This document shows, piece after piece, positions 1-64,000 of a stretch of DNA of 64,000 bases. The stretch comes from Aequorivita sp. H23M31 (GTDB lineage: Bacteria; Bacteroidota; Bacteroidia; Flavobacteriales; Flavobacteriaceae). Each line of letters opens with the position of its first letter. The first letter of the stretch is position 1. The position numbers were made by a program, and so were the translations under genes. The stretch is from contig NZ_CP034951.1 of the NCBI RefSeq assembly GCF_004022485.1, positions 124,001 to 188,000 on the forward strand, read 5' to 3'. A model generated the notes under the pieces. That model saw only the letters and a list, made by a program, of their open reading frames with translations, made no database searches and was not told where the DNA came from.

Positions 1-1
1 G

Positions 2-721
2 TTGCATTATGACGATAATGAGCATTTGTGCAAGGAACATGTGAGCATGATAGTTGGGTTGGATTATGTAATAACCTTTCAGGAGTCTCAGGGCGATGTA
101 TTCGATGATCTTCGAGAAAGACTGGCGCAAGGGAGGGGACGAGTACGAGGCGCGGGATCGGACTATTTAATGTTTGCTATTCTGGATGCGGTGGTAGATA
201 ATTATTTTACCGTGGTTGAGTTCTTAAGCAATAAAATTGAGCTCCTTGAGGATCGGCTCTTTGATGATCAAGGAAATGAAAACATTCCCCAAGAAATCCA
301 GGAACTTAAAAAGGAAATATTAAAAATAAGAAGAGCAGTTTTGCCGCTTCGGGAAGTGATAAATAGACTCGAAAAAATTGAATCTCCCTTAATAGCGGAA
401 TCCACAAGTAAATATATTCGCGATTTATATGACCATATTATCCAAGTGAACGAAAGTGTCGAGATTTACCGCGATATGATTTGGGGCTTGATGGATATGT
501 ACCTAACAACCTTGAGCAACAAAATGAACGAAGTGATGAAGGTATTGACCATTATGGCTTCCATATTTATACCTCTCACTTTCTTGGCAGGAGTTTATGG
601 GATGAATTTTGACAATATGCCTGAACTTCATTATAAATACAGTTATTATATTCTTATGGCAATTATGGCAATTGTCGCACTTGGGATGATTCTATATTTT
701 AAAAGGAAGAAATGGTTTTAG
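2..721 (+). CDS. corA: CorA-family divalent metal transporter, C-terminal part (5' end outside window)
   Basis: Inner-membrane Mg2+/Co2+ channel of the CorA (MIT) family. The reading frame is already open at the window edge, so only the last ~239 residues are seen; the first codon here is not the real start. A long helical stalk (about residues 70-180) leads into the first membrane helix (about 182-200), which ends in the family signature Y-G-M-N at 199-202. A short acidic periplasmic loop follows, then a second helix (about 215-233) and a basic tail ending KRKKWF. This two-helix, GMN, positive-tail plan is diagnostic of CorA. Ion preference cannot be told from this part. Confidence 0.93.
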   Translation: MHYDDNEHLCKEHVSMIVGLDYVITFQESQGDVFDDLRERLAQGRGRVRGAGSDYLMFAILDAVVDNYFTVVEFLSNKIELLEDRLFDDQGNENIPQEIQELKKEILKIRRAVLPLREVINRLEKIESPLIAESTSKYIRDLYDHIIQVNESVEIYRDMIWGLMDMYLTTLSNKMNEVMKVLTIMASIFIPLTFLAGVYGMNFDNMPELHYKYSYYILMAIMAIVALGMILYFKRKKWF

Positions 722-970
722 AAAAAATGAACTTAGAATAGAGAGCAGATTGCAGAGAATCTAAAGCCAAGACCCAAGGGCCAAGTGCCAAGAATTATGA
801 TGAAAAGAACCTTGAGAATAGGGAAATGAGAATTTAAAATTGTGGCACCTTGGGTCACCCAAGCTTTAGCGTAAGTGGAAAATATAGCACGAGAGCTTTT
901 TCCGCCGACGCTTTAGCCAAGGAGGAAAATTTGGAACCTGAACTTGAAACTTTGCAGAACCTCCCTCAAT

Positions 971-1756
971 TTAACTTGTCAAATTAAACTGGTCAGCACT
1001 TTTAATATTTTTTAAATCTTTCCATTGAATGGGCGTGGCAATTCCGGCGTTTTGGTTTGCTCGCAGCGAATAGGGGCATACCGATGTTTGACCATAAGAA
1101 TTGCGAAGATAATCTAGGAAAATTTTCCCCTCCCGCTTATTTTTTCGTACCGCTGTCGTAAACAGATCAGGATTTTTGTCTTCTAGTTCCTGTACCAATT
1201 GTAATAATTTTGGTTTTAATTCGTCGTAGGTATTTCTGCGCTGAATTTTATACCATACATGAAATCCATTTTGTCCAGTTGTCATTAGGTTGGGATCAAT
1301 TCCCTTGGATCTTAGAAAATCTCCCGTTATCTGCGCTCCTTCCTTTACTTTTTCAAAGGAATCTTTTGGCGGATCTAGATCGAAAACCACTTTATCAGGT
1401 TTATATAGGTTGTCTTTTTTGGATAACCATATATGAAAAGCCACCGTTCCCTGATTGGCAAGGTAAATCAAACTTTTTTCGTTACCGCAGAGTATTTGGA
1501 TGTTCTCACCATCTTCCGTTTTTACCTTTATGGTTTTAATATAATCTGGAAAATATTCTGAAGCATTTTTTTGATAAAAGCCGTCCTTATCTATTCCATT
1601 GGGAAAACGGTGCAAGGTGAGCGGTCTGTCCTTCATATAAGGAAGCATCTGCTTGGCCACCTTTTGGTAGTACTGCACCATTTCCAATTTTGTGATTTTT
1701 GCCTCGGGGAAAATAATTTTCTCGGGATGCGTTATTTCAACTCCTGCTATTTCCAT
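971..1756 (-). CDS. Stand-alone LigD polymerase (primase-polymerase) domain of bacterial NHEJ
   Basis: 261 residues covering just the LigD POL domain (archaeo-eukaryotic primase type), which adds nucleotides at double-strand break ends before ligation. Visible signatures: catalytic acidic pair in FDLDPP (D126, D128), TTGQNGFHVW around 160-170 with the nucleotide-binding His, and a C-terminal block IFLDYLRNSYGQT with the third acidic residue. The ATG lies 2 bp after the stop of the ligase gene, so it is translated as the third gene of an operon PE-LIG-POL. Length matches an isolated POL domain rather than full LigD (800 or more residues). The domain is complete and shows no sign of decay. Confidence 0.93.
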   Translation of the reverse strand: MEIAGVEITHPEKIIFPEAKITKLEMVQYYQKVAKQMLPYMKDRPLTLHRFPNGIDKDGFYQKNASEYFPDYIKTIKVKTEDGENIQILCGNEKSLIYLANQGTVAFHIWLSKKDNLYKPDKVVFDLDPPKDSFEKVKEGAQITGDFLRSKGIDPNLMTTGQNGFHVWYKIQRRNTYDELKPKLLQLVQELEDKNPDLFTTAVRKNKREGKIFLDYLRNSYGQTSVCPYSLRANQNAGIATPIQWKDLKNIKSADQFNLTS

Positions 1757-1758
1757 AA

Positions 1759-2760
1759 TTATGATTCTTTTACAACTTGATTGGCTTCTTTATCATCACG
1801 CATTCCCAGAAATCTGGGATGGCGCAGTTTGTTTGTTTTAGTCCATTCCGTAAACCCGAATTGACCTACATATTCCGGTTTGATCCAATGGTAATTTCCA
1901 CCCTGGTTAATCTTTTGGTTTTTAAACGGACTTTCCTCAATCTCTATTTTATTAAATTTTTTGCGCCATTTCCTTAGAAAAGTATCGTCAAATCCGGTTC
2001 CTACTTTTCCTGCAAAAAGCAGTTTCCCATCCTCATAATAACCCACCAATAACGCGCCAAAACCTATTCTCCCGCCTTGCGGTTCAGTAAACCCGCCGAT
2101 AACAAGTTCTTGTCCCTTGGAACATTTAAATTTTAGCCAGTTTTTACTCCTGGAATGAACGTATTTTGCTTGCGAATCTTTGGCTATTAAACCTTCCCAT
2201 CTTTTGTTACAGGCTTCCTGGAGTAACTCTATTCCATTTTTATTTCTATGGGTAGTATAACGAATAGGTGACGACCACCATAAAGCAGTTTTCAAAATCT
2301 TTTTTCTCGATTTCAATTGCAGATGGGTTAAATCATAGCTTTCAAGATGTAGAATATCAAAAAGATATAGAAATACCTTTACCTTACTCTTCTCTATTAA
2401 TTCCTTATCCTTTAATTGGATTCTTCCCTGCAATTTCTGAAAGCTGGTAGTTTTTCCCTCGAACGCAACTATTTCTCCATCTACAATAACATTGGGATAA
2501 TGATGACTTTCCAAAGCAGCTACTATTTCCGGATACGCTTCATTCATAATGTTTTCATTTCGCGAATATAGAGTCACCTTGCCATCATTAATAGTGACCA
2601 GACATCTAACTCCGTCCAATTTGCGTTCAAATATCCATTTTGGATCATCAAAATATTCGTCCGTTAAGGTGGCGAGCATGGGTTGTACAAAGCCAGGAAA
2701 TGGTTTTTTTCCAAGACTTTTAAATTCTTCGGAAGTAAGAATCTCTTTTAGTTTCTCCAT
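1759..2760 (-). CDS. ligD: ATP-dependent DNA ligase domain of LigD as a separate protein
   Basis: 333-residue ATP-dependent DNA ligase that seals nicks in NHEJ. The adenylation motif I reads ERKLDGVR with nucleophile K47; EGLIAKD (motif IV) and the WLKFK segment (motif V) follow, then an OB-fold C-terminus with GGFTEPQGGR and GFTEWT. It begins 3 bp after the phosphoesterase gene stop and ends 2 bp before the polymerase gene, so the three LigD activities are three polypeptides in the domain order of the Pseudomonas enzyme (PE-LIG-POL). No Ku gene is in the window; its partner would have to be encoded elsewhere. Confidence 0.94.
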   Translation of the reverse strand: MEKLKEILTSEEFKSLGKKPFPGFVQPMLATLTDEYFDDPKWIFERKLDGVRCLVTINDGKVTLYSRNENIMNEAYPEIVAALESHHYPNVIVDGEIVAFEGKTTSFQKLQGRIQLKDKELIEKSKVKVFLYLFDILHLESYDLTHLQLKSRKKILKTALWWSSPIRYTTHRNKNGIELLQEACNKRWEGLIAKDSQAKYVHSRSKNWLKFKCSKGQELVIGGFTEPQGGRIGFGALLVGYYEDGKLLFAGKVGTGFDDTFLRKWRKKFNKIEIEESPFKNQKINQGGNYHWIKPEYVGQFGFTEWTKTNKLRHPRFLGMRDDKEANQVVKES

Positions 2761-2763
2761 AAT

Positions 2764-3366
2764 TTATTCTTCTTCTCCCTCTTTTGCTATTTGGGTCATA
2801 GTGCGATGGGTAACCACACTTTTGTTTTCCGTGTTCACCGGATTCCGTCGTGCATCGGCCTCATCATCTTTCATTTTTACCAGCAACCAGTTACCTTTCA
2901 TATTTCCAGATTTCATTTTAATAAGGGCATAACCTCCCGAAAGTTTCTCGCCATCCAATTGGAATTCCAGGGTTCCCATCTCATAAGATTTCTTTAAGTC
3001 TATGGGATTATTATTCTTATCTTTTTTAATGTTTTTAAAAGTCCCTTTATCCCAAATCATTACAGTTCCACCGCCATACTGACCTTTTGGAATGGTACCT
3101 TCAAAATCGGCATAGGCTATAGGATGATCCTCGGTTGGAATTGCCATTCTCTTTACCCTTGGATCGGTACTTGGCCCCTTGGGGACCGACCATGATTTTA
3201 GGGTGTTGTCAATCTCTAAACGAAAATCGTAATGCAGATTAGTGGCATCATGTTTCTGAATCACGAAAATTGGTTCCTTTCCTTTTTTGGATTTTCCCTC
3301 ATCATCTTTTGGCTCTTTGGTTTTGGAGAAATCTCTTTTCTGCTGATAGTTTTTCTGCTCTTTCAT
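2764..3366 (-). CDS. LigD 3'-phosphoesterase domain as a separate protein
   Basis: About 200 residues matching the LigD PE domain, which removes 3'-phosphate and 3'-ribonucleotide blocks at break ends. The metal-site pattern KHDATNLHYDFRLE carries the two His, the Asp and the Arg expected, and EDHPIAYADFEG carries the later His and Tyr. The frame is open up to 3516, but I chose the ATG at 3366 (MKEQKNYQQ), because the extra upstream residues are hydrophobic, unlike the family, and correspond to AT-rich intergenic sequence. First gene of the PE-LIG-POL operon; the C-terminus is a short lysine/glutamate-rich tail. Confidence 0.9.
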   Translation of the reverse strand: MKEQKNYQQKRDFSKTKEPKDDEGKSKKGKEPIFVIQKHDATNLHYDFRLEIDNTLKSWSVPKGPSTDPRVKRMAIPTEDHPIAYADFEGTIPKGQYGGGTVMIWDKGTFKNIKKDKNNNPIDLKKSYEMGTLEFQLDGEKLSGGYALIKMKSGNMKGNWLLVKMKDDEADARRNPVNTENKSVVTHRTMTQIAKEGEEE

Positions 3367-3776
3367 GATAAGCTCTTTTAAATATTGGGAACGAATTGGG
3401 TTCAATTTACAAAATGGACGCTTTGGGAATTTATAAGGAATTGCTAAAGTTGCCGGTAGTAGAGAGAGTTGGTAGGGTAGAGGGTTTAGGCTAGAGATAA
3501 AATATAAGATTTTCAAGGTTGAAAATTGGAAGATCGAAGTACTAAGTGGGAAGTTGCAAGTAAAAAGAGAAAATTGGGAGTTGGAAGAGCTTAATGGGCA
3601 GTGGCCAACTTTTGATTTATGTTAACTTCTTAATAATTTTAAATTAAATCGTTGTTACGGGAAATTGGATTTTGTAATGATCTTTTTAATTTTAATAGGA
3701 TAATCCAATCAAAAAGTGATTAGACTATCCATCAATAAAATTTAGTAACCGAGGATTACGTTCAAGAAGAGAATCT

Positions 3777-4721
3777 ATGACAGCAAAATCAAATTTCGCT
3801 ATTTACGGAGCAATAACGGCGAATATATTGATTGCAGTTAGCAAATTTATTGCGGCTATATTTACTGGAAGTTCAGCAATGTTTGCCGAAGGAATCCACT
3901 CCATTATCGATACGGGAAACGGTTTTCTTTTGTTGTTCGGTAATAAGAAATCGCACCGTCCCAAGGATCGGACGCACGTTTTTGGTTACGGGATGGAAAT
4001 CTACTTTTGGAGTTTTGTAGTCAGTATCCTCATTTTTGCCCTCGGTGGAGGATTTGCGATTTATCAGGGCATCCATTCACTTCAAAATCCCGAGATCATA
4101 CAAGACCCCGCTTGGAATTATTGGGTGCTTATTGCAGCAGTCTTTTTTGAAGGGACTTCCTTGGTGATAGCCATACGGAGCTTTCGAAAACAAAATCCCG
4201 TAGGTAGTTTATTTTCAAACATAATCAAAAGCAAGGATCCGGCGAATTTTGTAATAATTCTCGAGGATTCCGCCGCAGTAAGCGGGTTGTTCATAGCTTT
4301 TATGGGTGTTTTTATTTCCAATCACTTCCAAAACGAATATGCCGATGGAATCGCTTCCATTTTAATCGGATGCGAATTGTTGGTCGTGGCAATTTTTCTT
4401 GCTCGTGAGACCAAAGGATTGTTATTGGGCGAAAGTGCCACTCAGACTGTTCTAAAAAAAATACAAGCTATCTTAAACGAGAGCGAATTTATCAGGGAAT
4501 TTGGCTATCCCAAAACAAGTCATTTTGGCCCAACAGCTATTCTCGTAATTGTGGAAATAGTTTTTAAAGATGTCATTTCCCTTGAAGATAGATATACGGC
4601 AATGGAAATGCTTCGGAATAAAATAAAAGACAAATGTCCCGAAATTTCCCAAGTCTATCTCCAACCCGTTCGGAAAATCTGTTCAGAAAAATTTATTGAT
4701 TCTTCAACAGATATACCTTAA
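3777..4721 (+). CDS. Cation diffusion facilitator (CDF) family metal transporter
   Basis: 314-residue inner-membrane metal/proton antiporter of the CDF family (COG0053-like). Predicted membrane helices lie at about 8-30, 35-55, 78-98, 117-135, 160-182 and 190-208, followed by a ~100-residue cytoplasmic domain. The helix-2 metal site HSIID (H..D pair) is present. The helix-5 position reads EDSAAVSG, so the second ligand pair differs from the usual HxxxD of zinc exporters and the transported metal is uncertain. It stands alone, divergent from the LigD operon. Confidence 0.85.
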   Translation: MTAKSNFAIYGAITANILIAVSKFIAAIFTGSSAMFAEGIHSIIDTGNGFLLLFGNKKSHRPKDRTHVFGYGMEIYFWSFVVSILIFALGGGFAIYQGIHSLQNPEIIQDPAWNYWVLIAAVFFEGTSLVIAIRSFRKQNPVGSLFSNIIKSKDPANFVIILEDSAAVSGLFIAFMGVFISNHFQNEYADGIASILIGCELLVVAIFLARETKGLLLGESATQTVLKKIQAILNESEFIREFGYPKTSHFGPTAILVIVEIVFKDVISLEDRYTAMEMLRNKIKDKCPEISQVYLQPVRKICSEKFIDSSTDIP

Positions 4722-4750
4722 ATTAAATTATTGAAACGTCCAATAAATTT

Positions 4751-5002
4751 TTAGGTATTGGATAACCTCATCATTTCTTCCAAAAGATTTTCAGGAGGTA
4801 ACTCCTTGGTAAGTTGTTTTAAGGAAGTCTTCGAGCTTTCCCTCAGATTATAAGCTTTCCGGCCAGTGATATTTAGATCGTCCACATTTTTAATGGTAGT
4901 TTCTAAGGACACAATATTCAACAATCTCCGCAGTTGGTCGGAATTTAAGTGAGGCGAACCTTTCGTTTTAAAGAAGAAGCTAAAATACTTTATATATTTC
5001 AT
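4751..5002 (-). CDS. Small conserved-looking protein of unknown function
   Basis: 83 residues with a charged, helical composition and no signal peptide or membrane segment after the first residues (MKYIKYFSFFFKTKG). The C-terminal half (KQLTKELPPENLLEEMMRL) looks like an amphipathic helix. It is convergent with the CDF transporter gene, 30 bp away. I do not recognise the family; coding bias looks plausible but the small size makes it uncertain. Confidence 0.45.
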   Translation of the reverse strand: MKYIKYFSFFFKTKGSPHLNSDQLRRLLNIVSLETTIKNVDDLNITGRKAYNLRESSKTSLKQLTKELPPENLLEEMMRLSNT

Positions 5003-5099
5003 GACTTGGATTTATTCCAAAATTACGGAAATATTCCAATTCTTGAATATTGATTGTTTAAATTTTTTATTGAAAAAATTATAGCGATTGAAATTGTTT

Positions 5100-5215
5100 T
5101 AAGAAACTTCCGGCCCCTTGAAGGGCAGAGCCGAGGGAGGTTCTTCATCTTCATCTTCAACTTAAGTTTCAAATTCTTCCCAGTTCCCGAGCGGAGCCGA
5201 GGGGCGATCTTCATT
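5100..5215. repeat. Degenerate intergenic repeat tract
   Basis: Two near-identical phrases, CCTTGAAGGGCAGAGCCGAG and CCCGAGCGGAGCCGAGGGGC, sit among pyrimidine-rich text such as TTCATCTTCATCTTCAAC. This kind of short, low-complexity filler occurs in several intergenic gaps of the window. It encodes nothing I can support. Confidence 0.5.
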
Positions 5216-5237
5216 TCATATTAGTTTCGAGACCTCC

Positions 5238-6317
5238 TTAACGCTTCCCCAAATAACGCTTTTTAAATTCCTTAAGAATGTCCGATTCACTAACTTCTGA
5301 GATGTCCTTATCTTTCAGGAGAAATGCTAGAGCGGCGATATAGGCCTCGCCAAAAGCAATTGTTATGGCAGATGCGGTTGATGCTGAAATTGCGCCACCC
5401 GCCACACTTCCAATTCCCGGAAACATTTTAAACAAATTGGACACAATGGACTTCCCGATCAGAGTTGCGCTACCTGCCGTAATTGTGGAAGAAACGAGGG
5501 TTGATAAAAATGCCTTCTTCAATTCAAATCCAAAGACCGCGGTAATTCCCGCTAACATTCCAATTTGGATTGGCACCAAAATAAGAGCATCCGAAAATGG
5601 GATGGGAATTGCGCCCGTAGCAGCAGCCGAGGTTGCCGAGGCAACAACTATGGCGTGCGATTTATTTTTTTTTTGTTCGATGCTAACTTTTTGCGCCGCA
5701 ACGAAGGCGTTTTTTTGAGCCTCGGGTACAATTTCCATAGCCAGTTCCACGAGTTCATGCAAACCCGAAGGTTTTATGATATAACCATCATCCAATATTT
5801 TTGGAATGGAATTTACGCGAACAACATTTTTAGCAGGTTTTAATAGTTCCAAAACCTTCATTCTAAAGCCTTCATCTGAAGAAGCCTTGGTGATAACCCC
5901 AATTACTGGCATATAGCCAGCAAGAAGTTCGCAAAGTTCAATTTCTGCATCCTCAACCCTTCTCGAACCTTCATCAATACAGATCCAGGCCATATGAATA
6001 TGGTGCATCGGATTGGAATCGTTGTTTTTGTTTTTTACAAAATTTTCAAGCTCCTTAAAGGTCTCCCGATAATCCTTTAGTTCCAGTCCTCTTGTGTCGA
6101 ACAGGGTTAAGGGAATATCTTCTTTCTTTATTTCTCTCGTTTTTTTAGTTACAGGACGCCCTTGGCCGGTCGTAGCAAAATTCCCTTGGAAAACAGCATT
6201 GATTAAGGTGGATTTTCCAACCCCGGTTTTCCCCGCGATCAATATATTTACTTGACCACGGTCCTTGATGGCTTTTGTAATTGCCGCTTCGATTATTTTG
6301 CCAATATCTTCTGCCAT
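5238..6317 (-). CDS. Era-like GTPase with DUF697-type hydrophobic C-terminus
   Basis: 359-residue P-loop GTPase. G1 is GKTGVGKS (29-36), G3 is DTRGLE (74-79), and the G4 position reads TKAS (143-146) instead of the usual N/TKxD, so base specificity may be relaxed. From about 215 to 340 the protein is rich in Ala, Gly, Ile and Ser with several stretches able to enter a membrane, as in DUF697 proteins. Likely role is at the inner membrane (stress or envelope function in related proteins), but that is inference. Single gene; its start is at the edge of a 500-bp non-coding gap. Confidence 0.8.
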   Translation of the reverse strand: MAEDIGKIIEAAITKAIKDRGQVNILIAGKTGVGKSTLINAVFQGNFATTGQGRPVTKKTREIKKEDIPLTLFDTRGLELKDYRETFKELENFVKNKNNDSNPMHHIHMAWICIDEGSRRVEDAEIELCELLAGYMPVIGVITKASSDEGFRMKVLELLKPAKNVVRVNSIPKILDDGYIIKPSGLHELVELAMEIVPEAQKNAFVAAQKVSIEQKKNKSHAIVVASATSAAATGAIPIPFSDALILVPIQIGMLAGITAVFGFELKKAFLSTLVSSTITAGSATLIGKSIVSNLFKMFPGIGSVAGGAISASTASAITIAFGEAYIAALAFLLKDKDISEVSESDILKEFKKRYLGKR

Positions 6318-6816
6318 TGATTATTTTATATAATGCTTTTTAAAATGAATTATAAGTTCTTGTTACCATAGTAGAGTTACAGCCACACTTTCAAATATAT
6401 TAAAATTCTTAAGGGTTCTTCTATCGTATAAAACTTTTAAAAAGTTTCCTATATGTAACTCCTTAAATTATTAATGAATTATAGTCTCCTTGAAATATTT
6501 GTTATTCATTTCATTAATAAGTAGTTAAAATGTTTAATAATAACTTAAATTTTATGGATAAATTTTTAATATATTTGAATTAGAGCTTGGTGCATTTTTT
6601 TTCCTCACCTAGATCTTAATAAACTCAATGACCCTTTATATTTTTTTCATCAATTTCAAATTGTTTTCTTGCGTATTAATTAATCCGTTTTTTTTAAACC
6701 CACAAAGATAAAATTAGAAAAGTCTCCAACAAATAGCCACTTAAATGGGAGCAATAAAAACCTAATTCCGAATAATACATATCACTCAATCAATTAGATC
6801 TTAAAATCAAAGTAGC
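6318..6816. other. Long AT-rich intergenic gap
   Basis: About 500 bp without a supported gene between two divergent genes. It is very AT-rich. One TATATTTG box (6570-6577) fits the Bacteroidota -7 element, but it lies ~240 bp upstream of the next start and I see no matching upstream TTG at the right distance. Otherwise I see nothing. Confidence 0.5.
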
Positions 6817-7599
6817 ATGAGAACCGAGAAGTCATACACAAGAGAATTAAAACAACAATTTGGATATTTAGCAACCTGGCTTCCGGGAACACCTTTAAAG
6901 TTAGGGGATATTGGAACTTTAAATAGAAACACATTCACTAAAATAGCAAACCTTTCCGATTTGGACATTCAATTTGATATTGAGGCGGATACAACCAAGT
7001 CCAATATTGAGCACAGCACGCACGGGGCCGTATCAATAACCAATAAAGCTTCCGGAACAATTGCTCCTCCCGGTAGTGTGTTAGGGGATACCGACGCAGG
7101 AATTACAGTGGAATTCTCCAAAGAAAATGCAATATTATTTAAAGCGAACGGCACTTTATCTCCTTCTATAAAAAACCAGATAAAATTGGGTCAGGACATA
7201 TTGGACTTATATAAAAATGGAAAATGGGCGAAAGATTGGGTTGTGGTAACAGAATTAGTAGAAGCAGACAGTGCTTCAATTTTAATTTCAAGTTCCTCCC
7301 AAAGCAAGATAGAATTAAAAGCGAAAGGAGGGATAACGGCCGCTAAAATGGATATTGCCGATATCGACCTGGGACTTAATATTGCCTTTTCCAAAGATCT
7401 CTCCACCCAAATCATCGCCGAATCGGCACTTACTCCTTTATTTAGGGCCAAAGCTGTCAAAGGTAGAATATTGCGTTCCCCGGTTTTTGGTCAGAAATCG
7501 ATGGAGATAATAACTCCGGCGAGTGCAAAGAATAATGAGGATTCCATTCTCTTCGGATATGCTGAGTATGATGAATATGATGATGGTTCGGACGATTAA
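6817..7599 (+). CDS. Unknown protein with strand-rich core and acidic tail
   Basis: 260 residues. The N-terminus (YTRELKQQFGYLATWLPGTP, then LKLGDIGTL) looks like a conserved signature, but I cannot place the family. The rest alternates polar and hydrophobic residues in many short stretches (for example SASILISSSSQSKIELKAKG), suggesting beta sheets, and the end is strongly acidic (YAEYDEYDDGSDD). No signal peptide or clear membrane helix. It is followed 45 bp later by a lipoprotein gene on the same strand. A pore-forming or gasdermin-like fold is conceivable from the strand pattern, but there is no direct evidence. Confidence 0.7.
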   Translation: MRTEKSYTRELKQQFGYLATWLPGTPLKLGDIGTLNRNTFTKIANLSDLDIQFDIEADTTKSNIEHSTHGAVSITNKASGTIAPPGSVLGDTDAGITVEFSKENAILFKANGTLSPSIKNQIKLGQDILDLYKNGKWAKDWVVVTELVEADSASILISSSSQSKIELKAKGGITAAKMDIADIDLGLNIAFSKDLSTQIIAESALTPLFRAKAVKGRILRSPVFGQKSMEIITPASAKNNEDSILFGYAEYDEYDDGSDD

Positions 7600-7644
7600 T
7601 AGGCTAAAGAATTTGCTAAATTATTAACCCAAAAACAAAGTAAT

Positions 7645-8049
7645 ATGAGACAGATAGGGACTTTAATTTTCGGTATACTTCTTTTTATTTCTTGCGGAAG
7701 TGTAAAGGATACCAAGGATGCCGAAACTTCGGAATTTGTCGGAAATGACAAAGATAAACACGGTTGTATTAGTTCTGCTGGTTATACTTGGAGTGAATTA
7801 AACCAAAACTGTATTCGAGTTTTTGCAGAAGGACACCCATTAAAACCTGTAGATAAAAATGATAAGAAGGTCGCATTCATTGTTTTTAATGAAGATAAAT
7901 CTAAACTTGAATTATTCCTGCCAGATTCTAAAGCAACAACAATATTATCGCAACTAGAAAATGGGAATTATGGCTCAAAAGATATTATCTATGATGAAAA
8001 TGATTCTTCTTTAATTATAGATGGAACTATGAAATATAAACTTGAATGA
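7645..8049 (+). CDS. Small lipoprotein of unknown function
   Basis: 134 residues with a lipoprotein signal peptide; the lipobox LFISC puts the lipidated Cys at 17. The mature part holds a short motif CISSAGYTWSELNQNCIR in which two Cys could form a disulfide, a pattern I have seen in Bacteroidota lipoproteins of unknown role. The C-terminal half (KKVAFIVFNEDKSKLELFLP) looks like a small beta domain. It sits 45 bp downstream of the 260-residue unknown gene and may be co-transcribed with it. Confidence 0.7.
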   Translation: MRQIGTLIFGILLFISCGSVKDTKDAETSEFVGNDKDKHGCISSAGYTWSELNQNCIRVFAEGHPLKPVDKNDKKVAFIVFNEDKSKLELFLPDSKATTILSQLENGNYGSKDIIYDENDSSLIIDGTMKYKLE

Positions 8050-8293
8050 CTGCTGATGAAACAAAAACAACCATCACAACATATTAAAATAATTCCTACA
8101 AATCACCTTCCCAATTTCGGAACTTCTGAAGCGAAGATTCTCCTTTGTATATGACGGGAACCCATCGGTAATCACGATTATAAAAGGCATTTAAAATTTA
8201 GTTAGGATAAAATTCTTAAAAATTTACAAAAAAGGCATTTTGAAATGTTAAAAATTTTTAGAAAACATTTACGGACAATATAAGATTTTTAAT

Positions 8294-9679
8294 CAGTAGT
8301 GTCCGATAAACATTTTTAAAAGCGGGATTTCCAAGAAGGATTTCCCGCTTTATTTATATCTTAGTTTTTACCACAAAACTTTAGATATGAACAAAAGTAA
8401 AAATTTCAGCGGACAACCTATTATCAAACAAGTTTTAAACTTCCTTGACCCTAAGGATGTTTATCGGACAGCAAAAAAGCATAACAGCGACAGGTACACC
8501 AAAAAGTTCAGCACCTATGATCACTTGGTTACGATGATATTCGCTGTTATCAGTGGCTGCAACTCACTTCGCGAGGTAACGAGTATAATGCTGGCGTGCG
8601 AGGGCAAGATCAACCATTTGGGGCTACGGGACTTTCCAAAACGCAGTACATTGTCCGATGCCAACAAAAGAAGAAGTGCAGAGGTCTTTGCGGATATTTA
8701 CTCTGGTCTCTATAAACGCTACCACCGGTTTTTATCGGACAGCAGAACCAGGGAGCCCGCCATAAAGGACCTCAAAATAGTCGATTCCTCGACAATAGCG
8801 CTCTTTAGCGACATCTTGAGGGGTGTTGGCCGGAACCCGCTCAACGGCAAAAAGAAGGGCGGGATAAAGATGCACACGATGATCAATGCCATGGAAGATG
8901 TTCCCTGCCTGATCAAATTTTCTGATGCCGCAACGCACGATCATACATTTTTAAAAGAACTTGGTCTAAAAAAGGGCTCCTATGTTGTTTTTGACAAGGG
9001 ATATGTAGATTATCAGCAGTACGAGCAATGGACGTTGGACGGCATCTACTTTGTGACCAGGCAAAAGAGCAATGCACGCTATACGAGCTTTGAAGAGTTT
9101 GATATACCGAACAACGTGGACGATGCTGTCCTCAAGGATGAAAAGATAACGCTTTCCGATAAGGAAGGCAACGAATTTCATCTGCGACGGATAGCCTTTT
9201 GGCACCAGGAGAAGAGCAAGGTATATGAGTTCATCACCAACAACTATGAAGTGGAGGCCGACAGGATCACTGATATCTACAAAAATCGCTGGCAGATAGA
9301 GACCATGTTCAAACGCCTAAAACAGAACTTTCCCCTCAAATACTTTCTGGGCGATAACCAAAATGCAATAGAGATACAGATCTGGGTCAGTCTGATCATT
9401 CAACTCATAATGCTCGTAATACAAAGAAAGGCGCAGAGAAGTTGGGCATATTCAAATATGGTGTCTGTAATACGCCACCATTTGATGACCTACATCGATC
9501 TGTTCAAGTTCCTGAAAAACCCAGACTCCAAATGGGAAGAAATCACCACAAAAAACATTGGCCAATTGAGCTTTTTCGATCCTTAGGGGGTTCTGTTTTG
9601 AAAATCGGAACACAATCCAGTAAAATAAGGCAACGACAATGCTATTTTTGCTACTTTAGATTTTTATCGGACAACAATG
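8294..9679 (+). mobile_element. IS4-family-like insertion sequence, apparently intact
   Basis: A single-ORF element bounded by imperfect inverted repeats. Left end reads cagtagtgtccgataaacat and the right end, reversed, reads cattgttgtccgataaaaat, sharing the core GTCCGATAAA. The 9-mer atttttaat flanks both ends (8285-8293 and 9680-9688), a direct target duplication in the range known for IS4 elements; the duplication could be 10 bp if the final g belongs to the target. Total length about 1386 bp. Intact ends and intact transposase suggest recent activity. Confidence 0.88.
8387..9586 (+). CDS. IS4-family-like DDE transposase
   Basis: 399 residues. The DDE triad can be placed at LKIVDSST (first Asp), FDKGYVDY (second Asp) and IYKNRWQIETMFKRLK (Glu within a Y..R...E pattern). 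The N-terminus has the IS4-type DUF4372 look (helical, YDHLVTMIFAVISGCNSLRE). The frame is intact between well-formed inverted repeats, so the protein is probably functional. GC content is higher than in the surrounding cassette genes, consistent with a recent arrival. Confidence 0.92.
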   Translation: MNKSKNFSGQPIIKQVLNFLDPKDVYRTAKKHNSDRYTKKFSTYDHLVTMIFAVISGCNSLREVTSIMLACEGKINHLGLRDFPKRSTLSDANKRRSAEVFADIYSGLYKRYHRFLSDSRTREPAIKDLKIVDSSTIALFSDILRGVGRNPLNGKKKGGIKMHTMINAMEDVPCLIKFSDAATHDHTFLKELGLKKGSYVVFDKGYVDYQQYEQWTLDGIYFVTRQKSNARYTSFEEFDIPNNVDDAVLKDEKITLSDKEGNEFHLRRIAFWHQEKSKVYEFITNNYEVEADRITDIYKNRWQIETMFKRLKQNFPLKYFLGDNQNAIEIQIWVSLIIQLIMLVIQRKAQRSWAYSNMVSVIRHHLMTYIDLFKFLKNPDSKWEEITTKNIGQLSFFDP

Positions 9680-9776
9680 ATTTTTAATACATTTGGAATG
9701 GAGCTCCCCGCTTAATGCGCCTCTAAACTTTAATCCCCAACTATTTGCTGAACTAACTATTATTAAAAACAGTGGC

Positions 9777-9840
9777 GTACAATAACAATATAAACGCCAT
9801 GAAAATTATGAATATGGCATGTATACACATGTTGCCCACA
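9777..9840 (+). repeat. attC-like site A (start of cassette array)
   Basis: Short version of the site that separates cassettes. An AAC core (9784-9786) is followed by an arm AATATAAACGCCAT, a 13-nt loop and the opposing arm ATGGCATGTATACACAT, then the R'-like core GTTGCCCACA (9831-9840). The two arms pair with few mismatches. The R' bases recur reversed after the next gene (10513-10522). Confidence 0.6.
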
Positions 9841-9863
9841 ATTTAAAAAAAAACCGTAAATCA

Positions 9864-10508
9864 ATGAAAATAAGTCTTTTAATCGGAATTTTATTTTGCT
9901 CGACAATTCTTGCGTGCGAAAAAGAAAACAATGACCGATTTATTTTCTTCCTTCACAATCGATTTTTAGAAGAACACGAATTAAATGAATTGCATCCCGA
10001 ATTTGGACGGACTGAATACAACGAAATTATTGCCGAGTTTGAAAATAGCGGATTTAAAGTAATAAGCGAAAAACGAAACGGGAACGTTAATGCAAGAGAA
10101 TACGCTATCGGAATTGTAACCCAAATCGACAGTTTAATAAAAAACGGAACAGAACCGAGAAAAATAACTGTGGTTGGAACTTCAAAAGGCGGATATATCG
10201 CTCAATACGTTTCTACTTTAACAAATAATCCAGATTTGAATTTTGTATTTATTGCAAGTTTTAGGAATAACGACATTCAAACTATACCCGAAGTCAATTA
10301 TTGCGGGAATATTTTAACGATTTACGAAAAGTCCGACCAATTTGGAGTTTCAGCATTGGAGAGAAAAAAAACTTCAACTTGTGAAATCAAACATTTTAAA
10401 GAAATAGAACTGAATACAGGAATGGGACACGGATTTTTATTCAAACCTTTAAAGGAATGGATTGAACCAACAATAAAATGGGCGAATGGGAATTACAACG
10501 TGGAATAA
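9864..10508 (+). CDS. Lipoprotein with alpha/beta-hydrolase fold (cassette 1)
   Basis: 214 residues from the ATG at 9864; an in-frame ATG at 9819 lies inside the attC-like site and is not used. The signal peptide ends in STILAC, a lipobox, so the protein is probably membrane-anchored. The mature part has the nucleophile elbow VVGTSKGGY (G-x-S-x-G), an upstream Asp/Glu-rich region and a late GMGHGF that could supply the catalytic His, giving a serine hydrolase layout. The stop is only 4 nt before the R''-like sequence, so the gene fills its cassette. Substrate unknown; no promoter fits in the 33 nt between cassette start and ATG. Confidence 0.8.
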   Translation: MKISLLIGILFCSTILACEKENNDRFIFFLHNRFLEEHELNELHPEFGRTEYNEIIAEFENSGFKVISEKRNGNVNAREYAIGIVTQIDSLIKNGTEPRKITVVGTSKGGYIAQYVSTLTNNPDLNFVFIASFRNNDIQTIPEVNYCGNILTIYEKSDQFGVSALERKKTSTCEIKHFKEIELNTGMGHGFLFKPLKEWIEPTIKWANGNYNVE

Positions 10509-10512
10509 AAAC

Positions 10513-10712
10513 TGTGGGCAACAACGTATATAGCTCATAGCTAATTAGTTGCCTAATCGAAGTTAAGGCATATTTGGAAGTCCGCCAAATTTTCTAATTT
10601 GGCTTATTGAAAAGAAAAGATAATAAGAAAATTAAAAAATTCGGCTCGTGCTTAACCGAATAGTTATCGCTAATTTGCACGCTACGAGCCATATACAAGA
10701 CCGTTACCTGTA
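10513..10712 (+). repeat. attC-like site B
   Basis: Begins with TGTGGGCAAC (10513-10522), the exact reverse complement of the start of cassette 1 (9831-9840), and ends in GTTACCTGTA (10703-10712), the start of cassette 2. Outer arms GTATATAGCTC and GAGCCATATAC pair with one mismatch. Inside, GCCAAATTTTCTAATTT (10584-10600) can pair with AAATTAAAAAATTCGGC downstream (15 of 17) or with its own adjacent half to form a local hairpin. Confidence 0.8.
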
Positions 10713-10724
10713 ATTTGAAAAAAA

Positions 10725-11168
10725 ATGCTCGAAATCGAATATATAGTTGAAGATGCAGGTTGGGCTGGCTGTAGAATAAATAACGGCGAAACAGTTACGG
10801 AATGTGATGTTTCGTATTTACACGATACGCTTTTGGAATTGGCACAATCTGCACTTAAAATCCAAAATAGAAATGATGCGTCTGTGGTTTTTATGAGTGA
10901 ACCTGGCGAACATAAATTAATCCTAAATAGAATTAATGAAACGGATATTGATTTTGAACTTCGTTGGTATTCTGATTGGGCCAGTTGGGGAATGTATGAT
11001 GAAAATGATTTTGAAATTATGCAGAGCGGAAAAACTACTGTTGCTAAATACATTAATCAAATACGAAACTTAATGTTAAAAATAATGGACGAAATTGGAA
11101 CGGAATTATATAAAGAAAAATGGGTTAGTCACGAATTTCCAATAGCGGAATTTAATCAACTGAAGTGA
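10725..11168 (+). CDS. Unknown cytoplasmic protein (cassette 2)
   Basis: 147 residues, acidic, with no signal peptide or membrane segment. Trp-rich patches (RWYSDWASWGMYDEND) and alternating strands and helices suggest a small globular alpha/beta protein. I do not recognise the family; cassette-borne proteins of this size are often immunity or antitoxin-like, but nothing here shows it. The ATG is 22 nt after the cassette start and the stop 6 nt before the R''-like sequence, so no own promoter or terminator fits in the cassette. Confidence 0.75.
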   Translation: MLEIEYIVEDAGWAGCRINNGETVTECDVSYLHDTLLELAQSALKIQNRNDASVVFMSEPGEHKLILNRINETDIDFELRWYSDWASWGMYDENDFEIMQSGKTTVAKYINQIRNLMLKIMDEIGTELYKEKWVSHEFPIAEFNQLK

Positions 11169-11174
11169 AAAAAC

Positions 11175-11369
11175 TACAGGTAACAATGTATAAAAAAAAT
11201 AGGGCAAGTAAGTGCTAAACTCAATGTTTCAGGCTTATTTGCGAGGTCGCCAAATCTTTTGATTTGGCTTTTAGAAAAATAATTTAAAACAAAATGCAAA
11301 AGATTTGGCTTGTGGATAATCCGAAAAGTAATTGCTTATTTACAGCCCTACTTCTTTTATACTAAACGT
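11175..11369 (+). repeat. attC-like site C (interrupted at its right core by IS1182-type element)
   Basis: Starts with TACAGGTAAC (11175-11184), the exact reverse complement of the start of cassette 2. Outer arms GTATAAAAAAAATAGGGC and GCCCTACTTCTTTTATAC pair closely. The central stem GCCAAATCTTTTG (11249-11261) pairs with CAAAAGATTTGGC (11297-11309). The right core AACG is split by an insertion sequence; its missing part, GTTCTACACC, resumes at 13045. Confidence 0.82.
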
Positions 11370-13042
11370 CAGACTGCGCAATAACCTCCCTATCTTGATA
11401 ACTTTGTTGATTACCTTTTAGTGCATTGCCCAGATCACATTAAGATATTGGCTATCTTGATGTTATGGAATTTATAACAGGATTTAATCGGGACCAATTG
11501 GTAATGATGGACTTTGAGTCTTGCGTAGGGCTGGAGTCCTGGGCGCGTACCGTTGATATGTTCGTGGATATCCTTCCTATGGAGGAACTGGGCTATAGGG
11601 ACGTGCTCAACTCCGAGGGAAGGCCTCCCTACCATTCGTCGGATATGCTCAAGCTCTATCTCTATGGGTACAAGAACAGACTTCGCTCCTCACGCCAAAT
11701 GGAACACGCCTGCAAGGTCAACCTTGAGGTGATCTGGCTCTTGAAGGGACTGCGTCCCTCGGCAAGGAAAATCGCTTACTTCAGAAAGGACAATGCCGCG
11801 GCCTTCAAACTGGCCTTTAGGCATTTTGTGGGGCTGCTCAAGGAATGGGAGCTCATAGAGGGTGCGACCATCGCCATAGACTCCTTCAAGATCAGGGCGC
11901 AGAATGCCCAGAAGAACAACTTCAACCAAAAGAAGCTGGACCGCCATATTGCCTACATCGACGACAAGATCAGGGAGTACCAGGACAGGCTCGATCAAGG
12001 GGATGGAGTTGTCGGTGAACAGCAAATCGAGTCGAAGATTGCATACCAAGAATCAAAAAAAGAGAGGTACCGCAACATAGAAAAAAAGCTGCAGGAAAGC
12101 GGCGAGAGCCAGATCAGCCTTACCGATCCCGACGCAAGGTCCGTAATCCTGCACCGCAACATCATCAACGTGGGCTATAACGTACAGGCAGGCTGCGATG
12201 CAAAGCACAAGCTCTTCGTGAACAACGATACCGGGAGCGTGAACGACACCCACGCCCTCTCACCCATGGCACTGGACGCCAAGGAACTCCTGGGTGTGGA
12301 AAGCCTGGACATCCTTACCGATAAGGGATACACCACCGCCAAGCATCTGGATATCTGCACCAGGAACGGGATCACGCCCTATTCCTCACCCAAGGACCAT
12401 TCTTCGCACCACAACGGACGCTATCCCATGGTGGATTTCACGTACGATAAAATAAAGGATACCTACACCTGTCCGGCGGATCAGGTACTGGCCACCAATG
12501 GAAGTATCTACGATAAGGCGGGCCACAAGGTCAAGCACTACAAGAACAGGAAGGCCTGCGGGGCATGTCCCGTCAGAGCGCTGTGCACCACAAACAAGAA
12601 CGGGCGCTTTATAGAGCGCTCCATTTACCAGGAGGCTCTGGACGAGAACCAAAAAAGAGTAGAAGCAAGACCAGAATATTATAGGCTCAGGCAACAGGTA
12701 ACAGAGCACCAGTTTGGGACACTGAAAAGGCAATGGGGTTTTACCCATACATTGATGAGGGGGAAACAAAATGTACTCTCCGAGGTTAACCTGATGATGA
12801 TCTGTTATAACCTCACCCGGCTTATGACCATTCTGGGCCCAGAGGTATTGAAAAACAGGCTGAAAAGGCTTGTGCCCGGATTTTCGGCCCTATTTGAAGC
12901 GATTTTGGCCCACATGAACAGCTTTCTTTTACCACCCAATACCTCTCCAAATTTTAAACCTACAAGAAATAAAGTCCTAACGGCTCTCTAAATAGCAATT
13001 GATTCATTAGTTTTAATCCGAATTGAGTTGATGCACAGACTC
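11370..13042 (+). mobile_element. IS1182-family insertion sequence, copy 1 (intact), inside attC-like site C
   Basis: About 1673 bp with one intact transposase. Terminal repeats CAGACTGCGCAATAAC and (reversed right end) GAGTCTGTGCATCAAC match at 12 of 16 positions. The tetramer ACGT occurs on both sides (11366-11369 and 13043-13046), consistent with a 4-bp palindromic target duplication. Removing the element restores TATACTAAACGTTCTACACC, an unbroken attC-like core. Confidence 0.9.
11465..12991 (+). CDS. IS1182-family DDE transposase (intact copy)
   Basis: 508 residues. The catalytic Asp residues sit in AIDSFKIRAQNAQKNNF and DKGYTTAKHLD, and the Glu in TEHQFGTLKRQWGFTHT; a Cys-rich stretch (TCPADQV...CGACPVRALC) lies between, as usual for IS1182 proteins. 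The gene is intact and nearly identical to the frameshifted copy at 16142-17669, so the two copies separated recently. GC content (about 50%) is far above that of neighbouring cassette genes. Confidence 0.93.
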   Translation: MEFITGFNRDQLVMMDFESCVGLESWARTVDMFVDILPMEELGYRDVLNSEGRPPYHSSDMLKLYLYGYKNRLRSSRQMEHACKVNLEVIWLLKGLRPSARKIAYFRKDNAAAFKLAFRHFVGLLKEWELIEGATIAIDSFKIRAQNAQKNNFNQKKLDRHIAYIDDKIREYQDRLDQGDGVVGEQQIESKIAYQESKKERYRNIEKKLQESGESQISLTDPDARSVILHRNIINVGYNVQAGCDAKHKLFVNNDTGSVNDTHALSPMALDAKELLGVESLDILTDKGYTTAKHLDICTRNGITPYSSPKDHSSHHNGRYPMVDFTYDKIKDTYTCPADQVLATNGSIYDKAGHKVKHYKNRKACGACPVRALCTTNKNGRFIERSIYQEALDENQKRVEARPEYYRLRQQVTEHQFGTLKRQWGFTHTLMRGKQNVLSEVNLMMICYNLTRLMTILGPEVLKNRLKRLVPGFSALFEAILAHMNSFLLPPNTSPNFKPTRNKVLTAL

Positions 13043-13056
13043 ACGTTCTACACCAT

Positions 13057-13530
13057 TTGAAAAAAACAATCGTCATATCATTATTATTAGGATTTCTAAT
13101 TAGTTGCGGAAATAGCAAAGCCGTATCTGACATTAAAAAGTACGTAATCCAAATTGATAACCGAACTGACTTGACAGAATTGATTTCTGAATTTAAACCT
13201 GAAGAACTGAAAACTGATCTAATTAATGAAGTTGCTATTCAGGTACTAAAAGACTCTGATGAAAAGATTTTTAAAGTGTCCGCAGAGTTGGTTCAAAAAG
13301 ATGGGATTCCTTTAAAATATATATTTTATTTTAAAAATGAAGTTCTAAATTTTGCGAGAATGACCGAATTTAATCAAACTGGCAAAGACACCGTAATGGA
13401 TAGTGAATATTATTTTGATGGATCCGAATTATTAAAACAGATTAATAGAAAAAAAGAGGAAATGGAAGCGGAAACCGTTAGACAAGTATCGGAATTTTAT
13501 CTAGTCTATGGAAAAGAAGCAACCGATTAA
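13057..13530 (+). CDS. Small lipoprotein, unknown function (cassette 3)
   Basis: 157 residues starting at a TTG codon (13057), 12 nt after the cassette core GTTCTACACC; there is no ATG upstream, and the TTG is followed directly by KKTIVISLLLGFLISC, a complete lipoprotein signal with lipidated Cys17. The mature part is charged, with strand-helix alternation and a C-terminal helix (KQINRKKEEMEAETVRQVSE). Family not recognised. With only 12 nt between core and start, transcription and ribosome loading must come from the upstream attC-like site or beyond. The stop is 4 nt before the R''-like sequence. Confidence 0.75.
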   Translation: MKKTIVISLLLGFLISCGNSKAVSDIKKYVIQIDNRTDLTELISEFKPEELKTDLINEVAIQVLKDSDEKIFKVSAELVQKDGIPLKYIFYFKNEVLNFARMTEFNQTGKDTVMDSEYYFDGSELLKQINRKKEEMEAETVRQVSEFYLVYGKEATD

Positions 13531-13534
13531 AAAC

Positions 13535-13669
13535 GGTGTAGAACACTGTGTATAGCTCATTGCGGGTGAATTCCTCATCGGAATTCATTGCATTTTTACT
13601 ATCTTCGGTTATTAGGGAAAAGTCCGTTGACTTTTCCCGCAACGAGCCATACACTAAACGTTACCCTTT
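13535..13669 (+). repeat. attC-like site D
   Basis: Begins with GGTGTAGAAC (13535-13544), the exact reverse complement of the start of cassette 3 (13045-13054), and ends with GTTACCCTTT (13660-13669). The outer arms GTGTATAGCTCATTGCGGG and CCCGCAACGAGCCATACAC pair over 19 positions with two or three mismatches. A perfect internal hairpin GGGAAAAGTC-CGTT-GACTTTTCCC lies at 13615-13638. It is the shortest complete site of the array apart from site A. Confidence 0.83.
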
Positions 13670-13690
13670 ATTAAAAATAACACTCGTCAA

Positions 13691-13723
13691 TTGTTCAACA
13701 TTAGAGAACTAATTGTATATTTG
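13691..13723 (+). promoter_or_regulatory. Likely promoter and operator of higBA
   Basis: A TATATTTG box (13716-13723) fits the Bacteroidota -7 element TAnnTTTG, with TTG at 13691-13693 22 bp upstream as -33. The box overlaps inverted sequence (ATTGTATATTTGTACAAT), a plausible HigA operator. This is one of only two cassettes with enough leader for a promoter of its own. Confidence 0.5.
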
Positions 13724-13739
13724 TACAATAATTGAACGG

Positions 13740-14036
13740 ATGAAACGAATAATTGCAAAAAGTACACTTCGCGAATATTGGGAAAAACACGCTGATTCCG
13801 AACAATACTTGAAGACCTGGTATGACACCGCGAAAAGTGCTGAATGGTTTTCTCCCAACGACGTCAAACAAACTTACATCAACGCAAGTATCTTAAAGAA
13901 TGGTCGAGTGGTTTTCAATATTAAGGGAAATTCTTACCGTCTTGTTGTTAAGTTCAACTATGAAAAACAATGGGCATTTATCCGGTTCATTGGAACTCAC
14001 ACGGAATATGATAAAATAAATGCTGACACGATTTAA
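13740..14036 (+). CDS. higB: HigB-type mRNA interferase toxin (cassette 4)
   Basis: 98 residues from ATG 13740 (an upstream in-frame ATG lies inside the promoter). It matches the HigB family of RelE-like ribosome-dependent mRNA endonucleases: N-terminal helices with W-E-K-H and W-Y-D-T, the strand block VVFNIKGNSYRLVVKFNY, and the C-terminal FIRFIGTHTEYDKI that is the family hallmark. The antitoxin follows 3 nt after the stop, in the toxin-first order typical of hig loci. Expression is probably repressed by HigA acting on the palindrome at the promoter. Confidence 0.92.
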   Translation: MKRIIAKSTLREYWEKHADSEQYLKTWYDTAKSAEWFSPNDVKQTYINASILKNGRVVFNIKGNSYRLVVKFNYEKQWAFIRFIGTHTEYDKINADTI

Positions 14037-14039
14037 AAA

Positions 14040-14417
14040 ATGATTATGGAATTAAAGCCTATTAAAACTGACAAAGATTACCGAGACGCACTTGAACGCT
14101 TGGAAATCATTTTCGATGCACCTATCAATACCAAAGAGGGCGACGAAGCTGAAATACTATCGTTATTAATTGAAAACTACGAAAATGAACATTATCCAAT
14201 TGACGCACCTGACCCAATCGAGGCGATAAAAATACGAATGAAAGAATTAAATATGCGCCAAAAGGATTTAGTTGGAATAATCGGCGGGAAAAGTCGAGTA
14301 TCAGAAATCCTCAATAGAAAGAAAAAGTTGACTGTCGATATGATACGAGATTTGGAAAGAATACTTCAGATTTCAGCTTCAGTTTTGGTAAGTGCTTATC
14401 AACTCGAAAAGAAATAA
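14040..14417 (+). CDS. higA: HigA-type antitoxin with HTH domain (cassette 4)
   Basis: About 125 residues. The N-terminal half (KDYRDALERLEIIFDAP, EILSLLIENYENEHYPI) is the HigA-type helical toxin-binding part; the C-terminal half holds an XRE-like helix-turn-helix (RMKELNMRQKDLVGIIGGKS, then RVSEILNRKKKLT). The pair makes a complete type II toxin-antitoxin module. The stop codon is 1 nt before AAAGGGTAAC, the cassette end. Such modules stabilise cassette arrays in integrons, which agrees with the setting. Confidence 0.92.
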   Translation: MIMELKPIKTDKDYRDALERLEIIFDAPINTKEGDEAEILSLLIENYENEHYPIDAPDPIEAIKIRMKELNMRQKDLVGIIGGKSRVSEILNRKKKLTVDMIRDLERILQISASVLVSAYQLEKK

Positions 14418-14418
14418 C

Positions 14419-14430
14419 AAAGGGTAACAA
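14419..14430 (+). repeat. attC-like site E, left fragment (R''-like core)
   Basis: AAAGGGTAAC (14419-14428) is the exact reverse complement of the start of cassette 4 (13660-13669). The rest of this site resumes at 15864, the two parts being separated by an IS110-type element. Confidence 0.78.
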
Positions 14431-14689
14431 AGAACTGAGGTAAAAACCAAACATTTTCTCCGTTAAATTTTGACAAAGTTTTCCTGGCATTGTTGAAATG
14501 GAACAAATCTTCCTTCGTCGATTTGTTTCCCGTTTAACAAGCTATAAACAACCCCAACATTTTAATATTGGTTATTTAATTCTTAGCACTGAAACGTGCG
14601 CATCATCATACGGCAAACCCGAATTTGCTATGGCGAAACACTGTTTCAGCAATTTGTTCGCAACCGCAATAAGTGCCAGCTTCTTGCTC

Positions 14690-14729
14690 TTGTCTTCCTC
14701 TCGCTCGTGCCTCACTCGTCGGAGACAAG
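14690..14729. repeat. Small palindromic insert, type 1 copy a
   Basis: About 40 bp with a core TTCCTCTCGCTC, CTCGTCGGA and complementary outer ends (TTGTC and GACAA). It interrupts the IS110 transposase in frame, adding about 13 residues just before KSKKLALIAV. The same core occurs at 14823-14861 with different but again mutually complementary ends. Confidence 0.6.
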
Positions 14730-14822
14730 CGTTTACAATCCGTTCATAGAGCTCCCGGCAGGCCTTGTAGTGCTTACAGGCATTGAAAGCGCAAAGAAAA
14801 AGTAAGTTACGAAGTTTCTTAT

Positions 14823-14861
14823 ATGCATTCCTCTCGCTCAAAATTCGCTCGTCGGATGCAT
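14823..14861. repeat. Small palindromic insert, type 1 copy b
   Basis: Shares TTCCTCTCGCTC and CTCGTCGGA with the copy at 14690-14729, but its ends are ATGCAT on both sides. It breaks the reading frame of the transposase after RSRISK. Confidence 0.6.
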
Positions 14862-15569
14862 GTCCTTACTGATCCTGCTACGGCCACGCACACTGCTTCC
14901 GGACTCCCGGATCGTAGGTGTAATGCCAACATAACTGCAGAGCTGCGCAGCAGTCTCAAACTTGGAAAAACCATCGGTTATTACAATTAAAAACAATGCT
15001 GTCTTTGTGCCTATCCCTGGAACGGTGGTCAAAAGAGTGAGCTGTTGTTGTTGTTCCATCTTGACCAGTGAGAGCAGACGTTCCTGGATACCGGCAATCT
15101 CTTTGTCCAAGTGTTTCCTGTCCCGTTTTAGGGAGCGGTACACAAACTTGGAGGGAATGCCCAGGGTTTCTTCGCCGTGCAGCTTGTTCTTGGTTGCCGT
15201 GCGTTTTTTAAGGTAACTGTCCATTAACCGGAAGAGTTGCAAACACTCTGCCTGGACATCGGTCAAGGCACTGTAGAGCGGAACTTCGTTGGCCAGTGCA
15301 TACTCGCAGATTGCCTTTGCGTCGCTCTTGTCCGTCTTTACTTTGGCCAGCTTCATTTGTATGAAACGCTTTACCGACAACGGATTAACGACCGATACAA
15401 GGACGTTGTTTTTGTAAAGAAACTGTGCGAGCCTGTAATGATAGTAGCCCGTGGCCTCCATCACCACAATCGAATCTTCGGGAAGGATCTTTAAAAAAGC
15501 GGCAAATCCTTTTTCGTTATTCTTAAACTGATCGTGGCCACTGGTACTGCCGTGCAAATCAAAGACATC

Positions 15570-15588
15570 CCTGCCTGCTGCAGGCAGG
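15570..15588. repeat. Small palindromic insert, type 2
   Basis: A perfect 9-bp stem CCTGCCTGC / GCAGGCAGG around a single base. It lies inside the IS110 transposase between ISK and DVFD and causes a frameshift; removing it restores VDISKDVFD. Confidence 0.8.
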
Positions 15589-15700
15589 CTTGCTGATGTC
15601 AACTCCAAAAGTTTCCTTATATTTATTCATAGAAAATAGTTTATGAAAGAACCAGCTACTTGGGTCACAACAACTTGAAAACGAGGTCTAGGCCTCACAG

Positions 15701-15718
15701 TCCCGATAGGTATCGGGA
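15701..15718. repeat. Small palindrome TCCCGATA-GG-TATCGGGA
   Basis: Perfect 8-bp stem with a 2-nt spacer in the non-coding part upstream of the IS110 transposase. Related CCCGAT-containing stems occur in the IS91 remnant near 28270-28380. Confidence 0.6.
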
Positions 15719-15863
15719 GAACGTGATTTAAGTAGTAAAAGAGCGGGGATTATCAATGTTGTCGAAGTCTAAAGCTTCACTGTATAAAGTAACCTTACTC
15801 CGCTCTTTTGTTCTTTCTGATTTATACTGAAAGTTAACTGATTTATTAAAAATCAAACTTAAG

Positions 15864-16046
15864 ATGTATAAAAAAAATAGGGCAAGTAAGTGCTAGACCC
15901 AATGTTTCAGGCTTGTTTGCAAGGTCGCCAAATCTTTTGATTTGGCTTTAGAACAAAAATATAAAACAAAATGCAAAAGATTTGGCTTGTGTATAATCCG
16001 AAACGTAATTGTTTATTTACAGCCCTACTTCTTTTATACTAAACGT
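15864..16046 (+). repeat. attC-like site E, main part (right core interrupted by second IS1182 copy)
   Basis: Nearly identical to the body of site C: arm GTATAAAAAAAATAGGGC, central stem GCCAAATCTTTTG (15927-15939) pairing with CAAAAGATTTGGC (15974-15986), arm GCCCTACTTCTTTTATAC and core AACG. The core is broken by an IS1182 element at ACGT; it resumes at 17721 with GTTGTGCAAT. The site therefore carries two different insertion sequences, one at each core. Confidence 0.82.
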
Positions 16047-17720
16047 CAGACTGCGCAATAACCTCCCTTTCTTGATAACTTTGTTGATTACCTTTTAGTG
16101 CATTGCCCAGATCGCATTAAGATATTGGCTATCTTGATGTTATGGAATTTATAACAGGATTTAATCGGGACCAATTGGTAATGGTGGACTTTGAGTCTTG
16201 CGTAGGGCTGGAGTCCTGGGCGCGTACCGTTGATATGTTCGTGGATATCCTTCCTATGGAGGAACTGGGCTTTAGGGACGTGCTCAACGCCGAGGGAAGG
16301 CCTCCCTACCATTCGTCGGATATGCTCAAGCTCTATCTCTATGGGTACAAGAACAGACTTCGCTCCTCACGCCAAATGGAACACGCCTGCAAGGTCAACC
16401 TTGAGGTGATCTGGCTCTTGAAGGGACTGCGTCCCTCGGCAAGGAAAATCGCTTACTTCAGAAAGGACAATGCCGCGGCCTTCAAACTGGCCTTTAGGCA
16501 TTTTGTGGGGCTGCTCAAGGAATGGGAGCTCATAGAGGGTGCGACCATCGCCATAGACTCCTTCAAGATCAGGGCGCAGAATGCCCAGAAGAACAACTTC
16601 AACCAAAAGAAGCTGGACCGCCATATTGCCTACATCGACGACAAGATCAGGGAGTACCAGGACAGGCTCGATCAAGGGGATGGAGTTGTCGGTGAACAGC
16701 AAATCGGGTCGAAGATTGCGTACCAAGAATCAAAAAAAGAGAGGTACCGCAACATAGAAAAAAAACTGCAGGAAAGCGGCGAGAGCCAGATCAGCCTTAC
16801 CGATCCCGACGCAAGGTCCGTAATCCTGCACCGCAACATCATCAACGTGGGCTATAACGTACAGGCAGGCTGCGATGCAAAGCACAAGCTATTTGTGAAC
16901 AACGATACCGGGAGCGTGAACGATACCCATGCGCTCTCCCCAATGGCACTGGACGCCAAGGAACTCCTGGGCGTGGAAAGCCTGGACATCCTTACCGATA
17001 AGGGATACACCACCGCCAAGCATCTGGATATCTGCACCAGGAACGGGATCACGCCCTATTCCTCACCCAAGGACCATTCTTCGCACCACAAACGGACGCT
17101 ATCCCATGGTGGATTTCAGGTACGATAAAATAAAGGATACCTACACCTGTCCGGCGGATCAGGTACTGGCCACCAATGGAAGTATCTACGATAAGGCGGG
17201 CCACAAGGTCAAGCACTACAAGAACAGGGAGGCCTGCGGGGCATGTCCCGTCAGAGCGCTGTGCACCACAAACAAGAACGGGCGCTTTATAGAGCGCTCC
17301 ATTTACCAGGAGGCTCTGGACGAGAATCAAAAAAGAGTGGAAGCAAGACCAGAATATTATAGGCTCAGGCAACAGGTCACCGAGCACCAGTTTGGGACAC
17401 TGAAAAGGCAATGGGGTTTTACCCATACATTGATGAGGGGGAAACAAAATGTACTCTCCGAGGTTGACCTGATGATGATCTGTTATAACCTCACCCGGCT
17501 TGTATCCATTCTGGGACCAGAGGTATTGAAAAACAGGCTGAAAAGGCTTGTGCCCGGATTTTCGGCCCTATTTGAAGCGATTTTGGCCCACATGAACAGT
17601 TTTCTTTTACCACGCAATACCTATCCAAATTTTAAACCTACAAGAAATACAGTCCTAACGGCTCTCTAAATAGCAATTGATTCATTAGTTTTAATCCGAA
17701 TTGAGTTGATGCACAGACTC
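16047..17720 (+). mobile_element. IS1182-family insertion sequence, copy 2 (frameshifted), inside attC-like site E
   Basis: Same element as at 11370-13042, again flanked by ACGT (16043-16046 and 17721-17724). Excision in mind restores ACTAAACGTTGTGCAATA, an attC-like core. The transposase carries a one-base insertion, so this copy cannot move by itself, though the intact copy could act on it. Confidence 0.9.
16142..17669 (+). pseudogene. IS1182-family transposase, one-base frameshift
   Basis: Matches the intact copy (11465-12991) over its whole length with few substitutions. An extra A in CACCACAAACGG (about 17087-17093; CACCACAACGG in copy 1) shifts the frame after SPKDHSSHH, splitting it into about 320 and 190 residues. 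The second Asp lies before the break and the Glu after it. A sequencing error in an A-run cannot be excluded. Confidence 0.9.
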
Positions 17721-17753
17721 ACGTTGTGCAATATTTGAAGAAACAATTTTACT

Positions 17754-18776
17754 ATGAATAAACACTTTTTATTTTTATTATTATTAATTCCAAGTTTAAT
17801 TTTTTCTCAAAATGCCAAGGAAATAGCAAAGAAATGTATGGCTTCTACAGTTTCATTGGTTATGGAGGATAATTCCAAACAACCATTATCCTTAGGTTCT
17901 GGATTTATCATAGATGAGGGAAAAGTAATTACTAATTTACACGTTATTGAAGACGCCAATTATGGTTATGTAACTATAAGTGGGGAGTCCAGAAAGTTTA
18001 AAATTGAGGGATATTTGGCTGTCGATAAGATAAACGATTTGGTGTTATTGTCTGTTCCTACATTAATTGAAACAGCAATTGAAATTAATGAAAATAGTCC
18101 TGAGATTGGAGAAAAAATTTATGCAATTGGAAATCCAAAAGGTTTGTCTGGAACAATATCGGAAGGAATTATAAGTGGAATTAGAACTATCGACAAAACA
18201 GAACTTATTCAAATAACTGCACCTATTTCCCCAGGAAGTAGTGGTGGTCCAGTAATAAACAATGACGGCCAACTAATTGGGGTTTCAGTTGGAACCTTAG
18301 ATTCTGGTCAAAATCTGAATTTTGCTATTCCAACAAAATATGTCTCAAAATTAATCCAATTACCAAAAACTCAAATAACGCAATTGAACATTAAGTCTGT
18401 TGGTAAAAAAAACAATCAAAGTAATTCAGTAAAAGGGATAAAAGAAGGGATCGAAATAATAAATATTGAGTGGAGTGACGGCCATAATGCAAAAATGTTA
18501 GATGGGTTTTCAATTAAAAATAATATTCCATATACAATTACCAAAGTAAAGCTATTATTCATTTTGCGTAATGCACAAGGTCAAATGATTGATGCTTTTG
18601 AATGGTCAGATAGTAGTTTTAGCTTAGGCTCAATGAAATATGGAGATTATATCAAACCTTTTTTAGCGAAATATGTTTCATCTGTTACTGGACAATTAAA
18701 TTGGCAAAGAGTTTCAAAAAGAAAAACGGGGGAGAAACTTGAAATAAGAATATTGGATTTTTCAATTAAAGAATAA
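17754..18776 (+). CDS. Secreted trypsin-like serine protease (S1C/HtrA type) with extra C-terminal domain (cassette 5)
   Basis: 340 residues. A signal peptide ends near residue 18 (LIFSQ). The chymotrypsin-fold catalytic triad is complete: H63 in TNLHVIE, D95 in INDLVLL, S163 in PGSSGGPV. Unlike DegP/HtrA there is no PDZ domain; residues about 220-340 form a different strand-rich domain (IEIINIEWSDGHNAKMLDGF) that I cannot place. The next gene starts 15 nt downstream, and both lie in one cassette between GTTGTGCAAT (17723) and ATTGCACAAC (19338). Role could be protein quality control or an effector in defence or competition; the sequence does not decide. Confidence 0.85.
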   Translation: MNKHFLFLLLLIPSLIFSQNAKEIAKKCMASTVSLVMEDNSKQPLSLGSGFIIDEGKVITNLHVIEDANYGYVTISGESRKFKIEGYLAVDKINDLVLLSVPTLIETAIEINENSPEIGEKIYAIGNPKGLSGTISEGIISGIRTIDKTELIQITAPISPGSSGGPVINNDGQLIGVSVGTLDSGQNLNFAIPTKYVSKLIQLPKTQITQLNIKSVGKKNNQSNSVKGIKEGIEIINIEWSDGHNAKMLDGFSIKNNIPYTITKVKLLFILRNAQGQMIDAFEWSDSSFSLGSMKYGDYIKPFLAKYVSSVTGQLNWQRVSKRKTGEKLEIRILDFSIKE

Positions 18777-18791
18777 AAAACTTTAGGCATT

Positions 18792-19190
18792 ATGTCCTAT
18801 CAAAGTTACTACAATTTAAATCTCGAAAATTTCAAAACACATTTAAAAATGACTATAAAAGAATTTGATGAGCAATCAAGACAAATGCAAAAAGAATTAT
18901 TGGATGAAAGTATTTCAACATTTCCGAGGATTTATTCTTTAAATAGAGTTGGAGAGCAACTTATGAAATTTGTTATACAACTGAAAGCAGAAAAAACTGA
19001 ATTAAATACTATTCTTCATTCTTTATATATGGATTTGGATATATTTTTAGCAGATTTGGGTGGACAACTTCAGCAAGATTACGATAGAAAAAACAAACGT
19101 TATAAAAGAAAATGGTCGCTTGAGAATAGAAAGATTAATGATTTTATTTTTCAACTTAAAGCATATATTTCGGAAAATGAATCTGAATAA
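18792..19190 (+). CDS. Unknown helical protein paired with the protease (cassette 5)
   Basis: 132 residues, highly charged and probably all helical (EQLMKFVIQLKAEKTELNTI, DYDRKNKRYKRKWSLENRK), no signal peptide. It follows the protease gene by 15 nt on the same strand and shares the same cassette, which suggests co-expression. Since the protease has a signal peptide and this protein does not, direct contact is not assured. Family not recognised. Confidence 0.65.
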   Translation: MSYQSYYNLNLENFKTHLKMTIKEFDEQSRQMQKELLDESISTFPRIYSLNRVGEQLMKFVIQLKAEKTELNTILHSLYMDLDIFLADLGGQLQQDYDRKNKRYKRKWSLENRKINDFIFQLKAYISENESE

Positions 19191-19337
19191 AAAACTTGCG
19201 TTAATAATGGCTTAAGTAATTCCTTGTAGAGCATCAGAATGGCGAAACCAACGGACTCCATTTCCTTTCTACAAAGTTCTGTGAAAGATAAAGAAAGAAA
19301 AAACGCAAACAGAACCGAATCAGAACGCAGGGAAAAC

Positions 19338-19526
19338 ATTGCACAACACGAGGCTATAATCAATGCGGGATTTGTGCTAAACCCCAAAGCAGTTTTAGAT
19401 ATACAAAGTCACCAAAACTTTATGTGGTTATCGAAATAAAAATTTAAGTACAAAATAAAGTTTTGGCTGATGGCTAGTTCGAAAATTATTGCGTTTTTTC
19501 CCCGCACTGCTCATAGCCCAAACGTT
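19338..19526 (+). repeat. attC-like site F (interrupted at its right core by IS110 copy A)
   Basis: Starts with ATTGCACAAC (19338-19347), the exact reverse complement of the start of cassette 5 (17723-17732). Outer arms GGCTATAATCAATGCGGG and CCCGCACTGCTCATAGCC pair with few mismatches. The central stem CCAAAACTTTAT (19412-19423) pairs perfectly with ATAAAGTTTTGG (19455-19466). About 150 bp between the last clear gene and this site holds no gene I can support. The right core ACGTT (19522-19526) is where the IS110 element begins. Confidence 0.82.
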
Positions 19527-19584
19527 GGCAAACATTCCCCACATAAAAATTTCTATTAATTTCTTGAGCTAACGGTAAGAACTC

Positions 19585-19790
19585 CCGAACTTTACGTTGA
19601 TCCTATGCAAGGCCGTTTTTTAAACTGGCGCGTCATAGCCCGGGACACATTCTGGTTGAAATGTAAAAGCCCCCGAAGTACTAATTCAAGGGCTTGTTGA
19701 TAATTTCAGTGGTGGTCCATCAAAGAGGAACCCCGTTCAGAATAATTTTCTATATCAAAGTTACATTTCCTTAGGGTCATTTTTTATTAA
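19585..19790 (+). ncRNA. Candidate bridge RNA region of IS110 element A
   Basis: IS110 elements encode a guide RNA next to the recombinase gene. This region aligns by eye with the same region of element B at GCAAGGCCG, ACTG...GGTTGA.ATG, CAGTGG.GGT and AACCCCG.TCAGAATA, while the stretches between differ, as expected for guide loops. The first loop contains TCATAGCCC (19633-19641), identical to the 9 bases just left of the insertion (19511-19519), consistent with a target guide. Exact RNA ends are unknown. Confidence 0.5.
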
Positions 19791-19808
19791 TCCATAAACT
19801 TTTTTATC

Positions 19809-21188
19809 ATGGAAAGAAAAATGAAACTCGGCATGGACGTTGTAAATTTCAATGCCGCCGGAATCGACGTGGGCAGCCGCTCCCACTATGTGGCCATTGG
19901 CCAAGAACTAGACAATGTAAGGGAATTCGGGGTCTATGCCGAAGATCTCACAGCACTCTGCCAGTGGCTCATGGAATCTGACGTGACCACAGTGGCAATG
20001 GAGTCCACTGGAGACTATTGGCAAAACCTGTACGTAGAGCTTATCTCCTTCGGTTTTGAGGTGGTGCTGGCCAATGGAAAGTTCACCAAGAATGCCAAGG
20101 GTAAAAAAACAGACGTTAAGGATTGCCGATGGATACAGAAACTCCACACCCTAGGGTTGCTCAGCGGCAGCTTCCTACCAGATCTTACAACCGAACAGTT
20201 GAGGACATTCTGTCGCCAAAGGGGAAACTGGATAGATCTGGCCGCTTCGGCTACGCACAAGATGCAGAAGTACCTAAAACTATTGAACTTTAGATTGGAC
20301 GTAGTGGTCAAGGACGTATGTGGCCTTACAGGCATGAAGATCATTGAGGATATCTGCAAGGGCAACCTTGATCCCCTTAGTCTAGCCGAGCACCGCCACT
20401 ACAACTGCAGAAAACCAAAAGAAGAAATTGCCAGTGCACTCCACGGCAACAACCGGTCTGACTATCTCTTTGGACTACAACAAGAGTTCGAGGCCTATAA
20501 GTTCTTTCAAAAAAAGATTGCGGACTGCGACAAAAAGATCGAACATTTTATAAAGCAAGAACTGAAACAGCATCCTGAGCGCGGGAAAATGAAAACAACT
20601 GAAAAGCCGCATAAGAGGATGAACAAAAATGCACCACAGATCAAAGATCTGAACCAAATAGCTTTCCGCTATTTTGACGGGGTTGATCTCTTTGCCATCG
20701 AAGGATTGAGCCACTCCACGATATTGACCATTATGAGCGAGATAGGTCCCGAGGGCTTCAATAAGTTCGGCTCATCTAAACAATTTACTTCCTGGCTCAG
20801 GCTAGCGCCCAATAATAAGATATCAGGAAAGAAAATACTAAGCAACAGAGTGCCTAAGGGAAGTAACCGGCTAAAGATCGCCCTGCGCCAAGCGGCCAAT
20901 GCCATAGGCAACCTAAAGGGCACCCATCTATCCGACTTTTTCCGAAGGGTCGCCTACCGCAAGGGAAGGCATTCGGCAGTGAGTGCAACGGCTCGAAAAC
21001 TCGCAGTAATTATATGGAACATGATCACAAAAAAAATCCAATATCAGCCTCCGAAACAATACTTGTTCCTGGACCAAAAAAGAAAACTCGGACTAGTGAA
21101 CCGCATTAAAAAACAAATGGATAAATTTGAATTGAAACCAGAGGACCTAGGGTTTAAAAACAACCTGAATATCAGCAACTTAATTTGA
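19809..21188 (+). CDS. IS110-family DEDD recombinase (copy A)
   Basis: 459 residues. The RuvC-like DEDD catalytic part shows AAGIDVGSRSH (Asp), AMESTGDYW (Glu) and KTDVKDCRW (two Asp). The C-terminal Transposase_20 part has FAIEGLSHSTILTIMSEIG and SWLRLAPNNKISGKK followed by VPKGSNRL, where the reactive Ser is expected. The frame is intact and the TGA stop overlaps the ACGTT at the element edge. Homologous to copy B over its full length, but clearly diverged, so the two arrived separately. Confidence 0.92.
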   Translation: MERKMKLGMDVVNFNAAGIDVGSRSHYVAIGQELDNVREFGVYAEDLTALCQWLMESDVTTVAMESTGDYWQNLYVELISFGFEVVLANGKFTKNAKGKKTDVKDCRWIQKLHTLGLLSGSFLPDLTTEQLRTFCRQRGNWIDLAASATHKMQKYLKLLNFRLDVVVKDVCGLTGMKIIEDICKGNLDPLSLAEHRHYNCRKPKEEIASALHGNNRSDYLFGLQQEFEAYKFFQKKIADCDKKIEHFIKQELKQHPERGKMKTTEKPHKRMNKNAPQIKDLNQIAFRYFDGVDLFAIEGLSHSTILTIMSEIGPEGFNKFGSSKQFTSWLRLAPNNKISGKKILSNRVPKGSNRLKIALRQAANAIGNLKGTHLSDFFRRVAYRKGRHSAVSATARKLAVIIWNMITKKIQYQPPKQYLFLDQKRKLGLVNRIKKQMDKFELKPEDLGFKNNLNISNLI

Positions 21189-21229
21189 CGTTAGTCAGAA
21201 TTAAAACTCAAACTTCACAAATTTATAGA

Positions 21230-22324
21230 ATGGACTTAAAAAAAACACGAATTGAAGGAATGAAAATCTTCCAAGCAAGTCCTGATGCAATAAATAATCA
21301 AAGTGATGAAAGAAGGAAAATTGTAAAACAAGCCTTAAAAGAAAAACCCTTGAAAATTTGGGAAAGAGAGTTAAAACAACATAAATCAAATCTTTTCGTC
21401 TCAAACTCGGAGGGCGCTGTTTTTCAAGCAACCACTTTTTTCCATAAAAAGAAAATATTCGCAGGCATAGCACCGAACTTAATTCAGGCCTATTTCGATA
21501 TGGCTTACGAACAAATTCAATGGACTGATAAATATGCGGATACATTCCATTATATAGCATCCGAAAAGTTTGACGGAATAAAGTTTATTGACACACCAAT
21601 ATTTAATAGATTCGTTCAATATAGAATTAGTTCAATCATATTTTTGCATCTATCTGTTGAGGCTTTTATAAATTATATTATTCCTGATAATTTTATATAC
21701 TCCAAAACTGAAACATCAAACTCGAATAAATTTCAAGAACAAATAACAAAACTCAATAAGGAAAACATTGAGCGTTGGGTTAGCTTTAAAGAAAAAATTG
21801 AAGAAGTGATTCCAGAATTACCAAACATCACTTTTGACATTAAAAAAAATTTCGAAATAATTGGACGAATACTTGAGATTGAAACAATTCGAAATGAAAT
21901 TATTCACTTAAAAAGCAAAGACTCAAATTCGAATATGCACTATAAAAAAGTGTTTGACTTTGTCGCTTCAAAAGATTTAAACAAATATTTATTTTCAGTA
22001 AAAAAATTTATAAATATTTTGCAGTCGGATTTTATAAAAATTGATAAAATTCAAGAGAGCAATAACACCAAGGAGCTATATATCGAAAAGGCTGAACATC
22101 TTCACATAGGAGTTTACTTTGAAATTATTAAACAAAAAGAAAAACGAATCACCGTCTTTATTGATAAATGGCAGGGACTTACAAAAGAAAGTGAGTATTT
22201 AAAAGTCGTAATGTCTTATCTGAAATTAATGGAAGATATGAACTTAATAATGGATTACTTGATAAGTGAAGAGAGAAATAAATTCAGGATAGAGATATTT
22301 AAGAATGATGAACAAATAAAATAA
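21230..22324 (+). CDS. HEPN-like protein of unknown function (cassette 6)
   Basis: 364 residues from ATG 21230, no signal peptide or membrane segments. Residues 221-226 read RNEIIH, a fit to the R-x4-6-H motif of HEPN-type ribonucleases, in a helical setting (EIETIRNEIIHLK) and preceded by IIFLHLSVEAFINYII, a helix often seen in HEPN proteins. Such proteins frequently act in phage defence or toxin systems by cutting RNA; that is inference here. The gene starts 40 nt after core GTTAGTCAGAA and stops 1 nt before GTTGCACAAC. Those two do not match, so the cassette may be chimeric. Confidence 0.65.
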   Translation: MDLKKTRIEGMKIFQASPDAINNQSDERRKIVKQALKEKPLKIWERELKQHKSNLFVSNSEGAVFQATTFFHKKKIFAGIAPNLIQAYFDMAYEQIQWTDKYADTFHYIASEKFDGIKFIDTPIFNRFVQYRISSIIFLHLSVEAFINYIIPDNFIYSKTETSNSNKFQEQITKLNKENIERWVSFKEKIEEVIPELPNITFDIKKNFEIIGRILEIETIRNEIIHLKSKDSNSNMHYKKVFDFVASKDLNKYLFSVKKFINILQSDFIKIDKIQESNNTKELYIEKAEHLHIGVYFEIIKQKEKRITVFIDKWQGLTKESEYLKVVMSYLKLMEDMNLIMDYLISEERNKFRIEIFKNDEQIK

Positions 22325-22325
22325 C

Positions 22326-22453
22326 GTTGCACAACAAGGCATAAACGCAATAGCGGATAAGAGCAAAAACCAAAAGTGATTTTATAAATTTAAGGTCTGG
22401 TATAAACCGAAAATCAGTGCGTGAATCCCGCTACTGCGCTTATACTGGACGTT
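22326..22453 (+). repeat. attC-like site G (interrupted at its right core by IS110 copy B)
   Basis: R''-like GTTGCACAAC (22326-22335) is followed by arm AAGGCATAAACGCAATAGCGG, which pairs with CCCGCTACTGCGCTTATAC before the right core ACGTT (22449-22453). The central CCAAA...TTTGG stem seen in other sites is not evident. The left core does not complement the start of its own cassette (GTTAGTCAGA), unlike all other testable sites. Confidence 0.68.
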
Positions 22454-22529
22454 GTGGGCTATCCCACCTATACCCCACCATTGACTCCCAAAGCTAACGT
22501 TGCGCATTTACTTTTTTCATAAATTAGTG

Positions 22530-22690
22530 ATGCTCTTTGCAAGGCCGATTTTTCAACTGTTGCTCCCTCGGGAAGCACGAGCGCAATCCTGGTTGAGATG
22601 TTTGCGATGACTCCAGTGGCGGTGCCGATCTTTGGGCAACCCCGATCAGAATATTTACAAGCCAAAAGCACATCTCCTCAGAGCTATTTT
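22530..22690 (+). ncRNA. Candidate bridge RNA region of IS110 element B
   Basis: Aligns by eye with the corresponding region of element A at GCAAGGCCG, AACTG...GGTTGA.ATG, CAGTGGCGGT and AACCCCGATCAGAATA. The loop between the first two conserved blocks differs from copy A. I did not find a clear match between this loop and the left flank of element B, so only its position and shape support the call. Confidence 0.42.
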
Positions 22691-22703
22691 AAACTCTATA
22701 ACT

Positions 22704-24056
22704 ATGGAAGAAACTGTTTCAATGGAAATTGTCAATCCCCATGCTGCGGGAATAGACATTGGGAGCCGCTCACATTGGGTGGCCGTTGGCCAATCCGAAC
22801 CGGATGTTCGCGAGTTTGGCGTTTTTAATCAAGATCTTTTTGCCCTGGCCGATTGGTTGGATGAAAGGAAAATCATGACTGTTGCCATGGAAAGTACTGG
22901 TACTTATTGGCAAAATCTCTATGCAGTTCTTGTCGCTCGGGGTTTTCACGTAATCCTGTGCAATGGCAAGTTTACCAAGAACATCAAAGGAAAAAAAAGT
23001 GATGTAATGGACTGCCAATGGATACAAAAGCTGCACACTCTGGGACTGCTCAGCGGCAGTTTCCTGCCCGATGGACAGACCGAGCAGTTGCGCACCTATT
23101 GCAGGCACAGGTCCAATCTGCTCCATGCGGCAGCCTCTACCTCCAAAAAAATGCAGAAATATCTCAGACTGCTCAATTTCCGCTTGGATGTGGTAGTGAA
23201 GGATATCTGTGGCCTTACGGGACTTTTGATCATTCGCGCAATTTGCCAGGGGGAAAAGGATCCGCAAAAGCTTGCGTCACTAAGGCACGGCAACTGTCGT
23301 AGAAGTGAAGAGGAGATAGCCAGTGCTTTGCAATCAAATGGAAGAAAGGATTACCTATTCGCTCTTGGGCAGGAATTGGAGACCTATGACCACCTGCAAT
23401 TAAAAATAGGACAGTGCGACAAGGAGATAGCAAAAATGCTCGAGGAGATCATCGGTTCGGACGACAATAAGCGGGAGCACCACATTGATCCAAAACCCCA
23501 TAAGAGGATCAACAAAAACACGCCCAGGGAAATAGACCTAAACTTAAAGTCGTATCAGATGTTCGAGGGAACAGACCTATTGGCCATAGAGGGAATGAGC
23601 TACTCCACAGTTCTGGCACTAATGAGTGAGGTGGGAATCGAAGGGATCCGGAAGTTTCCAACCGCAAAACACTTTGCGAGCTGGTTGCGATTGGCGCCAA
23701 ACAATAAAGTAAGCGGTGGCAAGGTGCTATCCAGCAAAGTGCCCAAGGGTAGCAACCGTTTAAAAATTGCGCTACGCAATGACGCAAATGCCATAGGGAA
23801 CTTAAAAGAATCAACCCCATTGCGTGACTTCTTCCATCGTGTCAACTTTAGAAAAGGACGCGTATCGGCCATTAGTGCCACAGCACGAAAGCTTGCAGTG
23901 ATTATTTGGAACATGGTGGTCAAGGTACCCTATATAAATCCAGAAGGGTACCTATTCCTAGACCAAAAAAGAAAGCTGGGATTGGTGAAGCGTATAAAGA
24001 AACAAATCGATAAATTTGGTTTGACCAATGAAGATATAGGTTTTGTAAATACCTAA
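22704..24056 (+). CDS. IS110-family DEDD recombinase (copy B)
   Basis: About 450 residues from ATG 22704 (MEETVSMEIV), chosen because it aligns with the start of copy A; the frame is open further upstream through the candidate guide RNA. Catalytic blocks AAGIDIGSRSHW, AMESTGTYW, KSDVMDCQW and the C-terminal SWLRLAPNNKVSGGK / VPKGSNRL are all present. Intact frame. The stop is about 20 nt before the right edge of the element. Confidence 0.92.
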   Translation: MEETVSMEIVNPHAAGIDIGSRSHWVAVGQSEPDVREFGVFNQDLFALADWLDERKIMTVAMESTGTYWQNLYAVLVARGFHVILCNGKFTKNIKGKKSDVMDCQWIQKLHTLGLLSGSFLPDGQTEQLRTYCRHRSNLLHAAASTSKKMQKYLRLLNFRLDVVVKDICGLTGLLIIRAICQGEKDPQKLASLRHGNCRRSEEEIASALQSNGRKDYLFALGQELETYDHLQLKIGQCDKEIAKMLEEIIGSDDNKREHHIDPKPHKRINKNTPREIDLNLKSYQMFEGTDLLAIEGMSYSTVLALMSEVGIEGIRKFPTAKHFASWLRLAPNNKVSGGKVLSSKVPKGSNRLKIALRNDANAIGNLKESTPLRDFFHRVNFRKGRVSAISATARKLAVIIWNMVVKVPYINPEGYLFLDQKRKLGLVKRIKKQIDKFGLTNEDIGFVNT

Positions 24057-24102
24057 TAAACAATTAAATATAATACGTTAGTCAGAATTTGAAAAAAATG
24101 AA

Positions 24103-24393
24103 ATGACAACATTCAAAATCGATGGTAAGAAACTAACTGATTGGAATTCATTTCACTCTGAATTTAAATCCGAACTAAATTTTCCAGATTATTACGGAGA
24201 AAATATGGATGCTTGGATTGACTGTGTTGATAAATTAACCGAAAAGCTAACATTATTGCAAATTGAGAATGGTAAGTTTCTAAAAGAAAATAAACCTGAA
24301 TTACTAAATGCTATTTTAGAGTGTGGAGCTTTTGTCAATTATAGAAAAATAGAGCAAGGCGAAAAACCGAATTTAATAATTGCAGTTGATTAA
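24103..24393 (+). CDS. Barstar-family protein (cassette 7)
   Basis: 96 residues resembling barstar, the inhibitor of barnase-type ribonucleases: the segment LNFPDYYGENMDAWIDCVDK is typical of the family, with acidic residues that fill the RNase active site in barstar. No barnase-like gene is nearby, so this would be an orphan immunity protein guarding against incoming RNase toxins. The start is 26 nt after core GTTAGTCAGAA, and the next gene begins 3 nt after its stop, so the two form a unit. Confidence 0.85.
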   Translation: MTTFKIDGKKLTDWNSFHSEFKSELNFPDYYGENMDAWIDCVDKLTEKLTLLQIENGKFLKENKPELLNAILECGAFVNYRKIEQGEKPNLIIAVD

Positions 24394-24396
24394 AAA

Positions 24397-24684
24397 ATGA
24401 TTGTTCCTAATATAGAAATTGTAACAATATTAGTCGTAATATTTTTCGGATTTCCAATAATTTGGAATGCTCGAAAAAACGGACTTTGGAAATCCTTCAA
24501 CTTTATCAGACTGATAAATACAATTAATAATTCCTTAATAATTCAAGGAATAATCGGACTGATTTTAATTCTTCTGACTCGGTTATGGAGTTCAGCGAGC
24601 TTTAAATTTGACAGTTTTATTGCTGGAACAACTTATACATATCTAATAATCGGAATTTTTATGGTGTGTACTTGCAAAAGTTAG
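24397..24684 (+). CDS. Small membrane protein, probably truncated (cassette 7)
   Basis: 95 residues with about three hydrophobic segments (residues 8-22, 44-65, 78-92). The coding frame runs into the remains of an attC-like site whose left arm is missing (site H), so the C-terminus (VCTCKS) is likely made of sequence joined by a deletion. Function unknown; it directly follows the barstar gene. Confidence 0.55.
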   Translation: MIVPNIEIVTILVVIFFGFPIIWNARKNGLWKSFNFIRLINTINNSLIIQGIIGLILILLTRLWSSASFKFDSFIAGTTYTYLIIGIFMVCTCKS

Positions 24685-24727
24685 TACTAACCCACGCAAC
24701 TACTCATAGCCGAGACCGTTGTACCCT
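24684..24727 (+). repeat. attC-like site H (left arm deleted)
   Basis: ACTAAC (24686-24691), complementary to the first six bases of cassette 7 (GTTAGT), is joined directly to a right arm CCCACGCAACTACTCATAGC and to the next core GTTGTACCCT (24718-24727). The opposing left arm and central part are missing. Confidence 0.6.
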
Positions 24728-24882
24728 ATTTAAAGAATTAAAAGGTTAAAAGAAACAATTTCAGGACTAACCCTCCACTCAAAAGTTGGTGTATGTGTAA
24801 GCGAAAAATCAACTTAAAACAAACAGAGTAGCCGAAGAAGTGAAAATCGAAAGAGTAACATTTTTATAAACCTAATTTTATC

Positions 24883-25553
24883 ATCACGAAATATATAATA
24901 AAATTTTCTGTTTTTATAATTACCGCACTATCATTTGTAAACTGTTCAAATGATAATTCTTCAGTCGAAGATATAAGCCGTGAATTGAGAAAGCCATTTC
25001 TTGAAAATAAATCCTATTTGGAGATAAAAAAAGATTTCAGTATGTTATCTAGCATAGAAAAATATCACTTATGGGATGAGAAATTAGAACAAATTTTGAC
25101 TCAAGCCTTACCCCAAGACCAAAAAGAATTGATTCTAAGGTTAAAAGTCGAGTTTGCCAAAAACTATGACATTGAAAATAATTAAATTAAAGAGATAAGT
25201 CTATCATTAGCTAAATTTATTCCTGAAGAAGAATTTAAAAAGATGTTTTTTGAGTTGAATGATTACCATCCATCTGATTCAAATAAACTTATTCCCTCAA
25301 ACGAACAACTTCTTGCAGAGCTGGAGGAATCCACTTTTTATTACAGAGGAGGAGGGGAAGACCCCGATACAGGGATAGGGCTCCCAGATTGTAATTGTAA
25401 CTTGTTAGCAATAACAATCATTACAGAGAGAGCCTATTTATTTTCTGTAAGGCTGGCGTCATTCAGATGGCAAGAACTTTATTCAGGCTTATTCACGGAA
25501 CTTGGGAAACTGCATACAAATGCCAAGGGAAATGTACAATAAGAACAACTTAG
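24883..25553 (+). pseudogene. Decayed lipoprotein gene, possibly fulvocin C-related (cassette 8)
   Basis: Read through its damage, the gene encodes a lipoprotein signal (KFSVFIITALSFVNC), a helical middle (EKYHLWDEKLEQILTQALPQ) and a Cys-bearing tail (CNCN, then FCKAG and KCQGKC in the next frame). This plan resembles fulvocin C-related bacteriocin proteins, though my match is from memory. Damage: the start codon position reads ATC, an in-frame TAA is at 25183-25185, and a frameshift lies near 25400. The cassette runs directly into a group II intron fragment. Confidence 0.5.
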
Positions 25554-25676
25554 CGGCAAAATACCGATAGTGTATGCAGAGGCAGACCGAGCCGTAGTAG
25601 TGTTGAAGTTTCCGTAATGGAAATGGAGCGAAGGGCTTGGGTTGTACCGTTACATTTTATTGACTAACTCATACAA

Positions 25677-26946
25677 ATGAGGATGAATTTATGGAATGAG
25701 ACAAAATCGATACCGATAAGTCGCCAAATGGTTTGGGAGGCTTATCAGAAAGTGCGTTCCAACCAGGGGAGTGCGGGCGTGGATGCGATAAGTATGCAGG
25801 AATTTGATGCAGACCGCAGCAAACATCTCTACAAACTCTGGAACCGAATGGCATCGGGGAGTTATTTCCCGCCACCCATCAAAGAAGTGGAAATACCCAA
25901 GAAGGACGGAAGTATCCGAAAATTGGGCGTACCCACCATAAGCGACAGGGTGGGACAAACGGTGGTCAAAATGTTCATCGAACCGCGATTAGAGGAAGTA
26001 TTCAGTTCCAATTCTTACGGGTATCGACCTTATAAAAATGCACATCAAGCATTGCAAAAGGTTCGTGAAAACTGTTGGAAACAAGACTGGATAATCGACC
26101 TTGACATCAAAGGGTTCTTCGACAATATCGACCACCAGAAACTGATGCTTGCCGTAAAGAAGCACGTACCCGAAAATTGGGTCATTCTTTACGTCAATCG
26201 GTGGTTGGAAGCGCCCGTTTTTACAACATCCGGACAGCTCGTCCAAAAGCAAGGAAAGGGAAACACCACAAGGGGGCGTAATAAGCCCATTGTTGGCAAA
26301 CCTATTTCTGCATTATGCTTTTGATAAATGGTTGAAAAACACGGATAAGGATGTACCGTTTTCACGTTATGCCGACGATGTGATCATACATTGTAAAAGC
26401 AAAGCTCACGCAGAACAGGTACTAAATGCGTTACACCAAAGGATGGCATCCATAGGGTTGGAACTGCATCCACAAAAGACGAAAATCGTCTATTGCAGGG
26501 ACTATCGCCGAAAGGGAAAACACCCCATTGTCAAGTTTGACTTTTTGGGCTATTCCTTTCAGCCGCGAAGTGCATTTTCCAAGAAAACGAAGAAAATGTT
26601 CTTAGGCTATGACTGTGCCATCAGCATTAGTTCGAGAAAACGGATCGCCGACAAATTGGAAGAACTCAATGTGAACAAGTTAAATTTTAAGAATATTGTA
26701 GGGGTTGCCCACTACCTCAATCCAATGATAAGGGGATGGGTACACTACTATGGTAAATTTAAGATGTACGAACTCACAAAAGTCTTTTGGTTGCTCAGTG
26801 CGCGATTGGTTTGGTGGGCAAGGAGAAGGTACATGCGATACAAAACCAGCATGGGGAAAGGCTATAAATGGTTGGCAACAATTAGGGATCAATTTCCTAC
26901 CTTGTTCTACCATTGGCTATTTCCCGAAATCAATGTAATCGCTTAG
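25677..26946 (+). pseudogene. ltrA: Group II intron reverse transcriptase/maturase, frameshifted
   Basis: About 420 residues if the frame is repaired. RT domains: GSAGVDAISM, GSIRKLGVPTISDR, YGYRPYKNAHQAL, WIIDLDIKGFFDNIDH, then a shift at GGGAAACACC (26258-26267), after which TPQGGVISPLLANL and the catalytic YADD (FSRYADDVIIH) follow. The maturase X domain is clear (MIRGWVHYYGKF, WARRRYMRY). No HNH endonuclease domain, as in several bacterial classes. One extra A in an A-run explains the shift, so error or real decay are both possible. Confidence 0.9.
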
Positions 26947-26959
26947 ATTTGTACAACAA

Positions 26960-26993
26960 GAGCCGTATGATGGGAGACTATCACGTACGGTTC
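26960..26993 (+). ncRNA. Group II intron domain V
   Basis: 34 nt starting GAGCCGTATG and ending CGTACGGTTC; the ends pair, with a GAGA tetraloop in the middle and the catalytic AGC triad near the 5' end. Domain VI follows directly with a bulged A near CCTACTC. Confidence 0.85.
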
Positions 26994-27033
26994 CGTGAGA
27001 GGCTTAGGGTGAAACTCCCTTTGCCTACTCGAT

Positions 27034-27053
27034 TACTTGGCCGTTAGTCAGAA
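27034..27053 (+). repeat. attC-like site I (right end only)
   Basis: ACTTGGC then CGTTAGTCAGAA (27042-27053). The intron ends just before. The core is the exact reverse complement of TTCTGACTAACG at 28596-28607, which closes this cassette. Confidence 0.65.
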
Positions 27054-27097
27054 GTTAAAAAATACACTCAAAAAATTAGATGGTAGAATTAAAATTG

Positions 27098-27105
27098 TAA
27101 CTTTG
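27098..27105 (+). promoter_or_regulatory. Likely promoter (-7 box) of the toxin-antitoxin cassette
   Basis: TAACTTTG fits TAnnTTTG and lies 5 nt before the antitoxin ATG, which would give a very short or absent leader. No convincing -33 box was found. Confidence 0.35.
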
Positions 27106-27110
27106 ATACT

Positions 27111-27344
27111 ATGGAGGTAAGTTTAGAAAATAAAAAAATCGAATTAATTCAATGGTTGTCAACATTGAACGATAAGACTTTGATTGACAAATTAATGAAA
27201 TTAAGAGAAAAAGAAAAAACCGATTGGTGGAACGAAATTTCAGCAAAAGAAAAAGAATCTATTGAAAAAGGGATTCAAGATGCTGATAACGGAAAATTGA
27301 CATCCCACTCAAAGGTGAAAGAAATTTATGAAAAGTGGTTATAA
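27111..27344 (+). CDS. Antitoxin of RelB/addiction-module type (cassette 9)
   Basis: 77 residues, all helical and charged (KLMKLREKEKTDWWNEISAK, KESIEKGIQDADNGKLTSHS, KVKEIYEKW), the usual make-up of small antitoxins paired with RelE/ParE toxins in Bacteroidota. Its end overlaps the toxin start by 17 bp, so translation is coupled. It has its own -7 box. Confidence 0.8.
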   Translation: MEVSLENKKIELIQWLSTLNDKTLIDKLMKLREKEKTDWWNEISAKEKESIEKGIQDADNGKLTSHSKVKEIYEKWL

Positions 27345-27623
27345 GATACTATGGACTGACCACGCAATTTCTGAACTAAAGGAAACTATTGAATACCTCG
27401 AAAACAACTGGACTGAAAAGGAAATAAGAAAGTTTGCTGCAAAATTAGACCACACAGTAGAGTTGATCTCAAAAATACCTGAAATTTTCCCTGAGTCATT
27501 TGAGAAAAGAACATCCGAAAAGCTGTCGTTGAAAAGCATAACAATCTTTATTATCGAATTAATAAAAATTCAATTGAGATTGTTTCATTATTTTCAAACA
27601 GAAAGAAAACCGTTGCACAATAA
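27328..27623 (+). pseudogene. RelE/ParE-family toxin with C-terminal frameshift (cassette 9)
   Basis: The first ~60 residues (YKILWTDHAISELKETIEYL) are a RelE/ParE-type toxin N-terminus. The expected end, NIRKAVVEKHNNLYYRINKN followed by SIEIVSLFSNRKK, is encoded one frame over; restoring one A in the run after TTTGAG (near 27505) repairs it and gives a stop at 27621-27623. As written the toxin ends in unrelated residues and is probably inactive. Confidence 0.78.
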
Positions 27624-27889
27624 CTAAGCATTCGTGTCGGAACGACTCAACATGAATGCAGTGTTGACTGAACCGGTGTTTGTCGGTCAGCACTATGGGG
27701 AATGGTCTAGTTTGGGTTGGGGTATTAGGGGTTGCGTTCTCCTGTTTTTGGAGTAATAGTCTCTCTTACTTCTTTGGAATTTAAAGAACTTGGTGTATTT
27801 AATGCGCACTATTCTTGGTTTTTCGGTATTTTCAATGTTTTTCTTCAGTTTTAGCCATAGGGGTCCCGTTACGTCGGGATTCACGTTTT

Positions 27890-28300
27890 TTATATAGGTC
27901 TGTTTAACTGTTTTTTGATTTGCTCTTGCCAGTGTTGTGGTGGCCCACGGGCAGTGAAGGTCGCAATGGTAACAAGCTTTCCTTTCTTACAGACCGGACA
28001 CTTGCGGTGCAAGAAAGGAAACGTTCAATAGATCTGCCTCCCTTGCCCGGATCCATTCCTCCTTTTTGTGTCCCTGGCACTTGGGACAATGGCGGTTTCT
28101 GCAACTGTTGTAGCTAAGGTGGAGCTTATGGCAGGCAGGATTGTCGCAGCGGTCTATGTGGCCACCAAGGGTCGCGGTGCGGCACTTGCGAAGGGCGTGC
28201 AGGGTGCGTGCCTGCCAACTGTTGGCATAAAGATCGGCAAGGTGCTCCCCTGTTGCGCTCCAATACGTGCGCTACTTCATGATCGGGACAGGACATCCCT
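27890..28300 (-). pseudogene. IS91-family transposase remnant with catalytic core deleted
   Basis: Read in pieces on the minus strand: HEVAHVL and GEHLADLYANSWQARTLHAL, then the N-terminal zinc ribbon (CRTATLGGHIDRC, SYNSCRNRHCPKCQGHKKEE), then directly the C-terminal zinc-finger tail (RKCPVCKKGKLVTIATF). The long Y1/HUH domain that should lie between is absent, and there are frameshifts. It is a fossil and cannot transpose. Confidence 0.75.
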
Positions 28301-28369
28301 ATTGGCCATAGAGCCTGTCCAGCGGACTGAACGGCTTTTGTCTTCCCGATTGTGCCATTCCGATAGAGA

Positions 28370-29325
28370 TCGGGACAGGCTATGAAGGTAGATAAGCGTA
28401 GTCTGGATATCCGCATGCCCCAAGAGATCCTTTACGCTCATAATGTCCAGGCCCATTTCCAAGAGATAGGTGGCATAAGTGTGGCGCAGGATATGGGCGG
28501 TGATCTCCTTTGGGATCCCGCTTTGCTTGCGGGCCTCACGTACGATCCATTGTATTTCCTGTGAGGAAAGCTGTGCAGGACTGCCTGTTTTATCATTCTG
28601 ACTAACGTTTTTTAACTTTTTGATAATCAGTAGATTGAAAATCGATTATTTCCCTTTCTTTTGACTTCAGATTTTGCTAAACGTTAGCCTGAGGAGTCAA
28701 TGCTTTTGGAATATCTTGGATTGCCGGTAAAGCACCAGGTAGTGGGGTTTTCCGCCAAGAAGTACTTCCTTAGACCACGGATCTGCATCTCGGACAGGGG
28801 AACATACCGGTCCTTGCGGCCTTTGCCCTGGCGCACGTGCACCATCTTCCGGTCAAAGTCCAGGTCCCTGCACTGTAGGTTGCGGAGTCCAAAATTGCGA
28901 AGTCCACAACCATAGAGCATCGCAAGTACCAATCGGTGCTTGAGCAGTTTAGGGGTCTTCAGCAGTTGTTTTATCTCCCTTTGGTTCAACACAACGTGGA
29001 GTTTCTTGACACGTTCAATGCTCGGGAGCACCACGTGCATCTCTTTCATCCCGAAGATGCGGTAGGCATAGCGGAGCCATAAACGGTGTGCTTGAAAAGA
29101 ATGTCCGAGGGTGATTTGTGCTGGGACTTTAAAACGTGCAGATAGTCCAGCACCTGTTCCTCATCGAGGTCAAGTGGGCTACAGTTGAAGTGGAGTGCGA
29201 TGTGCGCCATGCAACGGGCATAGTTGGTAAGGGTGCTCTGGCTTTTCCCGGCGAGCTCGACGGAACGCTTTAGTTTTTGGTAGAGTGTGGCAAATTCCGG
29301 AACTGAAATACAGGCCCTTTGGATA
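28370..29325 (-). pseudogene. Tyrosine recombinase (XerC/integrase-like) broken by an attC-like insert
   Basis: N-terminal SAM-like part (VPEFATLYQKLKRSV, STLTNYARCMAHIALHFN), a frameshift near 29075, then the catalytic part: LAMLYGCGLR with the first Arg and QGKGRKDRYVPL with Lys. At 28687 the frame ends in attC-like site J; after it the gene resumes with HILRHTYATYLLEMGLDIMS (H-x-x-R) and GHADIQTTLIYLH with the nucleophile Tyr. All catalytic residues exist but in three pieces. It precedes the IS91 remnant on the same strand, a pairing common in Bacteroidota, so I do not read it as an integron integrase. Confidence 0.8.
28596..28697 (+). repeat. attC-like site J, inside the tyrosine recombinase gene
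   Basis: Starts with TTCTGACTAACG (28596-28607), complementary to the start of cassette 9 (27042-27053), and ends with GTTAGCCTGAGG. CTAACGTTT and AAACGTTAG form a perfect 9-bp inverted pair at its cores. Its inside (about 70 bp) does not resemble the other sites, so it may be a different type or be decayed. Confidence 0.55.
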
Positions 29326-29423
29326 AGGGTGTCATTTTTTTTTATAATATTGAGTATTAGATTAAATCCTATCCTAAAGGTGGTGAATCCTGATATTATT
29401 GTCCCGTGAAGCTACCTTTAGGT

Positions 29424-29616
29424 TTAGTTCAACATTAGCTATAAGCAATGCGGGATAAGTGCAAAACGCGAAAGCAGTTGTATATTTACGAAGTCGCCAA
29501 AACTTTTTGGGGATTTGAATTATAAAAAATTAAAGAACAAAAGTTTTGGCTTATTGCGAGCCCGAAAATGATTGCATTTTTGCCCCGCACTGCTCATAGC
29601 CGAGACGTTACAAACA
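29424..29616 (+). repeat. attC-like site K
   Basis: R''-like TTTAGTTCAAC, then arm GCTATAAGCAATGCGGG pairing with CCCGCACTGCTCATAGCC, ending in core GTTACAAACA (29607-29616). Central stem GCCAAAACTTTT (29496-29507) pairs perfectly with AAAAGTTTTGGC (29539-29550). The matching cassette start for its left core is not in the window, so the cassette before it has been rearranged by the IS91/recombinase remnant. Confidence 0.78.
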
Positions 29617-29636
29617 ATTAAAAACAAAAACTAACA

Positions 29637-30287
29637 GTGAAAAAAATTACTTTTATTATTGGATTAACATTATTGGCAACCAATATCTTCGGCCAAAATA
29701 CTTCCACAGAATATGGTTTAAAAGCTGGAATAAATTACTCAAAATATACTCCAAATATTGAGATTAAGGGAATTGACATCGTGGATTTTAATGGCAAGTT
29801 CGGCTTTTATTTAGGTGGTTTTGTCAATTTTGGCTTTTCTGACATTATAAAATTACAACCAGAATTAATTTTTGCTATACAGGGCACTAACACATCACAA
29901 GAAATTGAAATAAGGTTTTCTCCCCACCAAGAACCCGTCTTCGGAGAATTAAAAACAAGAATTACGGAATCAACTATTTCGATTCCAATTATGTTACAAA
30001 TATATCCAACGAAAAATTTTTATATTGAGATTGGACCACAACTTGGATATATCGTGAGCACGAAAGAAAAAGTTACGGATAACCCATTTCCGGAATTCGA
30101 AAGCCCTTTCGGAGCTAGTGAAGATTGTCCGAATTGTGATAAATTTGATTTGGGTGCATCTTTAGGAATTGGTTACAATTTTACAAGACTAATTGGAATA
30201 AACGCCAGATATTATGCTGGTCTAATTGAAAGAAATAAGACTATAAAATCATCAGTTATAAATTTAGGTATTAATTACAAATTGTAG
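29637..30287 (+). CDS. Outer membrane beta-barrel protein (cassette 10)
   Basis: 216 residues starting at GTG (29637): a signal peptide (MKKITFIIGLTLLATNIFGQ) followed by a barrel of the PorT/OMP_b-brl_2 type with alternating strands (YGLKAGINYSKY, FYLGGFVNFGF, NFYIEIGPQLGYIV) and a final strand ending in aromatic/hydrophobic residues (VINLGINYKL). Likely sits in the outer membrane; many paralogues exist in Bacteroidota with unknown roles. The start is 30 nt after the cassette core and the stop 6 nt before the R''-like end. Confidence 0.85.
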   Translation: MKKITFIIGLTLLATNIFGQNTSTEYGLKAGINYSKYTPNIEIKGIDIVDFNGKFGFYLGGFVNFGFSDIIKLQPELIFAIQGTNTSQEIEIRFSPHQEPVFGELKTRITESTISIPIMLQIYPTKNFYIEIGPQLGYIVSTKEKVTDNPFPEFESPFGASEDCPNCDKFDLGASLGIGYNFTRLIGINARYYAGLIERNKTIKSSVINLGINYKL

Positions 30288-30293
30288 AAAAAC

Positions 30294-30489
30294 TGTTTGT
30301 AGCACTGTATAAAAAAAATAGGACGGTAAGTGCCAAACCCAATGTTCCAGGTGTATTTGCGAGGTCGCCAAATTTTTAAATTTGGCTCATTAAGAAAAAT
30401 TATTAGTAAAAATTTAAAAATTTGGCTTGTGTTTAACCGAAAAGCAATTGCATATTTACAGCCCTACTTCTTTAATTCCAAACCTCAGA
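30294..30489 (+). repeat. attC-like site L (right core destroyed by an IS1182 remnant)
   Basis: TGTTTGTAGC (30294-30303) complements the start of cassette 10 (GTTACAAACA, 29607-29616) at 9 of 10 positions. The central stem GCCAAATTTTTAAATTT (30367-30383) pairs perfectly with AAATTTAAAAATTTGGC (30410-30426). The right arm GCCCTACTTCTTTAAT is followed by AAACC and then the left end of an IS1182 element. Confidence 0.8.
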
Positions 30490-30620
30490 CTGCGCAACAA
30501 TCCCTCATTTTGACAACTTTGTTGATACAGCCTGCATCTTGGTCTAATTGGCTTTATTTTCATAATTCGGATTTTGTAAGATGTTTCAACCGGGACCAAC
30601 CCATAAATATAGTTATACCG
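30486..30620 (+). mobile_element. Remnant of IS1182-family left end
   Basis: TCAGACTGCGCAA and then AACTTTGTTGAT match the left end of the full copies, and further on TTTCAACCGGGACCAA matches the transposase start region (TTTAATCGGGACCAA). The rest of the element is gone. It sits at the same place in the attC-like site as the two full copies. Confidence 0.7.
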
Positions 30621-30671
30621 AATCCTTTAACTAACGATATAATAAAAACAAAAAATTAAATAAGACATTCA

Positions 30672-31064
30672 ATGTTTACAATAGAACAAATTGATTTGGT
30701 ACACAGTAAAGTTAAATCGGGTGCTGATTTTCCTCAATATATCCAGGAGATCAAAGAATTGGGTGTAATGGCATTTGAAACTTGGGTTGCAGATAGTCAC
30801 ACGCTATATTTTGGAAAGGATAATTTTCGGATCGAATCAAGTCCACAGTATGAAGAATTGAAAATATCGGATATTACTGACAAAGAAAAATTTGAAAAAT
30901 ACTTGAAAATACATCAAAAGGGAGAAACAGACTATTTCACTTTCTGTAAACATTGCTCTGAGACAGGGATTGAGAAGTGGATTGTGGACCTTGAAAAAAT
31001 GACTTGTATTTATTATGATAAGGACGAGAATGAAATCTTAATTGAAAAGGTGCCAACCCCATAA
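30672..31064 (+). CDS. DUF1398-family protein (YbcV-like)
   Basis: 130 residues resembling DUF1398 proteins: MFTIEQIDLVHSKVKSGADF, PQYIQEIKELGV, then a Trp/His-bearing middle (WVADSHTLYFG), a domain of helices and a C-terminal strand segment (KMTCIYYDKDENEILIEKVP) . Small soluble protein of unknown role, found in many bacteria. It lies just beyond the IS1182 remnant; no R''-like end follows it, so I cannot say it belonged to the cassette array. Confidence 0.75.
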   Translation: MFTIEQIDLVHSKVKSGADFPQYIQEIKELGVMAFETWVADSHTLYFGKDNFRIESSPQYEELKISDITDKEKFEKYLKIHQKGETDYFTFCKHCSETGIEKWIVDLEKMTCIYYDKDENEILIEKVPTP

Positions 31065-31223
31065 ACAGAGATCCCAGTCCGCAGAATGAGTTATGTCACG
31101 ATTTTTTTTGATTGAAAATCCCGATTAATTTAGGGTACAACTTTTTTCTGGTCGTAAAATTAAGATCCAACTTTATCGAGTAACTTTAGTAGTATTGAAA
31201 GATGAAAATAAATATTCAATGTT

Positions 31224-31264
31224 CAATAATCAATAATCAATAATCAATAATCAATAATCAATAA
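31224..31264. repeat. Heptanucleotide tandem repeat (CAATAAT)n
   Basis: About six copies of CAATAAT in a row, between the DUF1398 gene and the DUF2207 gene. A likely variable-number repeat; not a CRISPR. Confidence 0.85.
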
Positions 31265-31302
31265 AAAATAAACAGTAAACAATAATAATAAATAATAACC
31301 CT

Positions 31303-33067
31303 CTACCAACTTCTTCCTCCTCCACGTCCCGCGCCGCCACCTGAAAAACCGCCTCCGCTGCGTGAGAATCCGCTGCTGCTGCTTCGTCCCGATGAACTTG
31401 ATCTGGAAGAGCTATTACGACGGGGAGCCATAGTGGATATTGAAATCCTGTTGCCATATGCAGTTGCGAAACTGCTGGTCGAAAATCTGGATCCGGAACT
31501 GCTTTTATACCAATCGGGTGCGTGCTGAATGAGATTATCAAATTTTGCCGACCATTCTTTTAAGAAATTGAACGCTACCGCATAGGGCATTGTTTTTTCA
31601 AAATAATAGGGATCCTCTTTTAATAACATTTTTATACGGTCAACCTCTGCAATTTTAATAAATTGATAAAACCCTAAAAGTTCGGGCATTAAAGATTTTC
31701 CGAGCTCATTTTTACCCCGCATTCTATTCAGTAAAAAGGCAAAGCCGATTGGAAAGATAAGAAAGAAAAAAATGAAGTTCAACATTAGGAGAGGAATCAT
31801 TAAAAAGGTTTTAAATTCAAAATAGAAAGTGAAGACAATTGGGAGAAGGGTTATACTGAAAAATGCCCAAAGCCAAGAAAGAACAAGAATGATTATTTTC
31901 CACTTAATCAATTTTGATTTTTTGCGAACATAATATCTTTCAGAGTTTCGGGATAATAATCTCTGCGAGGTCATAGCCACACCTCTAAGATTACTGGCCC
32001 AAACTTCGTCCTTTCCTTTAAATATGGTTTCAAAAAATATGCGTTCGTAATCAGCAACCGAAGTGGATAGTTCCTTAAGTTTTACCAACTTTAAATCTTT
32101 CCGCAATGGTTTTTCGGATGGAGATCTTTCTTCCAACCTGATTATACCGTTGGCGGCCCAATATGGAATTAAAGCGGTAACATCGCGAAAATCGGGTATA
32201 TCGTCTATCAACATTCCAGCCATAGCAGGATCAAGGCCTTCGGGGGGATAATAACTGGTAACCGCAATTATATTATCACCTCGAATCTGTTTTCTAACAT
32301 ATAGAAATAACCCTATAAAAATCGCTGCCAAAATTCCTATCCATCCATACCTCTTCCAGAGAGGTGGCGACAAATCGACTTTGGGAATTAAGGAAATCGG
32401 TATGTTCATTAATACTGTTACGCTCTGTCCCATAGATGAGTGGAAGCCAGACTTGGATTTTGCCGAGAAAATATTTCCAGAGTAAGCATAATCAAATTCA
32501 GAAGAAGGATATTCGTTTCCCGAATTTCCTGAATAAACAAAGCAGTTTTCGGTAGAAAGTGAAGCGCCTTCAGGAGCGTGGATCGAAAAATTTATCTGAT
32601 AAAAATCCGCTTCCCGCTTCCCAATCGGCAGGCTTTATATTCCAATACAATCTAGCGAAATCATCCGTAAAGAAAAGGGCATTCTTTACCCGGTACCGGA
32701 TTTCATACTTCTTATCAATTACGACATATTTTTCCTTGTCACCAATTTTGATACTTAGGTTTTTGCCTAATCTTTTTCCGAGAAATTCGTTTGTGGTAAA
32801 TTTTTCTCCAGGAACTTCGATGTTTGAGATGAAGATTTCCCGTCTGGTCACTTTTCCGTCTTCATCGGTAAAATCAAATTTGGTGGTTATATCCCTATAA
32901 ACCCCGTGCTTGGCCTGGGTAAAATTTAAATCGTATTTTTCAACAACGTCGAAATAGCCTTCAGGGTTCAGATAGATATCCGCCGTGAATTCTCTGACAA
33001 CAAAGCCCTGTGCAAACCCGCTAATACTCACAGAAAGAAAAAGCACTATTTGAATGATTCTTTCCAT
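31303..33067 (-). pseudogene. DUF2207-family membrane protein, single-base frameshift
   Basis: One gene of about 585 residues in two frames. N-terminal part: signal peptide (IIQIVLFLSVSISGFAQG) and a DUF2207 beta domain (YLNPEGYFDVVEKYDLNF, HGVYRDITTKF). The frame breaks at GATAAATTTTTC near 32583; one missing A would restore DKIFSIHAPEG and join it to the second part, with a membrane helix (YGWIGILAAIFIGLFLYV), the cytoplasmic SYYPPEGLDPAMAGML block, two more helices and a Ser/Gly-rich tail ending GRGGGRSW. Either a real disruption or a homopolymer sequence error. Confidence 0.85.
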
Positions 33068-33106
33068 AAATAATATCTCCGGACTTTTAATACTCTTTTT
33101 AATCAT

Positions 33107-33544
33107 TCATCTCATTTATATTTAAAAACGAATTTTATTAGATATGGCAATTGGGGATGAAATAGTGAAGGTATCTTAAGTGTTAATTACTATGCCTAGA
33201 TTATCGTCCAAAGGTATTTGGTAATGGACAAGGAATTTAAATATGTACTAATGTACTAAAAAACTGGAATAATTGCGCTAACCGTTTGAATTGCATCATA
33301 ATACGGTAATAATGATGTACCGCGGTGTTTTGTCTTACAGAAAAATTTGAAAGCTTAATGTTAATTACTTACACTTCAGTTAACTTAAAAGAATAATTAT
33401 ATGCTGAATGACGTAATAGGGTAGAGGATTTTGAGACATAAGGCAAAATCAAATAATTTCACACCAGTTTTCGGTGAAATTTTGTTGCGATTTCTATTCT
33501 CCTTGGGTGTTATTTTACTCGATAATACCTTTATCTTTGCTTCT
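33107..33544. other. Intergenic gap with possible cvfB promoter
   Basis: No gene supported. TATCTTTG at 33532-33539 fits a -7 box just before the ATG at 33545, which would make the transcript nearly leaderless; a -33 element at normal distance is not clear. The frame upstream of 33545 is open but shows no family match, so I prefer the later start. Confidence 0.4.
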
Positions 33545-34375
33545 ATGATAAAATTGGGAGAACACAATACGCTTACCATCCTTCGAGAAACCGATCCGGG
33601 ATTATATTTGGGAGATGAGGAAGAAAATGTGGTGTTATTGCCGCATAAATATAAACCAGAAGAATACGAAATTGGTGATCAACTGGAAGTATTTGTCTAT
33701 CTGGATAATGAGGAACGGCCCATTGCAACTACTTTGGAACCGTTCTTACTTCTCAATACCTTCGGCTATTTACATTGCAGCGCGGTAACGGAATTCGGCG
33801 CCTTTATGGACTGGGGTCTGGAAAAACAACTTTTTGTGCCCTTTAAGGAACAGGCCCGCCCAATGAAACAGGGAAGCTGGTATATCGTGCGCTTATATCT
33901 GGATGAAAAAACAAACCGACTTGTAGGATCCAGCAAAACAAATCACTTTCTACAAAATAAAGAATTGACAGTTGAACCATTTGAGGAAGTGGAAATTCTC
34001 GTTACACATATTACCGAAAAGGGTGCAAACGCTATCGTCAATGGCGTACATACAGGATTGATATATATAGAAGATATTTTTGAGGATATTAGAAGTGGGG
34101 ATAAGATTAAAGCCTTTGTGAAAAACATACGCGAGGACAATAAAATTGATTTGGTATTGCAAAGGCCCGGCTATCGTAGTATTGAACCGAATGCCAACTA
34201 TATTAAAGAAGAACTTGAGGCGGCTGGTGGTTTTCTACCACTTCACGATAAAAGCGATCCCGAGACCATAAAAAACCAACTGGGAATGAGCAAAAAAAGT
34301 TTTAAAAAGGCCATTGGTACGCTCTACAAGGATAAGCAGATAATCATCAAGGAAGATGGAATAGAACTGAAATAG
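33545..34375 (+). CDS. cvfB: CvfB-type S1-like RNA-binding protein
   Basis: 276 residues from ATG 33545. Successive S1-like/OB domains are seen (LYLGDEEENVVLLPHKYKPE, LHCSAVTEFGAFMDWGLEKQ), followed by FVPFKEQ and a third domain (ANAIVNGVHTGLIYIEDIFE), and a C-terminal winged-helix part (NQLGMSKKSFKKAIGTLYKD) that is typical of CvfB/YitL proteins. In other bacteria CvfB binds RNA and affects virulence or stress genes. A terminator follows 40 bp after its stop. Confidence 0.88.
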   Translation: MIKLGEHNTLTILRETDPGLYLGDEEENVVLLPHKYKPEEYEIGDQLEVFVYLDNEERPIATTLEPFLLLNTFGYLHCSAVTEFGAFMDWGLEKQLFVPFKEQARPMKQGSWYIVRLYLDEKTNRLVGSSKTNHFLQNKELTVEPFEEVEILVTHITEKGANAIVNGVHTGLIYIEDIFEDIRSGDKIKAFVKNIREDNKIDLVLQRPGYRSIEPNANYIKEELEAAGGFLPLHDKSDPETIKNQLGMSKKSFKKAIGTLYKDKQIIIKEDGIELK

Positions 34376-34412
34376 GATTTATGGAATTCTGCATTTTTTA
34401 ATTAGAAATCAT

Positions 34413-34443
34413 AAAAAAACCACTCGATTTTGAGTGGTTTTTT
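34413..34443. terminator. Bidirectional rho-independent terminator
   Basis: AAAAAACCACTC, loop GATTTT, GAGTGGTTTTTT. It lies between the convergent CvfB-like and sodC genes, and the A-run/T-run symmetry serves both strands. Confidence 0.88.
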
Positions 34444-34464
34444 CGTATTTAGAATTAGAGATAG

Positions 34465-35058
34465 TTATTTTATTACTCCTCCGCAGGCAACTCTACCTCC
34501 GGCATTACCAGTGGGTTGCGATACAAAGTCGTCAGCATCTTGATGTACGATTACTGCCTTTCCAAGAATATCCTTGTTTTCATCACCGCATCCTATGCAC
34601 CATTCGTCTGTTGTCATAGTAATGGCTGCATATCCATTCTCATCTGCTTCGAGATTGCCAATATCTCCTTTATGATATCCATCCTTATCTCCCCATTTTC
34701 CATGTTTTTGATGGGTTGGGTTCCAATGTCCTCCTGCTGAGGATGCATCCGCAGCACTACAATCTGCTTTTTCATGGAGATGGATGGCGTGGGTTCCAGG
34801 CTTTAATCCAGTAAACTTTGCCTCAAGAGTTACCATTCCATTCTTTTCAGAAAAATGGGCTTCTCCCTCTGCTTTGCTATCGCTTTTTGGTTCCAACATA
34901 ACCGTTACCGTTTTAGGAGCTTGGCTTAGATTATGGTTGGAGGTTGTTTCTACGACCGTATCCTTGGTCTCGTTCAGATCGTCAGATTTTTTGTTGTCCT
35001 TGCAACCCACAAATGCAAAAATTAATGTGGCAGTGCATAAAAGTACTAGTTTTTTCAT
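34465..35058 (-). CDS. sodC: Cu/Zn superoxide dismutase, lipoprotein
   Basis: 197 residues. Signal peptide with lipobox FAFVGC, then a low-complexity linker and a full Cu/Zn SOD domain. Copper ligands in HAIHLHEKADC (HxH) and the shared His in SAGGHWNPTHQKHG; zinc ligands include the His residues of that loop and the Asp in GDIGNLEADENG; VIVHQDADDF holds the last copper His, and GNAGGRVACG carries the active-site Arg and a disulfide Cys. It would dismutate superoxide in the periplasm or at the outer membrane. Confidence 0.95.
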   Translation of the reverse strand: MKKLVLLCTATLIFAFVGCKDNKKSDDLNETKDTVVETTSNHNLSQAPKTVTVMLEPKSDSKAEGEAHFSEKNGMVTLEAKFTGLKPGTHAIHLHEKADCSAADASSAGGHWNPTHQKHGKWGDKDGYHKGDIGNLEADENGYAAITMTTDEWCIGCGDENKDILGKAVIVHQDADDFVSQPTGNAGGRVACGGVIK

Positions 35059-35452
35059 TGGTGTAATTGTTTGATGTTAACGTTGATTTAAGTAATTAAA
35101 GATAATATATGAAATTTCAATGCACAAGATTTTATTAAAATCTTAGCATAAGGGCGAGGGGTGTTTAGGGTTTGAGGTTCCAGGTTTTTGGTTTCAGCTT
35201 GCAGGTTACTGATTTCCGGCTGAAGGGTTTCTCCTCTTACGCCTAAGCTTCTCCGGGCAAAGGGCTGCAGGTTGCAGGTTTTAAATTCTTTGATTCTTTG
35301 TTCTATTATCAAATTTCTCTTTTATTGGTCCAGGTTTCTTCCCACTAAACTATCTTCGGCGGATAAGTGGGGCTTCCTACTAAAGCTTCTGCGGAAAAGT
35401 GGTTCTTCCTACTAAAGCTTCTGCGGAAAAGTGGTTCTTTTGTGCCAATTCT
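35059..35452. repeat. Intergenic tract with tandem 32-bp repeat
   Basis: A 32-bp unit starting CTTCCTACTAAAGCTTCTGC occurs twice in a row without change (35373-35404 and 35405-35436), preceded by a diverged copy (about 35337-35370). The rest is low-complexity text such as GCAGGTTGCAGGTT. A related phrase (CAAGCTTTAGCG, TTCCGCCGACGCTTTAGC) is seen near 860-925. No gene supported. Confidence 0.75.
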
Positions 35453-36667
35453 TCAATCCATTCTCTTAACCAACACCTGAATATTACTCGTCAGTGTTTT
35501 ATGAACTGGACATTTACTTCCTATTTCAATAAGACGGTGTTTTTGTTTTTCCGAAAGATTGCCTTCCAACTTAATTCCGACGGAGAAGGAATCGATTTTG
35601 GCGGAGGGATCTTCACAATTTTCACAATCGATGACGTGATCTTTGGAATAATCCACGTTTACGGTTACATTTTCAAGCTGCCATTCTTTTCTTCGGGCAT
35701 ACATCTGGATTGTTAATGCTGTACAAGCGGCAAGTCCTCCCGAGACATAATCGTATGGCGTGGGGCCATATTCATTCCCTCCAAACTTTGCCGGTTCATC
35801 AGCAATAAGCGAATGTCTACCTAATTTAAGTTGGGTCGTGAACTTTTGATCTCCGTCTAAGCTGGCCGCCACGTGACTATTGCTACGAAGTTCCTTTTCG
35901 TCAGGAATCTCAACATAGCGGGATGCCCAACTTGCAATTACCTTCCCTACATATTCCGAATCTTCTCTTTTCGAAAGCATGTGATCGGCCGTGTCGAGAG
36001 AAACAAAGCTCTTGGGATGTTTGGCTGCTTTATAAATATCTTCCGCGTTATTGATATTTACTATCTTATCCACAGGAGAATGGAGTATCAAAATCGCTTT
36101 GTTAAAACTCCCGACAATTTCTTGCAATGGCTTGTTTTTAAGGTCGTCCAGAAATTGCTTTTTAATAGTAAAATCCATTCCTCCCAAATTAATCTTTGCT
36201 TTTCCCTTTTCATTTATCTCGGATGTACTACTTCTCAGAAGATTTGTTAAGTGTGAAGGTTGACTTGGGGAGTTAATAACAGCCACAGCTTTGATGGAAG
36301 AAATCTGGGCAGCAGCAAAAATAGCAGCGGCTCCACCCAGAGAATGGCCTATAAGTAGGGTAGGAGCTTGATAATGTTTTTCTAGAAATTGGGACGCTTC
36401 TAAAAGATCAGCGACATTTCCTGAGAAGTTGGTATTTTCAAAATCGCCTTCGCTTTCGCCAAGCCCTGTAAAATCAAAGCGAAGAACACCAAAACCCTCT
36501 GCAATAAGAGCACGGCCGATATTTTTGATAGCGGTTAAATTTTTAGTACAAGTAAAACAATGGGCAAAAACTATAAGGTTGTGTGGTTTTCGATTTATGG
36601 GAAGTTCCAATCGCCCGGCAAGTTTTTCTTCGTTTTTATTTTTAAAAGTTACCTTCTCAATTTTCAT
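35453..36667 (-). CDS. Fusion protein: alpha/beta hydrolase + OsmC-family domain
   Basis: 404 residues. The N-terminal ~250 form an alpha/beta hydrolase: LIVFAHCFTC, LRFDFTGLGESEG and the nucleophile elbow GHSLGG (S109), with late Asp and His (DTADHML). The C-terminal ~140 are an OsmC/Ohr domain with the redox Cys in AACTALTIQMY and the second in KCPVHKTL, which reduce organic hydroperoxides in related proteins. This fusion is known in several bacteria. Its ATG overlaps the stop of the upstream lipid kinase gene by 4 bp (ATGA), so the two are translationally coupled. Confidence 0.9.
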   Translation of the reverse strand: MKIEKVTFKNKNEEKLAGRLELPINRKPHNLIVFAHCFTCTKNLTAIKNIGRALIAEGFGVLRFDFTGLGESEGDFENTNFSGNVADLLEASQFLEKHYQAPTLLIGHSLGGAAAIFAAAQISSIKAVAVINSPSQPSHLTNLLRSSTSEINEKGKAKINLGGMDFTIKKQFLDDLKNKPLQEIVGSFNKAILILHSPVDKIVNINNAEDIYKAAKHPKSFVSLDTADHMLSKREDSEYVGKVIASWASRYVEIPDEKELRSNSHVAASLDGDQKFTTQLKLGRHSLIADEPAKFGGNEYGPTPYDYVSGGLAACTALTIQMYARRKEWQLENVTVNVDYSKDHVIDCENCEDPSAKIDSFSVGIKLEGNLSEKQKHRLIEIGSKCPVHKTLTSNIQVLVKRMD

Positions 36668-37578
36668 AAGTGTTGTTCTTTTTTATGCAATTCCAAATAG
36701 GCCTGAGGAACCGCGATTGTGAGGCTCTCTTTTTCAATAAGGACTTCGGCAGATTCTATTTCACCCATAAATTCCCCATCAATTTGAAAAGGAACTTTTG
36801 CTTTGTTCTTTATCGTAGCTTTATCAGTGGAAATAACGCTGACAAAATCGGGCGACATTTCGGGCTTTTCTTGTGCGGTCTTTAATATTTCGATGAAATC
36901 TAGATTCTTAAAAACCAATATTTCAAATTTCCCATCATTTATTTTTCCGTCGGGATTAATGTTAGCACCTGTTCCGAATTTGTTCGCATTTGCTATCGCA
37001 AGTAAGATACCTGTTTTCTTTTCAATTCCCTGTGCGGTTTCAATTTCGAATTCAAAGGGATAATCGCTATTAAAAATTGTAGGAATGGATTGTAAAAAAT
37101 AACCCAGTTTTCCCCGAATGCCAGAATTCTCATAATTTTTAACCAGCTCTGCATTTATTCCTAAATCGGCAATGTGAAGACAGAGTTTGTTATTTATAAA
37201 AATGATATCCATTTTCATAATATTATCCGATAAGGCGACATCAATTTGTTGTGGAACTTCTGTTGGCAGGCCTATATTCACAGCCATGCCATTGGCCGAT
37301 CCTGCAGGAATAATCCCAAGACATATTTCTTTTTGATGTATGCATTGGGCCACCAATGAAACGGTGCCATCTCCACCAATAACCAAAACCCTGTAGGGAT
37401 TATCTTCGTTAATTATTCGGTCTATTGCGGCTTTATCACCTTCACCGGTAGTTTTGTAAACCTCCAGAGAGAAATTTCTGCTTTTTATTTCAGAACAGAC
37501 CAATTCTATAATATTATCCTTATCATTATCTCCCGCGATAGGATTTACCACTACTAGAATTACATTTTCCGATTTCAT
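36664..37578 (-). CDS. Diacylglycerol/lipid kinase (YegS/DagK type)
   Basis: 304 residues with the DAGK catalytic signature VLVIGGDGTVSLV, N-terminal VVVNPIAGDND and GIIPAGSANGMA; the C-terminal beta domain contains NDGKFEILVF and FQIDGEFMGEIE. It would phosphorylate diacylglycerol or a related lipid at the inner membrane using ATP. It starts 50 bp from the divergent App1-type phosphatase gene, which may reverse the reaction, and its last codons overlap the hydrolase-OsmC gene. Confidence 0.88.
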   Translation of the reverse strand: MKSENVILVVVNPIAGDNDKDNIIELVCSEIKSRNFSLEVYKTTGEGDKAAIDRIINEDNPYRVLVIGGDGTVSLVAQCIHQKEICLGIIPAGSANGMAVNIGLPTEVPQQIDVALSDNIMKMDIIFINNKLCLHIADLGINAELVKNYENSGIRGKLGYFLQSIPTIFNSDYPFEFEIETAQGIEKKTGILLAIANANKFGTGANINPDGKINDGKFEILVFKNLDFIEILKTAQEKPEMSPDFVSVISTDKATIKNKAKVPFQIDGEFMGEIESAEVLIEKESLTIAVPQAYLELHKKEQHL

Positions 37579-37628
37579 TAGTAAAATTTGAAATTAAAAT
37601 TAAGTAATTTGGAAAGCATAAATCGTTA

Positions 37629-38609
37629 ATGAACTCTCAATTGGTTAAACTCGATCTCAAATTATACCGTGGCTATGTTAATAAGGAGGAGTTGGTTGTT
37701 TTTGGTCATGTGTTCAAATCTTGGTCGCCAGATCATTATAGAATGGATAGGCGCGGCATACGGCATGCCGTCTCTATTATCCATATGTTTCGAATAAAAC
37801 CGCAGAAGAATGTGGCAGTGACCTTGAAATTCAAAAATTTAGAGGTAACCACTAAAACTCTCGATGATGGTTATTTCCGTTTTACCATTCCTTATGAAGA
37901 AAATCTTGAATCCGGTTGGCATCCCTTTCAGGTAATTTGTAAAGTTTATGATTTTGGCATAGTGGAATGTTCAGAGCTTTTAAAGCCTTATGAGAGTAAA
38001 GTAGGTGTGATTTCAGATATCGATGATACTTTTTTGGTCTCGCACAGTAATAATTTCTTTAAGAAACTGTACGTGCTCTTGCTGAAAAATATAAATAAGA
38101 GGAAGGTTTTTGAGGATGTGGTGCCGCATTATCAAAGTTTAAGTCGGGCAGGGCAGGAGAGTGAGGAAGCCTCAAATTCATTCTTTTATGTCTCTAGCAG
38201 TGAATGGAATTTGTATGAATTTATAGATTCTTTTATTCGAATCCACGAACTTCCAAAGGGTGTTCTCAAGTTGAAAAAGATAAAGACTGGAATTTCAGAT
38301 TTCCTATTTACAGGTCGGGGCAGCCACGATCATAAATTTGAAAAAATAAAGGATATTATAGGCTTTTATCCGCGTTTGAATTATGTATTATTGGGTGATG
38401 ATTCACAAAAGGATCCTTATTTATATGAAAGGGTAGTCAAAATATTCCCCCAAAATATTAAGGCGATTTATATTCGCCAGACGGGCCACGGAAGGAAAAA
38501 GAAGGTTGAAAATGTTCTAAGGAATATAGAATCGATGAACGTGGCAGTTTGTTATTTTAAAAGTAGCAGTGAGGCAATTGCCCATTCCGAAAGAATTGGG
38601 ATTACATAA
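37629..38609 (+). CDS. App1-type (DUF2183) phosphatidate phosphatase
   Basis: 326 residues. The HAD-like catalytic motif DIDDTFLVS matches the DxDxT motif of App1/DUF2183 phosphatases; later motifs include FYVSSSEWNLYEF and YVLLGDDSQKDPYLY. The N-terminal ~120 residues are a beta domain (AVTLKFKNLEVTTKTLDDGY). In yeast App1 removes phosphate from phosphatidic acid. The divergent neighbour is a lipid kinase, so the pair may balance diacylglycerol and phosphatidate; that link is inference. Confidence 0.88.
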   Translation: MNSQLVKLDLKLYRGYVNKEELVVFGHVFKSWSPDHYRMDRRGIRHAVSIIHMFRIKPQKNVAVTLKFKNLEVTTKTLDDGYFRFTIPYEENLESGWHPFQVICKVYDFGIVECSELLKPYESKVGVISDIDDTFLVSHSNNFFKKLYVLLLKNINKRKVFEDVVPHYQSLSRAGQESEEASNSFFYVSSSEWNLYEFIDSFIRIHELPKGVLKLKKIKTGISDFLFTGRGSHDHKFEKIKDIIGFYPRLNYVLLGDDSQKDPYLYERVVKIFPQNIKAIYIRQTGHGRKKKVENVLRNIESMNVAVCYFKSSSEAIAHSERIGIT

Positions 38610-38731
38610 AACAAAGAAACCGACACAAAGAGGGCTTTTTATAATCTTTACAGCATTTAATATTAGTGTTAATTTTGCTGGTTAAGATTGAAATAAAAAA
38701 TCCAGTTTAGGTCGGCTTCTCCTTTCAATTA

Positions 38732-39256
38732 CTATTCTCTCTTCCTATATCTATCCTTGTCAAATTCTTCTCTTTCATAAAAGGAATCATCTTCATAAAT
38801 AGTATCCGGCGGAATATTATCGCGATGATATGAATCAAACACCGCTCTTTCATATTCTCGGTTCACTGGATAATTGGCATTAAACCTTTTGGTTCCTGCA
38901 AAGGTTCTGTGATTTATCGCTTGGGCGTGTACAACTTTGTTATCAGTATCAATACTCACCATACCTATGGGAACGATTACGTGGTTTTCTCCATCTTTAT
39001 TTATGAATTCACGTATTTCCGCATGTGTAGGTCTGGCATAGGGATCGTGGTTTAAATCGATAACGGAATGGTCTACTTCTACGTCTAGATAAACAACGCG
39101 CCTTGCTGCTTTATTTACCAAGAGATTGTCAACCTTTCCTATTACCCGGTTATCGGCATCCCGAACCGTCCAACTACGTACATCCGGATCATCATCAGCT
39201 ACTTTATAATCGGATAGCTCATCAAGTTTATATAAATGTTTTTCTTCTTTTTCCAT
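38732..39256 (-). CDS. PRC-barrel domain protein
   Basis: 174 residues. An N-terminal PRC-barrel (VRSWTVRDADNRVIGKVDNL, LVNKAARRVVYLDVEVD) and a second, related half (HVIVPIGMVSIDTDNKVVHA) resemble the H-subunit-like proteins found outside photosynthetic bacteria, often induced by stress. The tail is rich in Tyr, Asp and Arg. It follows the membrane-anchored gene upstream by 11 bp and is probably in the same operon. Confidence 0.85.
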   Translation of the reverse strand: MEKEEKHLYKLDELSDYKVADDDPDVRSWTVRDADNRVIGKVDNLLVNKAARRVVYLDVEVDHSVIDLNHDPYARPTHAEIREFINKDGENHVIVPIGMVSIDTDNKVVHAQAINHRTFAGTKRFNANYPVNREYERAVFDSYHRDNIPPDTIYEDDSFYEREEFDKDRYRKRE

Positions 39257-39267
39257 AATTTAATTTT

Positions 39268-39930
39268 TTATCGGTTATCTGTATTATCGTTCATATTTTG
39301 TAAAAGCCTAGCGGACTTGTCAAAGAAGGCGTCTATGCTGGCTGTCTGTGTATCCAGGGTTTTGGTTCCATCAATTCCAGAAGCAGCTGTTTGTACTTCT
39401 TTATAATTATCTGATAGATTGTCATTAACTTTTTCCTGAATTGTTTTCAACGCTTTGGAAATTTCATCCGCTGCTTTTTTGGCGTTGTCTGCTTTCGTAT
39501 TGGTATCCGGATCATTAGTAAGATTTTCAGCGCTGTTCATTGCCGCAGAGATGTTGTTAGTTACATCTACCGAGTCAATTTCGGCTTGTCGCTTTACCGC
39601 GGTAATTAATTTAAAGAATGCGGTTCGATAAAAACCTCTATCGGAGTCTCTAGTGTCAAGATTATCTACATATCTGAAATAATCGGCAAATGCTTCTTCA
39701 TTTCGAACGGTACCATAAGTTCCCGTATAAAGTGTAGTTTCCTCCATTCGATTGGTGTCTTGATAAGGTTCGTTCACCTGCGAAATGGTATCGCGCACTA
39801 TTACGTCATCGGTACGATCAAGGTTCGCATCATTTCGGTACCAAAAGAAATAAACAATCAGAAGAATGATTACTACCAACAAGACCCATGGCCAGATTGG
39901 TTTTTTCTTTTCAATTTTAATTTCTGCCAT
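39268..39930 (-). CDS. Membrane-anchored protein of unknown function
   Basis: 220 residues with a short basic start (MAEIKIEKKKPIWPW) and one membrane helix (VLLVVIILLIVYFFWY), the rest outside the cytoplasm and mostly helical (SAENLTNDPDTNTKADNAKK, AADEISKALKTIQEKVNDNL). It is the first gene of a probable two-gene operon with the PRC-barrel protein; both are acidic and may act together in envelope stress. Family not recognised. Confidence 0.75.
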   Translation of the reverse strand: MAEIKIEKKKPIWPWVLLVVIILLIVYFFWYRNDANLDRTDDVIVRDTISQVNEPYQDTNRMEETTLYTGTYGTVRNEEAFADYFRYVDNLDTRDSDRGFYRTAFFKLITAVKRQAEIDSVDVTNNISAAMNSAENLTNDPDTNTKADNAKKAADEISKALKTIQEKVNDNLSDNYKEVQTAASGIDGTKTLDTQTASIDAFFDKSARLLQNMNDNTDNR

Positions 39931-40130
39931 AATTTTTGTTTTTAAGGTTGATTATTTTGTTAGCAATAAAATTAAATAACTCATTTTAGAAATCTGCCCA
40001 AGGTATTGTTAATGAATCAGTTAAAAAATTATTAAAAAATAAACCCGAAATTTTGACTAGCGGTCTGGATTTGGTATTAGTTTAACGTTTGTACTTTTAT
40101 TCTAAACAGAGATTGTATTAATTTTAAAAA

Positions 40131-41252
40131 ATGGATCAAAAAACAATTAATAGCGGATTCGTATTTACCAAACACATTGCTGAGGAACAATCTCCTTTTG
40201 AGCGTCTCTTCGATATTTTTCAAGAACTGATAACCCATACTTCTGGAGATTTTGAAGAGGCTATGGATTGGCTGAAACAATTGGATGAGGAATATAATTT
40301 GACTACTGAAGATTATACACTCGATGATTTTGTGGAGGATCTGAAAAAGAAGGGTTATTTGCGGGAAGAAATTGACCCCGATGGAAAAAATGGACTGGTC
40401 ATTACTGAAAAAACCGAAAGGGCACTTCGGAAAAAGGCATTGGAACAAATTTTTGGAAAATTGCGAAAAAGTGGTGCCGGAAATCACCGAACAAAATATA
40501 CGGGGATTGGAGATGAACGGGCGGGGGAATTTAGAAATTTCCGTTTTGGAGATTCTCTGGACAAAATTTCAATGACCGAAAGCCTTAAAAACGCACAGAT
40601 AAATCACGGAATTGGAGATTTTATCCTTTCTGAGAACGACCTGGTGGTTGAGGAAACCATGTATAAAACCCAGATGAGTACTGTCCTGATGATAGATATC
40701 AGTCATAGTATGATTCTTTATGGTGAAGATAGGATAACCCCTGCCAAGAAAGTTGCAATGGCTCTTTCCGAATTTATCTCCACTCGCTATCCCAAAGATA
40801 CCTTGGATATTCTTGTCTTTGGAAATGATGCTTGGCCAATACAAATAAAGGATTTGCCTTATTTAAAAGTTGGACCTTACCACACCAACACTGTTGCGGG
40901 TCTTCAACTTGCTATGGATATGCTTCGGCGAAAAAGGAATACCAACAAACAAATATTTATGATCACAGATGGCAAGCCAAGTTGTATGCAACTGCCCGAC
41001 GGTCAATATTATAAAAACAGTATGGGTCTTGATCCTCATATAGTCGAAAAATGCTATGCTATGGCGGCACAAGCGAGAAAATTGCACATTCCTATTACCA
41101 CCTTTATGATAGCCGAAGATCCTTATTTAATGCAATTTGTGGAACACTTTACAGCTGCCAACAAAGGGAAGGCGTTTTATACGGGTCTAAAGGGTTTGGG
41201 AGAAATGATATTTAGTGATTACGAAACGAACCGAACAAAACGAATACGGTAA
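40131..41252 (+). CDS. VWA-domain protein (chelatase/MoxR-partner type)
   Basis: 373 residues. The C-terminal half is a von Willebrand A domain with an intact metal site DISHS (189-193) in VLMIDISHSMILYG, then a Thr/Asp pair (NTVAGLQLAMDM, MITDGKPS). The N-terminal half is charged and helical. The AAA ATPase gene 86 bp downstream completes a BchD/BchI-like pair: such VWA and AAA proteins work together to remodel or metallate partner proteins. Substrate unknown. Confidence 0.87.
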   Translation: MDQKTINSGFVFTKHIAEEQSPFERLFDIFQELITHTSGDFEEAMDWLKQLDEEYNLTTEDYTLDDFVEDLKKKGYLREEIDPDGKNGLVITEKTERALRKKALEQIFGKLRKSGAGNHRTKYTGIGDERAGEFRNFRFGDSLDKISMTESLKNAQINHGIGDFILSENDLVVEETMYKTQMSTVLMIDISHSMILYGEDRITPAKKVAMALSEFISTRYPKDTLDILVFGNDAWPIQIKDLPYLKVGPYHTNTVAGLQLAMDMLRRKRNTNKQIFMITDGKPSCMQLPDGQYYKNSMGLDPHIVEKCYAMAAQARKLHIPITTFMIAEDPYLMQFVEHFTAANKGKAFYTGLKGLGEMIFSDYETNRTKRIR

Positions 41253-41338
41253 ATTTCAAATAAAAAAGAACAGAGAAGAGAGAATAGAGAATGACATTTC
41301 TTTTCTCTTTCTACTTTTCTCTTAATAGCAAAAAACTT

Positions 41339-42802
41339 ATGAAAATAGAAAATATCAAAACTTTTGGTGAACTTAAGGAGTCGGGGTACGAGTCAAAGTC
41401 TATAAAGGATGAATTGCGTAGGAATCTACTCCAGAAAATAATGAAAAAAGAACCTTCGTTCGTCGGGATTCACGGATACGAACTTACCGTAATTCCCGAA
41501 CTGGAGCACGCAATTCTCTCCAAGCATAATATTAATCTCTTAGGTCTTCGTGGCCAGGCCAAAACCCGATTGGCGCGACAGATGGTTGGGCTTTTGGATG
41601 AATATATACCTATAGTGGAGGGGAGTGAGATAAACGATGATCCCTTCAAACCCATTTCACGCTACGCCAAAAATTTAATGATGGAGAAAGGTGATAATAC
41701 ACCTATCAGTTGGCTGCATCGTGATGATAGATTTTTTGAAAAGTTGGCTACACCAGATGTTACCGTAGCAGATATAATTGGCGATGTTGATCCCATAAAA
41801 GCAGCGAACTTAAAATTGAGCTATGCCGACGACCGCGTAATCCACTTTGGTATGATTCCACGAAGTAACCGCTGCATTTTTGTTATAAATGAATTACCAG
41901 ATCTTCAGCCGCGCATCCAGGTTGCCCTCTTTAATATATTGCAGGAAGGCGATGTGCAGATCAGGGGATTTGCAGTTAGATTGCCATTGGATATCCAATT
42001 TGTCTTTACGGCAAACCCTGAAGATTATACCAATCGTGGCAGTATCGTTACACCTTTAAAAGATCGAATTGGTTCTCAAATATTAACTCATTATCCCGAG
42101 GATATTGAAACCGCTCGGTCTATAACAGATCAAGAAACAGCTGAGGCATCGAGGACAAAATCCAATATTTATGTGCCGGATCTGGCCAAGGATATATTGG
42201 AACAAATTAGTTTCGAAGCGCGAGAAAATGTTTTTATAGATTCAAAAAGTGGTGTCAGCGCACGGATGAGTATCACGGCTTTTGAGAATTTGTTAAGTAC
42301 TGCGGAAAGGAGGGCCCTGCAGAATGGAGACGAGAAAACCACCGTTCGTTTGGGAGATTTTGTTGGTATAATCCCAGCAATTACTGGGAAGGTGGAATTG
42401 GTTTATGAAGGAGAGCAAGAAGGTGTTTCGCAAGTGGCACAGCAACTTATTGCCGATGCGGTAAGTAGTATCTTCTTTGAGAAGTTTCCAAAAATAGAAA
42501 AACTCACCAAACAAGGTGACGTCGATCCTTATGTGGAAATCGTTGCTTGGTTTTTTGAAGAGAATGATTTTGAGTTGCTGGATTCTTTTACGGATGAGGA
42601 TTATCAAAATGCATTGGATAGGATAATACCCCTTCAACAACTGGTAGAAAAATATCAGCCTGAGATACCTAAAAAAGATAAATATTTTCTTAAGGAAGTG
42701 ATTCTTTGGGCTCTTTCTGAAAATAAAAAGCTGAGCAAGTTCAGTTTAGGAAATGGAACGCATTTTAGGGATTTATACGGCAGTTATATTGATGGACTTT
42801 AA
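41339..42802 (+). CDS. AAA+ ATPase of magnesium chelatase/MoxR type
   Basis: 487 residues from ATG 41339 (MKIENIKTFG); the open frame begins earlier, but that part is low-complexity. The nucleotide-binding loop reads GLRGQAKTR (69-77), with Ala where Walker A normally has Gly, and Walker B reads CIFVINELPDL, with Asn for Asp. The text after it (VQIRGFAVRLPLDIQFVFTA, NPEDYTNRG, TPLKDRIGSQ) is characteristic of this chelatase-like subgroup, where NELPDL appears usual. Works with the VWA protein upstream. Confidence 0.85.
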   Translation: MKIENIKTFGELKESGYESKSIKDELRRNLLQKIMKKEPSFVGIHGYELTVIPELEHAILSKHNINLLGLRGQAKTRLARQMVGLLDEYIPIVEGSEINDDPFKPISRYAKNLMMEKGDNTPISWLHRDDRFFEKLATPDVTVADIIGDVDPIKAANLKLSYADDRVIHFGMIPRSNRCIFVINELPDLQPRIQVALFNILQEGDVQIRGFAVRLPLDIQFVFTANPEDYTNRGSIVTPLKDRIGSQILTHYPEDIETARSITDQETAEASRTKSNIYVPDLAKDILEQISFEARENVFIDSKSGVSARMSITAFENLLSTAERRALQNGDEKTTVRLGDFVGIIPAITGKVELVYEGEQEGVSQVAQQLIADAVSSIFFEKFPKIEKLTKQGDVDPYVEIVAWFFEENDFELLDSFTDEDYQNALDRIIPLQQLVEKYQPEIPKKDKYFLKEVILWALSENKKLSKFSLGNGTHFRDLYGSYIDGL

Positions 42803-42924
42803 TGTTGGATGGTTAGAGAGGAGTACGTCCCTGATATGATTATCCCCAAGAATCTGTTGGAAAATATATATTAGGGACTTGTTTCCTGTCGGTGTTCGTG
42901 AATTTTGTTTTAGGGATTAAAGTT

Positions 42925-43040
42925 CTAAATTTCCAGCACCTAGCACCTCGCAGCCACCATCTAGCACCCTGCATCTAGCTCCCAGCATCCAACATCTAGC
43001 ATCTAGCACCCAGCATCTAGCACCTAACATCTAAAAATCC
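42925..43040. repeat. Low-complexity tandem tract (CAGCATCTAGCACC-like)
   Basis: Ten or more imperfect copies of 7-14 bp phrases such as AGCATCTAGCACC and CAGCACCTAGCACC, between the convergent AAA ATPase and amidohydrolase genes. No gene supported. Confidence 0.8.
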
Positions 43041-43079
43041 ACCCTCGAACCCCAACCTCTACCAACCACCATCTAAAAA

Positions 43080-44819
43080 CTATCGACTATAGACGGTTTT
43101 TCCTTCCTTAATCGACTCCATAATTGCGATATCGTGGATTGCGGAGGGGTCAATTTTAACGGGGTTTTTATCTACAATAACAAAATCTGCCAATTTTCCT
43201 TTACTGATTGTCCCTTTCCTATGTTCTTCAAAATATTGTTTTGCTGCCCAAGTGGTCAAGGTTTTTATTCCTTCATAAGCAGTTAACCTTTGATCGGGGC
43301 CTAAAATTTTTCCGCTACGGGTTACTCTGTTTACGGTAGCGTCCAAAACTCTCATTGAATTTGGCATGGTTACGGGAGCGTCATGATGGGAAGTTAGATT
43401 TATACCTGCAGCCAAAACATCTCGAGTGGGTGAGATGTATGATGCTCTTGGCTCTCCCAAAACAGATTCCGAATGCCAATCGCCCCAATAAAAAGTGTGC
43501 ATGGGGAAAAGGGAGGCAAACATATCCAACCGCACCAAATCTGGGATTTGATTTTTTCTAAGGGTTTGCCCGTGGATTAAAACTGTTCGATGGTCCGGAT
43601 ATCCGTATTCTTTTTCAGCAGCCTCTACCGCTCTTATATATTGGTCAATTGCTGCATCTCCATTACTGTGACAAATTAGTTGCCATTTGTTTTTAAAAGC
43701 GGTCTTTACAAGTTTTGTAGCCGTACTGTCATCCATAACCGGATAGCCTTCATAGCAGCCTTTTCGTCCTTCGGGGTTAACGTGATAACACTTGGATAGC
43801 CAGGCCGTTTTTCCTTGAGGCGAGCCATCTAATGTAAGTTTTACGCCGCCAATTCTAAATTTATGATTGTATTCGTGGGATGGGCTAAAATCGTCCTGGG
43901 CAATATAATCCGTTCCCAACGCAATATCGGGATAGGCAACAACATCGATAAAGAAAAGATTGTTTTTGGCACCTTCTTTAATTGCTGTAAGCTGTTCTGG
44001 AGTTGTCCGTCCGTCTTGCGCGGTTAAGTAACCATTTTGTGCATATTCCTCCTGTCCTTTCTTTAGGAATCTTACAGCCATCTCATCATCCATTTTTCCC
44101 AAAATACCAAATAATACCTCGAATGCCGCGGCTTCCTCCAAAACCCCATTTGGATTTCCATTTTCGTCCCTTCGAATTACTCCTCCCTCGGGATCTTTTG
44201 TGTTTTTTGTTAGTTTTAGTAATTCTAGGCCCTTTGTGTTCACTACGGATAAATGGCCAGACTGGTGTGTGATGATTACGGGGAATTCAGTACTAACTTT
44301 ATCTAGATCTGTTGCCTTGGGGTGATTTTTTTCTTCAAGTTGCGAGTCGTCATAACCGGTACCCATAATCCAGCCCATTTTATCAAGTATGTATTTTCCG
44401 TCGGAAGTGTCCTTATAATCGCTAAGGGTTTTTACCACGCTCACAATACTTTGTCCTGGTCCGTCTGGGGGTGGTAAAAGGTTAGCGGTAGTAGCAGCAA
44501 AACCCACGTTAAAAAAATGCCCGTGGGCATCAAGAAAGGCAGGCAGCATTGTTTTTCCCTGTAAATCTACTTCCGCAGCTTTCCCTTTATATTGCTTTAA
44601 GGCTTCTTCCTTGGTGCCTACAAAAACAATCTCACCATCTTTTTGAACTACGGCTTCGACGTATTCAGGAACTTCGCCTTCCATCGTTAGGATATCTCCG
44701 CCATAATAAATAGTATGATTTATGGAATTTGTTTCAGCTACATCATTCAATTCCTTGTTTTTTTCTTTACAGGAAATTATTAAGAGGAGAGAAGCGAAAA
44801 TGAGAGTAATTTTTTTCAT
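43080..44819 (-). CDS. Amidohydrolase-family lipoprotein (YtcJ type)
   Basis: 579 residues. Lipoprotein signal with lipobox LLIISC. Amidohydrolase domain of the DUF4402/YtcJ (Amidohydro_3) type: metal site in LPAFLDAHGHFFNVG (HxH), AQDGRTTPEQL, the HSNGDAAIDQY block and the C-terminal strand IVDKNPVKID. It should hydrolyse amide or related bonds in small molecules in the periplasm; the substrate is not evident. Confidence 0.9.
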   Translation of the reverse strand: MKKITLIFASLLLIISCKEKNKELNDVAETNSINHTIYYGGDILTMEGEVPEYVEAVVQKDGEIVFVGTKEEALKQYKGKAAEVDLQGKTMLPAFLDAHGHFFNVGFAATTANLLPPPDGPGQSIVSVVKTLSDYKDTSDGKYILDKMGWIMGTGYDDSQLEEKNHPKATDLDKVSTEFPVIITHQSGHLSVVNTKGLELLKLTKNTKDPEGGVIRRDENGNPNGVLEEAAAFEVLFGILGKMDDEMAVRFLKKGQEEYAQNGYLTAQDGRTTPEQLTAIKEGAKNNLFFIDVVAYPDIALGTDYIAQDDFSPSHEYNHKFRIGGVKLTLDGSPQGKTAWLSKCYHVNPEGRKGCYEGYPVMDDSTATKLVKTAFKNKWQLICHSNGDAAIDQYIRAVEAAEKEYGYPDHRTVLIHGQTLRKNQIPDLVRLDMFASLFPMHTFYWGDWHSESVLGEPRASYISPTRDVLAAGINLTSHHDAPVTMPNSMRVLDATVNRVTRSGKILGPDQRLTAYEGIKTLTTWAAKQYFEEHRKGTISKGKLADFVIVDKNPVKIDPSAIHDIAIMESIKEGKTVYSR

Positions 44820-45042
44820 ATAATTGTGAAGTTAGGAGTTTGAATTATTAATACTGAAGTTGCACTTTGTCCCGTTTCATTACGTAGAAGCAAATCAAAA
44901 ATAGTATTATTTTTGAATTATATGTTAGAAAAATTAATGGAAAACAATTTTAGAAAGAATGTTCTGATTCATTATCATCCAAAGAGGAATAACCGTTTAC
45001 CAATCACTTATAAGAAGATTAATTTAGGTCTGCAGAAGATTT

Positions 45043-45600
45043 TTATTGGGGTCTATCCCTTTTTAAGGAACTTATAATTCTATTACAAATATCTTCTGCT
45101 ATCGCTGGTTTCTTGTAAAATTCGTGGTCAGCGTCTTTATATAATTTTTGTGTTATTCCCATCTGTTGAAACCATTTCCTAGTTGGTGTATATAAATCAT
45201 TTTCTCCATAGAAAAGTTCAACTAATCCCGATGGTTTTTGGGTTTCGTACCTCAGCCTGGTTGAAGATACCGCGAAAATTCTTTTGGCTTTTATTCCAGC
45301 TAGGGCCGCTTTCCAGGCAATGACTCCACCCACACTAAATCCCAGAATATAGGGGGCATCGGGTACTTGGAGCACTAATTTTTCAACAGCCATCTCGATC
45401 CCGCTGTTTACGAATTGATCGTGTATATGCTTCTCATCATAGCCTGTAGTTCTAACATCCCCTAAAACACACGAATCGTAACATTCAATATCGAAGTATT
45501 CTCTAAGCGCCATTTTATAATTTTCCACCCAATCTGATTTTTCTTCTCCCCAGAGGTCGGAGAGTAGTATTAATGCGGGTTTAACCTTGGGTTTTTGCAT
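45043..45600 (-). CDS. Small alpha/beta hydrolase
   Basis: 185 residues with the nucleophile motif YILGFSVGGVIAW (G-x-S-x-G), an early LILLSDLWGEEKSDW in place of the usual HG loop, and a late VELFYGENDLYTP (Asp) and DADHEFYK (His). A full Ser-Asp-His triad is likely. No signal peptide. It stands alone; substrate unknown. Confidence 0.8.
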   Translation of the reverse strand: MQKPKVKPALILLSDLWGEEKSDWVENYKMALREYFDIECYDSCVLGDVRTTGYDEKHIHDQFVNSGIEMAVEKLVLQVPDAPYILGFSVGGVIAWKAALAGIKAKRIFAVSSTRLRYETQKPSGLVELFYGENDLYTPTRKWFQQMGITQKLYKDADHEFYKKPAIAEDICNRIISSLKRDRPQ

Positions 45601-45713
45601 AAAAGTTTAAAGGTTTAAATGTTTATGAGTTTAGAAGTTTATGGTTTCTGTCACCACATTCATTTTCAACTTCAATTTCAAATTAATCCTCAGCTACATC
45701 TTCATCCCGAACT

Positions 45714-46517
45714 TCAATCCATTTTTTCTAAAAGCATCCGATACTCCTCACTTTTTCTTTCCAAAAATTTTACAATCTGCATTGTATCACTTTTCATTAT
45801 CTTTTCATAATCAGGGTCTTCTTCGCAATAAAATATAAAAGAATAGACTTTGTACTTATCAATTTTAAGAGCGTCGGTAAAAAATGTTTCTGGAAATTTA
45901 TTAAGAAGCGATAGGGTTAATTGATATGTTTTTTCAAATTCCAATCGCTTCTTAAGCATTCTAGTTCTTCCTGAAACTAGGTTTATTAAAGCATCCACAG
46001 GAGTTGAGGTTGCTGTATAGAAAGCTCTTTGGGTTTTTGAAAGTTGTTTTAAATCTGCATTGGGCAATCCCACGGAAGTGGCCGTAATTGGTTGTTCAGT
46101 ACGAATGATATTGGCATCACTTCCAATGTAACCCGTTAACGACCTTCTTAGGGTAACAGCGGGAAGCTCGTTCATTTTTTCACTGAGATTGATACTAATT
46201 CTTTTTGCGAGTATTTGCTCGGCGGTAATTAACAGCTTTGTACTTTGAATATGCACGGCAGACACAGAAAGGGTGTCATTTAAGGCCACGGCAATCCAAA
46301 ATCCTCCTATTGAATCTGTCACCGTTCCTTTGTTACTAGAAAGATTTAAAATGTTGATTCCCTCCACATCCACATCTGCTTCGGCAGTAATCTTGCCTTC
46401 CAAGTGTATCCGTTGGCAATATGTATTGCTACTGAAGAAAATAGTGAAGACAACAATTAAGATTCCTAATGACGGGGATATTTGCTGAAAGGAGATTGTG
46501 GGGAAGATTTGCTTCAT
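45714..46517 (-). CDS. Secreted protein with carboxypeptidase-like regulatory domain
   Basis: 267 residues. Signal peptide (LGILIVVFTIFFSSNTYCQ), then a CarboxypepD_reg-like beta-sandwich (LEGKITAEADVDVEGINILN, KGTVTDSIGGFWIAV), as used at the start of many Bacteroidota surface and TonB-linked proteins. The C-terminal ~150 residues are helical and basic. It lacks a receptor barrel, so it is a stand-alone exported protein of unknown role. Confidence 0.75.
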   Translation of the reverse strand: MKQIFPTISFQQISPSLGILIVVFTIFFSSNTYCQRIHLEGKITAEADVDVEGINILNLSSNKGTVTDSIGGFWIAVALNDTLSVSAVHIQSTKLLITAEQILAKRISINLSEKMNELPAVTLRRSLTGYIGSDANIIRTEQPITATSVGLPNADLKQLSKTQRAFYTATSTPVDALINLVSGRTRMLKKRLEFEKTYQLTLSLLNKFPETFFTDALKIDKYKVYSFIFYCEEDPDYEKIMKSDTMQIVKFLERKSEEYRMLLEKMD

Positions 46518-46790
46518 TTAGAACGACATATTTTTAGCTAATTTGCTAATGAATATTATGTGAAAAACTAAAAGGTTTACTTCCCAAATTAATGCATCGC
46601 TCTATATTGCTCAAATGTATAGCTTTTATTTATTTACAAATTGATCGAATTTGTTTCTATGATTAAAATAAAACTGATGAAAACTTGAAATTTTTTTGTG
46701 GGAGTATTGTGAAACTTAAGGTCCAGATAAGTGAGAATTTTAAAAAAAATTAAATTTGGTTTCGGAATAAACATTCCCAAATTTCCCGAA

Positions 46791-47507
46791 TCATTGTTTG
46801 ATTGATTTAATAATGGTTAATGGTGGAAAGGTATCAAATAAGTAGGTTCCCTCATTTTGGACTTTCATTCCCAGACTTTTAAATTTCCGTGAGTAATTTC
46901 CAATATTTATAAAATCTGAAATTATTGTTTTTCCCTCTGGTTTAAGAATCCGGAAGATTTCGGCACAAGCAGCGTCCCTGTCTTTTGCTTTTTTAATATT
47001 GTGCAAACACAAATTGGAAACAATTACGTCAAAGTAATCGTTGGGGAAGTCGGTTTTAAGGATATCCATTCTGAGAACTTCCGTGTTGCCAGTGACGCCT
47101 TCTAATTTAGCATTCGCACGAGTACGTTCTAAGGTGTTATTACTTAAGTCCCGTGAATCAAAAATATCGATACCAATTGCCTTTCCAGTTGTCAATCTTT
47201 TAGCTGCTCCAATCATTAAAAGTCCCAGTCCGGTTCCAACATCCAAGACTTTTTCGCTGCCTGTCCATTGAATTTTGTTTAGAATTCGATCACGATGTTT
47301 AAGCTTTCCGAATTTAGAATAGAGCGTCATTAAAATGGCTCCAACAATTAGTGATACGCCAGCCCAAATAAAACCGGAAGTAACCAGTTCTATTTCCCCA
47401 AAAGAAACAATAGGAAATAAAAGAGTTATGGAGATTATTAAAATTCCAATAAAGAGAAGCCTCCTAATAACCTTGGGTGCATCAATACCGTAATCTATCT
47501 TTTTCAT
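46791..47507 (-). CDS. Class I SAM-dependent methyltransferase with membrane anchor
   Basis: 238 residues. Two N-terminal membrane helices (LLFIGILIISITLLFPIV and FIWAGVSLIVGAILMTLY), then a Rossmann methyltransferase: SAM loop VLDVGTGLGLL, acidic end of strand 2 (GIDIF), and DVIVSNLCLHNI. The C-terminal part (EIFRILKPEGKTIISDFINI) is a COG2226-like ending. It would methylate a small molecule or lipid at the inner membrane; substrate unknown. Confidence 0.85.
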   Translation of the reverse strand: MKKIDYGIDAPKVIRRLLFIGILIISITLLFPIVSFGEIELVTSGFIWAGVSLIVGAILMTLYSKFGKLKHRDRILNKIQWTGSEKVLDVGTGLGLLMIGAAKRLTTGKAIGIDIFDSRDLSNNTLERTRANAKLEGVTGNTEVLRMDILKTDFPNDYFDVIVSNLCLHNIKKAKDRDAACAEIFRILKPEGKTIISDFINIGNYSRKFKSLGMKVQNEGTYLFDTFPPLTIIKSIKQ

Positions 47508-47519
47508 TATTCAGATTTC

Positions 47520-47712
47520 ATTTAAGATGGTAGTTGTTAGTCGGTAATTGGATGTCGGTAATTGGATGTCGGTTATCGGTATTCTAGGGTTGGTTAACTT
47601 TGAATAACAATTAGTTGTTTCAACCTTATTATGCGGCTTCTTATATATTGGATAGCATAATGAAAATTAAACCTTAAATTTCGTAAATCGTAAATCGTAA
47701 ATCGTAGATTGA
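47520..47712. repeat. Short direct repeats in intergenic gap
   Basis: GGTAATTGGATGTC occurs twice in a row near 47540-47570, and GTAAATC three times near 47685-47705. Same style of low-complexity filler as elsewhere; no gene. Confidence 0.6.
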
Positions 47713-47732
47713 AATTGCACTTTTTCCCACCA

Positions 47733-48221
47733 TTAAATCTTCTTAAAAAACGCCTCAACCTCTTCCTTAAAAACTTGAATGGTAATTTGATGACCTAAGT
47801 CCTGTCTCACGTGGATATCGTAATTTGTATGTTCTTGAAGGTTTTTGGATAGGAATGTAAATGTGTCCCTTGGATTAATTACAGTGTCTTGGGCGCCCAA
47901 GACAATTTGCTTAAAACTGAGGTAGGGATTTTTAAAATTTGGTATTTTTTGGCTTACCGACCGGGAAGCTAGAGCGGGATTAAAAAGTAAAGAGGAGATT
48001 TTATAGGCATCGGCTACATAATAACCAACAAATCCGCCAAGGCTACTACCAATTACTGCATTAATTTTTTCATTTTTAAACTGTTCAACTAATAGTTCAA
48101 TACTGTTGTATTCAGTTCGGTAATCAATCGCAGGAGATAAAACTTTTCCGTATTTCTGCAGAATGGTTCTTTTTTCGGGTGCCAAATCTCCATCCAAACC
48201 GTGTAGATATAGAATGTTCAT
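47733..48221 (-). CDS. YqiA/YcfP-type alpha/beta-fold esterase
   Basis: 162 residues: LYLHGLDGDLAPEKR at the start, nucleophile motif AVIGSSLGGFVGYYVA, and a late DTVINPRDTF and DLGHQI that can supply Asp and His. Size and motifs fit the UPF0227/YqiA esterase family. Soluble, cytoplasmic. Confidence 0.85.
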   Translation of the reverse strand: MNILYLHGLDGDLAPEKRTILQKYGKVLSPAIDYRTEYNSIELLVEQFKNEKINAVIGSSLGGFVGYYVADAYKISSLLFNPALASRSVSQKIPNFKNPYLSFKQIVLGAQDTVINPRDTFTFLSKNLQEHTNYDIHVRQDLGHQITIQVFKEEVEAFFKKI

Positions 48222-48507
48222 AATTATAAGGGTTTTTTATTATACTATTAAAGTTAGTCTAAATCCACTTATCTAGAAAATCCTTATGATATAGTTTAAC
48301 AAATTGTAAAAGGGTGGTTGTTTTGAATATTACGTCGATGTAAATAAAGATCTATAATATTTTCTTACCTGAAAACTGAAAAATCGAGCTATAAGTTAGA
48401 ACCCTCTTAGCTTAATATAACTAGGAGGGTTTCTGACTTGAACATAACTAGAATGAGAAACTGAAATTATAATTTTTTTCGACATTCTCATTACTAGAAA
48501 CTAGGTT

Positions 48508-49893
48508 TTAAACCATATCCTCAGGTCTAACCCACTTATCAAAATCTTCCGCAGAAACATAGCCAAGGTTTACTGCTTCCTCTTTTAGGGTAGTTCCATT
48601 TTTGTGGGCCGTATTCGCTATTTCCGCAGCTTTATAATAACCAATTTTGGTATTTAGCGCGGTAACGAGCATCAGACTGTTGTTCAATTGTCTCTTTATT
48701 GCATCATAATTCGGCTCAATTCCCTGGGCGCAATGCACATCAAAGGATACACACGCATCACCCAATAATTCTGCCGATTGAAGGAAATTGGCAGCCATAA
48801 CTGGTTTGAATACGTTCAACTCAAACTGTCCCTGCATTCCACCCACGGTAATTGCCATATCATTGCCGATTACTTGGGCACATACCATTGTCAACGCTTC
48901 ACATTGGGTAGGGTTAACTTTTCCGGGCATAATAGATGAACCAGGTTCGTTGGCTGGAATATTTAATTCGCCAATTCCACTTCTAGGTCCACTTGCAAGC
49001 ATCCGTATGTCGTTGGCTATTTTATTTAGAGAAACTGCCAGTTGTTTTAAGGCGCCATGAGATTCAACAAATGCATCGTGGGCGGCCAAGGCTTCAAATT
49101 TATTTTTTGCGGTCACGAAGGGCAATCCCGTAAATTCCGAGATGTACTCTGCTACTTTTACATCATAACCTTTTGGAGTATTTAAACCTGTTCCTACGGC
49201 TGTTCCACCCAAAGCAAGTTCTGCCATATGCGGAAGGGTATTCTTCAAAGCTTTTATACCATGTTCAAGCTGGGCTGCGTAGCCACTAAATTCCTGGCCA
49301 AGGGTTAGGGGAGTGGCATCCATAAAATGGGTTCTTCCTATTTTTACCACATCTTTAAAATCGGCTGCTTTTTGAGAAAGTGTTTTTTGAAGTTGTTCAA
49401 CACCAGGAATGGTGGTTTCCACTAACTTTTTATAGGCAGCAATATGCATTCCCGTAGGAAAAGTATCATTTGAAGACTGCGATTTGTTTACATCATCATT
49501 GGGCTGTAGCGTCTTGTCGCCTTCTCCGATCTTCATTCCCGCCAATTGGTGAGCTCGGTTCGCAATTACTTCGTTCACATTCATATTACTCTGTGTGCCA
49601 CTTCCTGTTTGCCAAATTACCAAAGGAAATTGAGCATCATGTTTTCCTGCCAATATTTCATCGCACACCTTCGCAATAAAATCTCTTTTCGCCTCGGAAA
49701 GTACACCAAGCTCACAGTTGGTATAGGCCGCAGCTTTTTTTAGGTAGGCAAACCCACGAATTATTTCCAAAGGCATAGAAGCTTTTGGCCCAATTTTAAA
49801 GTTTTCAAAAGAGCGCTCTGTTTGTGCACCCCAAAGTTTGTCGGCTGGTACTTTTACCTCGCCCATGGTGTCTTTTTCTATTCGATATTGCAT
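48508..49893 (-). CDS. fumC: Class II fumarate hydratase
   Basis: 461 residues from ATG 49893 ([13 protein letters not shown]); the open frame continues 17 codons upstream without family match. FumC hallmarks: [48 protein letters not shown] and the superfamily signature [15 protein letters not shown] with the catalytic Ser loop. Converts fumarate to malate in the TCA cycle; the class II enzyme needs no iron-sulfur cluster. Length agrees with the family (about 460-470). Confidence 0.96.
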
Positions 49894-50095
49894 GGTAAAT
49901 AATTTGTTTTTGAAGTTTATAATCTCTTTCAAACATCTTTTCAATAGATGGTTTTGTCAAGAGATTTATGGGTTAAAAGTGTTGTTTTGAGTGGTTTTCC
50001 AAAAAATAATGCTTCTTTTACAAAGGTAACTAAATCCTAAAAGGTGTTCAACCCGTACCGTTGTTTATTTGTTGTTGATAAATGGACTATATTTA

Positions 50096-50127
50096 TTGGA
50101 TAATCCCAAAAAAACCATTTATCTTTG
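50096..50127 (+). promoter_or_regulatory. Likely promoter of small membrane protein gene
   Basis: TTG (50096-50098) and TATCTTTG (50120-50127) with a 21-bp spacer fit the Bacteroidota -33/-7 pattern, placing the start of transcription about 20 nt before the ATG at 50155. Confidence 0.55.
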
Positions 50128-50154
50128 GAGCATTATAATTAAACACGTTTTGCT

Positions 50155-50337
50155 ATGTTTACTTTCGACCAATTTTTAGGATTTCTTGCAATTATGATTG
50201 TTTTGACCATCGGTTTTTGGCTGATGTTCTTTCTAGTGGGCATTTTGCCTTATTGGATAGGTGGCGCCCTAAAAGAAAGTTGGGATGAAAAAAGAGCGGC
50301 AAAGCGTAACAGAAATTCAATAGATAGAATAGATTAA
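50155..50337 (+). CDS. Small membrane protein of unknown function
   Basis: 60 residues: one or two membrane helices (FDQFLGFLAIMIVLTIGFWL, MFFLVGILPYWIGGAL) followed by a basic tail (KESWDEKRAAKRNRNS). It has its own promoter and terminator, which supports it as a real small gene. No family recognised. Confidence 0.75.
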   Translation: MFTFDQFLGFLAIMIVLTIGFWLMFFLVGILPYWIGGALKESWDEKRAAKRNRNSIDRID

Positions 50338-50355
50338 AGATTTGCTATAAGTTGG

Positions 50356-50394
50356 AAAACCGTCCCAAAAATTCATTTTTGGGACGGTTTTTTT
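50356..50394 (+). terminator. Rho-independent terminator
   Basis: AACCGTCCCAAAAAT, loop TC, ATTTTTGGGACGGTT, then TTTTT. Directly follows the small membrane protein gene. Confidence 0.92.
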
Positions 50395-50742
50395 ATGTAC
50401 TGGGGTTTGCTTAATTAGGAAGTCAATTGTAAAGACTTGTACGAAATGCTTACAAGTGAAATACATTCTATTAAATCTTGTGGAATGTCACAGCTGAATA
50501 AATATTATTATTACCAATATGTAATAAATTAAGAATAATAGATGGGCTGAAATTTGTGGGATTTAATGGTTTCACCGCTTACGATGACTGAGTGGAGAAG
50601 AGGAATTGCAAAACGGGCTGTGCAAGGGATGAAACTTTGAGTGCTCACTAAATTTTCTTAAACTATTCAGTTACATTCAATTTTTTTTAATAATCTAGAA
50701 ATGAGCAAAGAGCCAATTAAACAAAATGATGCTCACTTCCCG
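50395..50742. other. Intergenic gap without visible features
   Basis: About 350 bp between a terminator and the 3' end of recG. I see no gene, repeat or convincing promoter. Confidence 0.5.
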
Positions 50743-52848
50743 TCACGATATATAATTCCAAATATTCCGGTACTTCACCAACTGGGAATAGGTGTTTTTA
50801 ACAGGGATGTTTTCTTCGGAAGAAAGGTTGGGATCGGCCTTTAGGATCTGCATTGCATAACTTCTAGCGATTTTCAATATCTCAGAATCTTTTACGATAT
50901 CGGCGATACGAAGGTTTAATACGCCACTTTGTTGGGTGCCCATCAAATCCCCTGGACCACGCAGTTTTAAATCTACTTCAGCAATTTCAAAGCCATCGCT
51001 GGTGCGCACCATAGTTTGCAAACGGGTTTTCGCATCGGCGGAAAGTTTGTAGCTGGTCATCAAAATACAATAGCTCTGTTCGGCACCCCGTCCTACACGG
51101 CCCCGCAATTGGTGCAATTGGGAAAGTCCGAAACGTTCTGCGCTTTCAATAATCATCACGCTGGCATTGGGAATATTCACCCCGACTTCAATTACCGTAG
51201 TGGCGACCATTATTTGCGTTTCACCTTTTACAAAACGGTTCATTTCATATTCCTTATCGGCTGGTTTCATTTGGCCGTGGAGAATGGAAACCTGATATTT
51301 GGGTAGCGGAAATTCGCGGACAATACTCTCGTATCCATCCATCAAATCCTTATAATCCATGGTCTCGCTTTCCTGAATTAAAGGATAGACAATATACACC
51401 TGTCTTCCTTTGGAAATTTCGTCCCTAATAAAGTGAAAAACCTTGAGTCTATTTGCATCATATCGATGCACTGTTTTGATGTCTTTTCTACCTGGAGGAA
51501 GCTCATCAATAACACTGATATCCAGGTCACCATAAATGCTCATGGCAAGAGTGCGGGGGATAGGGGTGGCGGTCATCACAAGAACGTGTGGCGGATAGTC
51601 GTTTTTGTGCCAAAGTTTGCTGCGTTGCTCCACTCCAAAACGGTGCTGTTCATCCACAATTGCGAGTCCCAGGTTCTTGAATTTGACCTTATCTTCTAGC
51701 AGCGCATGGGTTCCGATTAAGATGTCCAATTCTCCATTTTCCAGTTTTTTGTGAATTTCTTTACGCTTTGAAGTTTTGGTTGAACCGGTTAATATTTCTA
51801 TATTGGTATTCAGGCGTTTAGATAATTCACTCAATCCTGTAAAGTGCTGGACTGACAAAATTTCAGTCGGAGCCATTAAACAGGCTTGAAAACCGTTGTC
51901 AAGTGCTATTAACATTGACATGAAGGCTACTATGGTCTTTCCGCTTCCAACATCTCCCTGCAAAAGTCGGTTCATCTGGGCATTGCTCCCTAAATCGTTG
52001 CGGATTTCCTTGATTACCCGCTTCTGTGCTTCGGTCAATTCGAAGGGTAAATGGTGCGAAAAAAAGTTGTTGAAATTATCACCTATCTTCTCAAAAGGAT
52101 ATCCCCTTATTTTGGATTTATGAAGTAGGTTTTTTCGAATTAATTGCAGTTGTATATAGAACAATTCCTCGAATTTTAAACGGTATTGTGCCCGGGCTAA
52201 ATGAGCTTGACTTTTGGGGAAATGTACGTTAAAAAGTGCCTCACTTTTAGAGACCAATTTTAGTTGTTCCAATAGCGGTTTTGGAAGGGTTTCGGCAAAG
52301 CCATGTTTGCTTTCCAAAAACAATTGTTGCATAGTGGAATTTAATACCCTATTTGTAACTCCGCTGTTAATCAATTTTTCCGTTGAGGGATAAACGGGCT
52401 GCATGGCTGAGCGGATACTCCTCTCGTGGTCCTCCAGCAATTCCATTTCGGGATGTGGCATGGAGAAACTGCCGTTGAAAAATTTTGTTTTTCCGAATAT
52501 TACGTAGGGAATATTCAGCCTTAAGCTTTCCCGAATCCATTTTATTCCCCTGAACCATACCAATTCCATATTTAGGGTACCGTCCGTAAAGGTTGCAACC
52601 AACCTTTTACCACGCTGTTGCTCGACGGTTTTAATATGGGTGATTTTTCCGACTATTTGTACTTCTGCATTTGTGGGTTGTAAATCGGCGATTTTGTAAT
52701 ACTGCGTGCGATCCAGATAACGATTTGGGAATAGGTTCAGCAAATCCTGGAACGTACTGACACCAAGCTCCTTTTTGAGCATTTCAGCACGTTTTGGCCA
52801 TAATCCCTTTAAGCGATCAATTGGAGTTTGCAGATGGTTGGTAGTCAT
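50743..52848 (-). CDS. recG: ATP-dependent DNA helicase RecG
   Basis: 701 residues from ATG 52848 (MTTNHLQTPIDRLKG); the longer open frame overlaps the promoter of the divergent gene. An N-terminal wedge with OB fold (GKITHIKTVEQQRGKRLVAT), then helicase motifs: Walker A GDVGSGKT, LAIVDEQHRFGVEQR (DEQH), TATPIPRTLA, and the C-terminal TRG region (LRGRVGRGAEQSYCIL, LRGPGDLMGTQQSG). It unwinds and regresses stalled replication forks. Full length for the family. Confidence 0.97.
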   Translation of the reverse strand: MTTNHLQTPIDRLKGLWPKRAEMLKKELGVSTFQDLLNLFPNRYLDRTQYYKIADLQPTNAEVQIVGKITHIKTVEQQRGKRLVATFTDGTLNMELVWFRGIKWIRESLRLNIPYVIFGKTKFFNGSFSMPHPEMELLEDHERSIRSAMQPVYPSTEKLINSGVTNRVLNSTMQQLFLESKHGFAETLPKPLLEQLKLVSKSEALFNVHFPKSQAHLARAQYRLKFEELFYIQLQLIRKNLLHKSKIRGYPFEKIGDNFNNFFSHHLPFELTEAQKRVIKEIRNDLGSNAQMNRLLQGDVGSGKTIVAFMSMLIALDNGFQACLMAPTEILSVQHFTGLSELSKRLNTNIEILTGSTKTSKRKEIHKKLENGELDILIGTHALLEDKVKFKNLGLAIVDEQHRFGVEQRSKLWHKNDYPPHVLVMTATPIPRTLAMSIYGDLDISVIDELPPGRKDIKTVHRYDANRLKVFHFIRDEISKGRQVYIVYPLIQESETMDYKDLMDGYESIVREFPLPKYQVSILHGQMKPADKEYEMNRFVKGETQIMVATTVIEVGVNIPNASVMIIESAERFGLSQLHQLRGRVGRGAEQSYCILMTSYKLSADAKTRLQTMVRTSDGFEIAEVDLKLRGPGDLMGTQQSGVLNLRIADIVKDSEILKIARSYAMQILKADPNLSSEENIPVKNTYSQLVKYRNIWNYIS

Positions 52849-52911
52849 AGAAACTGGCTTTTTTATTTGCCAAAAATGAAGTGGGACCACCCCATTAGAA
52901 TTGATAAATGA

Positions 52912-52919
52912 TATATTTG
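52912..52919 (+). promoter_or_regulatory. Possible -7 box of the PNGase F-like gene
   Basis: TATATTTG, 33 nt before the ATG at 52953; no clear -33 element at the right distance. Confidence 0.35.
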
Positions 52920-52952
52920 TCAATCCCTTGGCTAATTTAATAATTCTATACA

Positions 52953-54536
52953 ATGAAAAAAACCTACTTTTTAATTGCTTTGTCCCTGTTGCTTCAAATT
53001 TCAAGCTTTGCAAATTCTTCTACCTTGGCAACACTTCAGCTAACCACAAGATTGACTGAAGATTACCCTCTTGAAATGCCGCAGTTAAAGGCATATCCCA
53101 TATATATGAACGCCACGGCTCAAGATCCTGATACCATTTCTGAAGTTAGAATTTCTATCGATGGGTCCGAGTACAATGCTGAAGAAAATATAGGATTTTA
53201 TTACTTTCTGTGGACTCCTGAAAGTTATGGAATTCATGAAATTGTGATGACCGCAAAATCTACCACCGGTGAGGAAATTTCAATTACCCGTAATATAAAT
53301 GTTGTTAGCACGGCATCAACGCAAATGGTTGCTAGTTTGGAGGATGTGGTTATAGAATTTGGAGGCGATAACAGTCGCTGGTATTACGGCACTTATACAT
53401 TTCCGCAATTTGTTGGCGGATATAATGATATCAACGCTTTTTTGGATGTGGCCTGTCCAAATATAACCGGCGGTTGTGATGATTGGGATCGGTGGGCGTT
53501 TATAGATGTTAAGGCGCCAGATGGCAATTGGATTCAGCTTATCCGGTATATTACTCCCTACGGGGTGGCCTGCAGTCATGAGCTAAATGTGACGGATTAT
53601 AAATCTTTACTGCAGGGAGAGGTAGAATTGCGGGTTTTCATCGACACTTGGGGAACGGGTGGTTGGCAGCTTTCTTTAGATATGAATTTTGCCGCAGGAA
53701 CGCCTGAATATCTCTATAGCGACGTGATAGAGATATGGGATGATAGTTATAGTTTCGGCGATCCGGCCAATTTGCAACCTGTACCGACCTTTAATGTGGA
53801 AATTCCGGAACTGGTGAATGCATCCCATTTACGGGTTTCCAATACCGGTCATAATTGGGGCGCGAACAATTCCGGCAATGCCGCAGAATTTTTTAATGCC
53901 ACGCATTATTTGGATATTAACGGGGAACAGACCTTTTCACAACATCTCTGGAACCAATGCAACCCCAATCCCGATGGATGCACGGGCCAAAGAGGAACTT
54001 GGCAATATTCACGCGCTGGATGGTGTCCGGGATCTATTGCTCCTCCCGATGTTTACGATATGAGTGCATTTATTGGCACAGCCTTTAATCTAGATTACCG
54101 TTTTCATCCCAGCTATATGGACTATTGTCACCCAAACAATCCCGATTGCGTTTCCGGTCAAACGTGTCCCGATTGTAACGATGGCTCAAACCCCATATAT
54201 TACGTGGATACACATTTAATAAATGAAAGCAATAATCCCATGGTTTACGGGAATATATTAGGGATTAAAGCTATAGACAATACAAAGATTTTTGACATTT
54301 CAGTGTACCCCAATCCCACAAAGGGAATGTTTCAGATAAACACAAAATCTCCTGATGGGGAAACTCGGATTACTGTTAATACCGTAGATGGCCAAGCGGT
54401 TAAAACCTATTACTTTCAAACTTCCGAAGAATTGAACCATCATTCTTTCGACCTTACCAATCTTTCGTCTGGTATTTATTTTCTTAATATTGAAAATTCA
54501 TATGGTACAGGTGTAAAGAGAATCATATTAGAATAG
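52953..54536 (+). CDS. PNGase F-like secreted glycoamidase with T9SS sorting domain
   Basis: 527 residues. Signal peptide (ALSLLLQISSFA), an N-terminal Ig-like part, then the two PNGase F beta domains: GCDDWDRWAFIDVKAPDG, LIRYITPYGVACSHELNVTD and RVFIDTWGTGGW in the first; SNTGHNWGANNSGNAAEF and RGTWQYSRAGWCPGS in the second. The family cleaves N-glycans from glycoproteins. The last ~75 residues (ISVYPNPTKGMFQI to the end) are a type A T9SS sorting domain, so the enzyme is exported through the outer membrane. Divergent from recG. Confidence 0.88.
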   Translation: MKKTYFLIALSLLLQISSFANSSTLATLQLTTRLTEDYPLEMPQLKAYPIYMNATAQDPDTISEVRISIDGSEYNAEENIGFYYFLWTPESYGIHEIVMTAKSTTGEEISITRNINVVSTASTQMVASLEDVVIEFGGDNSRWYYGTYTFPQFVGGYNDINAFLDVACPNITGGCDDWDRWAFIDVKAPDGNWIQLIRYITPYGVACSHELNVTDYKSLLQGEVELRVFIDTWGTGGWQLSLDMNFAAGTPEYLYSDVIEIWDDSYSFGDPANLQPVPTFNVEIPELVNASHLRVSNTGHNWGANNSGNAAEFFNATHYLDINGEQTFSQHLWNQCNPNPDGCTGQRGTWQYSRAGWCPGSIAPPDVYDMSAFIGTAFNLDYRFHPSYMDYCHPNNPDCVSGQTCPDCNDGSNPIYYVDTHLINESNNPMVYGNILGIKAIDNTKIFDISVYPNPTKGMFQINTKSPDGETRITVNTVDGQAVKTYYFQTSEELNHHSFDLTNLSSGIYFLNIENSYGTGVKRIILE

Positions 54537-54599
54537 AAATATTCCATCTTAAACTTTAAAAAAGGGTTATTTTTGGGAGACAAGAATAATCCTCTTTTT

Positions 54600-56711
54600 A
54601 TGCTGTCATCTTTAAAGTTTGTAAGGTCTGCCAGACTTCGAAACATATCTGGAGGATTCTACATCCTTTTAATTTTCTTTTTTGCTTCTTACGCTGAAGT
54701 ATTTGCGCAACAAAACGATATTGTTGATTTTCTTAAGGTAGAGGCAACCGTTGTTCCAAACGCGGACACAAATTCTATAACCGGTACCGTAAAATATTTC
54801 TTCAAACCACTTCAAAAAACGGATTCCATTTATTTGGATGCCAAAAACATGAAGGTACTTGATTATGAAATAAATGGAGTACAAGTGAAGATTGACGAAG
54901 ATAAAATATGGTTGCTATCAAAATTTGAAAAAAACGTAACATACAGTATTATATTTACTTACGAAGCCATACCTAAACAGACACTTTACTTTTTTGGAAA
55001 TGAGATATGGACTCAAGGACAAGGTAAATATACTTCCCATTGGCTACCGAGTATCGATGATACCAATGATAAAATCGAATTTGATTTAACCATAGTTGCA
55101 CCAGAAAAATATACCGTAATCTCAAACGGGAAACTGAAAAAAACTGAATTGATTAATGATCAAAAGTATTGGTATTTCGATATGGGTGAACCTATGTCAA
55201 GTTATTTGGTTGCCTTTGCCATAGGTGATTTTGATAAAAAAATGCTGAGTTCCAGCTCGGGAATTCCTTTAGAACTTTATTATAAACCTTCGGATTCTCT
55301 AAAATTTGAACCCACATATCGGTATAGTAAACGGATTTTTGATTTTTTGGAGGAGGAAATTGGCATAGCTTTCCCTTGGCAGATTTATAAGCAGGTGCCC
55401 CTACGGGATTTCCTTTACGCCGGAATGGAAAACACTACTGCAACATTTTTTTCCGAAGCATTTGTGGTTGATTCCATTGGATTTAACGATCGAAATTATA
55501 TTAATGTAAATGCGCACGAACTTGCCCACCAGTGGTTCGGCGATATGGTAACTGCGAAAACAGATTCTGATCATTGGTTACAAGAAGGTTTTGCAACTTA
55601 TTACGCCTTACTTTCGGAAAAAGAGATTTTTGGAGATGATTATTACTACTGGCAGTTATACCAAACAGCCGAACAACTAAAGGCCTCGAGTGATGAGGGT
55701 AAAGGGGAATCGTTGTTGAATCCAAAGGCCAGCTCACTCACTTTTTACCAAAAGGGAGCTTGGGCACTTCACGTTTTAAGAGAAAAAATTGGGGATGAAA
55801 GTTTTAAGGACGCTATTAAAAATTATTTGAAAAAATACAGGTATGGAATTGTAACTACTTCTAATTTTTTGGATGAAGTGAAAGCGGTCTCCAATGTTGA
55901 TATCACTCAATTTGAAGAAAACTGGCTTCATCAGGGTGCGTTTCAGAGCGAAGATGCTTATCGTTCGCTAATGAAATCCATTTTTATCCAAAATTATTTT
56001 GAGATCTCTGCATTACGAACCGTTCCCTTGAAGGATAAAAAGGCCCAATTAAGATCCGCACTCACTTTTCCAAATGACTTTATAGGTCAAGAAGTTATTT
56101 ATCAATTAGCGGAAGAACCAATTTCCGAAACACTTCCAATTTATAAAAAAGCACTTGAAAGCAACAACTTATATGTGCGCCAGGCAGTAGCTTTATCACT
56201 TCGGCCTATTCCGAGGGAACTTCAAAATGATTATGAAAGTTTGCTAAAAGATAATTCCTATGTAACTCTGGAGTCGGCATTGTATCAAATATGGGTACAG
56301 TTTCCCGCAAAAAGAATGGAATACCTAGATCAAACGGAAGGAATTGAAGGTTTTCAAAATAAAAATATCCGTCAGCTTTGGCTTGCTCTGGCGCTAATTA
56401 CCGAAAATTACCGCGATTCAAACAAAGTGGATTATTTAATGGAATTGAAGCAGTATACATCTACGGAATATAGTTTTGAAGTACGTGATAAAGCCTTTGA
56501 ATACGTCAGCGAACTTAAACTTTGGGATAGCGGGACTCTGGAAAATCTAATCGATGCTTGTGTGCATCCTACCTGGCGTTTTGCAAAATCTTCAAGGGAA
56601 CTTTTGAAGAGCGTTCTTGAAAATGGAAAATGGGCAGAAATTGTGAAAGCTCTTCAAGGTGAAATGAGTGGGAAAGCGGCAAATTATTTAACAACCATCC
56701 TAAAGGAATGA
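54600..56711 (+). CDS. M1-family metallo-aminopeptidase, secreted
   Basis: 703 residues from ATG 54600. Signal peptide (ILLIFFFASYAEVFAQ). M1 catalytic core: GMEN exopeptidase motif (275-278) and zinc site HELAH (306-310) with the third ligand E329 in WLQEGFATYY. The C-terminal half is helical ARM-like (QLWLALALITENYRDSNKVD). It trims N-terminal residues from peptides in the periplasm or outside. The next gene overlaps its stop by 4 bp (ATGA), so they form an operon with coupled translation. Confidence 0.93.
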   Translation: MLSSLKFVRSARLRNISGGFYILLIFFFASYAEVFAQQNDIVDFLKVEATVVPNADTNSITGTVKYFFKPLQKTDSIYLDAKNMKVLDYEINGVQVKIDEDKIWLLSKFEKNVTYSIIFTYEAIPKQTLYFFGNEIWTQGQGKYTSHWLPSIDDTNDKIEFDLTIVAPEKYTVISNGKLKKTELINDQKYWYFDMGEPMSSYLVAFAIGDFDKKMLSSSSGIPLELYYKPSDSLKFEPTYRYSKRIFDFLEEEIGIAFPWQIYKQVPLRDFLYAGMENTTATFFSEAFVVDSIGFNDRNYINVNAHELAHQWFGDMVTAKTDSDHWLQEGFATYYALLSEKEIFGDDYYYWQLYQTAEQLKASSDEGKGESLLNPKASSLTFYQKGAWALHVLREKIGDESFKDAIKNYLKKYRYGIVTTSNFLDEVKAVSNVDITQFEENWLHQGAFQSEDAYRSLMKSIFIQNYFEISALRTVPLKDKKAQLRSALTFPNDFIGQEVIYQLAEEPISETLPIYKKALESNNLYVRQAVALSLRPIPRELQNDYESLLKDNSYVTLESALYQIWVQFPAKRMEYLDQTEGIEGFQNKNIRQLWLALALITENYRDSNKVDYLMELKQYTSTEYSFEVRDKAFEYVSELKLWDSGTLENLIDACVHPTWRFAKSSRELLKSVLENGKWAEIVKALQGEMSGKAANYLTTILKE

Positions 56712-57613
56712 GAGCACTGGTAATTTCAGGCGGCGGCAGCAAGGGAGCATTTGCAGGGGGAGTAGCGCAATATTTAATTGATGAAATGCATATCGATTAC
56801 GATATTTTTGTTGGTACTTCTACGGGAAGTCTGTTGATACCACATTTAGCCTTAAATCGGGTGGATAAAGTTAAAGCCGTTTACACTTCCGTGGATCAGA
56901 ATAGTATATTCAGCAGTTGTCCTTTTGTGATTAAAAAAGACAAGTTTGGGGGCGGGCAGATTGCAATTAACCATTTCACAGTGTTAAAAAACTTTATCAA
57001 GGGTAAAAAAACCTTTGGAGAAAGTTTCAATCTTCGAAAACTTATCAAAAAGACACTTTCCGAATCAGAATTTGAAAAATTGAAGTCTTCCGATAAAGAT
57101 GTAGTAGTCACGGTTTCCAACCTTTCACTAAACCAGGTTGAGTACAAGTCTGTAAATGATTTTAGCTACGACGACTTTTGTGATTGGATTTGGATTTCCT
57201 GTAATTTCGCGCCCTTTATGAGTCTTGCGGTAAAAGACGGCTGTGAATATGCAGATGGAGGTTTTGGGAGTATGGTTCCCATTGAAGAAGCCATAAATAG
57301 GGGAGCAGATACAGTTGATGTGATCATATTGGAAACGGAGGTAACTTACTACAATCGTCTTCCTTCTAAAAATGCTTTTACCTTACTTACCAATATCCAC
57401 CATTATATGGCGGACAGGATTGAAAAGCAGAATATTCGTATCGGAAAGTTTGTTGCGGCGAATAAAAACGTTATAATTAACCTGTATTATACACCAACGG
57501 TATTAACCACAAACTCTTTGATTTTTGAAAAGGAAAAAATGACCCAATGGTGGGATCGTGGTTTTCACTATGCCAAGCAGAAAAATACCGAGCTCAACGA
57601 AATTAAGGTCTAA
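56708..57613 (+). CDS. Patatin-like phospholipase
   Basis: 301 residues with the full patatin set: oxyanion loop SGGGSKGAF, nucleophile elbow GTSTG (S38) and the catalytic Asp in YADGGFGS (D183). No signal peptide, so the enzyme is probably cytoplasmic and acts on membrane lipids. Translation is coupled to the upstream aminopeptidase gene. Similar patatin proteins are common in Bacteroidota with lipid-turnover roles. Confidence 0.92.
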   Translation: MRALVISGGGSKGAFAGGVAQYLIDEMHIDYDIFVGTSTGSLLIPHLALNRVDKVKAVYTSVDQNSIFSSCPFVIKKDKFGGGQIAINHFTVLKNFIKGKKTFGESFNLRKLIKKTLSESEFEKLKSSDKDVVVTVSNLSLNQVEYKSVNDFSYDDFCDWIWISCNFAPFMSLAVKDGCEYADGGFGSMVPIEEAINRGADTVDVIILETEVTYYNRLPSKNAFTLLTNIHHYMADRIEKQNIRIGKFVAANKNVIINLYYTPTVLTTNSLIFEKEKMTQWWDRGFHYAKQKNTELNEIKV

Positions 57614-57622
57614 AAAGACGAA

Positions 57623-58147
57623 TTAAAATAATTCTGATACTTCACCTTTAACGTATGTGATTGCCTTTTGTGACGGACTTACTTCCTCCATCAATTTTTC
57701 AATAATGCCTTGGCGCATTTTGTCCACGTTTCCCTCTTTTTCGTGCATACTCCCTTGTCTAATTACATTGATTGTAGCATTTTTTGCGGCGATCATTAGG
57801 TTCCAGCATTCAGGAGAAACATAGATTTGTTGGGTTATGTTATGCTCATATTCTTGCTCAATAGTGGTAATAAGCAAATTTTCGTAATCTTCTTTCGAAT
57901 CGGAATAGGGCTTAATACGCACCAACAATTTGATTGGATCAATTCTTTCCAGAAATAAAGTTATTCGCTCATAAGCCTGGAGTCTAAGCGGCAAAACCTG
58001 TTTTTGGGCTTCTTTTTGGACGAGATACCTCCTTCGTCCTTCCTCATTGGCAGTATGTCCTTTAAAAAAATAATAAGCAATGATACCCACCACTATTGCT
58101 GGCAAAAGGTAGGCTACATAACTGATGATCTGGGTTACTTCGTTCAT
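57623..58147 (-). CDS. Membrane-anchored protein of unknown function
   Basis: 174 residues. One N-terminal helix (ISYVAYLLPAIVVGIIAYYF), then a soluble part with LPLRLQAYERITLFLERIDP, LLITTIEQEYEHNITQQIYV and a helical end. This plan is common and uncharacterised in Flavobacteriaceae. It is convergent with the patatin gene, 9 bp apart. Confidence 0.75.
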   Translation of the reverse strand: MNEVTQIISYVAYLLPAIVVGIIAYYFFKGHTANEEGRRRYLVQKEAQKQVLPLRLQAYERITLFLERIDPIKLLVRIKPYSDSKEDYENLLITTIEQEYEHNITQQIYVSPECWNLMIAAKNATINVIRQGSMHEKEGNVDKMRQGIIEKLMEEVSPSQKAITYVKGEVSELF

Positions 58148-58320
58148 AAGAAATACAATGTGGATTCAAAAATAAGTCGTTTTCCATTGTTGTACAAGTA
58201 ATACAACGAATTGAAAAATTTTTGAAATTTACGAATTTTGGAACCCTGTCTAAAATCAGTTTTTAAACAGGGATTGAAAGAATCTTTTAAAGCTATTTTC
58301 TTCTCATTTAACTCGAATCC

Positions 58321-59937
58321 TTAGTAGCGGACCAGATTTTCTTTTTTCATTGATTTCACTTCTTTCCGCGCTTCTTTTTCGTGATAATTTCCTCCTAGAT
58401 GTTCACTTGTAGAAAGTTCCTTCATGCTTTCAAAGGGCACTGGGCACTTATGGTACATAAATGATTGTGCCAAGGTCTTTATCAGGTTCTTATCACCTAC
58501 GGCAAGATCCACGTCATCCATTGTAAATTGGCAAGGATGTTCGTAGCCGCAAGCGTGCGTCATTTCAATCAACTCTTTTCTAAAATTCTTAAAATAGAAA
58601 TGTGCCCTTACGGATTTATCATCCACGTTTAATCCGCGTTGTAGCCATTTGTTTTGGGTTGTGATTCCTGTAGGACAGCGATTTGTGTGGCACAATTGAG
58701 CTTGAATACAACCAATTGACATCATCGCCTCGCGAGCGACATTTATAAGGTCGGCACCCATTGAAAATGCCATTGCAGCTGCTGCCGGAAAACCTAATTT
58801 TCCACTTCCTATAAAAACAATACGATCGCAGAGATCATGTTTTTTAAAAACTTTATAAACTTCCGCAAAACCGAAAATCCACGGTAATGATACGTGATCC
58901 GCAAAACTTGGGGGCGCAGCACCTGTTCCTCCTTCACCGCCGTCGATGGTAATAAAATCAGGTCCTGAATTTGTTTCCTGCATAACCTTTGCCAGTTCGT
59001 TCCATTCGTTCATTCGTCCTACGGCGGATTTAATTCCAACGGGCAATCCGGTGGCTTTGGCAATGTTTTCTACGAACTCCACCAAGCCTTTTATTCCAGT
59101 AAAAGCTGTGTGAACCGGAGGAGAGAGCACATCTTTTCCTAAAGGAACGTGTCGGATATCGGAAATTTCCTGAGTGATTTTCGCCCCTGGCAACACACCT
59201 CCTTTTCCGGGTTTCGCTCCTTGGGAGAGTTTGATCTCAATAGCTCTAACCTGTGGGTTTTCATTAACAAGTTTTACCAATTTTTCCATTGAGAAATTTC
59301 CTTCATCATCGCGAATACCAAAATATCCCGTACCGAAATGGAATATTACGTCTGCACCCTGTTTATGGTAAGGAGAAAGTCCTCCCTCCCCAGTATTTTG
59401 ATAGCAATACGCCATCGCACACCCTTTATTCAAGGCCGTTACAGCTCTGGCAGACAATGAACCAAAACTCATAGCAGAAACATTTATAACCGATGCCGGA
59501 CGATAAGGTCGCGCTCGTTTATTGTAACTGCCCATAAGCTTGGCACATGGTAGGAAATATGGGTTCTTATAATTGGGATTGTCCTTTTCCAACTTGAACG
59601 GTAACAGAGAATTGTTTATAAAGATGTAGTTGGGCTTGAAAATATCGCGATCTGTCCCAAACCCTTTATAGTTGTTTTCATTCTTGGCAGAAGCGTATAT
59701 CCAACTACGTTCTATACGATTAAAAGGCAGTTCTTCCCGATTATTTGCGACTATATATTGTCTTAGCTCGGGACCAATACTTTCAAGCATATAGCGAATG
59801 TGCCCAATAATGGGGAAGTTATGACTTATTGCATGATACTTGTTGAAAAATATATCCCGGATAGCTACTATGAGTAGAAATATAAGCACCCAGCCCCACC
59901 ACGGTATTTGTCCCAAGAAAGATAAAACTTCGTTCAT
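58321..59937 (-). CDS. FMN-binding glutamate synthase-family protein (GltB-like)
   Basis: 538 residues. An N-terminal membrane helix (GWVLIFLLIVAIRDIFF), then the central/FMN-binding domain of glutamate synthase: AMSFGSLSARAVTALNKGCA, NTGEGGLSPYH, IEIKLSQGAKPGKGG and ITIDGGEGGTGAAP. The glutamine amidotransferase domain of true GltB is missing. Such GltB2-type proteins are widespread; their substrate is not settled. Cys residues (CIQAQLCHTNRCPTG) may bind an iron-sulfur cluster. Confidence 0.9.
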   Translation of the reverse strand: MNEVLSFLGQIPWWGWVLIFLLIVAIRDIFFNKYHAISHNFPIIGHIRYMLESIGPELRQYIVANNREELPFNRIERSWIYASAKNENNYKGFGTDRDIFKPNYIFINNSLLPFKLEKDNPNYKNPYFLPCAKLMGSYNKRARPYRPASVINVSAMSFGSLSARAVTALNKGCAMAYCYQNTGEGGLSPYHKQGADVIFHFGTGYFGIRDDEGNFSMEKLVKLVNENPQVRAIEIKLSQGAKPGKGGVLPGAKITQEISDIRHVPLGKDVLSPPVHTAFTGIKGLVEFVENIAKATGLPVGIKSAVGRMNEWNELAKVMQETNSGPDFITIDGGEGGTGAAPPSFADHVSLPWIFGFAEVYKVFKKHDLCDRIVFIGSGKLGFPAAAAMAFSMGADLINVAREAMMSIGCIQAQLCHTNRCPTGITTQNKWLQRGLNVDDKSVRAHFYFKNFRKELIEMTHACGYEHPCQFTMDDVDLAVGDKNLIKTLAQSFMYHKCPVPFESMKELSTSEHLGGNYHEKEARKEVKSMKKENLVRY

Positions 59938-60424
59938 AAATTATTTTTTTTATAAAGATATTTAAAAATTAATGGATTCGAACGGAACATATATTAAGAT
60001 AGACTTAAAGTGATTTGAATAATTATTTTTATAATGTCCAGGAACCATCATTTTGATTTTTTGTTGTCATGTGAATCTAATCCTTTGTAAAAATCCAAAA
60101 TCGTTGTTTCCTGATTAAAATTTATTAGGTTTTCCTCTATTAAAGAGCCCTACAAGATTTTTTGGTATTTTGTTTAATTCGACTGCAACTGCAACTGTAA
60201 CTCCGATCTTAATTTATAAATCATTGAAATAAAAAAAACTGAATTCCACCACTGTCAATTCAGAAAAATAAATTACTTTTGCACCCTCATAAAAATCGAG
60301 TATAGAATACTTTTTGATTTTTGAGAAATTCCCAGGGTGGGAAGGTGTTATAGTGAAGCTGTCCGTTTTTTATATGTCCAGTCGCTTCCCATTAGCACAC
60401 ATATAAAAATATTTATTCAAAAAA
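59938..60424. other. Intergenic gap with long leader of the RNA helicase gene
   Basis: About 490 bp. The last ~135 bp lie downstream of a likely promoter (60274-60281) and would form a long 5' leader. The leader holds CCCAGGGTGGGAAGGTG and could fold, as is common for cold-induced RNA helicase genes, but I cannot show a riboswitch. The first part is AT-rich and empty. Confidence 0.5.
60274..60281 (+). promoter_or_regulatory. Likely -7 box of the DEAD-box helicase gene
   Basis: TACTTTTG followed by CACCC fits the strong TAnnTTTG promoters of Flavobacteriaceae. Predicted leader about 135 nt. Confidence 0.5.
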
Positions 60425-62227
60425 ATGACAGCATTTAAAGCACTCGGCTTGGAAGAGAATCTTCTAAAAGCCATCACCGACATGGGTTTTGAAACTCCTT
60501 CGGAAGTACAAGAAAAAGCCATCCCAATCTTATTGGACCGTGAAACCGACATGGTCGCTCTAGCCCAGACAGGAACTGGCAAAACAGCAGCATTCGGATT
60601 TCCAATGTTGCAAAAAATCAATGTAGAGAGTCGAACTACTCAAGGGCTTATTCTTTCGCCTACACGAGAACTTTGTCTTCAAATTACTAACGAGATGATT
60701 GCCTATGGTAAATATTTGCCAGGTTTGAACGTTACGGCAGTTTATGGAGGGGCAAGTATTACAGATCAAGCACGCCAGATAAAAAGAGGTTCGCAGATAA
60801 TTGTCGCTACTCCTGGCCGTATGAAAGATATGATCGGCCGTGGCTTGGTTGATATTTCAAAAATAGAATATTGTGTTCTTGATGAGTCCGATGAAATGCT
60901 CAACATGGGCTTTTATGACGATATTATTGAAATTCTTTCACATTCGCCTAAAGATAAAAGCACTTGGCTTTTCAGCGCAACTATGCCAAAAGAAGTTGCT
61001 GCCATAGCCAAGAAATTTATGCACTCCCCAGTGGAAATCACCGTGGGTGCAAAAAACAAAGGAGCCGATAACGTTACCCATGAATACTATTTGGTAAATG
61101 CCAGAGACCGTTATAACGCTCTAAAAAGGTTGGCTGATGCAAATCCTGATATCTTTTCGGTAATTTTTTGCCGAACCAAGCGCGATACCCAAAAGGTAGC
61201 AGAGCAACTTATTGAGGATGGATATAACGCCGCTGCGCTTCACGGTGATTTAAGCCAAAGCCAAAGAGATTTGGTAATGAAATCCTTCAGAAACCGCCAA
61301 ATTCAAATGCTTGTTGCAACTGATGTTGCCGCCCGTGGCATTGATGTGGATGATATTACCCACGTAATTAACTATCAATTACCGGATGAAATTGAAATCT
61401 ACACCCACCGTAGCGGTCGTACTGGTCGAGCTGGGAAAACTGGTATCTCTATGGTAATCGTTTCGAAAAGTGAGGTTCGAAAAATCAGAACTATTGAAAA
61501 AATTATCCAAAAACAGTTTGTTGCAAAAGAAATTCCTTCAGGAATGGAAATTTGCGAAGTGCAATTGTTCCACCTCGCCAATACTATCAAGGAAACGAAA
61601 ATAAATGATGAAATCAATCCATACCTTCCCAATATAAATGAAGTGTTGGAAGATTTCACTAAAGAAGAGCTGATTAAAAAAGTGTTCTCAGTTGAGTTTA
61701 CCCGCTTTTTTAATTATTACAAGAGTTCCAAGGATCTTAATATTTCCGGAGATCGTAGTTCTTCAGAATCAGAAGACAAGGATACCACCCGTTACTTTAT
61801 AAATATTGGAGGAAAAGACGATTTCGATTGGATGAGCCTCAAGGATTTTCTACGGGACCTGCTTCAATTAGGTAGAGATGATGTTTATAAGGTCGATGTA
61901 AAAGATAGTTTTTCATTTTTCAATACCGACGAGAAACATCAGGAGTTGGTAATGGGAATCTTCAAGGATTTCAAATTGGAAGGAAGGCAAATCAATATTG
62001 AAATAAGTCAGGATACTGGTCGCAAAGGCGGTGGCGGTAAAGATCGCGGCAAGAGAAGAGGTGGAAATGATCGACGTGAAGATGGTGGTGGACGACAAGG
62101 CGACTTTAAAAAACGCCGTGGAAGTTTTGATGGTGGAGATAGGTCCAAATTCCAAGGTAAGGGCAGAAGGGGAAGCGAACGTCCTCAAACTGCAGGTACA
62201 GGCGGAAGACGCAGAAGAAAGGTCTAA
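60425..62227 (+). CDS. deaD: DEAD-box ATP-dependent RNA helicase
   Basis: 600 residues. Q motif (FETPSEVQEKAIP), Walker A AQTGTGKT, PTRELCLQ, motif II DESD (a variant of DEAD), SAT, and HRSGRTGRAG (motif VI). After ~380 residues of core comes a DbpA-like RNA-binding domain (RYFINIGGKDDFDWMSLKDF) and a long Gly/Arg-rich tail. This is the DeaD/CsdA layout, used in ribosome assembly and RNA turnover at low temperature. The long leader fits cold regulation. The DESD change of Ala to Ser is unusual but conservative. Confidence 0.93.
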   Translation: MTAFKALGLEENLLKAITDMGFETPSEVQEKAIPILLDRETDMVALAQTGTGKTAAFGFPMLQKINVESRTTQGLILSPTRELCLQITNEMIAYGKYLPGLNVTAVYGGASITDQARQIKRGSQIIVATPGRMKDMIGRGLVDISKIEYCVLDESDEMLNMGFYDDIIEILSHSPKDKSTWLFSATMPKEVAAIAKKFMHSPVEITVGAKNKGADNVTHEYYLVNARDRYNALKRLADANPDIFSVIFCRTKRDTQKVAEQLIEDGYNAAALHGDLSQSQRDLVMKSFRNRQIQMLVATDVAARGIDVDDITHVINYQLPDEIEIYTHRSGRTGRAGKTGISMVIVSKSEVRKIRTIEKIIQKQFVAKEIPSGMEICEVQLFHLANTIKETKINDEINPYLPNINEVLEDFTKEELIKKVFSVEFTRFFNYYKSSKDLNISGDRSSSESEDKDTTRYFINIGGKDDFDWMSLKDFLRDLLQLGRDDVYKVDVKDSFSFFNTDEKHQELVMGIFKDFKLEGRQINIEISQDTGRKGGGGKDRGKRRGGNDRREDGGGRQGDFKKRRGSFDGGDRSKFQGKGRRGSERPQTAGTGGRRRRKV

Positions 62228-62267
62228 ATCTTTATGAGGGATCTCTGAATATAAAATTCAAAATTTT

Positions 62268-62310
62268 AAGCTCGATAGAAATAAAAAGTCTATCGAGCTT
62301 TTTTATTTTT
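62268..62310 (+). terminator. Rho-independent terminator
   Basis: AAGCTCGATAGA, loop, TCTATCGAGCTT, then TTTTATTTTT; 40 bp after the helicase gene. Confidence 0.92.
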
Positions 62311-62450
62311 ACCCTTGCCAAGAATTTTGGCCTTTTTTTACTTTAAATGAGTTGTTTCCAAGGCGGAGTTATAAAGTTTCCGTTGATTATTCCCTCGCAT
62401 TTCTTGCTTATTTTAACTAATTTCCCCACTTCATTTTGACACGTCCATTT

Positions 62451-64000
62451 ATGCAGTCCAATCTAAAAAAGTTTCTTCCGCACCTCGTTGTTATTCTGTT
62501 ATTTATCATTGCCGCCCTTGCTTACTTTAATCCTGTTTTACAGGGGAAAAAGATATATCAAAGTGATATTATCCAATATTCGGGTATGGCAAAACAACAA
62601 AACGATTTCCGAAAGGCCACTGGAGAGGAAACCTACTGGACAGATGCAGCCTTTGGTGGTATGCCAACCTATCAATTAGGGGCGAAATATCCAAATAATT
62701 ATATAAAGCAACTAGATCTTGCGATTCGGTTTTTGCCTAGACCAGCGGACTATTTATTTCTTTATTTTATTGGAATGTATATCCTCTTGCTGGTGATGAA
62801 AGTAGATTATAAGTTGGCATTCCTAGGAGCCTTGGCATTTGGATTCTCTACTTATTTAATAATAATTCTTGGAGTTGGCCACAATGCTAAAGCCCACGCC
62901 ATTGCCTATATGCCTTTGGTGTTAAGCGGAATTTTTCTCACTTTCCGGCGAAAATATCTATACGGATTTCTTTTATTGACCGTGTCTCTTGCTTTGGAAC
63001 TTGTGGCAAACCACTTCCAAATGACATACTATCTGATGCTTTTGGCGATTATAATCTGCATCGTTTTTCTTGTGGATGCCTTTAAAAAGAAAATTTTGCC
63101 GCATTTTTTCACGGCTATCGGAATCATGGCAGTTGCATCCGTAATAGCTCTTGGTCTGAATGCAACAAATATATTGGCTACAAAGGAATATGCCGAAACC
63201 TCCACAAGAGGAAAAACTGAACTTACCATTAATTCTGATGGGACTCCAAGAGATAATGAACACGGTTTGGGATACGATTATATTACCGAATATAGTTACG
63301 GTCGATTGGAAAGCTTTAATTTATTTATTCCCCGATTTATGGGGGGAAGTTCTTCGGAAGCTTTTCCGAAGGAATCCAAAACTGTAGAAGAATTGTTGAA
63401 AATGGGTGCTTCACCCCAAGAAGCTAATCAATTTCTATCTGGAATTCCAATGTATTGGGGCGATCAAACCTTTGTTGGGGCGCCAGCATATATTGGAGCT
63501 ATTGTCATTTTTCTTTCCGTATTGGCTTTGTTTTTATTACACGGAAGATTTAAGTGGTGGGCGGTATCGGCCGTTATTTTGACCCTTCTTCTCTCTTGGG
63601 GTAGAAATTTTAGTGGCCTTACAGAATTTTTTATTGATTACGTTCCCATGTACAATAAGTTTCGGGCAGTTTCTTCCATACAGGTTATAATGGAATTGGT
63701 GCTTCCCATATTGGCAATTGTAGGCATACATAAATTTCTTGATAAATCCCTAGATGAAAAGAAAAAGAAGGATTCTTTATTATGGTCAGCTGGAATTGTC
63801 GGTGGTATTGTCCTCTTATTTATCTTCTTCAAATCTTCTTTGTTCAATTTTGCCAGTCCCTACGATAGTTATTTTAGAGATGAAATGGGCTTACCGTTTG
63901 TTGAGGCCATTCGAGAGGATCGAATGTCGCTTTTCACTTCAGATGCTTGGCGATCTTTAATCTTTGTGCTGCTAACAGCAGGAATATTGTGGGCTTTTGT
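62451..64000 (+). CDS. YfhO-family multi-pass membrane protein (3' end outside window)
   Basis: At least 516 residues, open to the window edge. From ATG 62451 (MQSNLKKFLPHLVVI) a signal-anchor helix leads to an extracytoplasmic QGKKIYQSDIIQYSGMA block, then FGGMPTYQLG and many membrane helices (YLFLYFIGMYILLLV, AFLGALAFGFSTYLIIILGV). YfhO proteins are GT-C-like membrane proteins thought to attach sugars to cell-surface polymers. The gene is separated from the helicase by a terminator and so is its own unit. Confidence 0.88.
   Translation, partial: MQSNLKKFLPHLVVILLFIIAALAYFNPVLQGKKIYQSDIIQYSGMAKQQNDFRKATGEETYWTDAAFGGMPTYQLGAKYPNNYIKQLDLAIRFLPRPADYLFLYFIGMYILLLVMKVDYKLAFLGALAFGFSTYLIIILGVGHNAKAHAIAYMPLVLSGIFLTFRRKYLYGFLLLTVSLALELVANHFQMTYYLMLLAIIICIVFLVDAFKKKILPHFFTAIGIMAVASVIALGLNATNILATKEYAETSTRGKTELTINSDGTPRDNEHGLGYDYITEYSYGRLESFNLFIPRFMGGSSSEAFPKESKTVEELLKMGASPQEANQFLSGIPMYWGDQTFVGAPAYIGAIVIFLSVLALFLLHGRFKWWAVSAVILTLLLSWGRNFSGLTEFFIDYVPMYNKFRAVSSIQVIMELVLPILAIVGIHKFLDKSLDEKKKKDSLLWSAGIVGGIVLLFIFFKSSLFNFASPYDSYFRDEMGLPFVEAIREDRMSLFTSDAWRSLIFVLLTAGILWAF

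Follow-up and report, generated by a model that had tools for sequence, protein, structure and literature searches.

Background

Integrons are the textbook device for the one-by-one capture of genes, and the R box of their attC sites follows the consensus GTTRRRY. XerA, the archaeal Xer recombinase (NF040815), acts in chromosome dimer resolution. The authors of IntegronFinder had only cassette-less integrases from Bacteroidetes until one Salinibacter integron (PMC9024848), a Tenacibaculum genome is called integron-free by the same program (PMC10013915), and a Polaribacter phage is described with a CALIN, one attC site being recombined by IntI1 (PMC9892861). The insert specific to the integron integrase IntI is termed essential for integron function in another paper (PMC8138268). 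Spirochaete integrons are reported to have an integrase reversed relative to the usual integron (PMC9668308), and attC sites are reported as targets of IS1111-type elements and group II introns (PMC11187229, PMC7923331). For flavobacteria, a search of the open-licence literature gave no description of a cassette array associated with an integrase other than IntI.

Here we analyse a window of 64,000 nucleotides from Aequorivita sp. H23M31 (Flavobacteriaceae; positions 124,001 to 188,000 of contig NZ_CP034951.1). Three arrays of gene cassettes in this genome very probably belong to an integron-like system, and one of them lies in the window. A gene-collecting system of this kind seems to be present in many flavobacteria, with an enzyme from a branch other than that of the known integron integrases.

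Results and discussion

The window array begins with an attI-like head (9788..9833), described by the pattern ATATAAACGMCA-N22-TATANMCAT^GTT; like all array features below, it lies on the plus strand. Cassette 1 (9831..10702) has its R' at 9831, its gene at 9864-10508, the end of its R'' at 10522 and an attC-like site up to 10702. Checked base by base, its ends are complementary at 10 of 10 and 13 of 14 positions, and its protein has relatives at 75-88% in 22 flavobacterial records. Site B (10516..10709) scores 158.8 bits with R1, a covariance model of the attC-like sites among whose seeds it was included. Cassette 2 (10703..11368; gene 10725-11168, R'' end 11184) is followed by site C (11178-11374, 171.3 bits), whose core is split by an insertion sequence. 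Site D (13538-13666, 91.7 bits) joins cassette 3 (13045..13659; gene 13057-13530, R'' end 13544) to cassette 4 (13660..14428), which holds a HigB-type toxin gene (13713-14036) and an HTH gene (14040-14417), both typed by Pfam, with HTH_3 slightly under its cut-off. No R1 site was found downstream of cassette 4 (after 14428); an orphan site that has lost its left core lies at 15857..16051 (144.3 bits). Cassette 5 (17723..19523; R'' end 19347) combines a trypsin-like peptidase gene (17754-18776, Pfam) with a gene at 18792-19190 and ends in site E (19341-19530, 155.2 bits). Two remnants follow. Cassette 6 (21202..22450; gene 21233-22324, R'' GTTGCACAAC) has an insertion-sequence end in place of its own start and is followed by site F (22329-22457, 99.3 bits). 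Cassette 7 (24077..24730) carries a Barstar-like gene (24103-24393, Pfam) and an ORF (24397-24684), with the right half of a site visible by eye near 24690-24728, where R1 gives no match. Finally, site K (29427..29613, 182.2 bits) precedes cassette 8 (29607..30486), which encodes an outer-membrane beta-barrel protein (29637-30287, Pfam) and has its R'' end at 30303; site L (30297-30490, 167.6 bits) runs into a diverged copy of a transposon end.

The original prediction listed seven window cassettes with complementary ends, and six of them hold. Five match at 10 of 10 bases and at 13 of 14 (9831/10522, 10703/11184, 13045/13544, 13660/14428 and 17723/19347), and 29607/30303 matches at 9 of 10 (11 of 14), its core being mutated to AGC from AAC. 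The second coordinate originally given for each cassette was the start of R'', and the true ends lie 9-10 nt further. The seventh pair, 27043/28606, was rejected as a cassette, because the supposed core belongs to the end of an insertion sequence: the position-11 mismatch is missing, neither flank has a site, and all five IS110-type copies examined have GTTAGTCAGAAT as their right end, which lies inverted at 28598. All six confirmed cassettes have an identical A/G mismatch at position 11, and five of them have an R1 site directly 3'. The predicted site length is matched by distances of 121-189 bp between cores, and the claim that the stop codon comes just before R'' is right in general, with a median of 15.5 nt from stop codon to the end of AAC, and wrong for 17723/19347. 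Between 8501 and 31500 there are 7 complementary 10-mer pairs (5 cassettes, 27043/28606 and the plainly chance pair 10809/11069), against 1.1 in simulated sequence (maximum 3 in 60 runs); the remainder of the window has 5. Because of this comparison with chance, 10-mer identity by itself is evidence of moderate weight, and adjacency to sites together with the larger test at 20 loci, given below, decides.

Mobile elements are found at the site cores. A transposon (11366..13044, plus strand) with a DDE_Tnp_1_6/DUF772 transposase (11465-12991, Pfam) lies in the AAC/GTT core of site C, and a second copy follows the orphan site and extends up to 17722; all three left ends of this transposon in the genome fall within site cores. 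An IS110-type element A (19524..21201, plus strand; transposase 19809-21188, Pfam) interrupts a cassette a few bases after its start, and the three copies seen of this element, in the window and in a second locus (L047), are all at a site core, as are both copies seen of an IS110-type element B, of which the one at the core of site F spans 22461..24088 on the plus strand (transposase 22632-24056, Pfam). Domains V-VI of a group II intron were identified at 26958..27033 (plus strand; Rfam RF00029, 64.6 bits); its reverse-transcriptase ORF is at 25677-26324 and its apparent end, judged by eye, is at about 27041, beside GTT. This intron is the only one of six Rfam matches at E up to 0.5 in 8000-32000 to pass its gathering score, and the second array gave no Rfam match at E up to 0.1. 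Such insertions resemble those of IS1111-type elements and attC-targeting group II introns; the difference is that the targets here belong to a non-IntI system.

R1 detects 29 sites in this genome (E<1e-7), forming three arrays plus singles. In the window's family, R1 gave matches in 204 of 249 genomes, sampled from 235 genera and run with no negative-control genome; site numbers from these large searches are lower bounds, since 9-10 candidates were scored per genome. Two loci, L104 and L105, had no sites in a stricter rule-based scan of the arms; R1 gives few there. Complementary ends (6/7 or 7/7 variable bases) were seen in 111 of the 122 cassettes at 20 integrase-linked loci, against 2.7% of random pairs, and 11 cassettes break the rule; R'' and R' within one linear site are complementary in 5 of 104 cases. 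This supports the predicted integron-type relation, in which R'' pairs, in the circular form, with the R' of its own cassette. Outside the family, the ends are complementary in 12 of 17 cassettes from another class and in 6 of 8 from another family of the same class. About 14 bases at each end are complementary, apart from a single fixed mismatch at position 11, where 122/122 starts have A and the reverse complement of 106/122 ends has G opposite. These sites do not follow the attC R box consensus, positions 5-7 of R' not being RRY; in the paired starts and ends, position 5 is T in 48, G in 40 and C in 28 of 122, and position 6 is C in 64, G in 27 and A in 22.

Comparison also shows that the site forms a covarying hairpin. 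Eleven of 17 stem pairs are changed on both sides, and the covariation score is 0.497 compared with 0.130 after shuffling. One A.C pair of the top strand (G.T on the bottom strand) occurs in 29/29 sites and another in 21/29. Of 123 sites folded in silico in the circle form, 120 are more stable on the bottom strand, with a mean difference of 4.4 kcal/mol. Site D folds well on both strands (z -7.3 bottom, -5.8 top); the long site B, on its top strand alone, has no convincing excess of folding over shuffles (z -1.57).

Cassettes of 567 bp and 640 bp are each present in two places as 100% identical copies, and four cassette copies in one genome (G014) are 96.6-99.8% identical. A cross-genus copy is 82.7% identical over 954 bp, from GTT to within 5 bp of AAC, with unrelated flanks. 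At the level of sequence comparison, these copies show that a cassette unit runs from GTT to the following GTT and that such units have been copied into new contexts, with the junction at the core; the duplicated cassettes break at GTT, as had been predicted for cassette breakpoints. The expectation that the ends are kept in homologues fails for most relatives of one cassette gene: among 22 (23 were fetched, and L168 was left out), both ends are kept at >=8/10 only in L147, L148 and L150, and most of the 22 appear decayed or outside arrays.

There is no intact integron integrase within the window, in agreement with the original prediction. About 2.4 Mb from the window array, the same genome encodes a 368-aa tyrosine recombinase (C1:2516603-2517706) with one array directly behind it, and such integrases also lie beside arrays in relatives. 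The attI-like motif has exactly 3 matches in the 3.68-Mb genome, one per array head, and its reversed control has 0, the pattern being derived from the same three heads. In the window's family, 36-169 nt separate the integrase stop codon from the start of cassette 1 in 16 of the 20 loci, with both in the same orientation. From this position and from the motif shared within this genome, we infer an attI site beside the integrase, with a putative function. Linkage cannot be judged from the 20 loci used for the cassette counts, because these were chosen with integrase and sites both already listed. Among 20 integrase homologs taken without regard to sites, 15 have sites, and 81/81 of these sites are downstream on the integrase strand. 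The integrase homology search also recovers ordinary Xer-type proteins. The other 5 have no site within 8 kb: one contig ends about 200 bp past the gene, one locus misses a listed site by 0.6 kb and three are without explanation. A tyrosine recombinase gene in two pieces at 28367-29016 (minus strand) was considered as a lost integrase of the window array and set aside; in a comparison with the cassette integrase, the larger of its pieces reaches 49.6 bits, against at least 183 for array-linked proteins, with the caveat that a gene piece scores lower by nature.

The array integrases do not have the 42-aa IntI insert. The distance from box I to HxxR is 91-92 aa in 21/21 array-type integrases (including L117, whose short contig piece carries no site) and 133 aa in 10 of 12 IntI proteins, 2 being not measurable. 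Three array integrases tested with TIGR02249 score 194-201 bits, below the 265-bit IntI cut-off. The same model gives only sub-threshold tyrosine recombinases in this genome, and no sampled member of the family has an IntI over the cut-off; elsewhere in the phylum, 84 of 296 genomes carry a true IntI. In a tree without a settled root, the 12 sampled IntI proteins, all from Bacteroidota, form their own group, separated from the array integrases by a branch with support of 100/99; the cassette-integrase side has 83/69 once the genomes' own Xer proteins are included. By sequence as well as by fold, the integrase matches 4a8e and 5hxy best, and with NF040815 the three proteins score 195.2, 198.2 and 221.9 bits, one of them over the curated cut-off of 220. 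XerA itself is not known for cassette arrays.

The original interpretation is supported, with corrections: one predicted cassette is spurious, an integrase is encoded elsewhere in the genome, and because this integrase is not an IntI, the system is not a conventional integron. Like integrons, it has tandem cassettes in one orientation, a folded site with an AAC end and a GTT start, R''/R' complementarity within the cassette, a favoured bottom strand (here in silico), an attI-like head beside a tyrosine recombinase, and IS110-type elements and a group II intron at the sites. Unlike integrons, it has an integrase with no IntI-specific insert and with an extra N-terminal domain, an array 3' of the integrase in the same orientation (in the window's family), sites of mostly 120-200 nt with ends of about 14 bases and a fixed A at position 11, and A.C/G.T marks in the inner stem in place of a GTTRRRY rule. 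The integrase orientation resembles that reported for the spirochaete integrons, whose integrases are IntI proteins.

An ordinary IntI, now or formerly, acting on unusually long attC sites of an integron or CALIN would account for the cores, the cassette-specific complementarity, the bottom-strand folding and the insertions at sites. True IntI does occur in the phylum, and a published classification describes the insert as essential, yet not fully conserved in its integron-like subgroup (PMC8138268). We nevertheless regard this as very unlikely, given adjacent integrases with no insert, with sub-cut-off scores and on a well-supported separate branch, the absence of above-cut-off IntI from the genome and the sampled family members, and the departure of R' from RRY. 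It is still less credible that the cassettes are small transposons, each bounded by terminal inverted repeats of its own, the hairpins being ends or terminators. The inverted-repeat ends and the copying of units would fit, but the ends vary between cassettes past GTT, the sites lie on one side and one strand, after the integrase, and transposon ends are not known to have a fixed mismatch like that at position 11. That the hairpins are transcription terminators or RNA elements, copied by homologous recombination between repeats, is equally far-fetched: their position shortly past stop codons and the folding of site D on both strands agree with it, but repeat crossovers would break inside hairpins, whereas identical copies break at GTT, and neither the complementary ends nor the confinement of A.C to the gene-sense strand and G.T to the other would be explained.

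We thus consider it very likely that this is a second type of integron, in which folded bottom-strand attC-like hairpins would be recombined by a XerA-like integrase. Each cassette is a gene or small operon followed by an imperfect palindrome of 120-200 nt, whose covarying hairpin is predicted to be stabler on the bottom strand; replication would resolve the recombination product. In the window's family the first cassette, directly behind the integrase gene, could share the integrase transcript. With an attI-like head but no integrase of its own, the window array would depend in trans on the integrase at C1:2516603-2517706. If so, a common family carries a gene-capture device in a form missed by IntI searches, and whether the supposedly essential IntI insert can be replaced becomes testable.

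It is also possible, though here we lean slightly to the negative, that cassette capture arose twice. A XerA-like lineage without the IntI insert may have evolved, or kept, its own folded-hairpin system, with the strand marked by fixed G.T/A.C pairs and not by extrahelical bases. Cassettes would be coupled to the transcript of the integrase gene in the window's family, and another class (family f23) would use a divergent layout. More than one lineage of recombinases would then have arrived at integron-type recombination, for which the IntI insert would be dispensable.

The extra N-terminal domain of the integrase is about 90 aa long; the fold searches used the full-length protein. The best PDB sequence match of this domain is 4o66, a weak match to HARP (E 0.16), and PF07443 (HARP) matches 1 of 14 members, also weakly (E 0.069). 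HARP may therefore serve as a weak lead for this domain.

Complementary ends of the cassettes

Judging from sequence, the cassette system of Aequorivita sp. H23M31 works like an integron; we infer recombination, the strand used and the function of attI. According to the original prediction, a cassette starts with GTT and a few specific bases (R′) and ends with their reverse complement closing in AAC (R″). Base-by-base comparison bore this out for five pairs at 10/10, with 13/14 over a longer span, and for the pair starting at 29607 and ending at 30303 at the predicted 9/10 (11/14). These six pairs have a mismatch in common, at position 11, where the start has A and the reverse-complemented end has G. 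The pair predicted at 27042/28596 (27043/28606 in our comparison) was rejected as a cassette: it matches at 11/11, but lacks the position-11 mismatch and has a site on neither side, and the matched word, GTTAGTCAGAA(T), forms the right end of local IS110-type copies (5 of the 5 seen). Word identity by itself is modest evidence for cassettes: seven 10-mer pairs were found versus 1.1 in simulations (at most three in 60 runs), and two of the seven are not cassettes.

In 20 loci selected for having integrase and sites both listed, the covariance model of the attC-like sites (R1) gave 165 matches. Opposite-strand shadows and matches cut by contig or stretch ends were removed, which left 150, and the loci supplied 122 cassettes of 150-4000 bp with both cores. 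At the seven variable positions the ends agree at 7/7 in 79 cassettes, 6/7 in 32, 5/7 in one and 3/7 or fewer in 10. The predicted pairing of R″ with R′ of the same cassette is therefore seen at 6/7 or 7/7 in 111 of 122, versus at least 6/7 in 2.7% of random start-end pairs and in 5/104 comparisons of R″ and R′ within one linear site. Start position 11 is A in all 122. The same loci and the own array together give 124 cassettes with ends of at least 9/10; the longest ORF runs forward in 98 of these and in reverse in 8, and in 18 it is shorter than 60 aa. The genes of the window array include a HigB/HTH pair (13713-14417) and a Barstar-like gene (24103-24393); a small gene pair without Pfam match lies at 27111-27627.

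Structure of the sites

Alignment of eight window sites predicted 15 pairs, nine of them with double changes, and R1, built from seven sites, has a 17-bp stem. In the own genome R1 gave 29 matches below 1e-7 and seven weaker ones (two being opposite-strand shadows), which fall in the window array, in arrays at 2.520-2.534 Mb and 2.603-2.616 Mb, and at single sites. Across the 29 sites, double changes occur at 11 of 17 stem pairs, paired cells amount to 84.6% versus 63.1% after shuffling, and the covariation score is 0.497 for the true structure versus 0.008-0.145 for slid structures; having been fitted to the structure, this alignment favours it, and the unfitted eight-site alignment gives the same stem. 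One stem pair is A.C in 29/29 sites and another in 21/29, which becomes G.T when the bottom strand is read. In silico, the bottom strand is the stabler in 120 of 123 circle-form sites (ends at least 8/10, length up to 260 nt) and the top strand in three, with a mean difference of 4.4 kcal/mol.

The integrase and its linkage to the sites

A 368-aa tyrosine recombinase (L046:1603-2709; genome 2516603-2517706) with Phage_integrase and SAM-like domains immediately precedes the second array of the genome. Its named relatives at 65-79% identity, mostly from Aequorivita, are annotated as tyrosine-type recombinase/integrase. The N-terminal ~90 residues are without Pfam match; residues 1-90 (L046:1603-1870) were modelled as strand-strand-helix-strand-strand-helix-strand, weakly resembling the HARP domain of SMARCAL1. 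Such a domain would suit a protein acting on folded single strands.

We took 20 integrase homologs by rank from the integrase search, below the rows already fetched as loci, skipping contig-edge rows and one already-fetched row, with flanks of 8 kb, or as much as the contig offered. At E up to 0.001, R1 has 82 matches around 15 of them. Apart from one opposite-strand shadow, all of these (81) lie downstream of the integrase and on its strand. Within at most 8 kb on each side, no match was found around the other five (L176, L178, L180, L187 and L190). In L178 the contig stops ~200 bp behind the integrase gene, and in L190 a site from the phylum-wide R1 search sits 0.6 kb beyond the fetched stretch; the absence in L176, L180 and L187 is without explanation. 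The 20-kb stretch L144 (G157:C1:1105001-1125000) carries an array of 13 R1 sites, in which four 822-bp cassettes have common ends GTTGTAAACA, and no cassette-type integrase.

Located by complementarity to the first R″, the start of cassette 1 follows the integrase stop by 36-169 nt in 16/20 loci and is 1071 nt from it in L102; L112 has no good match to the first R″, and the core is missing in L104 and L105. All three own-genome arrays are headed by an attI-like motif, ATATAAACGMCA-N22-TATANMCAT before GTT, which occurs exactly three times genome-wide; as the pattern was derived from these arrays, the new information is the absence of further copies. By eye, genomes G022 and G042 have a similar sequence at the same spacing.

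Relation to IntI and distribution

The nearest solved structures of the 368-aa recombinase are XerA proteins, and the integron integrase IntI4 also ranks high; where the IntI4 chain has ~60 residues, the recombinase has 17. Box I and HxxR lie 91-92 residues apart in 21/21 array-type integrases, compared with 133 in 10 of 12 IntI (two not measurable). Because the IntI feature is absent, we do not file the system among IntI integrons. A passage of one study reports that the IntI insert is incompletely conserved within its integron-like subgroup (PMC8138268). In a 32-protein tree IntI forms a single group (support 100/99), with the cassette integrases together on the opposite side, their own branch reaching only 83/69 once the genome's Xer proteins are included. 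On these comparisons, the relation of cassette integrases to IntI may reflect either convergence or common descent.

R1 (E at most 1e-4) is positive in 204/249 Flavobacteriaceae genomes and in 53 of 296 genomes of the phylum, of which 19 belong to the family, one to the order and eight to the class, and 25 lie beyond. Among 12 R1-bearing genomes outside the family, two (G402, G332) have no integrase homolog at 1e-25. IntI exceeds the cut-off in 84 of the 296 phylum genomes, one of them (G283) in the window's class and none in its family.

In f23, a family in another class, the integrases fall on the side of the cassette integrases, with a box I-HxxR distance of 91 in 4/4; their open frames of 282-335 aa are too short to include the N-terminal domain. 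The integrase is divergent from the array in 4/4 loci, which is the classic integron layout (L136-L140), and the end rule is kept in 12/17 cassettes. Two f23 genomes, G284 and G345, also carry a true IntI.

Mobility of the cassettes

The own array contains two 567-bp cassettes of 100% identity; their neighbours differ, and their breakpoints fall at GTT. Three further pairs are at 89.6-97.1% identity. Other genomes contain a 557-560-bp cassette in four copies (G014, 96.6-99.8%) and a tandem pair of 640-bp cassettes (G157, 100%). A G084 cassette (L102:7418-8366) is 82.7% identical over 954 bp to the cassette that heads the third own array (L047 reversed, from 745). The similarity begins at GTT and stops 5 bp beyond AAC, and the flanks are unrelated. 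Both the identical cassettes and this homologous copy agree with the predicted breakpoint at the core. The expectation that homologous cassettes keep their complementary ends held in part. Relatives of the window cassette 1 gene at 75-88% come from 22 flavobacterial records, and a further one, at 42%, from elsewhere; of the 22, only three (L147, L148 and L150) keep both ends at 8/10 or better and the other 19 do not. In L150 the two ends changed in concert, GTTACCCACA with TGTGGGTAAC.

Mobile elements at the site cores

Passages in two papers (PMC11187229, PMC7923331) describe elements targeting attC sites, which a DDE_Tnp_1_6 transposon, IS110-type copies and a group II intron resemble here. 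A pattern search of the own genome with up to three mismatches found three left ends of the transposon with the DDE_Tnp_1_6/DUF772 transposase (window 11366 and 16043; L046:15654). Since all three lie in AAC|GTT cores, this transposon seems to target attC-like sites. The three IS110-A and two IS110-B copies seen in the window and in L047 are all at cores, and the end of a group II intron seems to adjoin a GTT. Two different IS110-type elements have GTTAGTCAGAAT in common at their right ends (window 21190 and 24077; L047 reversed strand 4870, 8530 and 14554), a sequence that mimics a cassette start down to the A at position 11. On the minus strand, window positions 28367-29016 contain a split tyrosine recombinase gene; an IS110-end-like word separates its two pieces.
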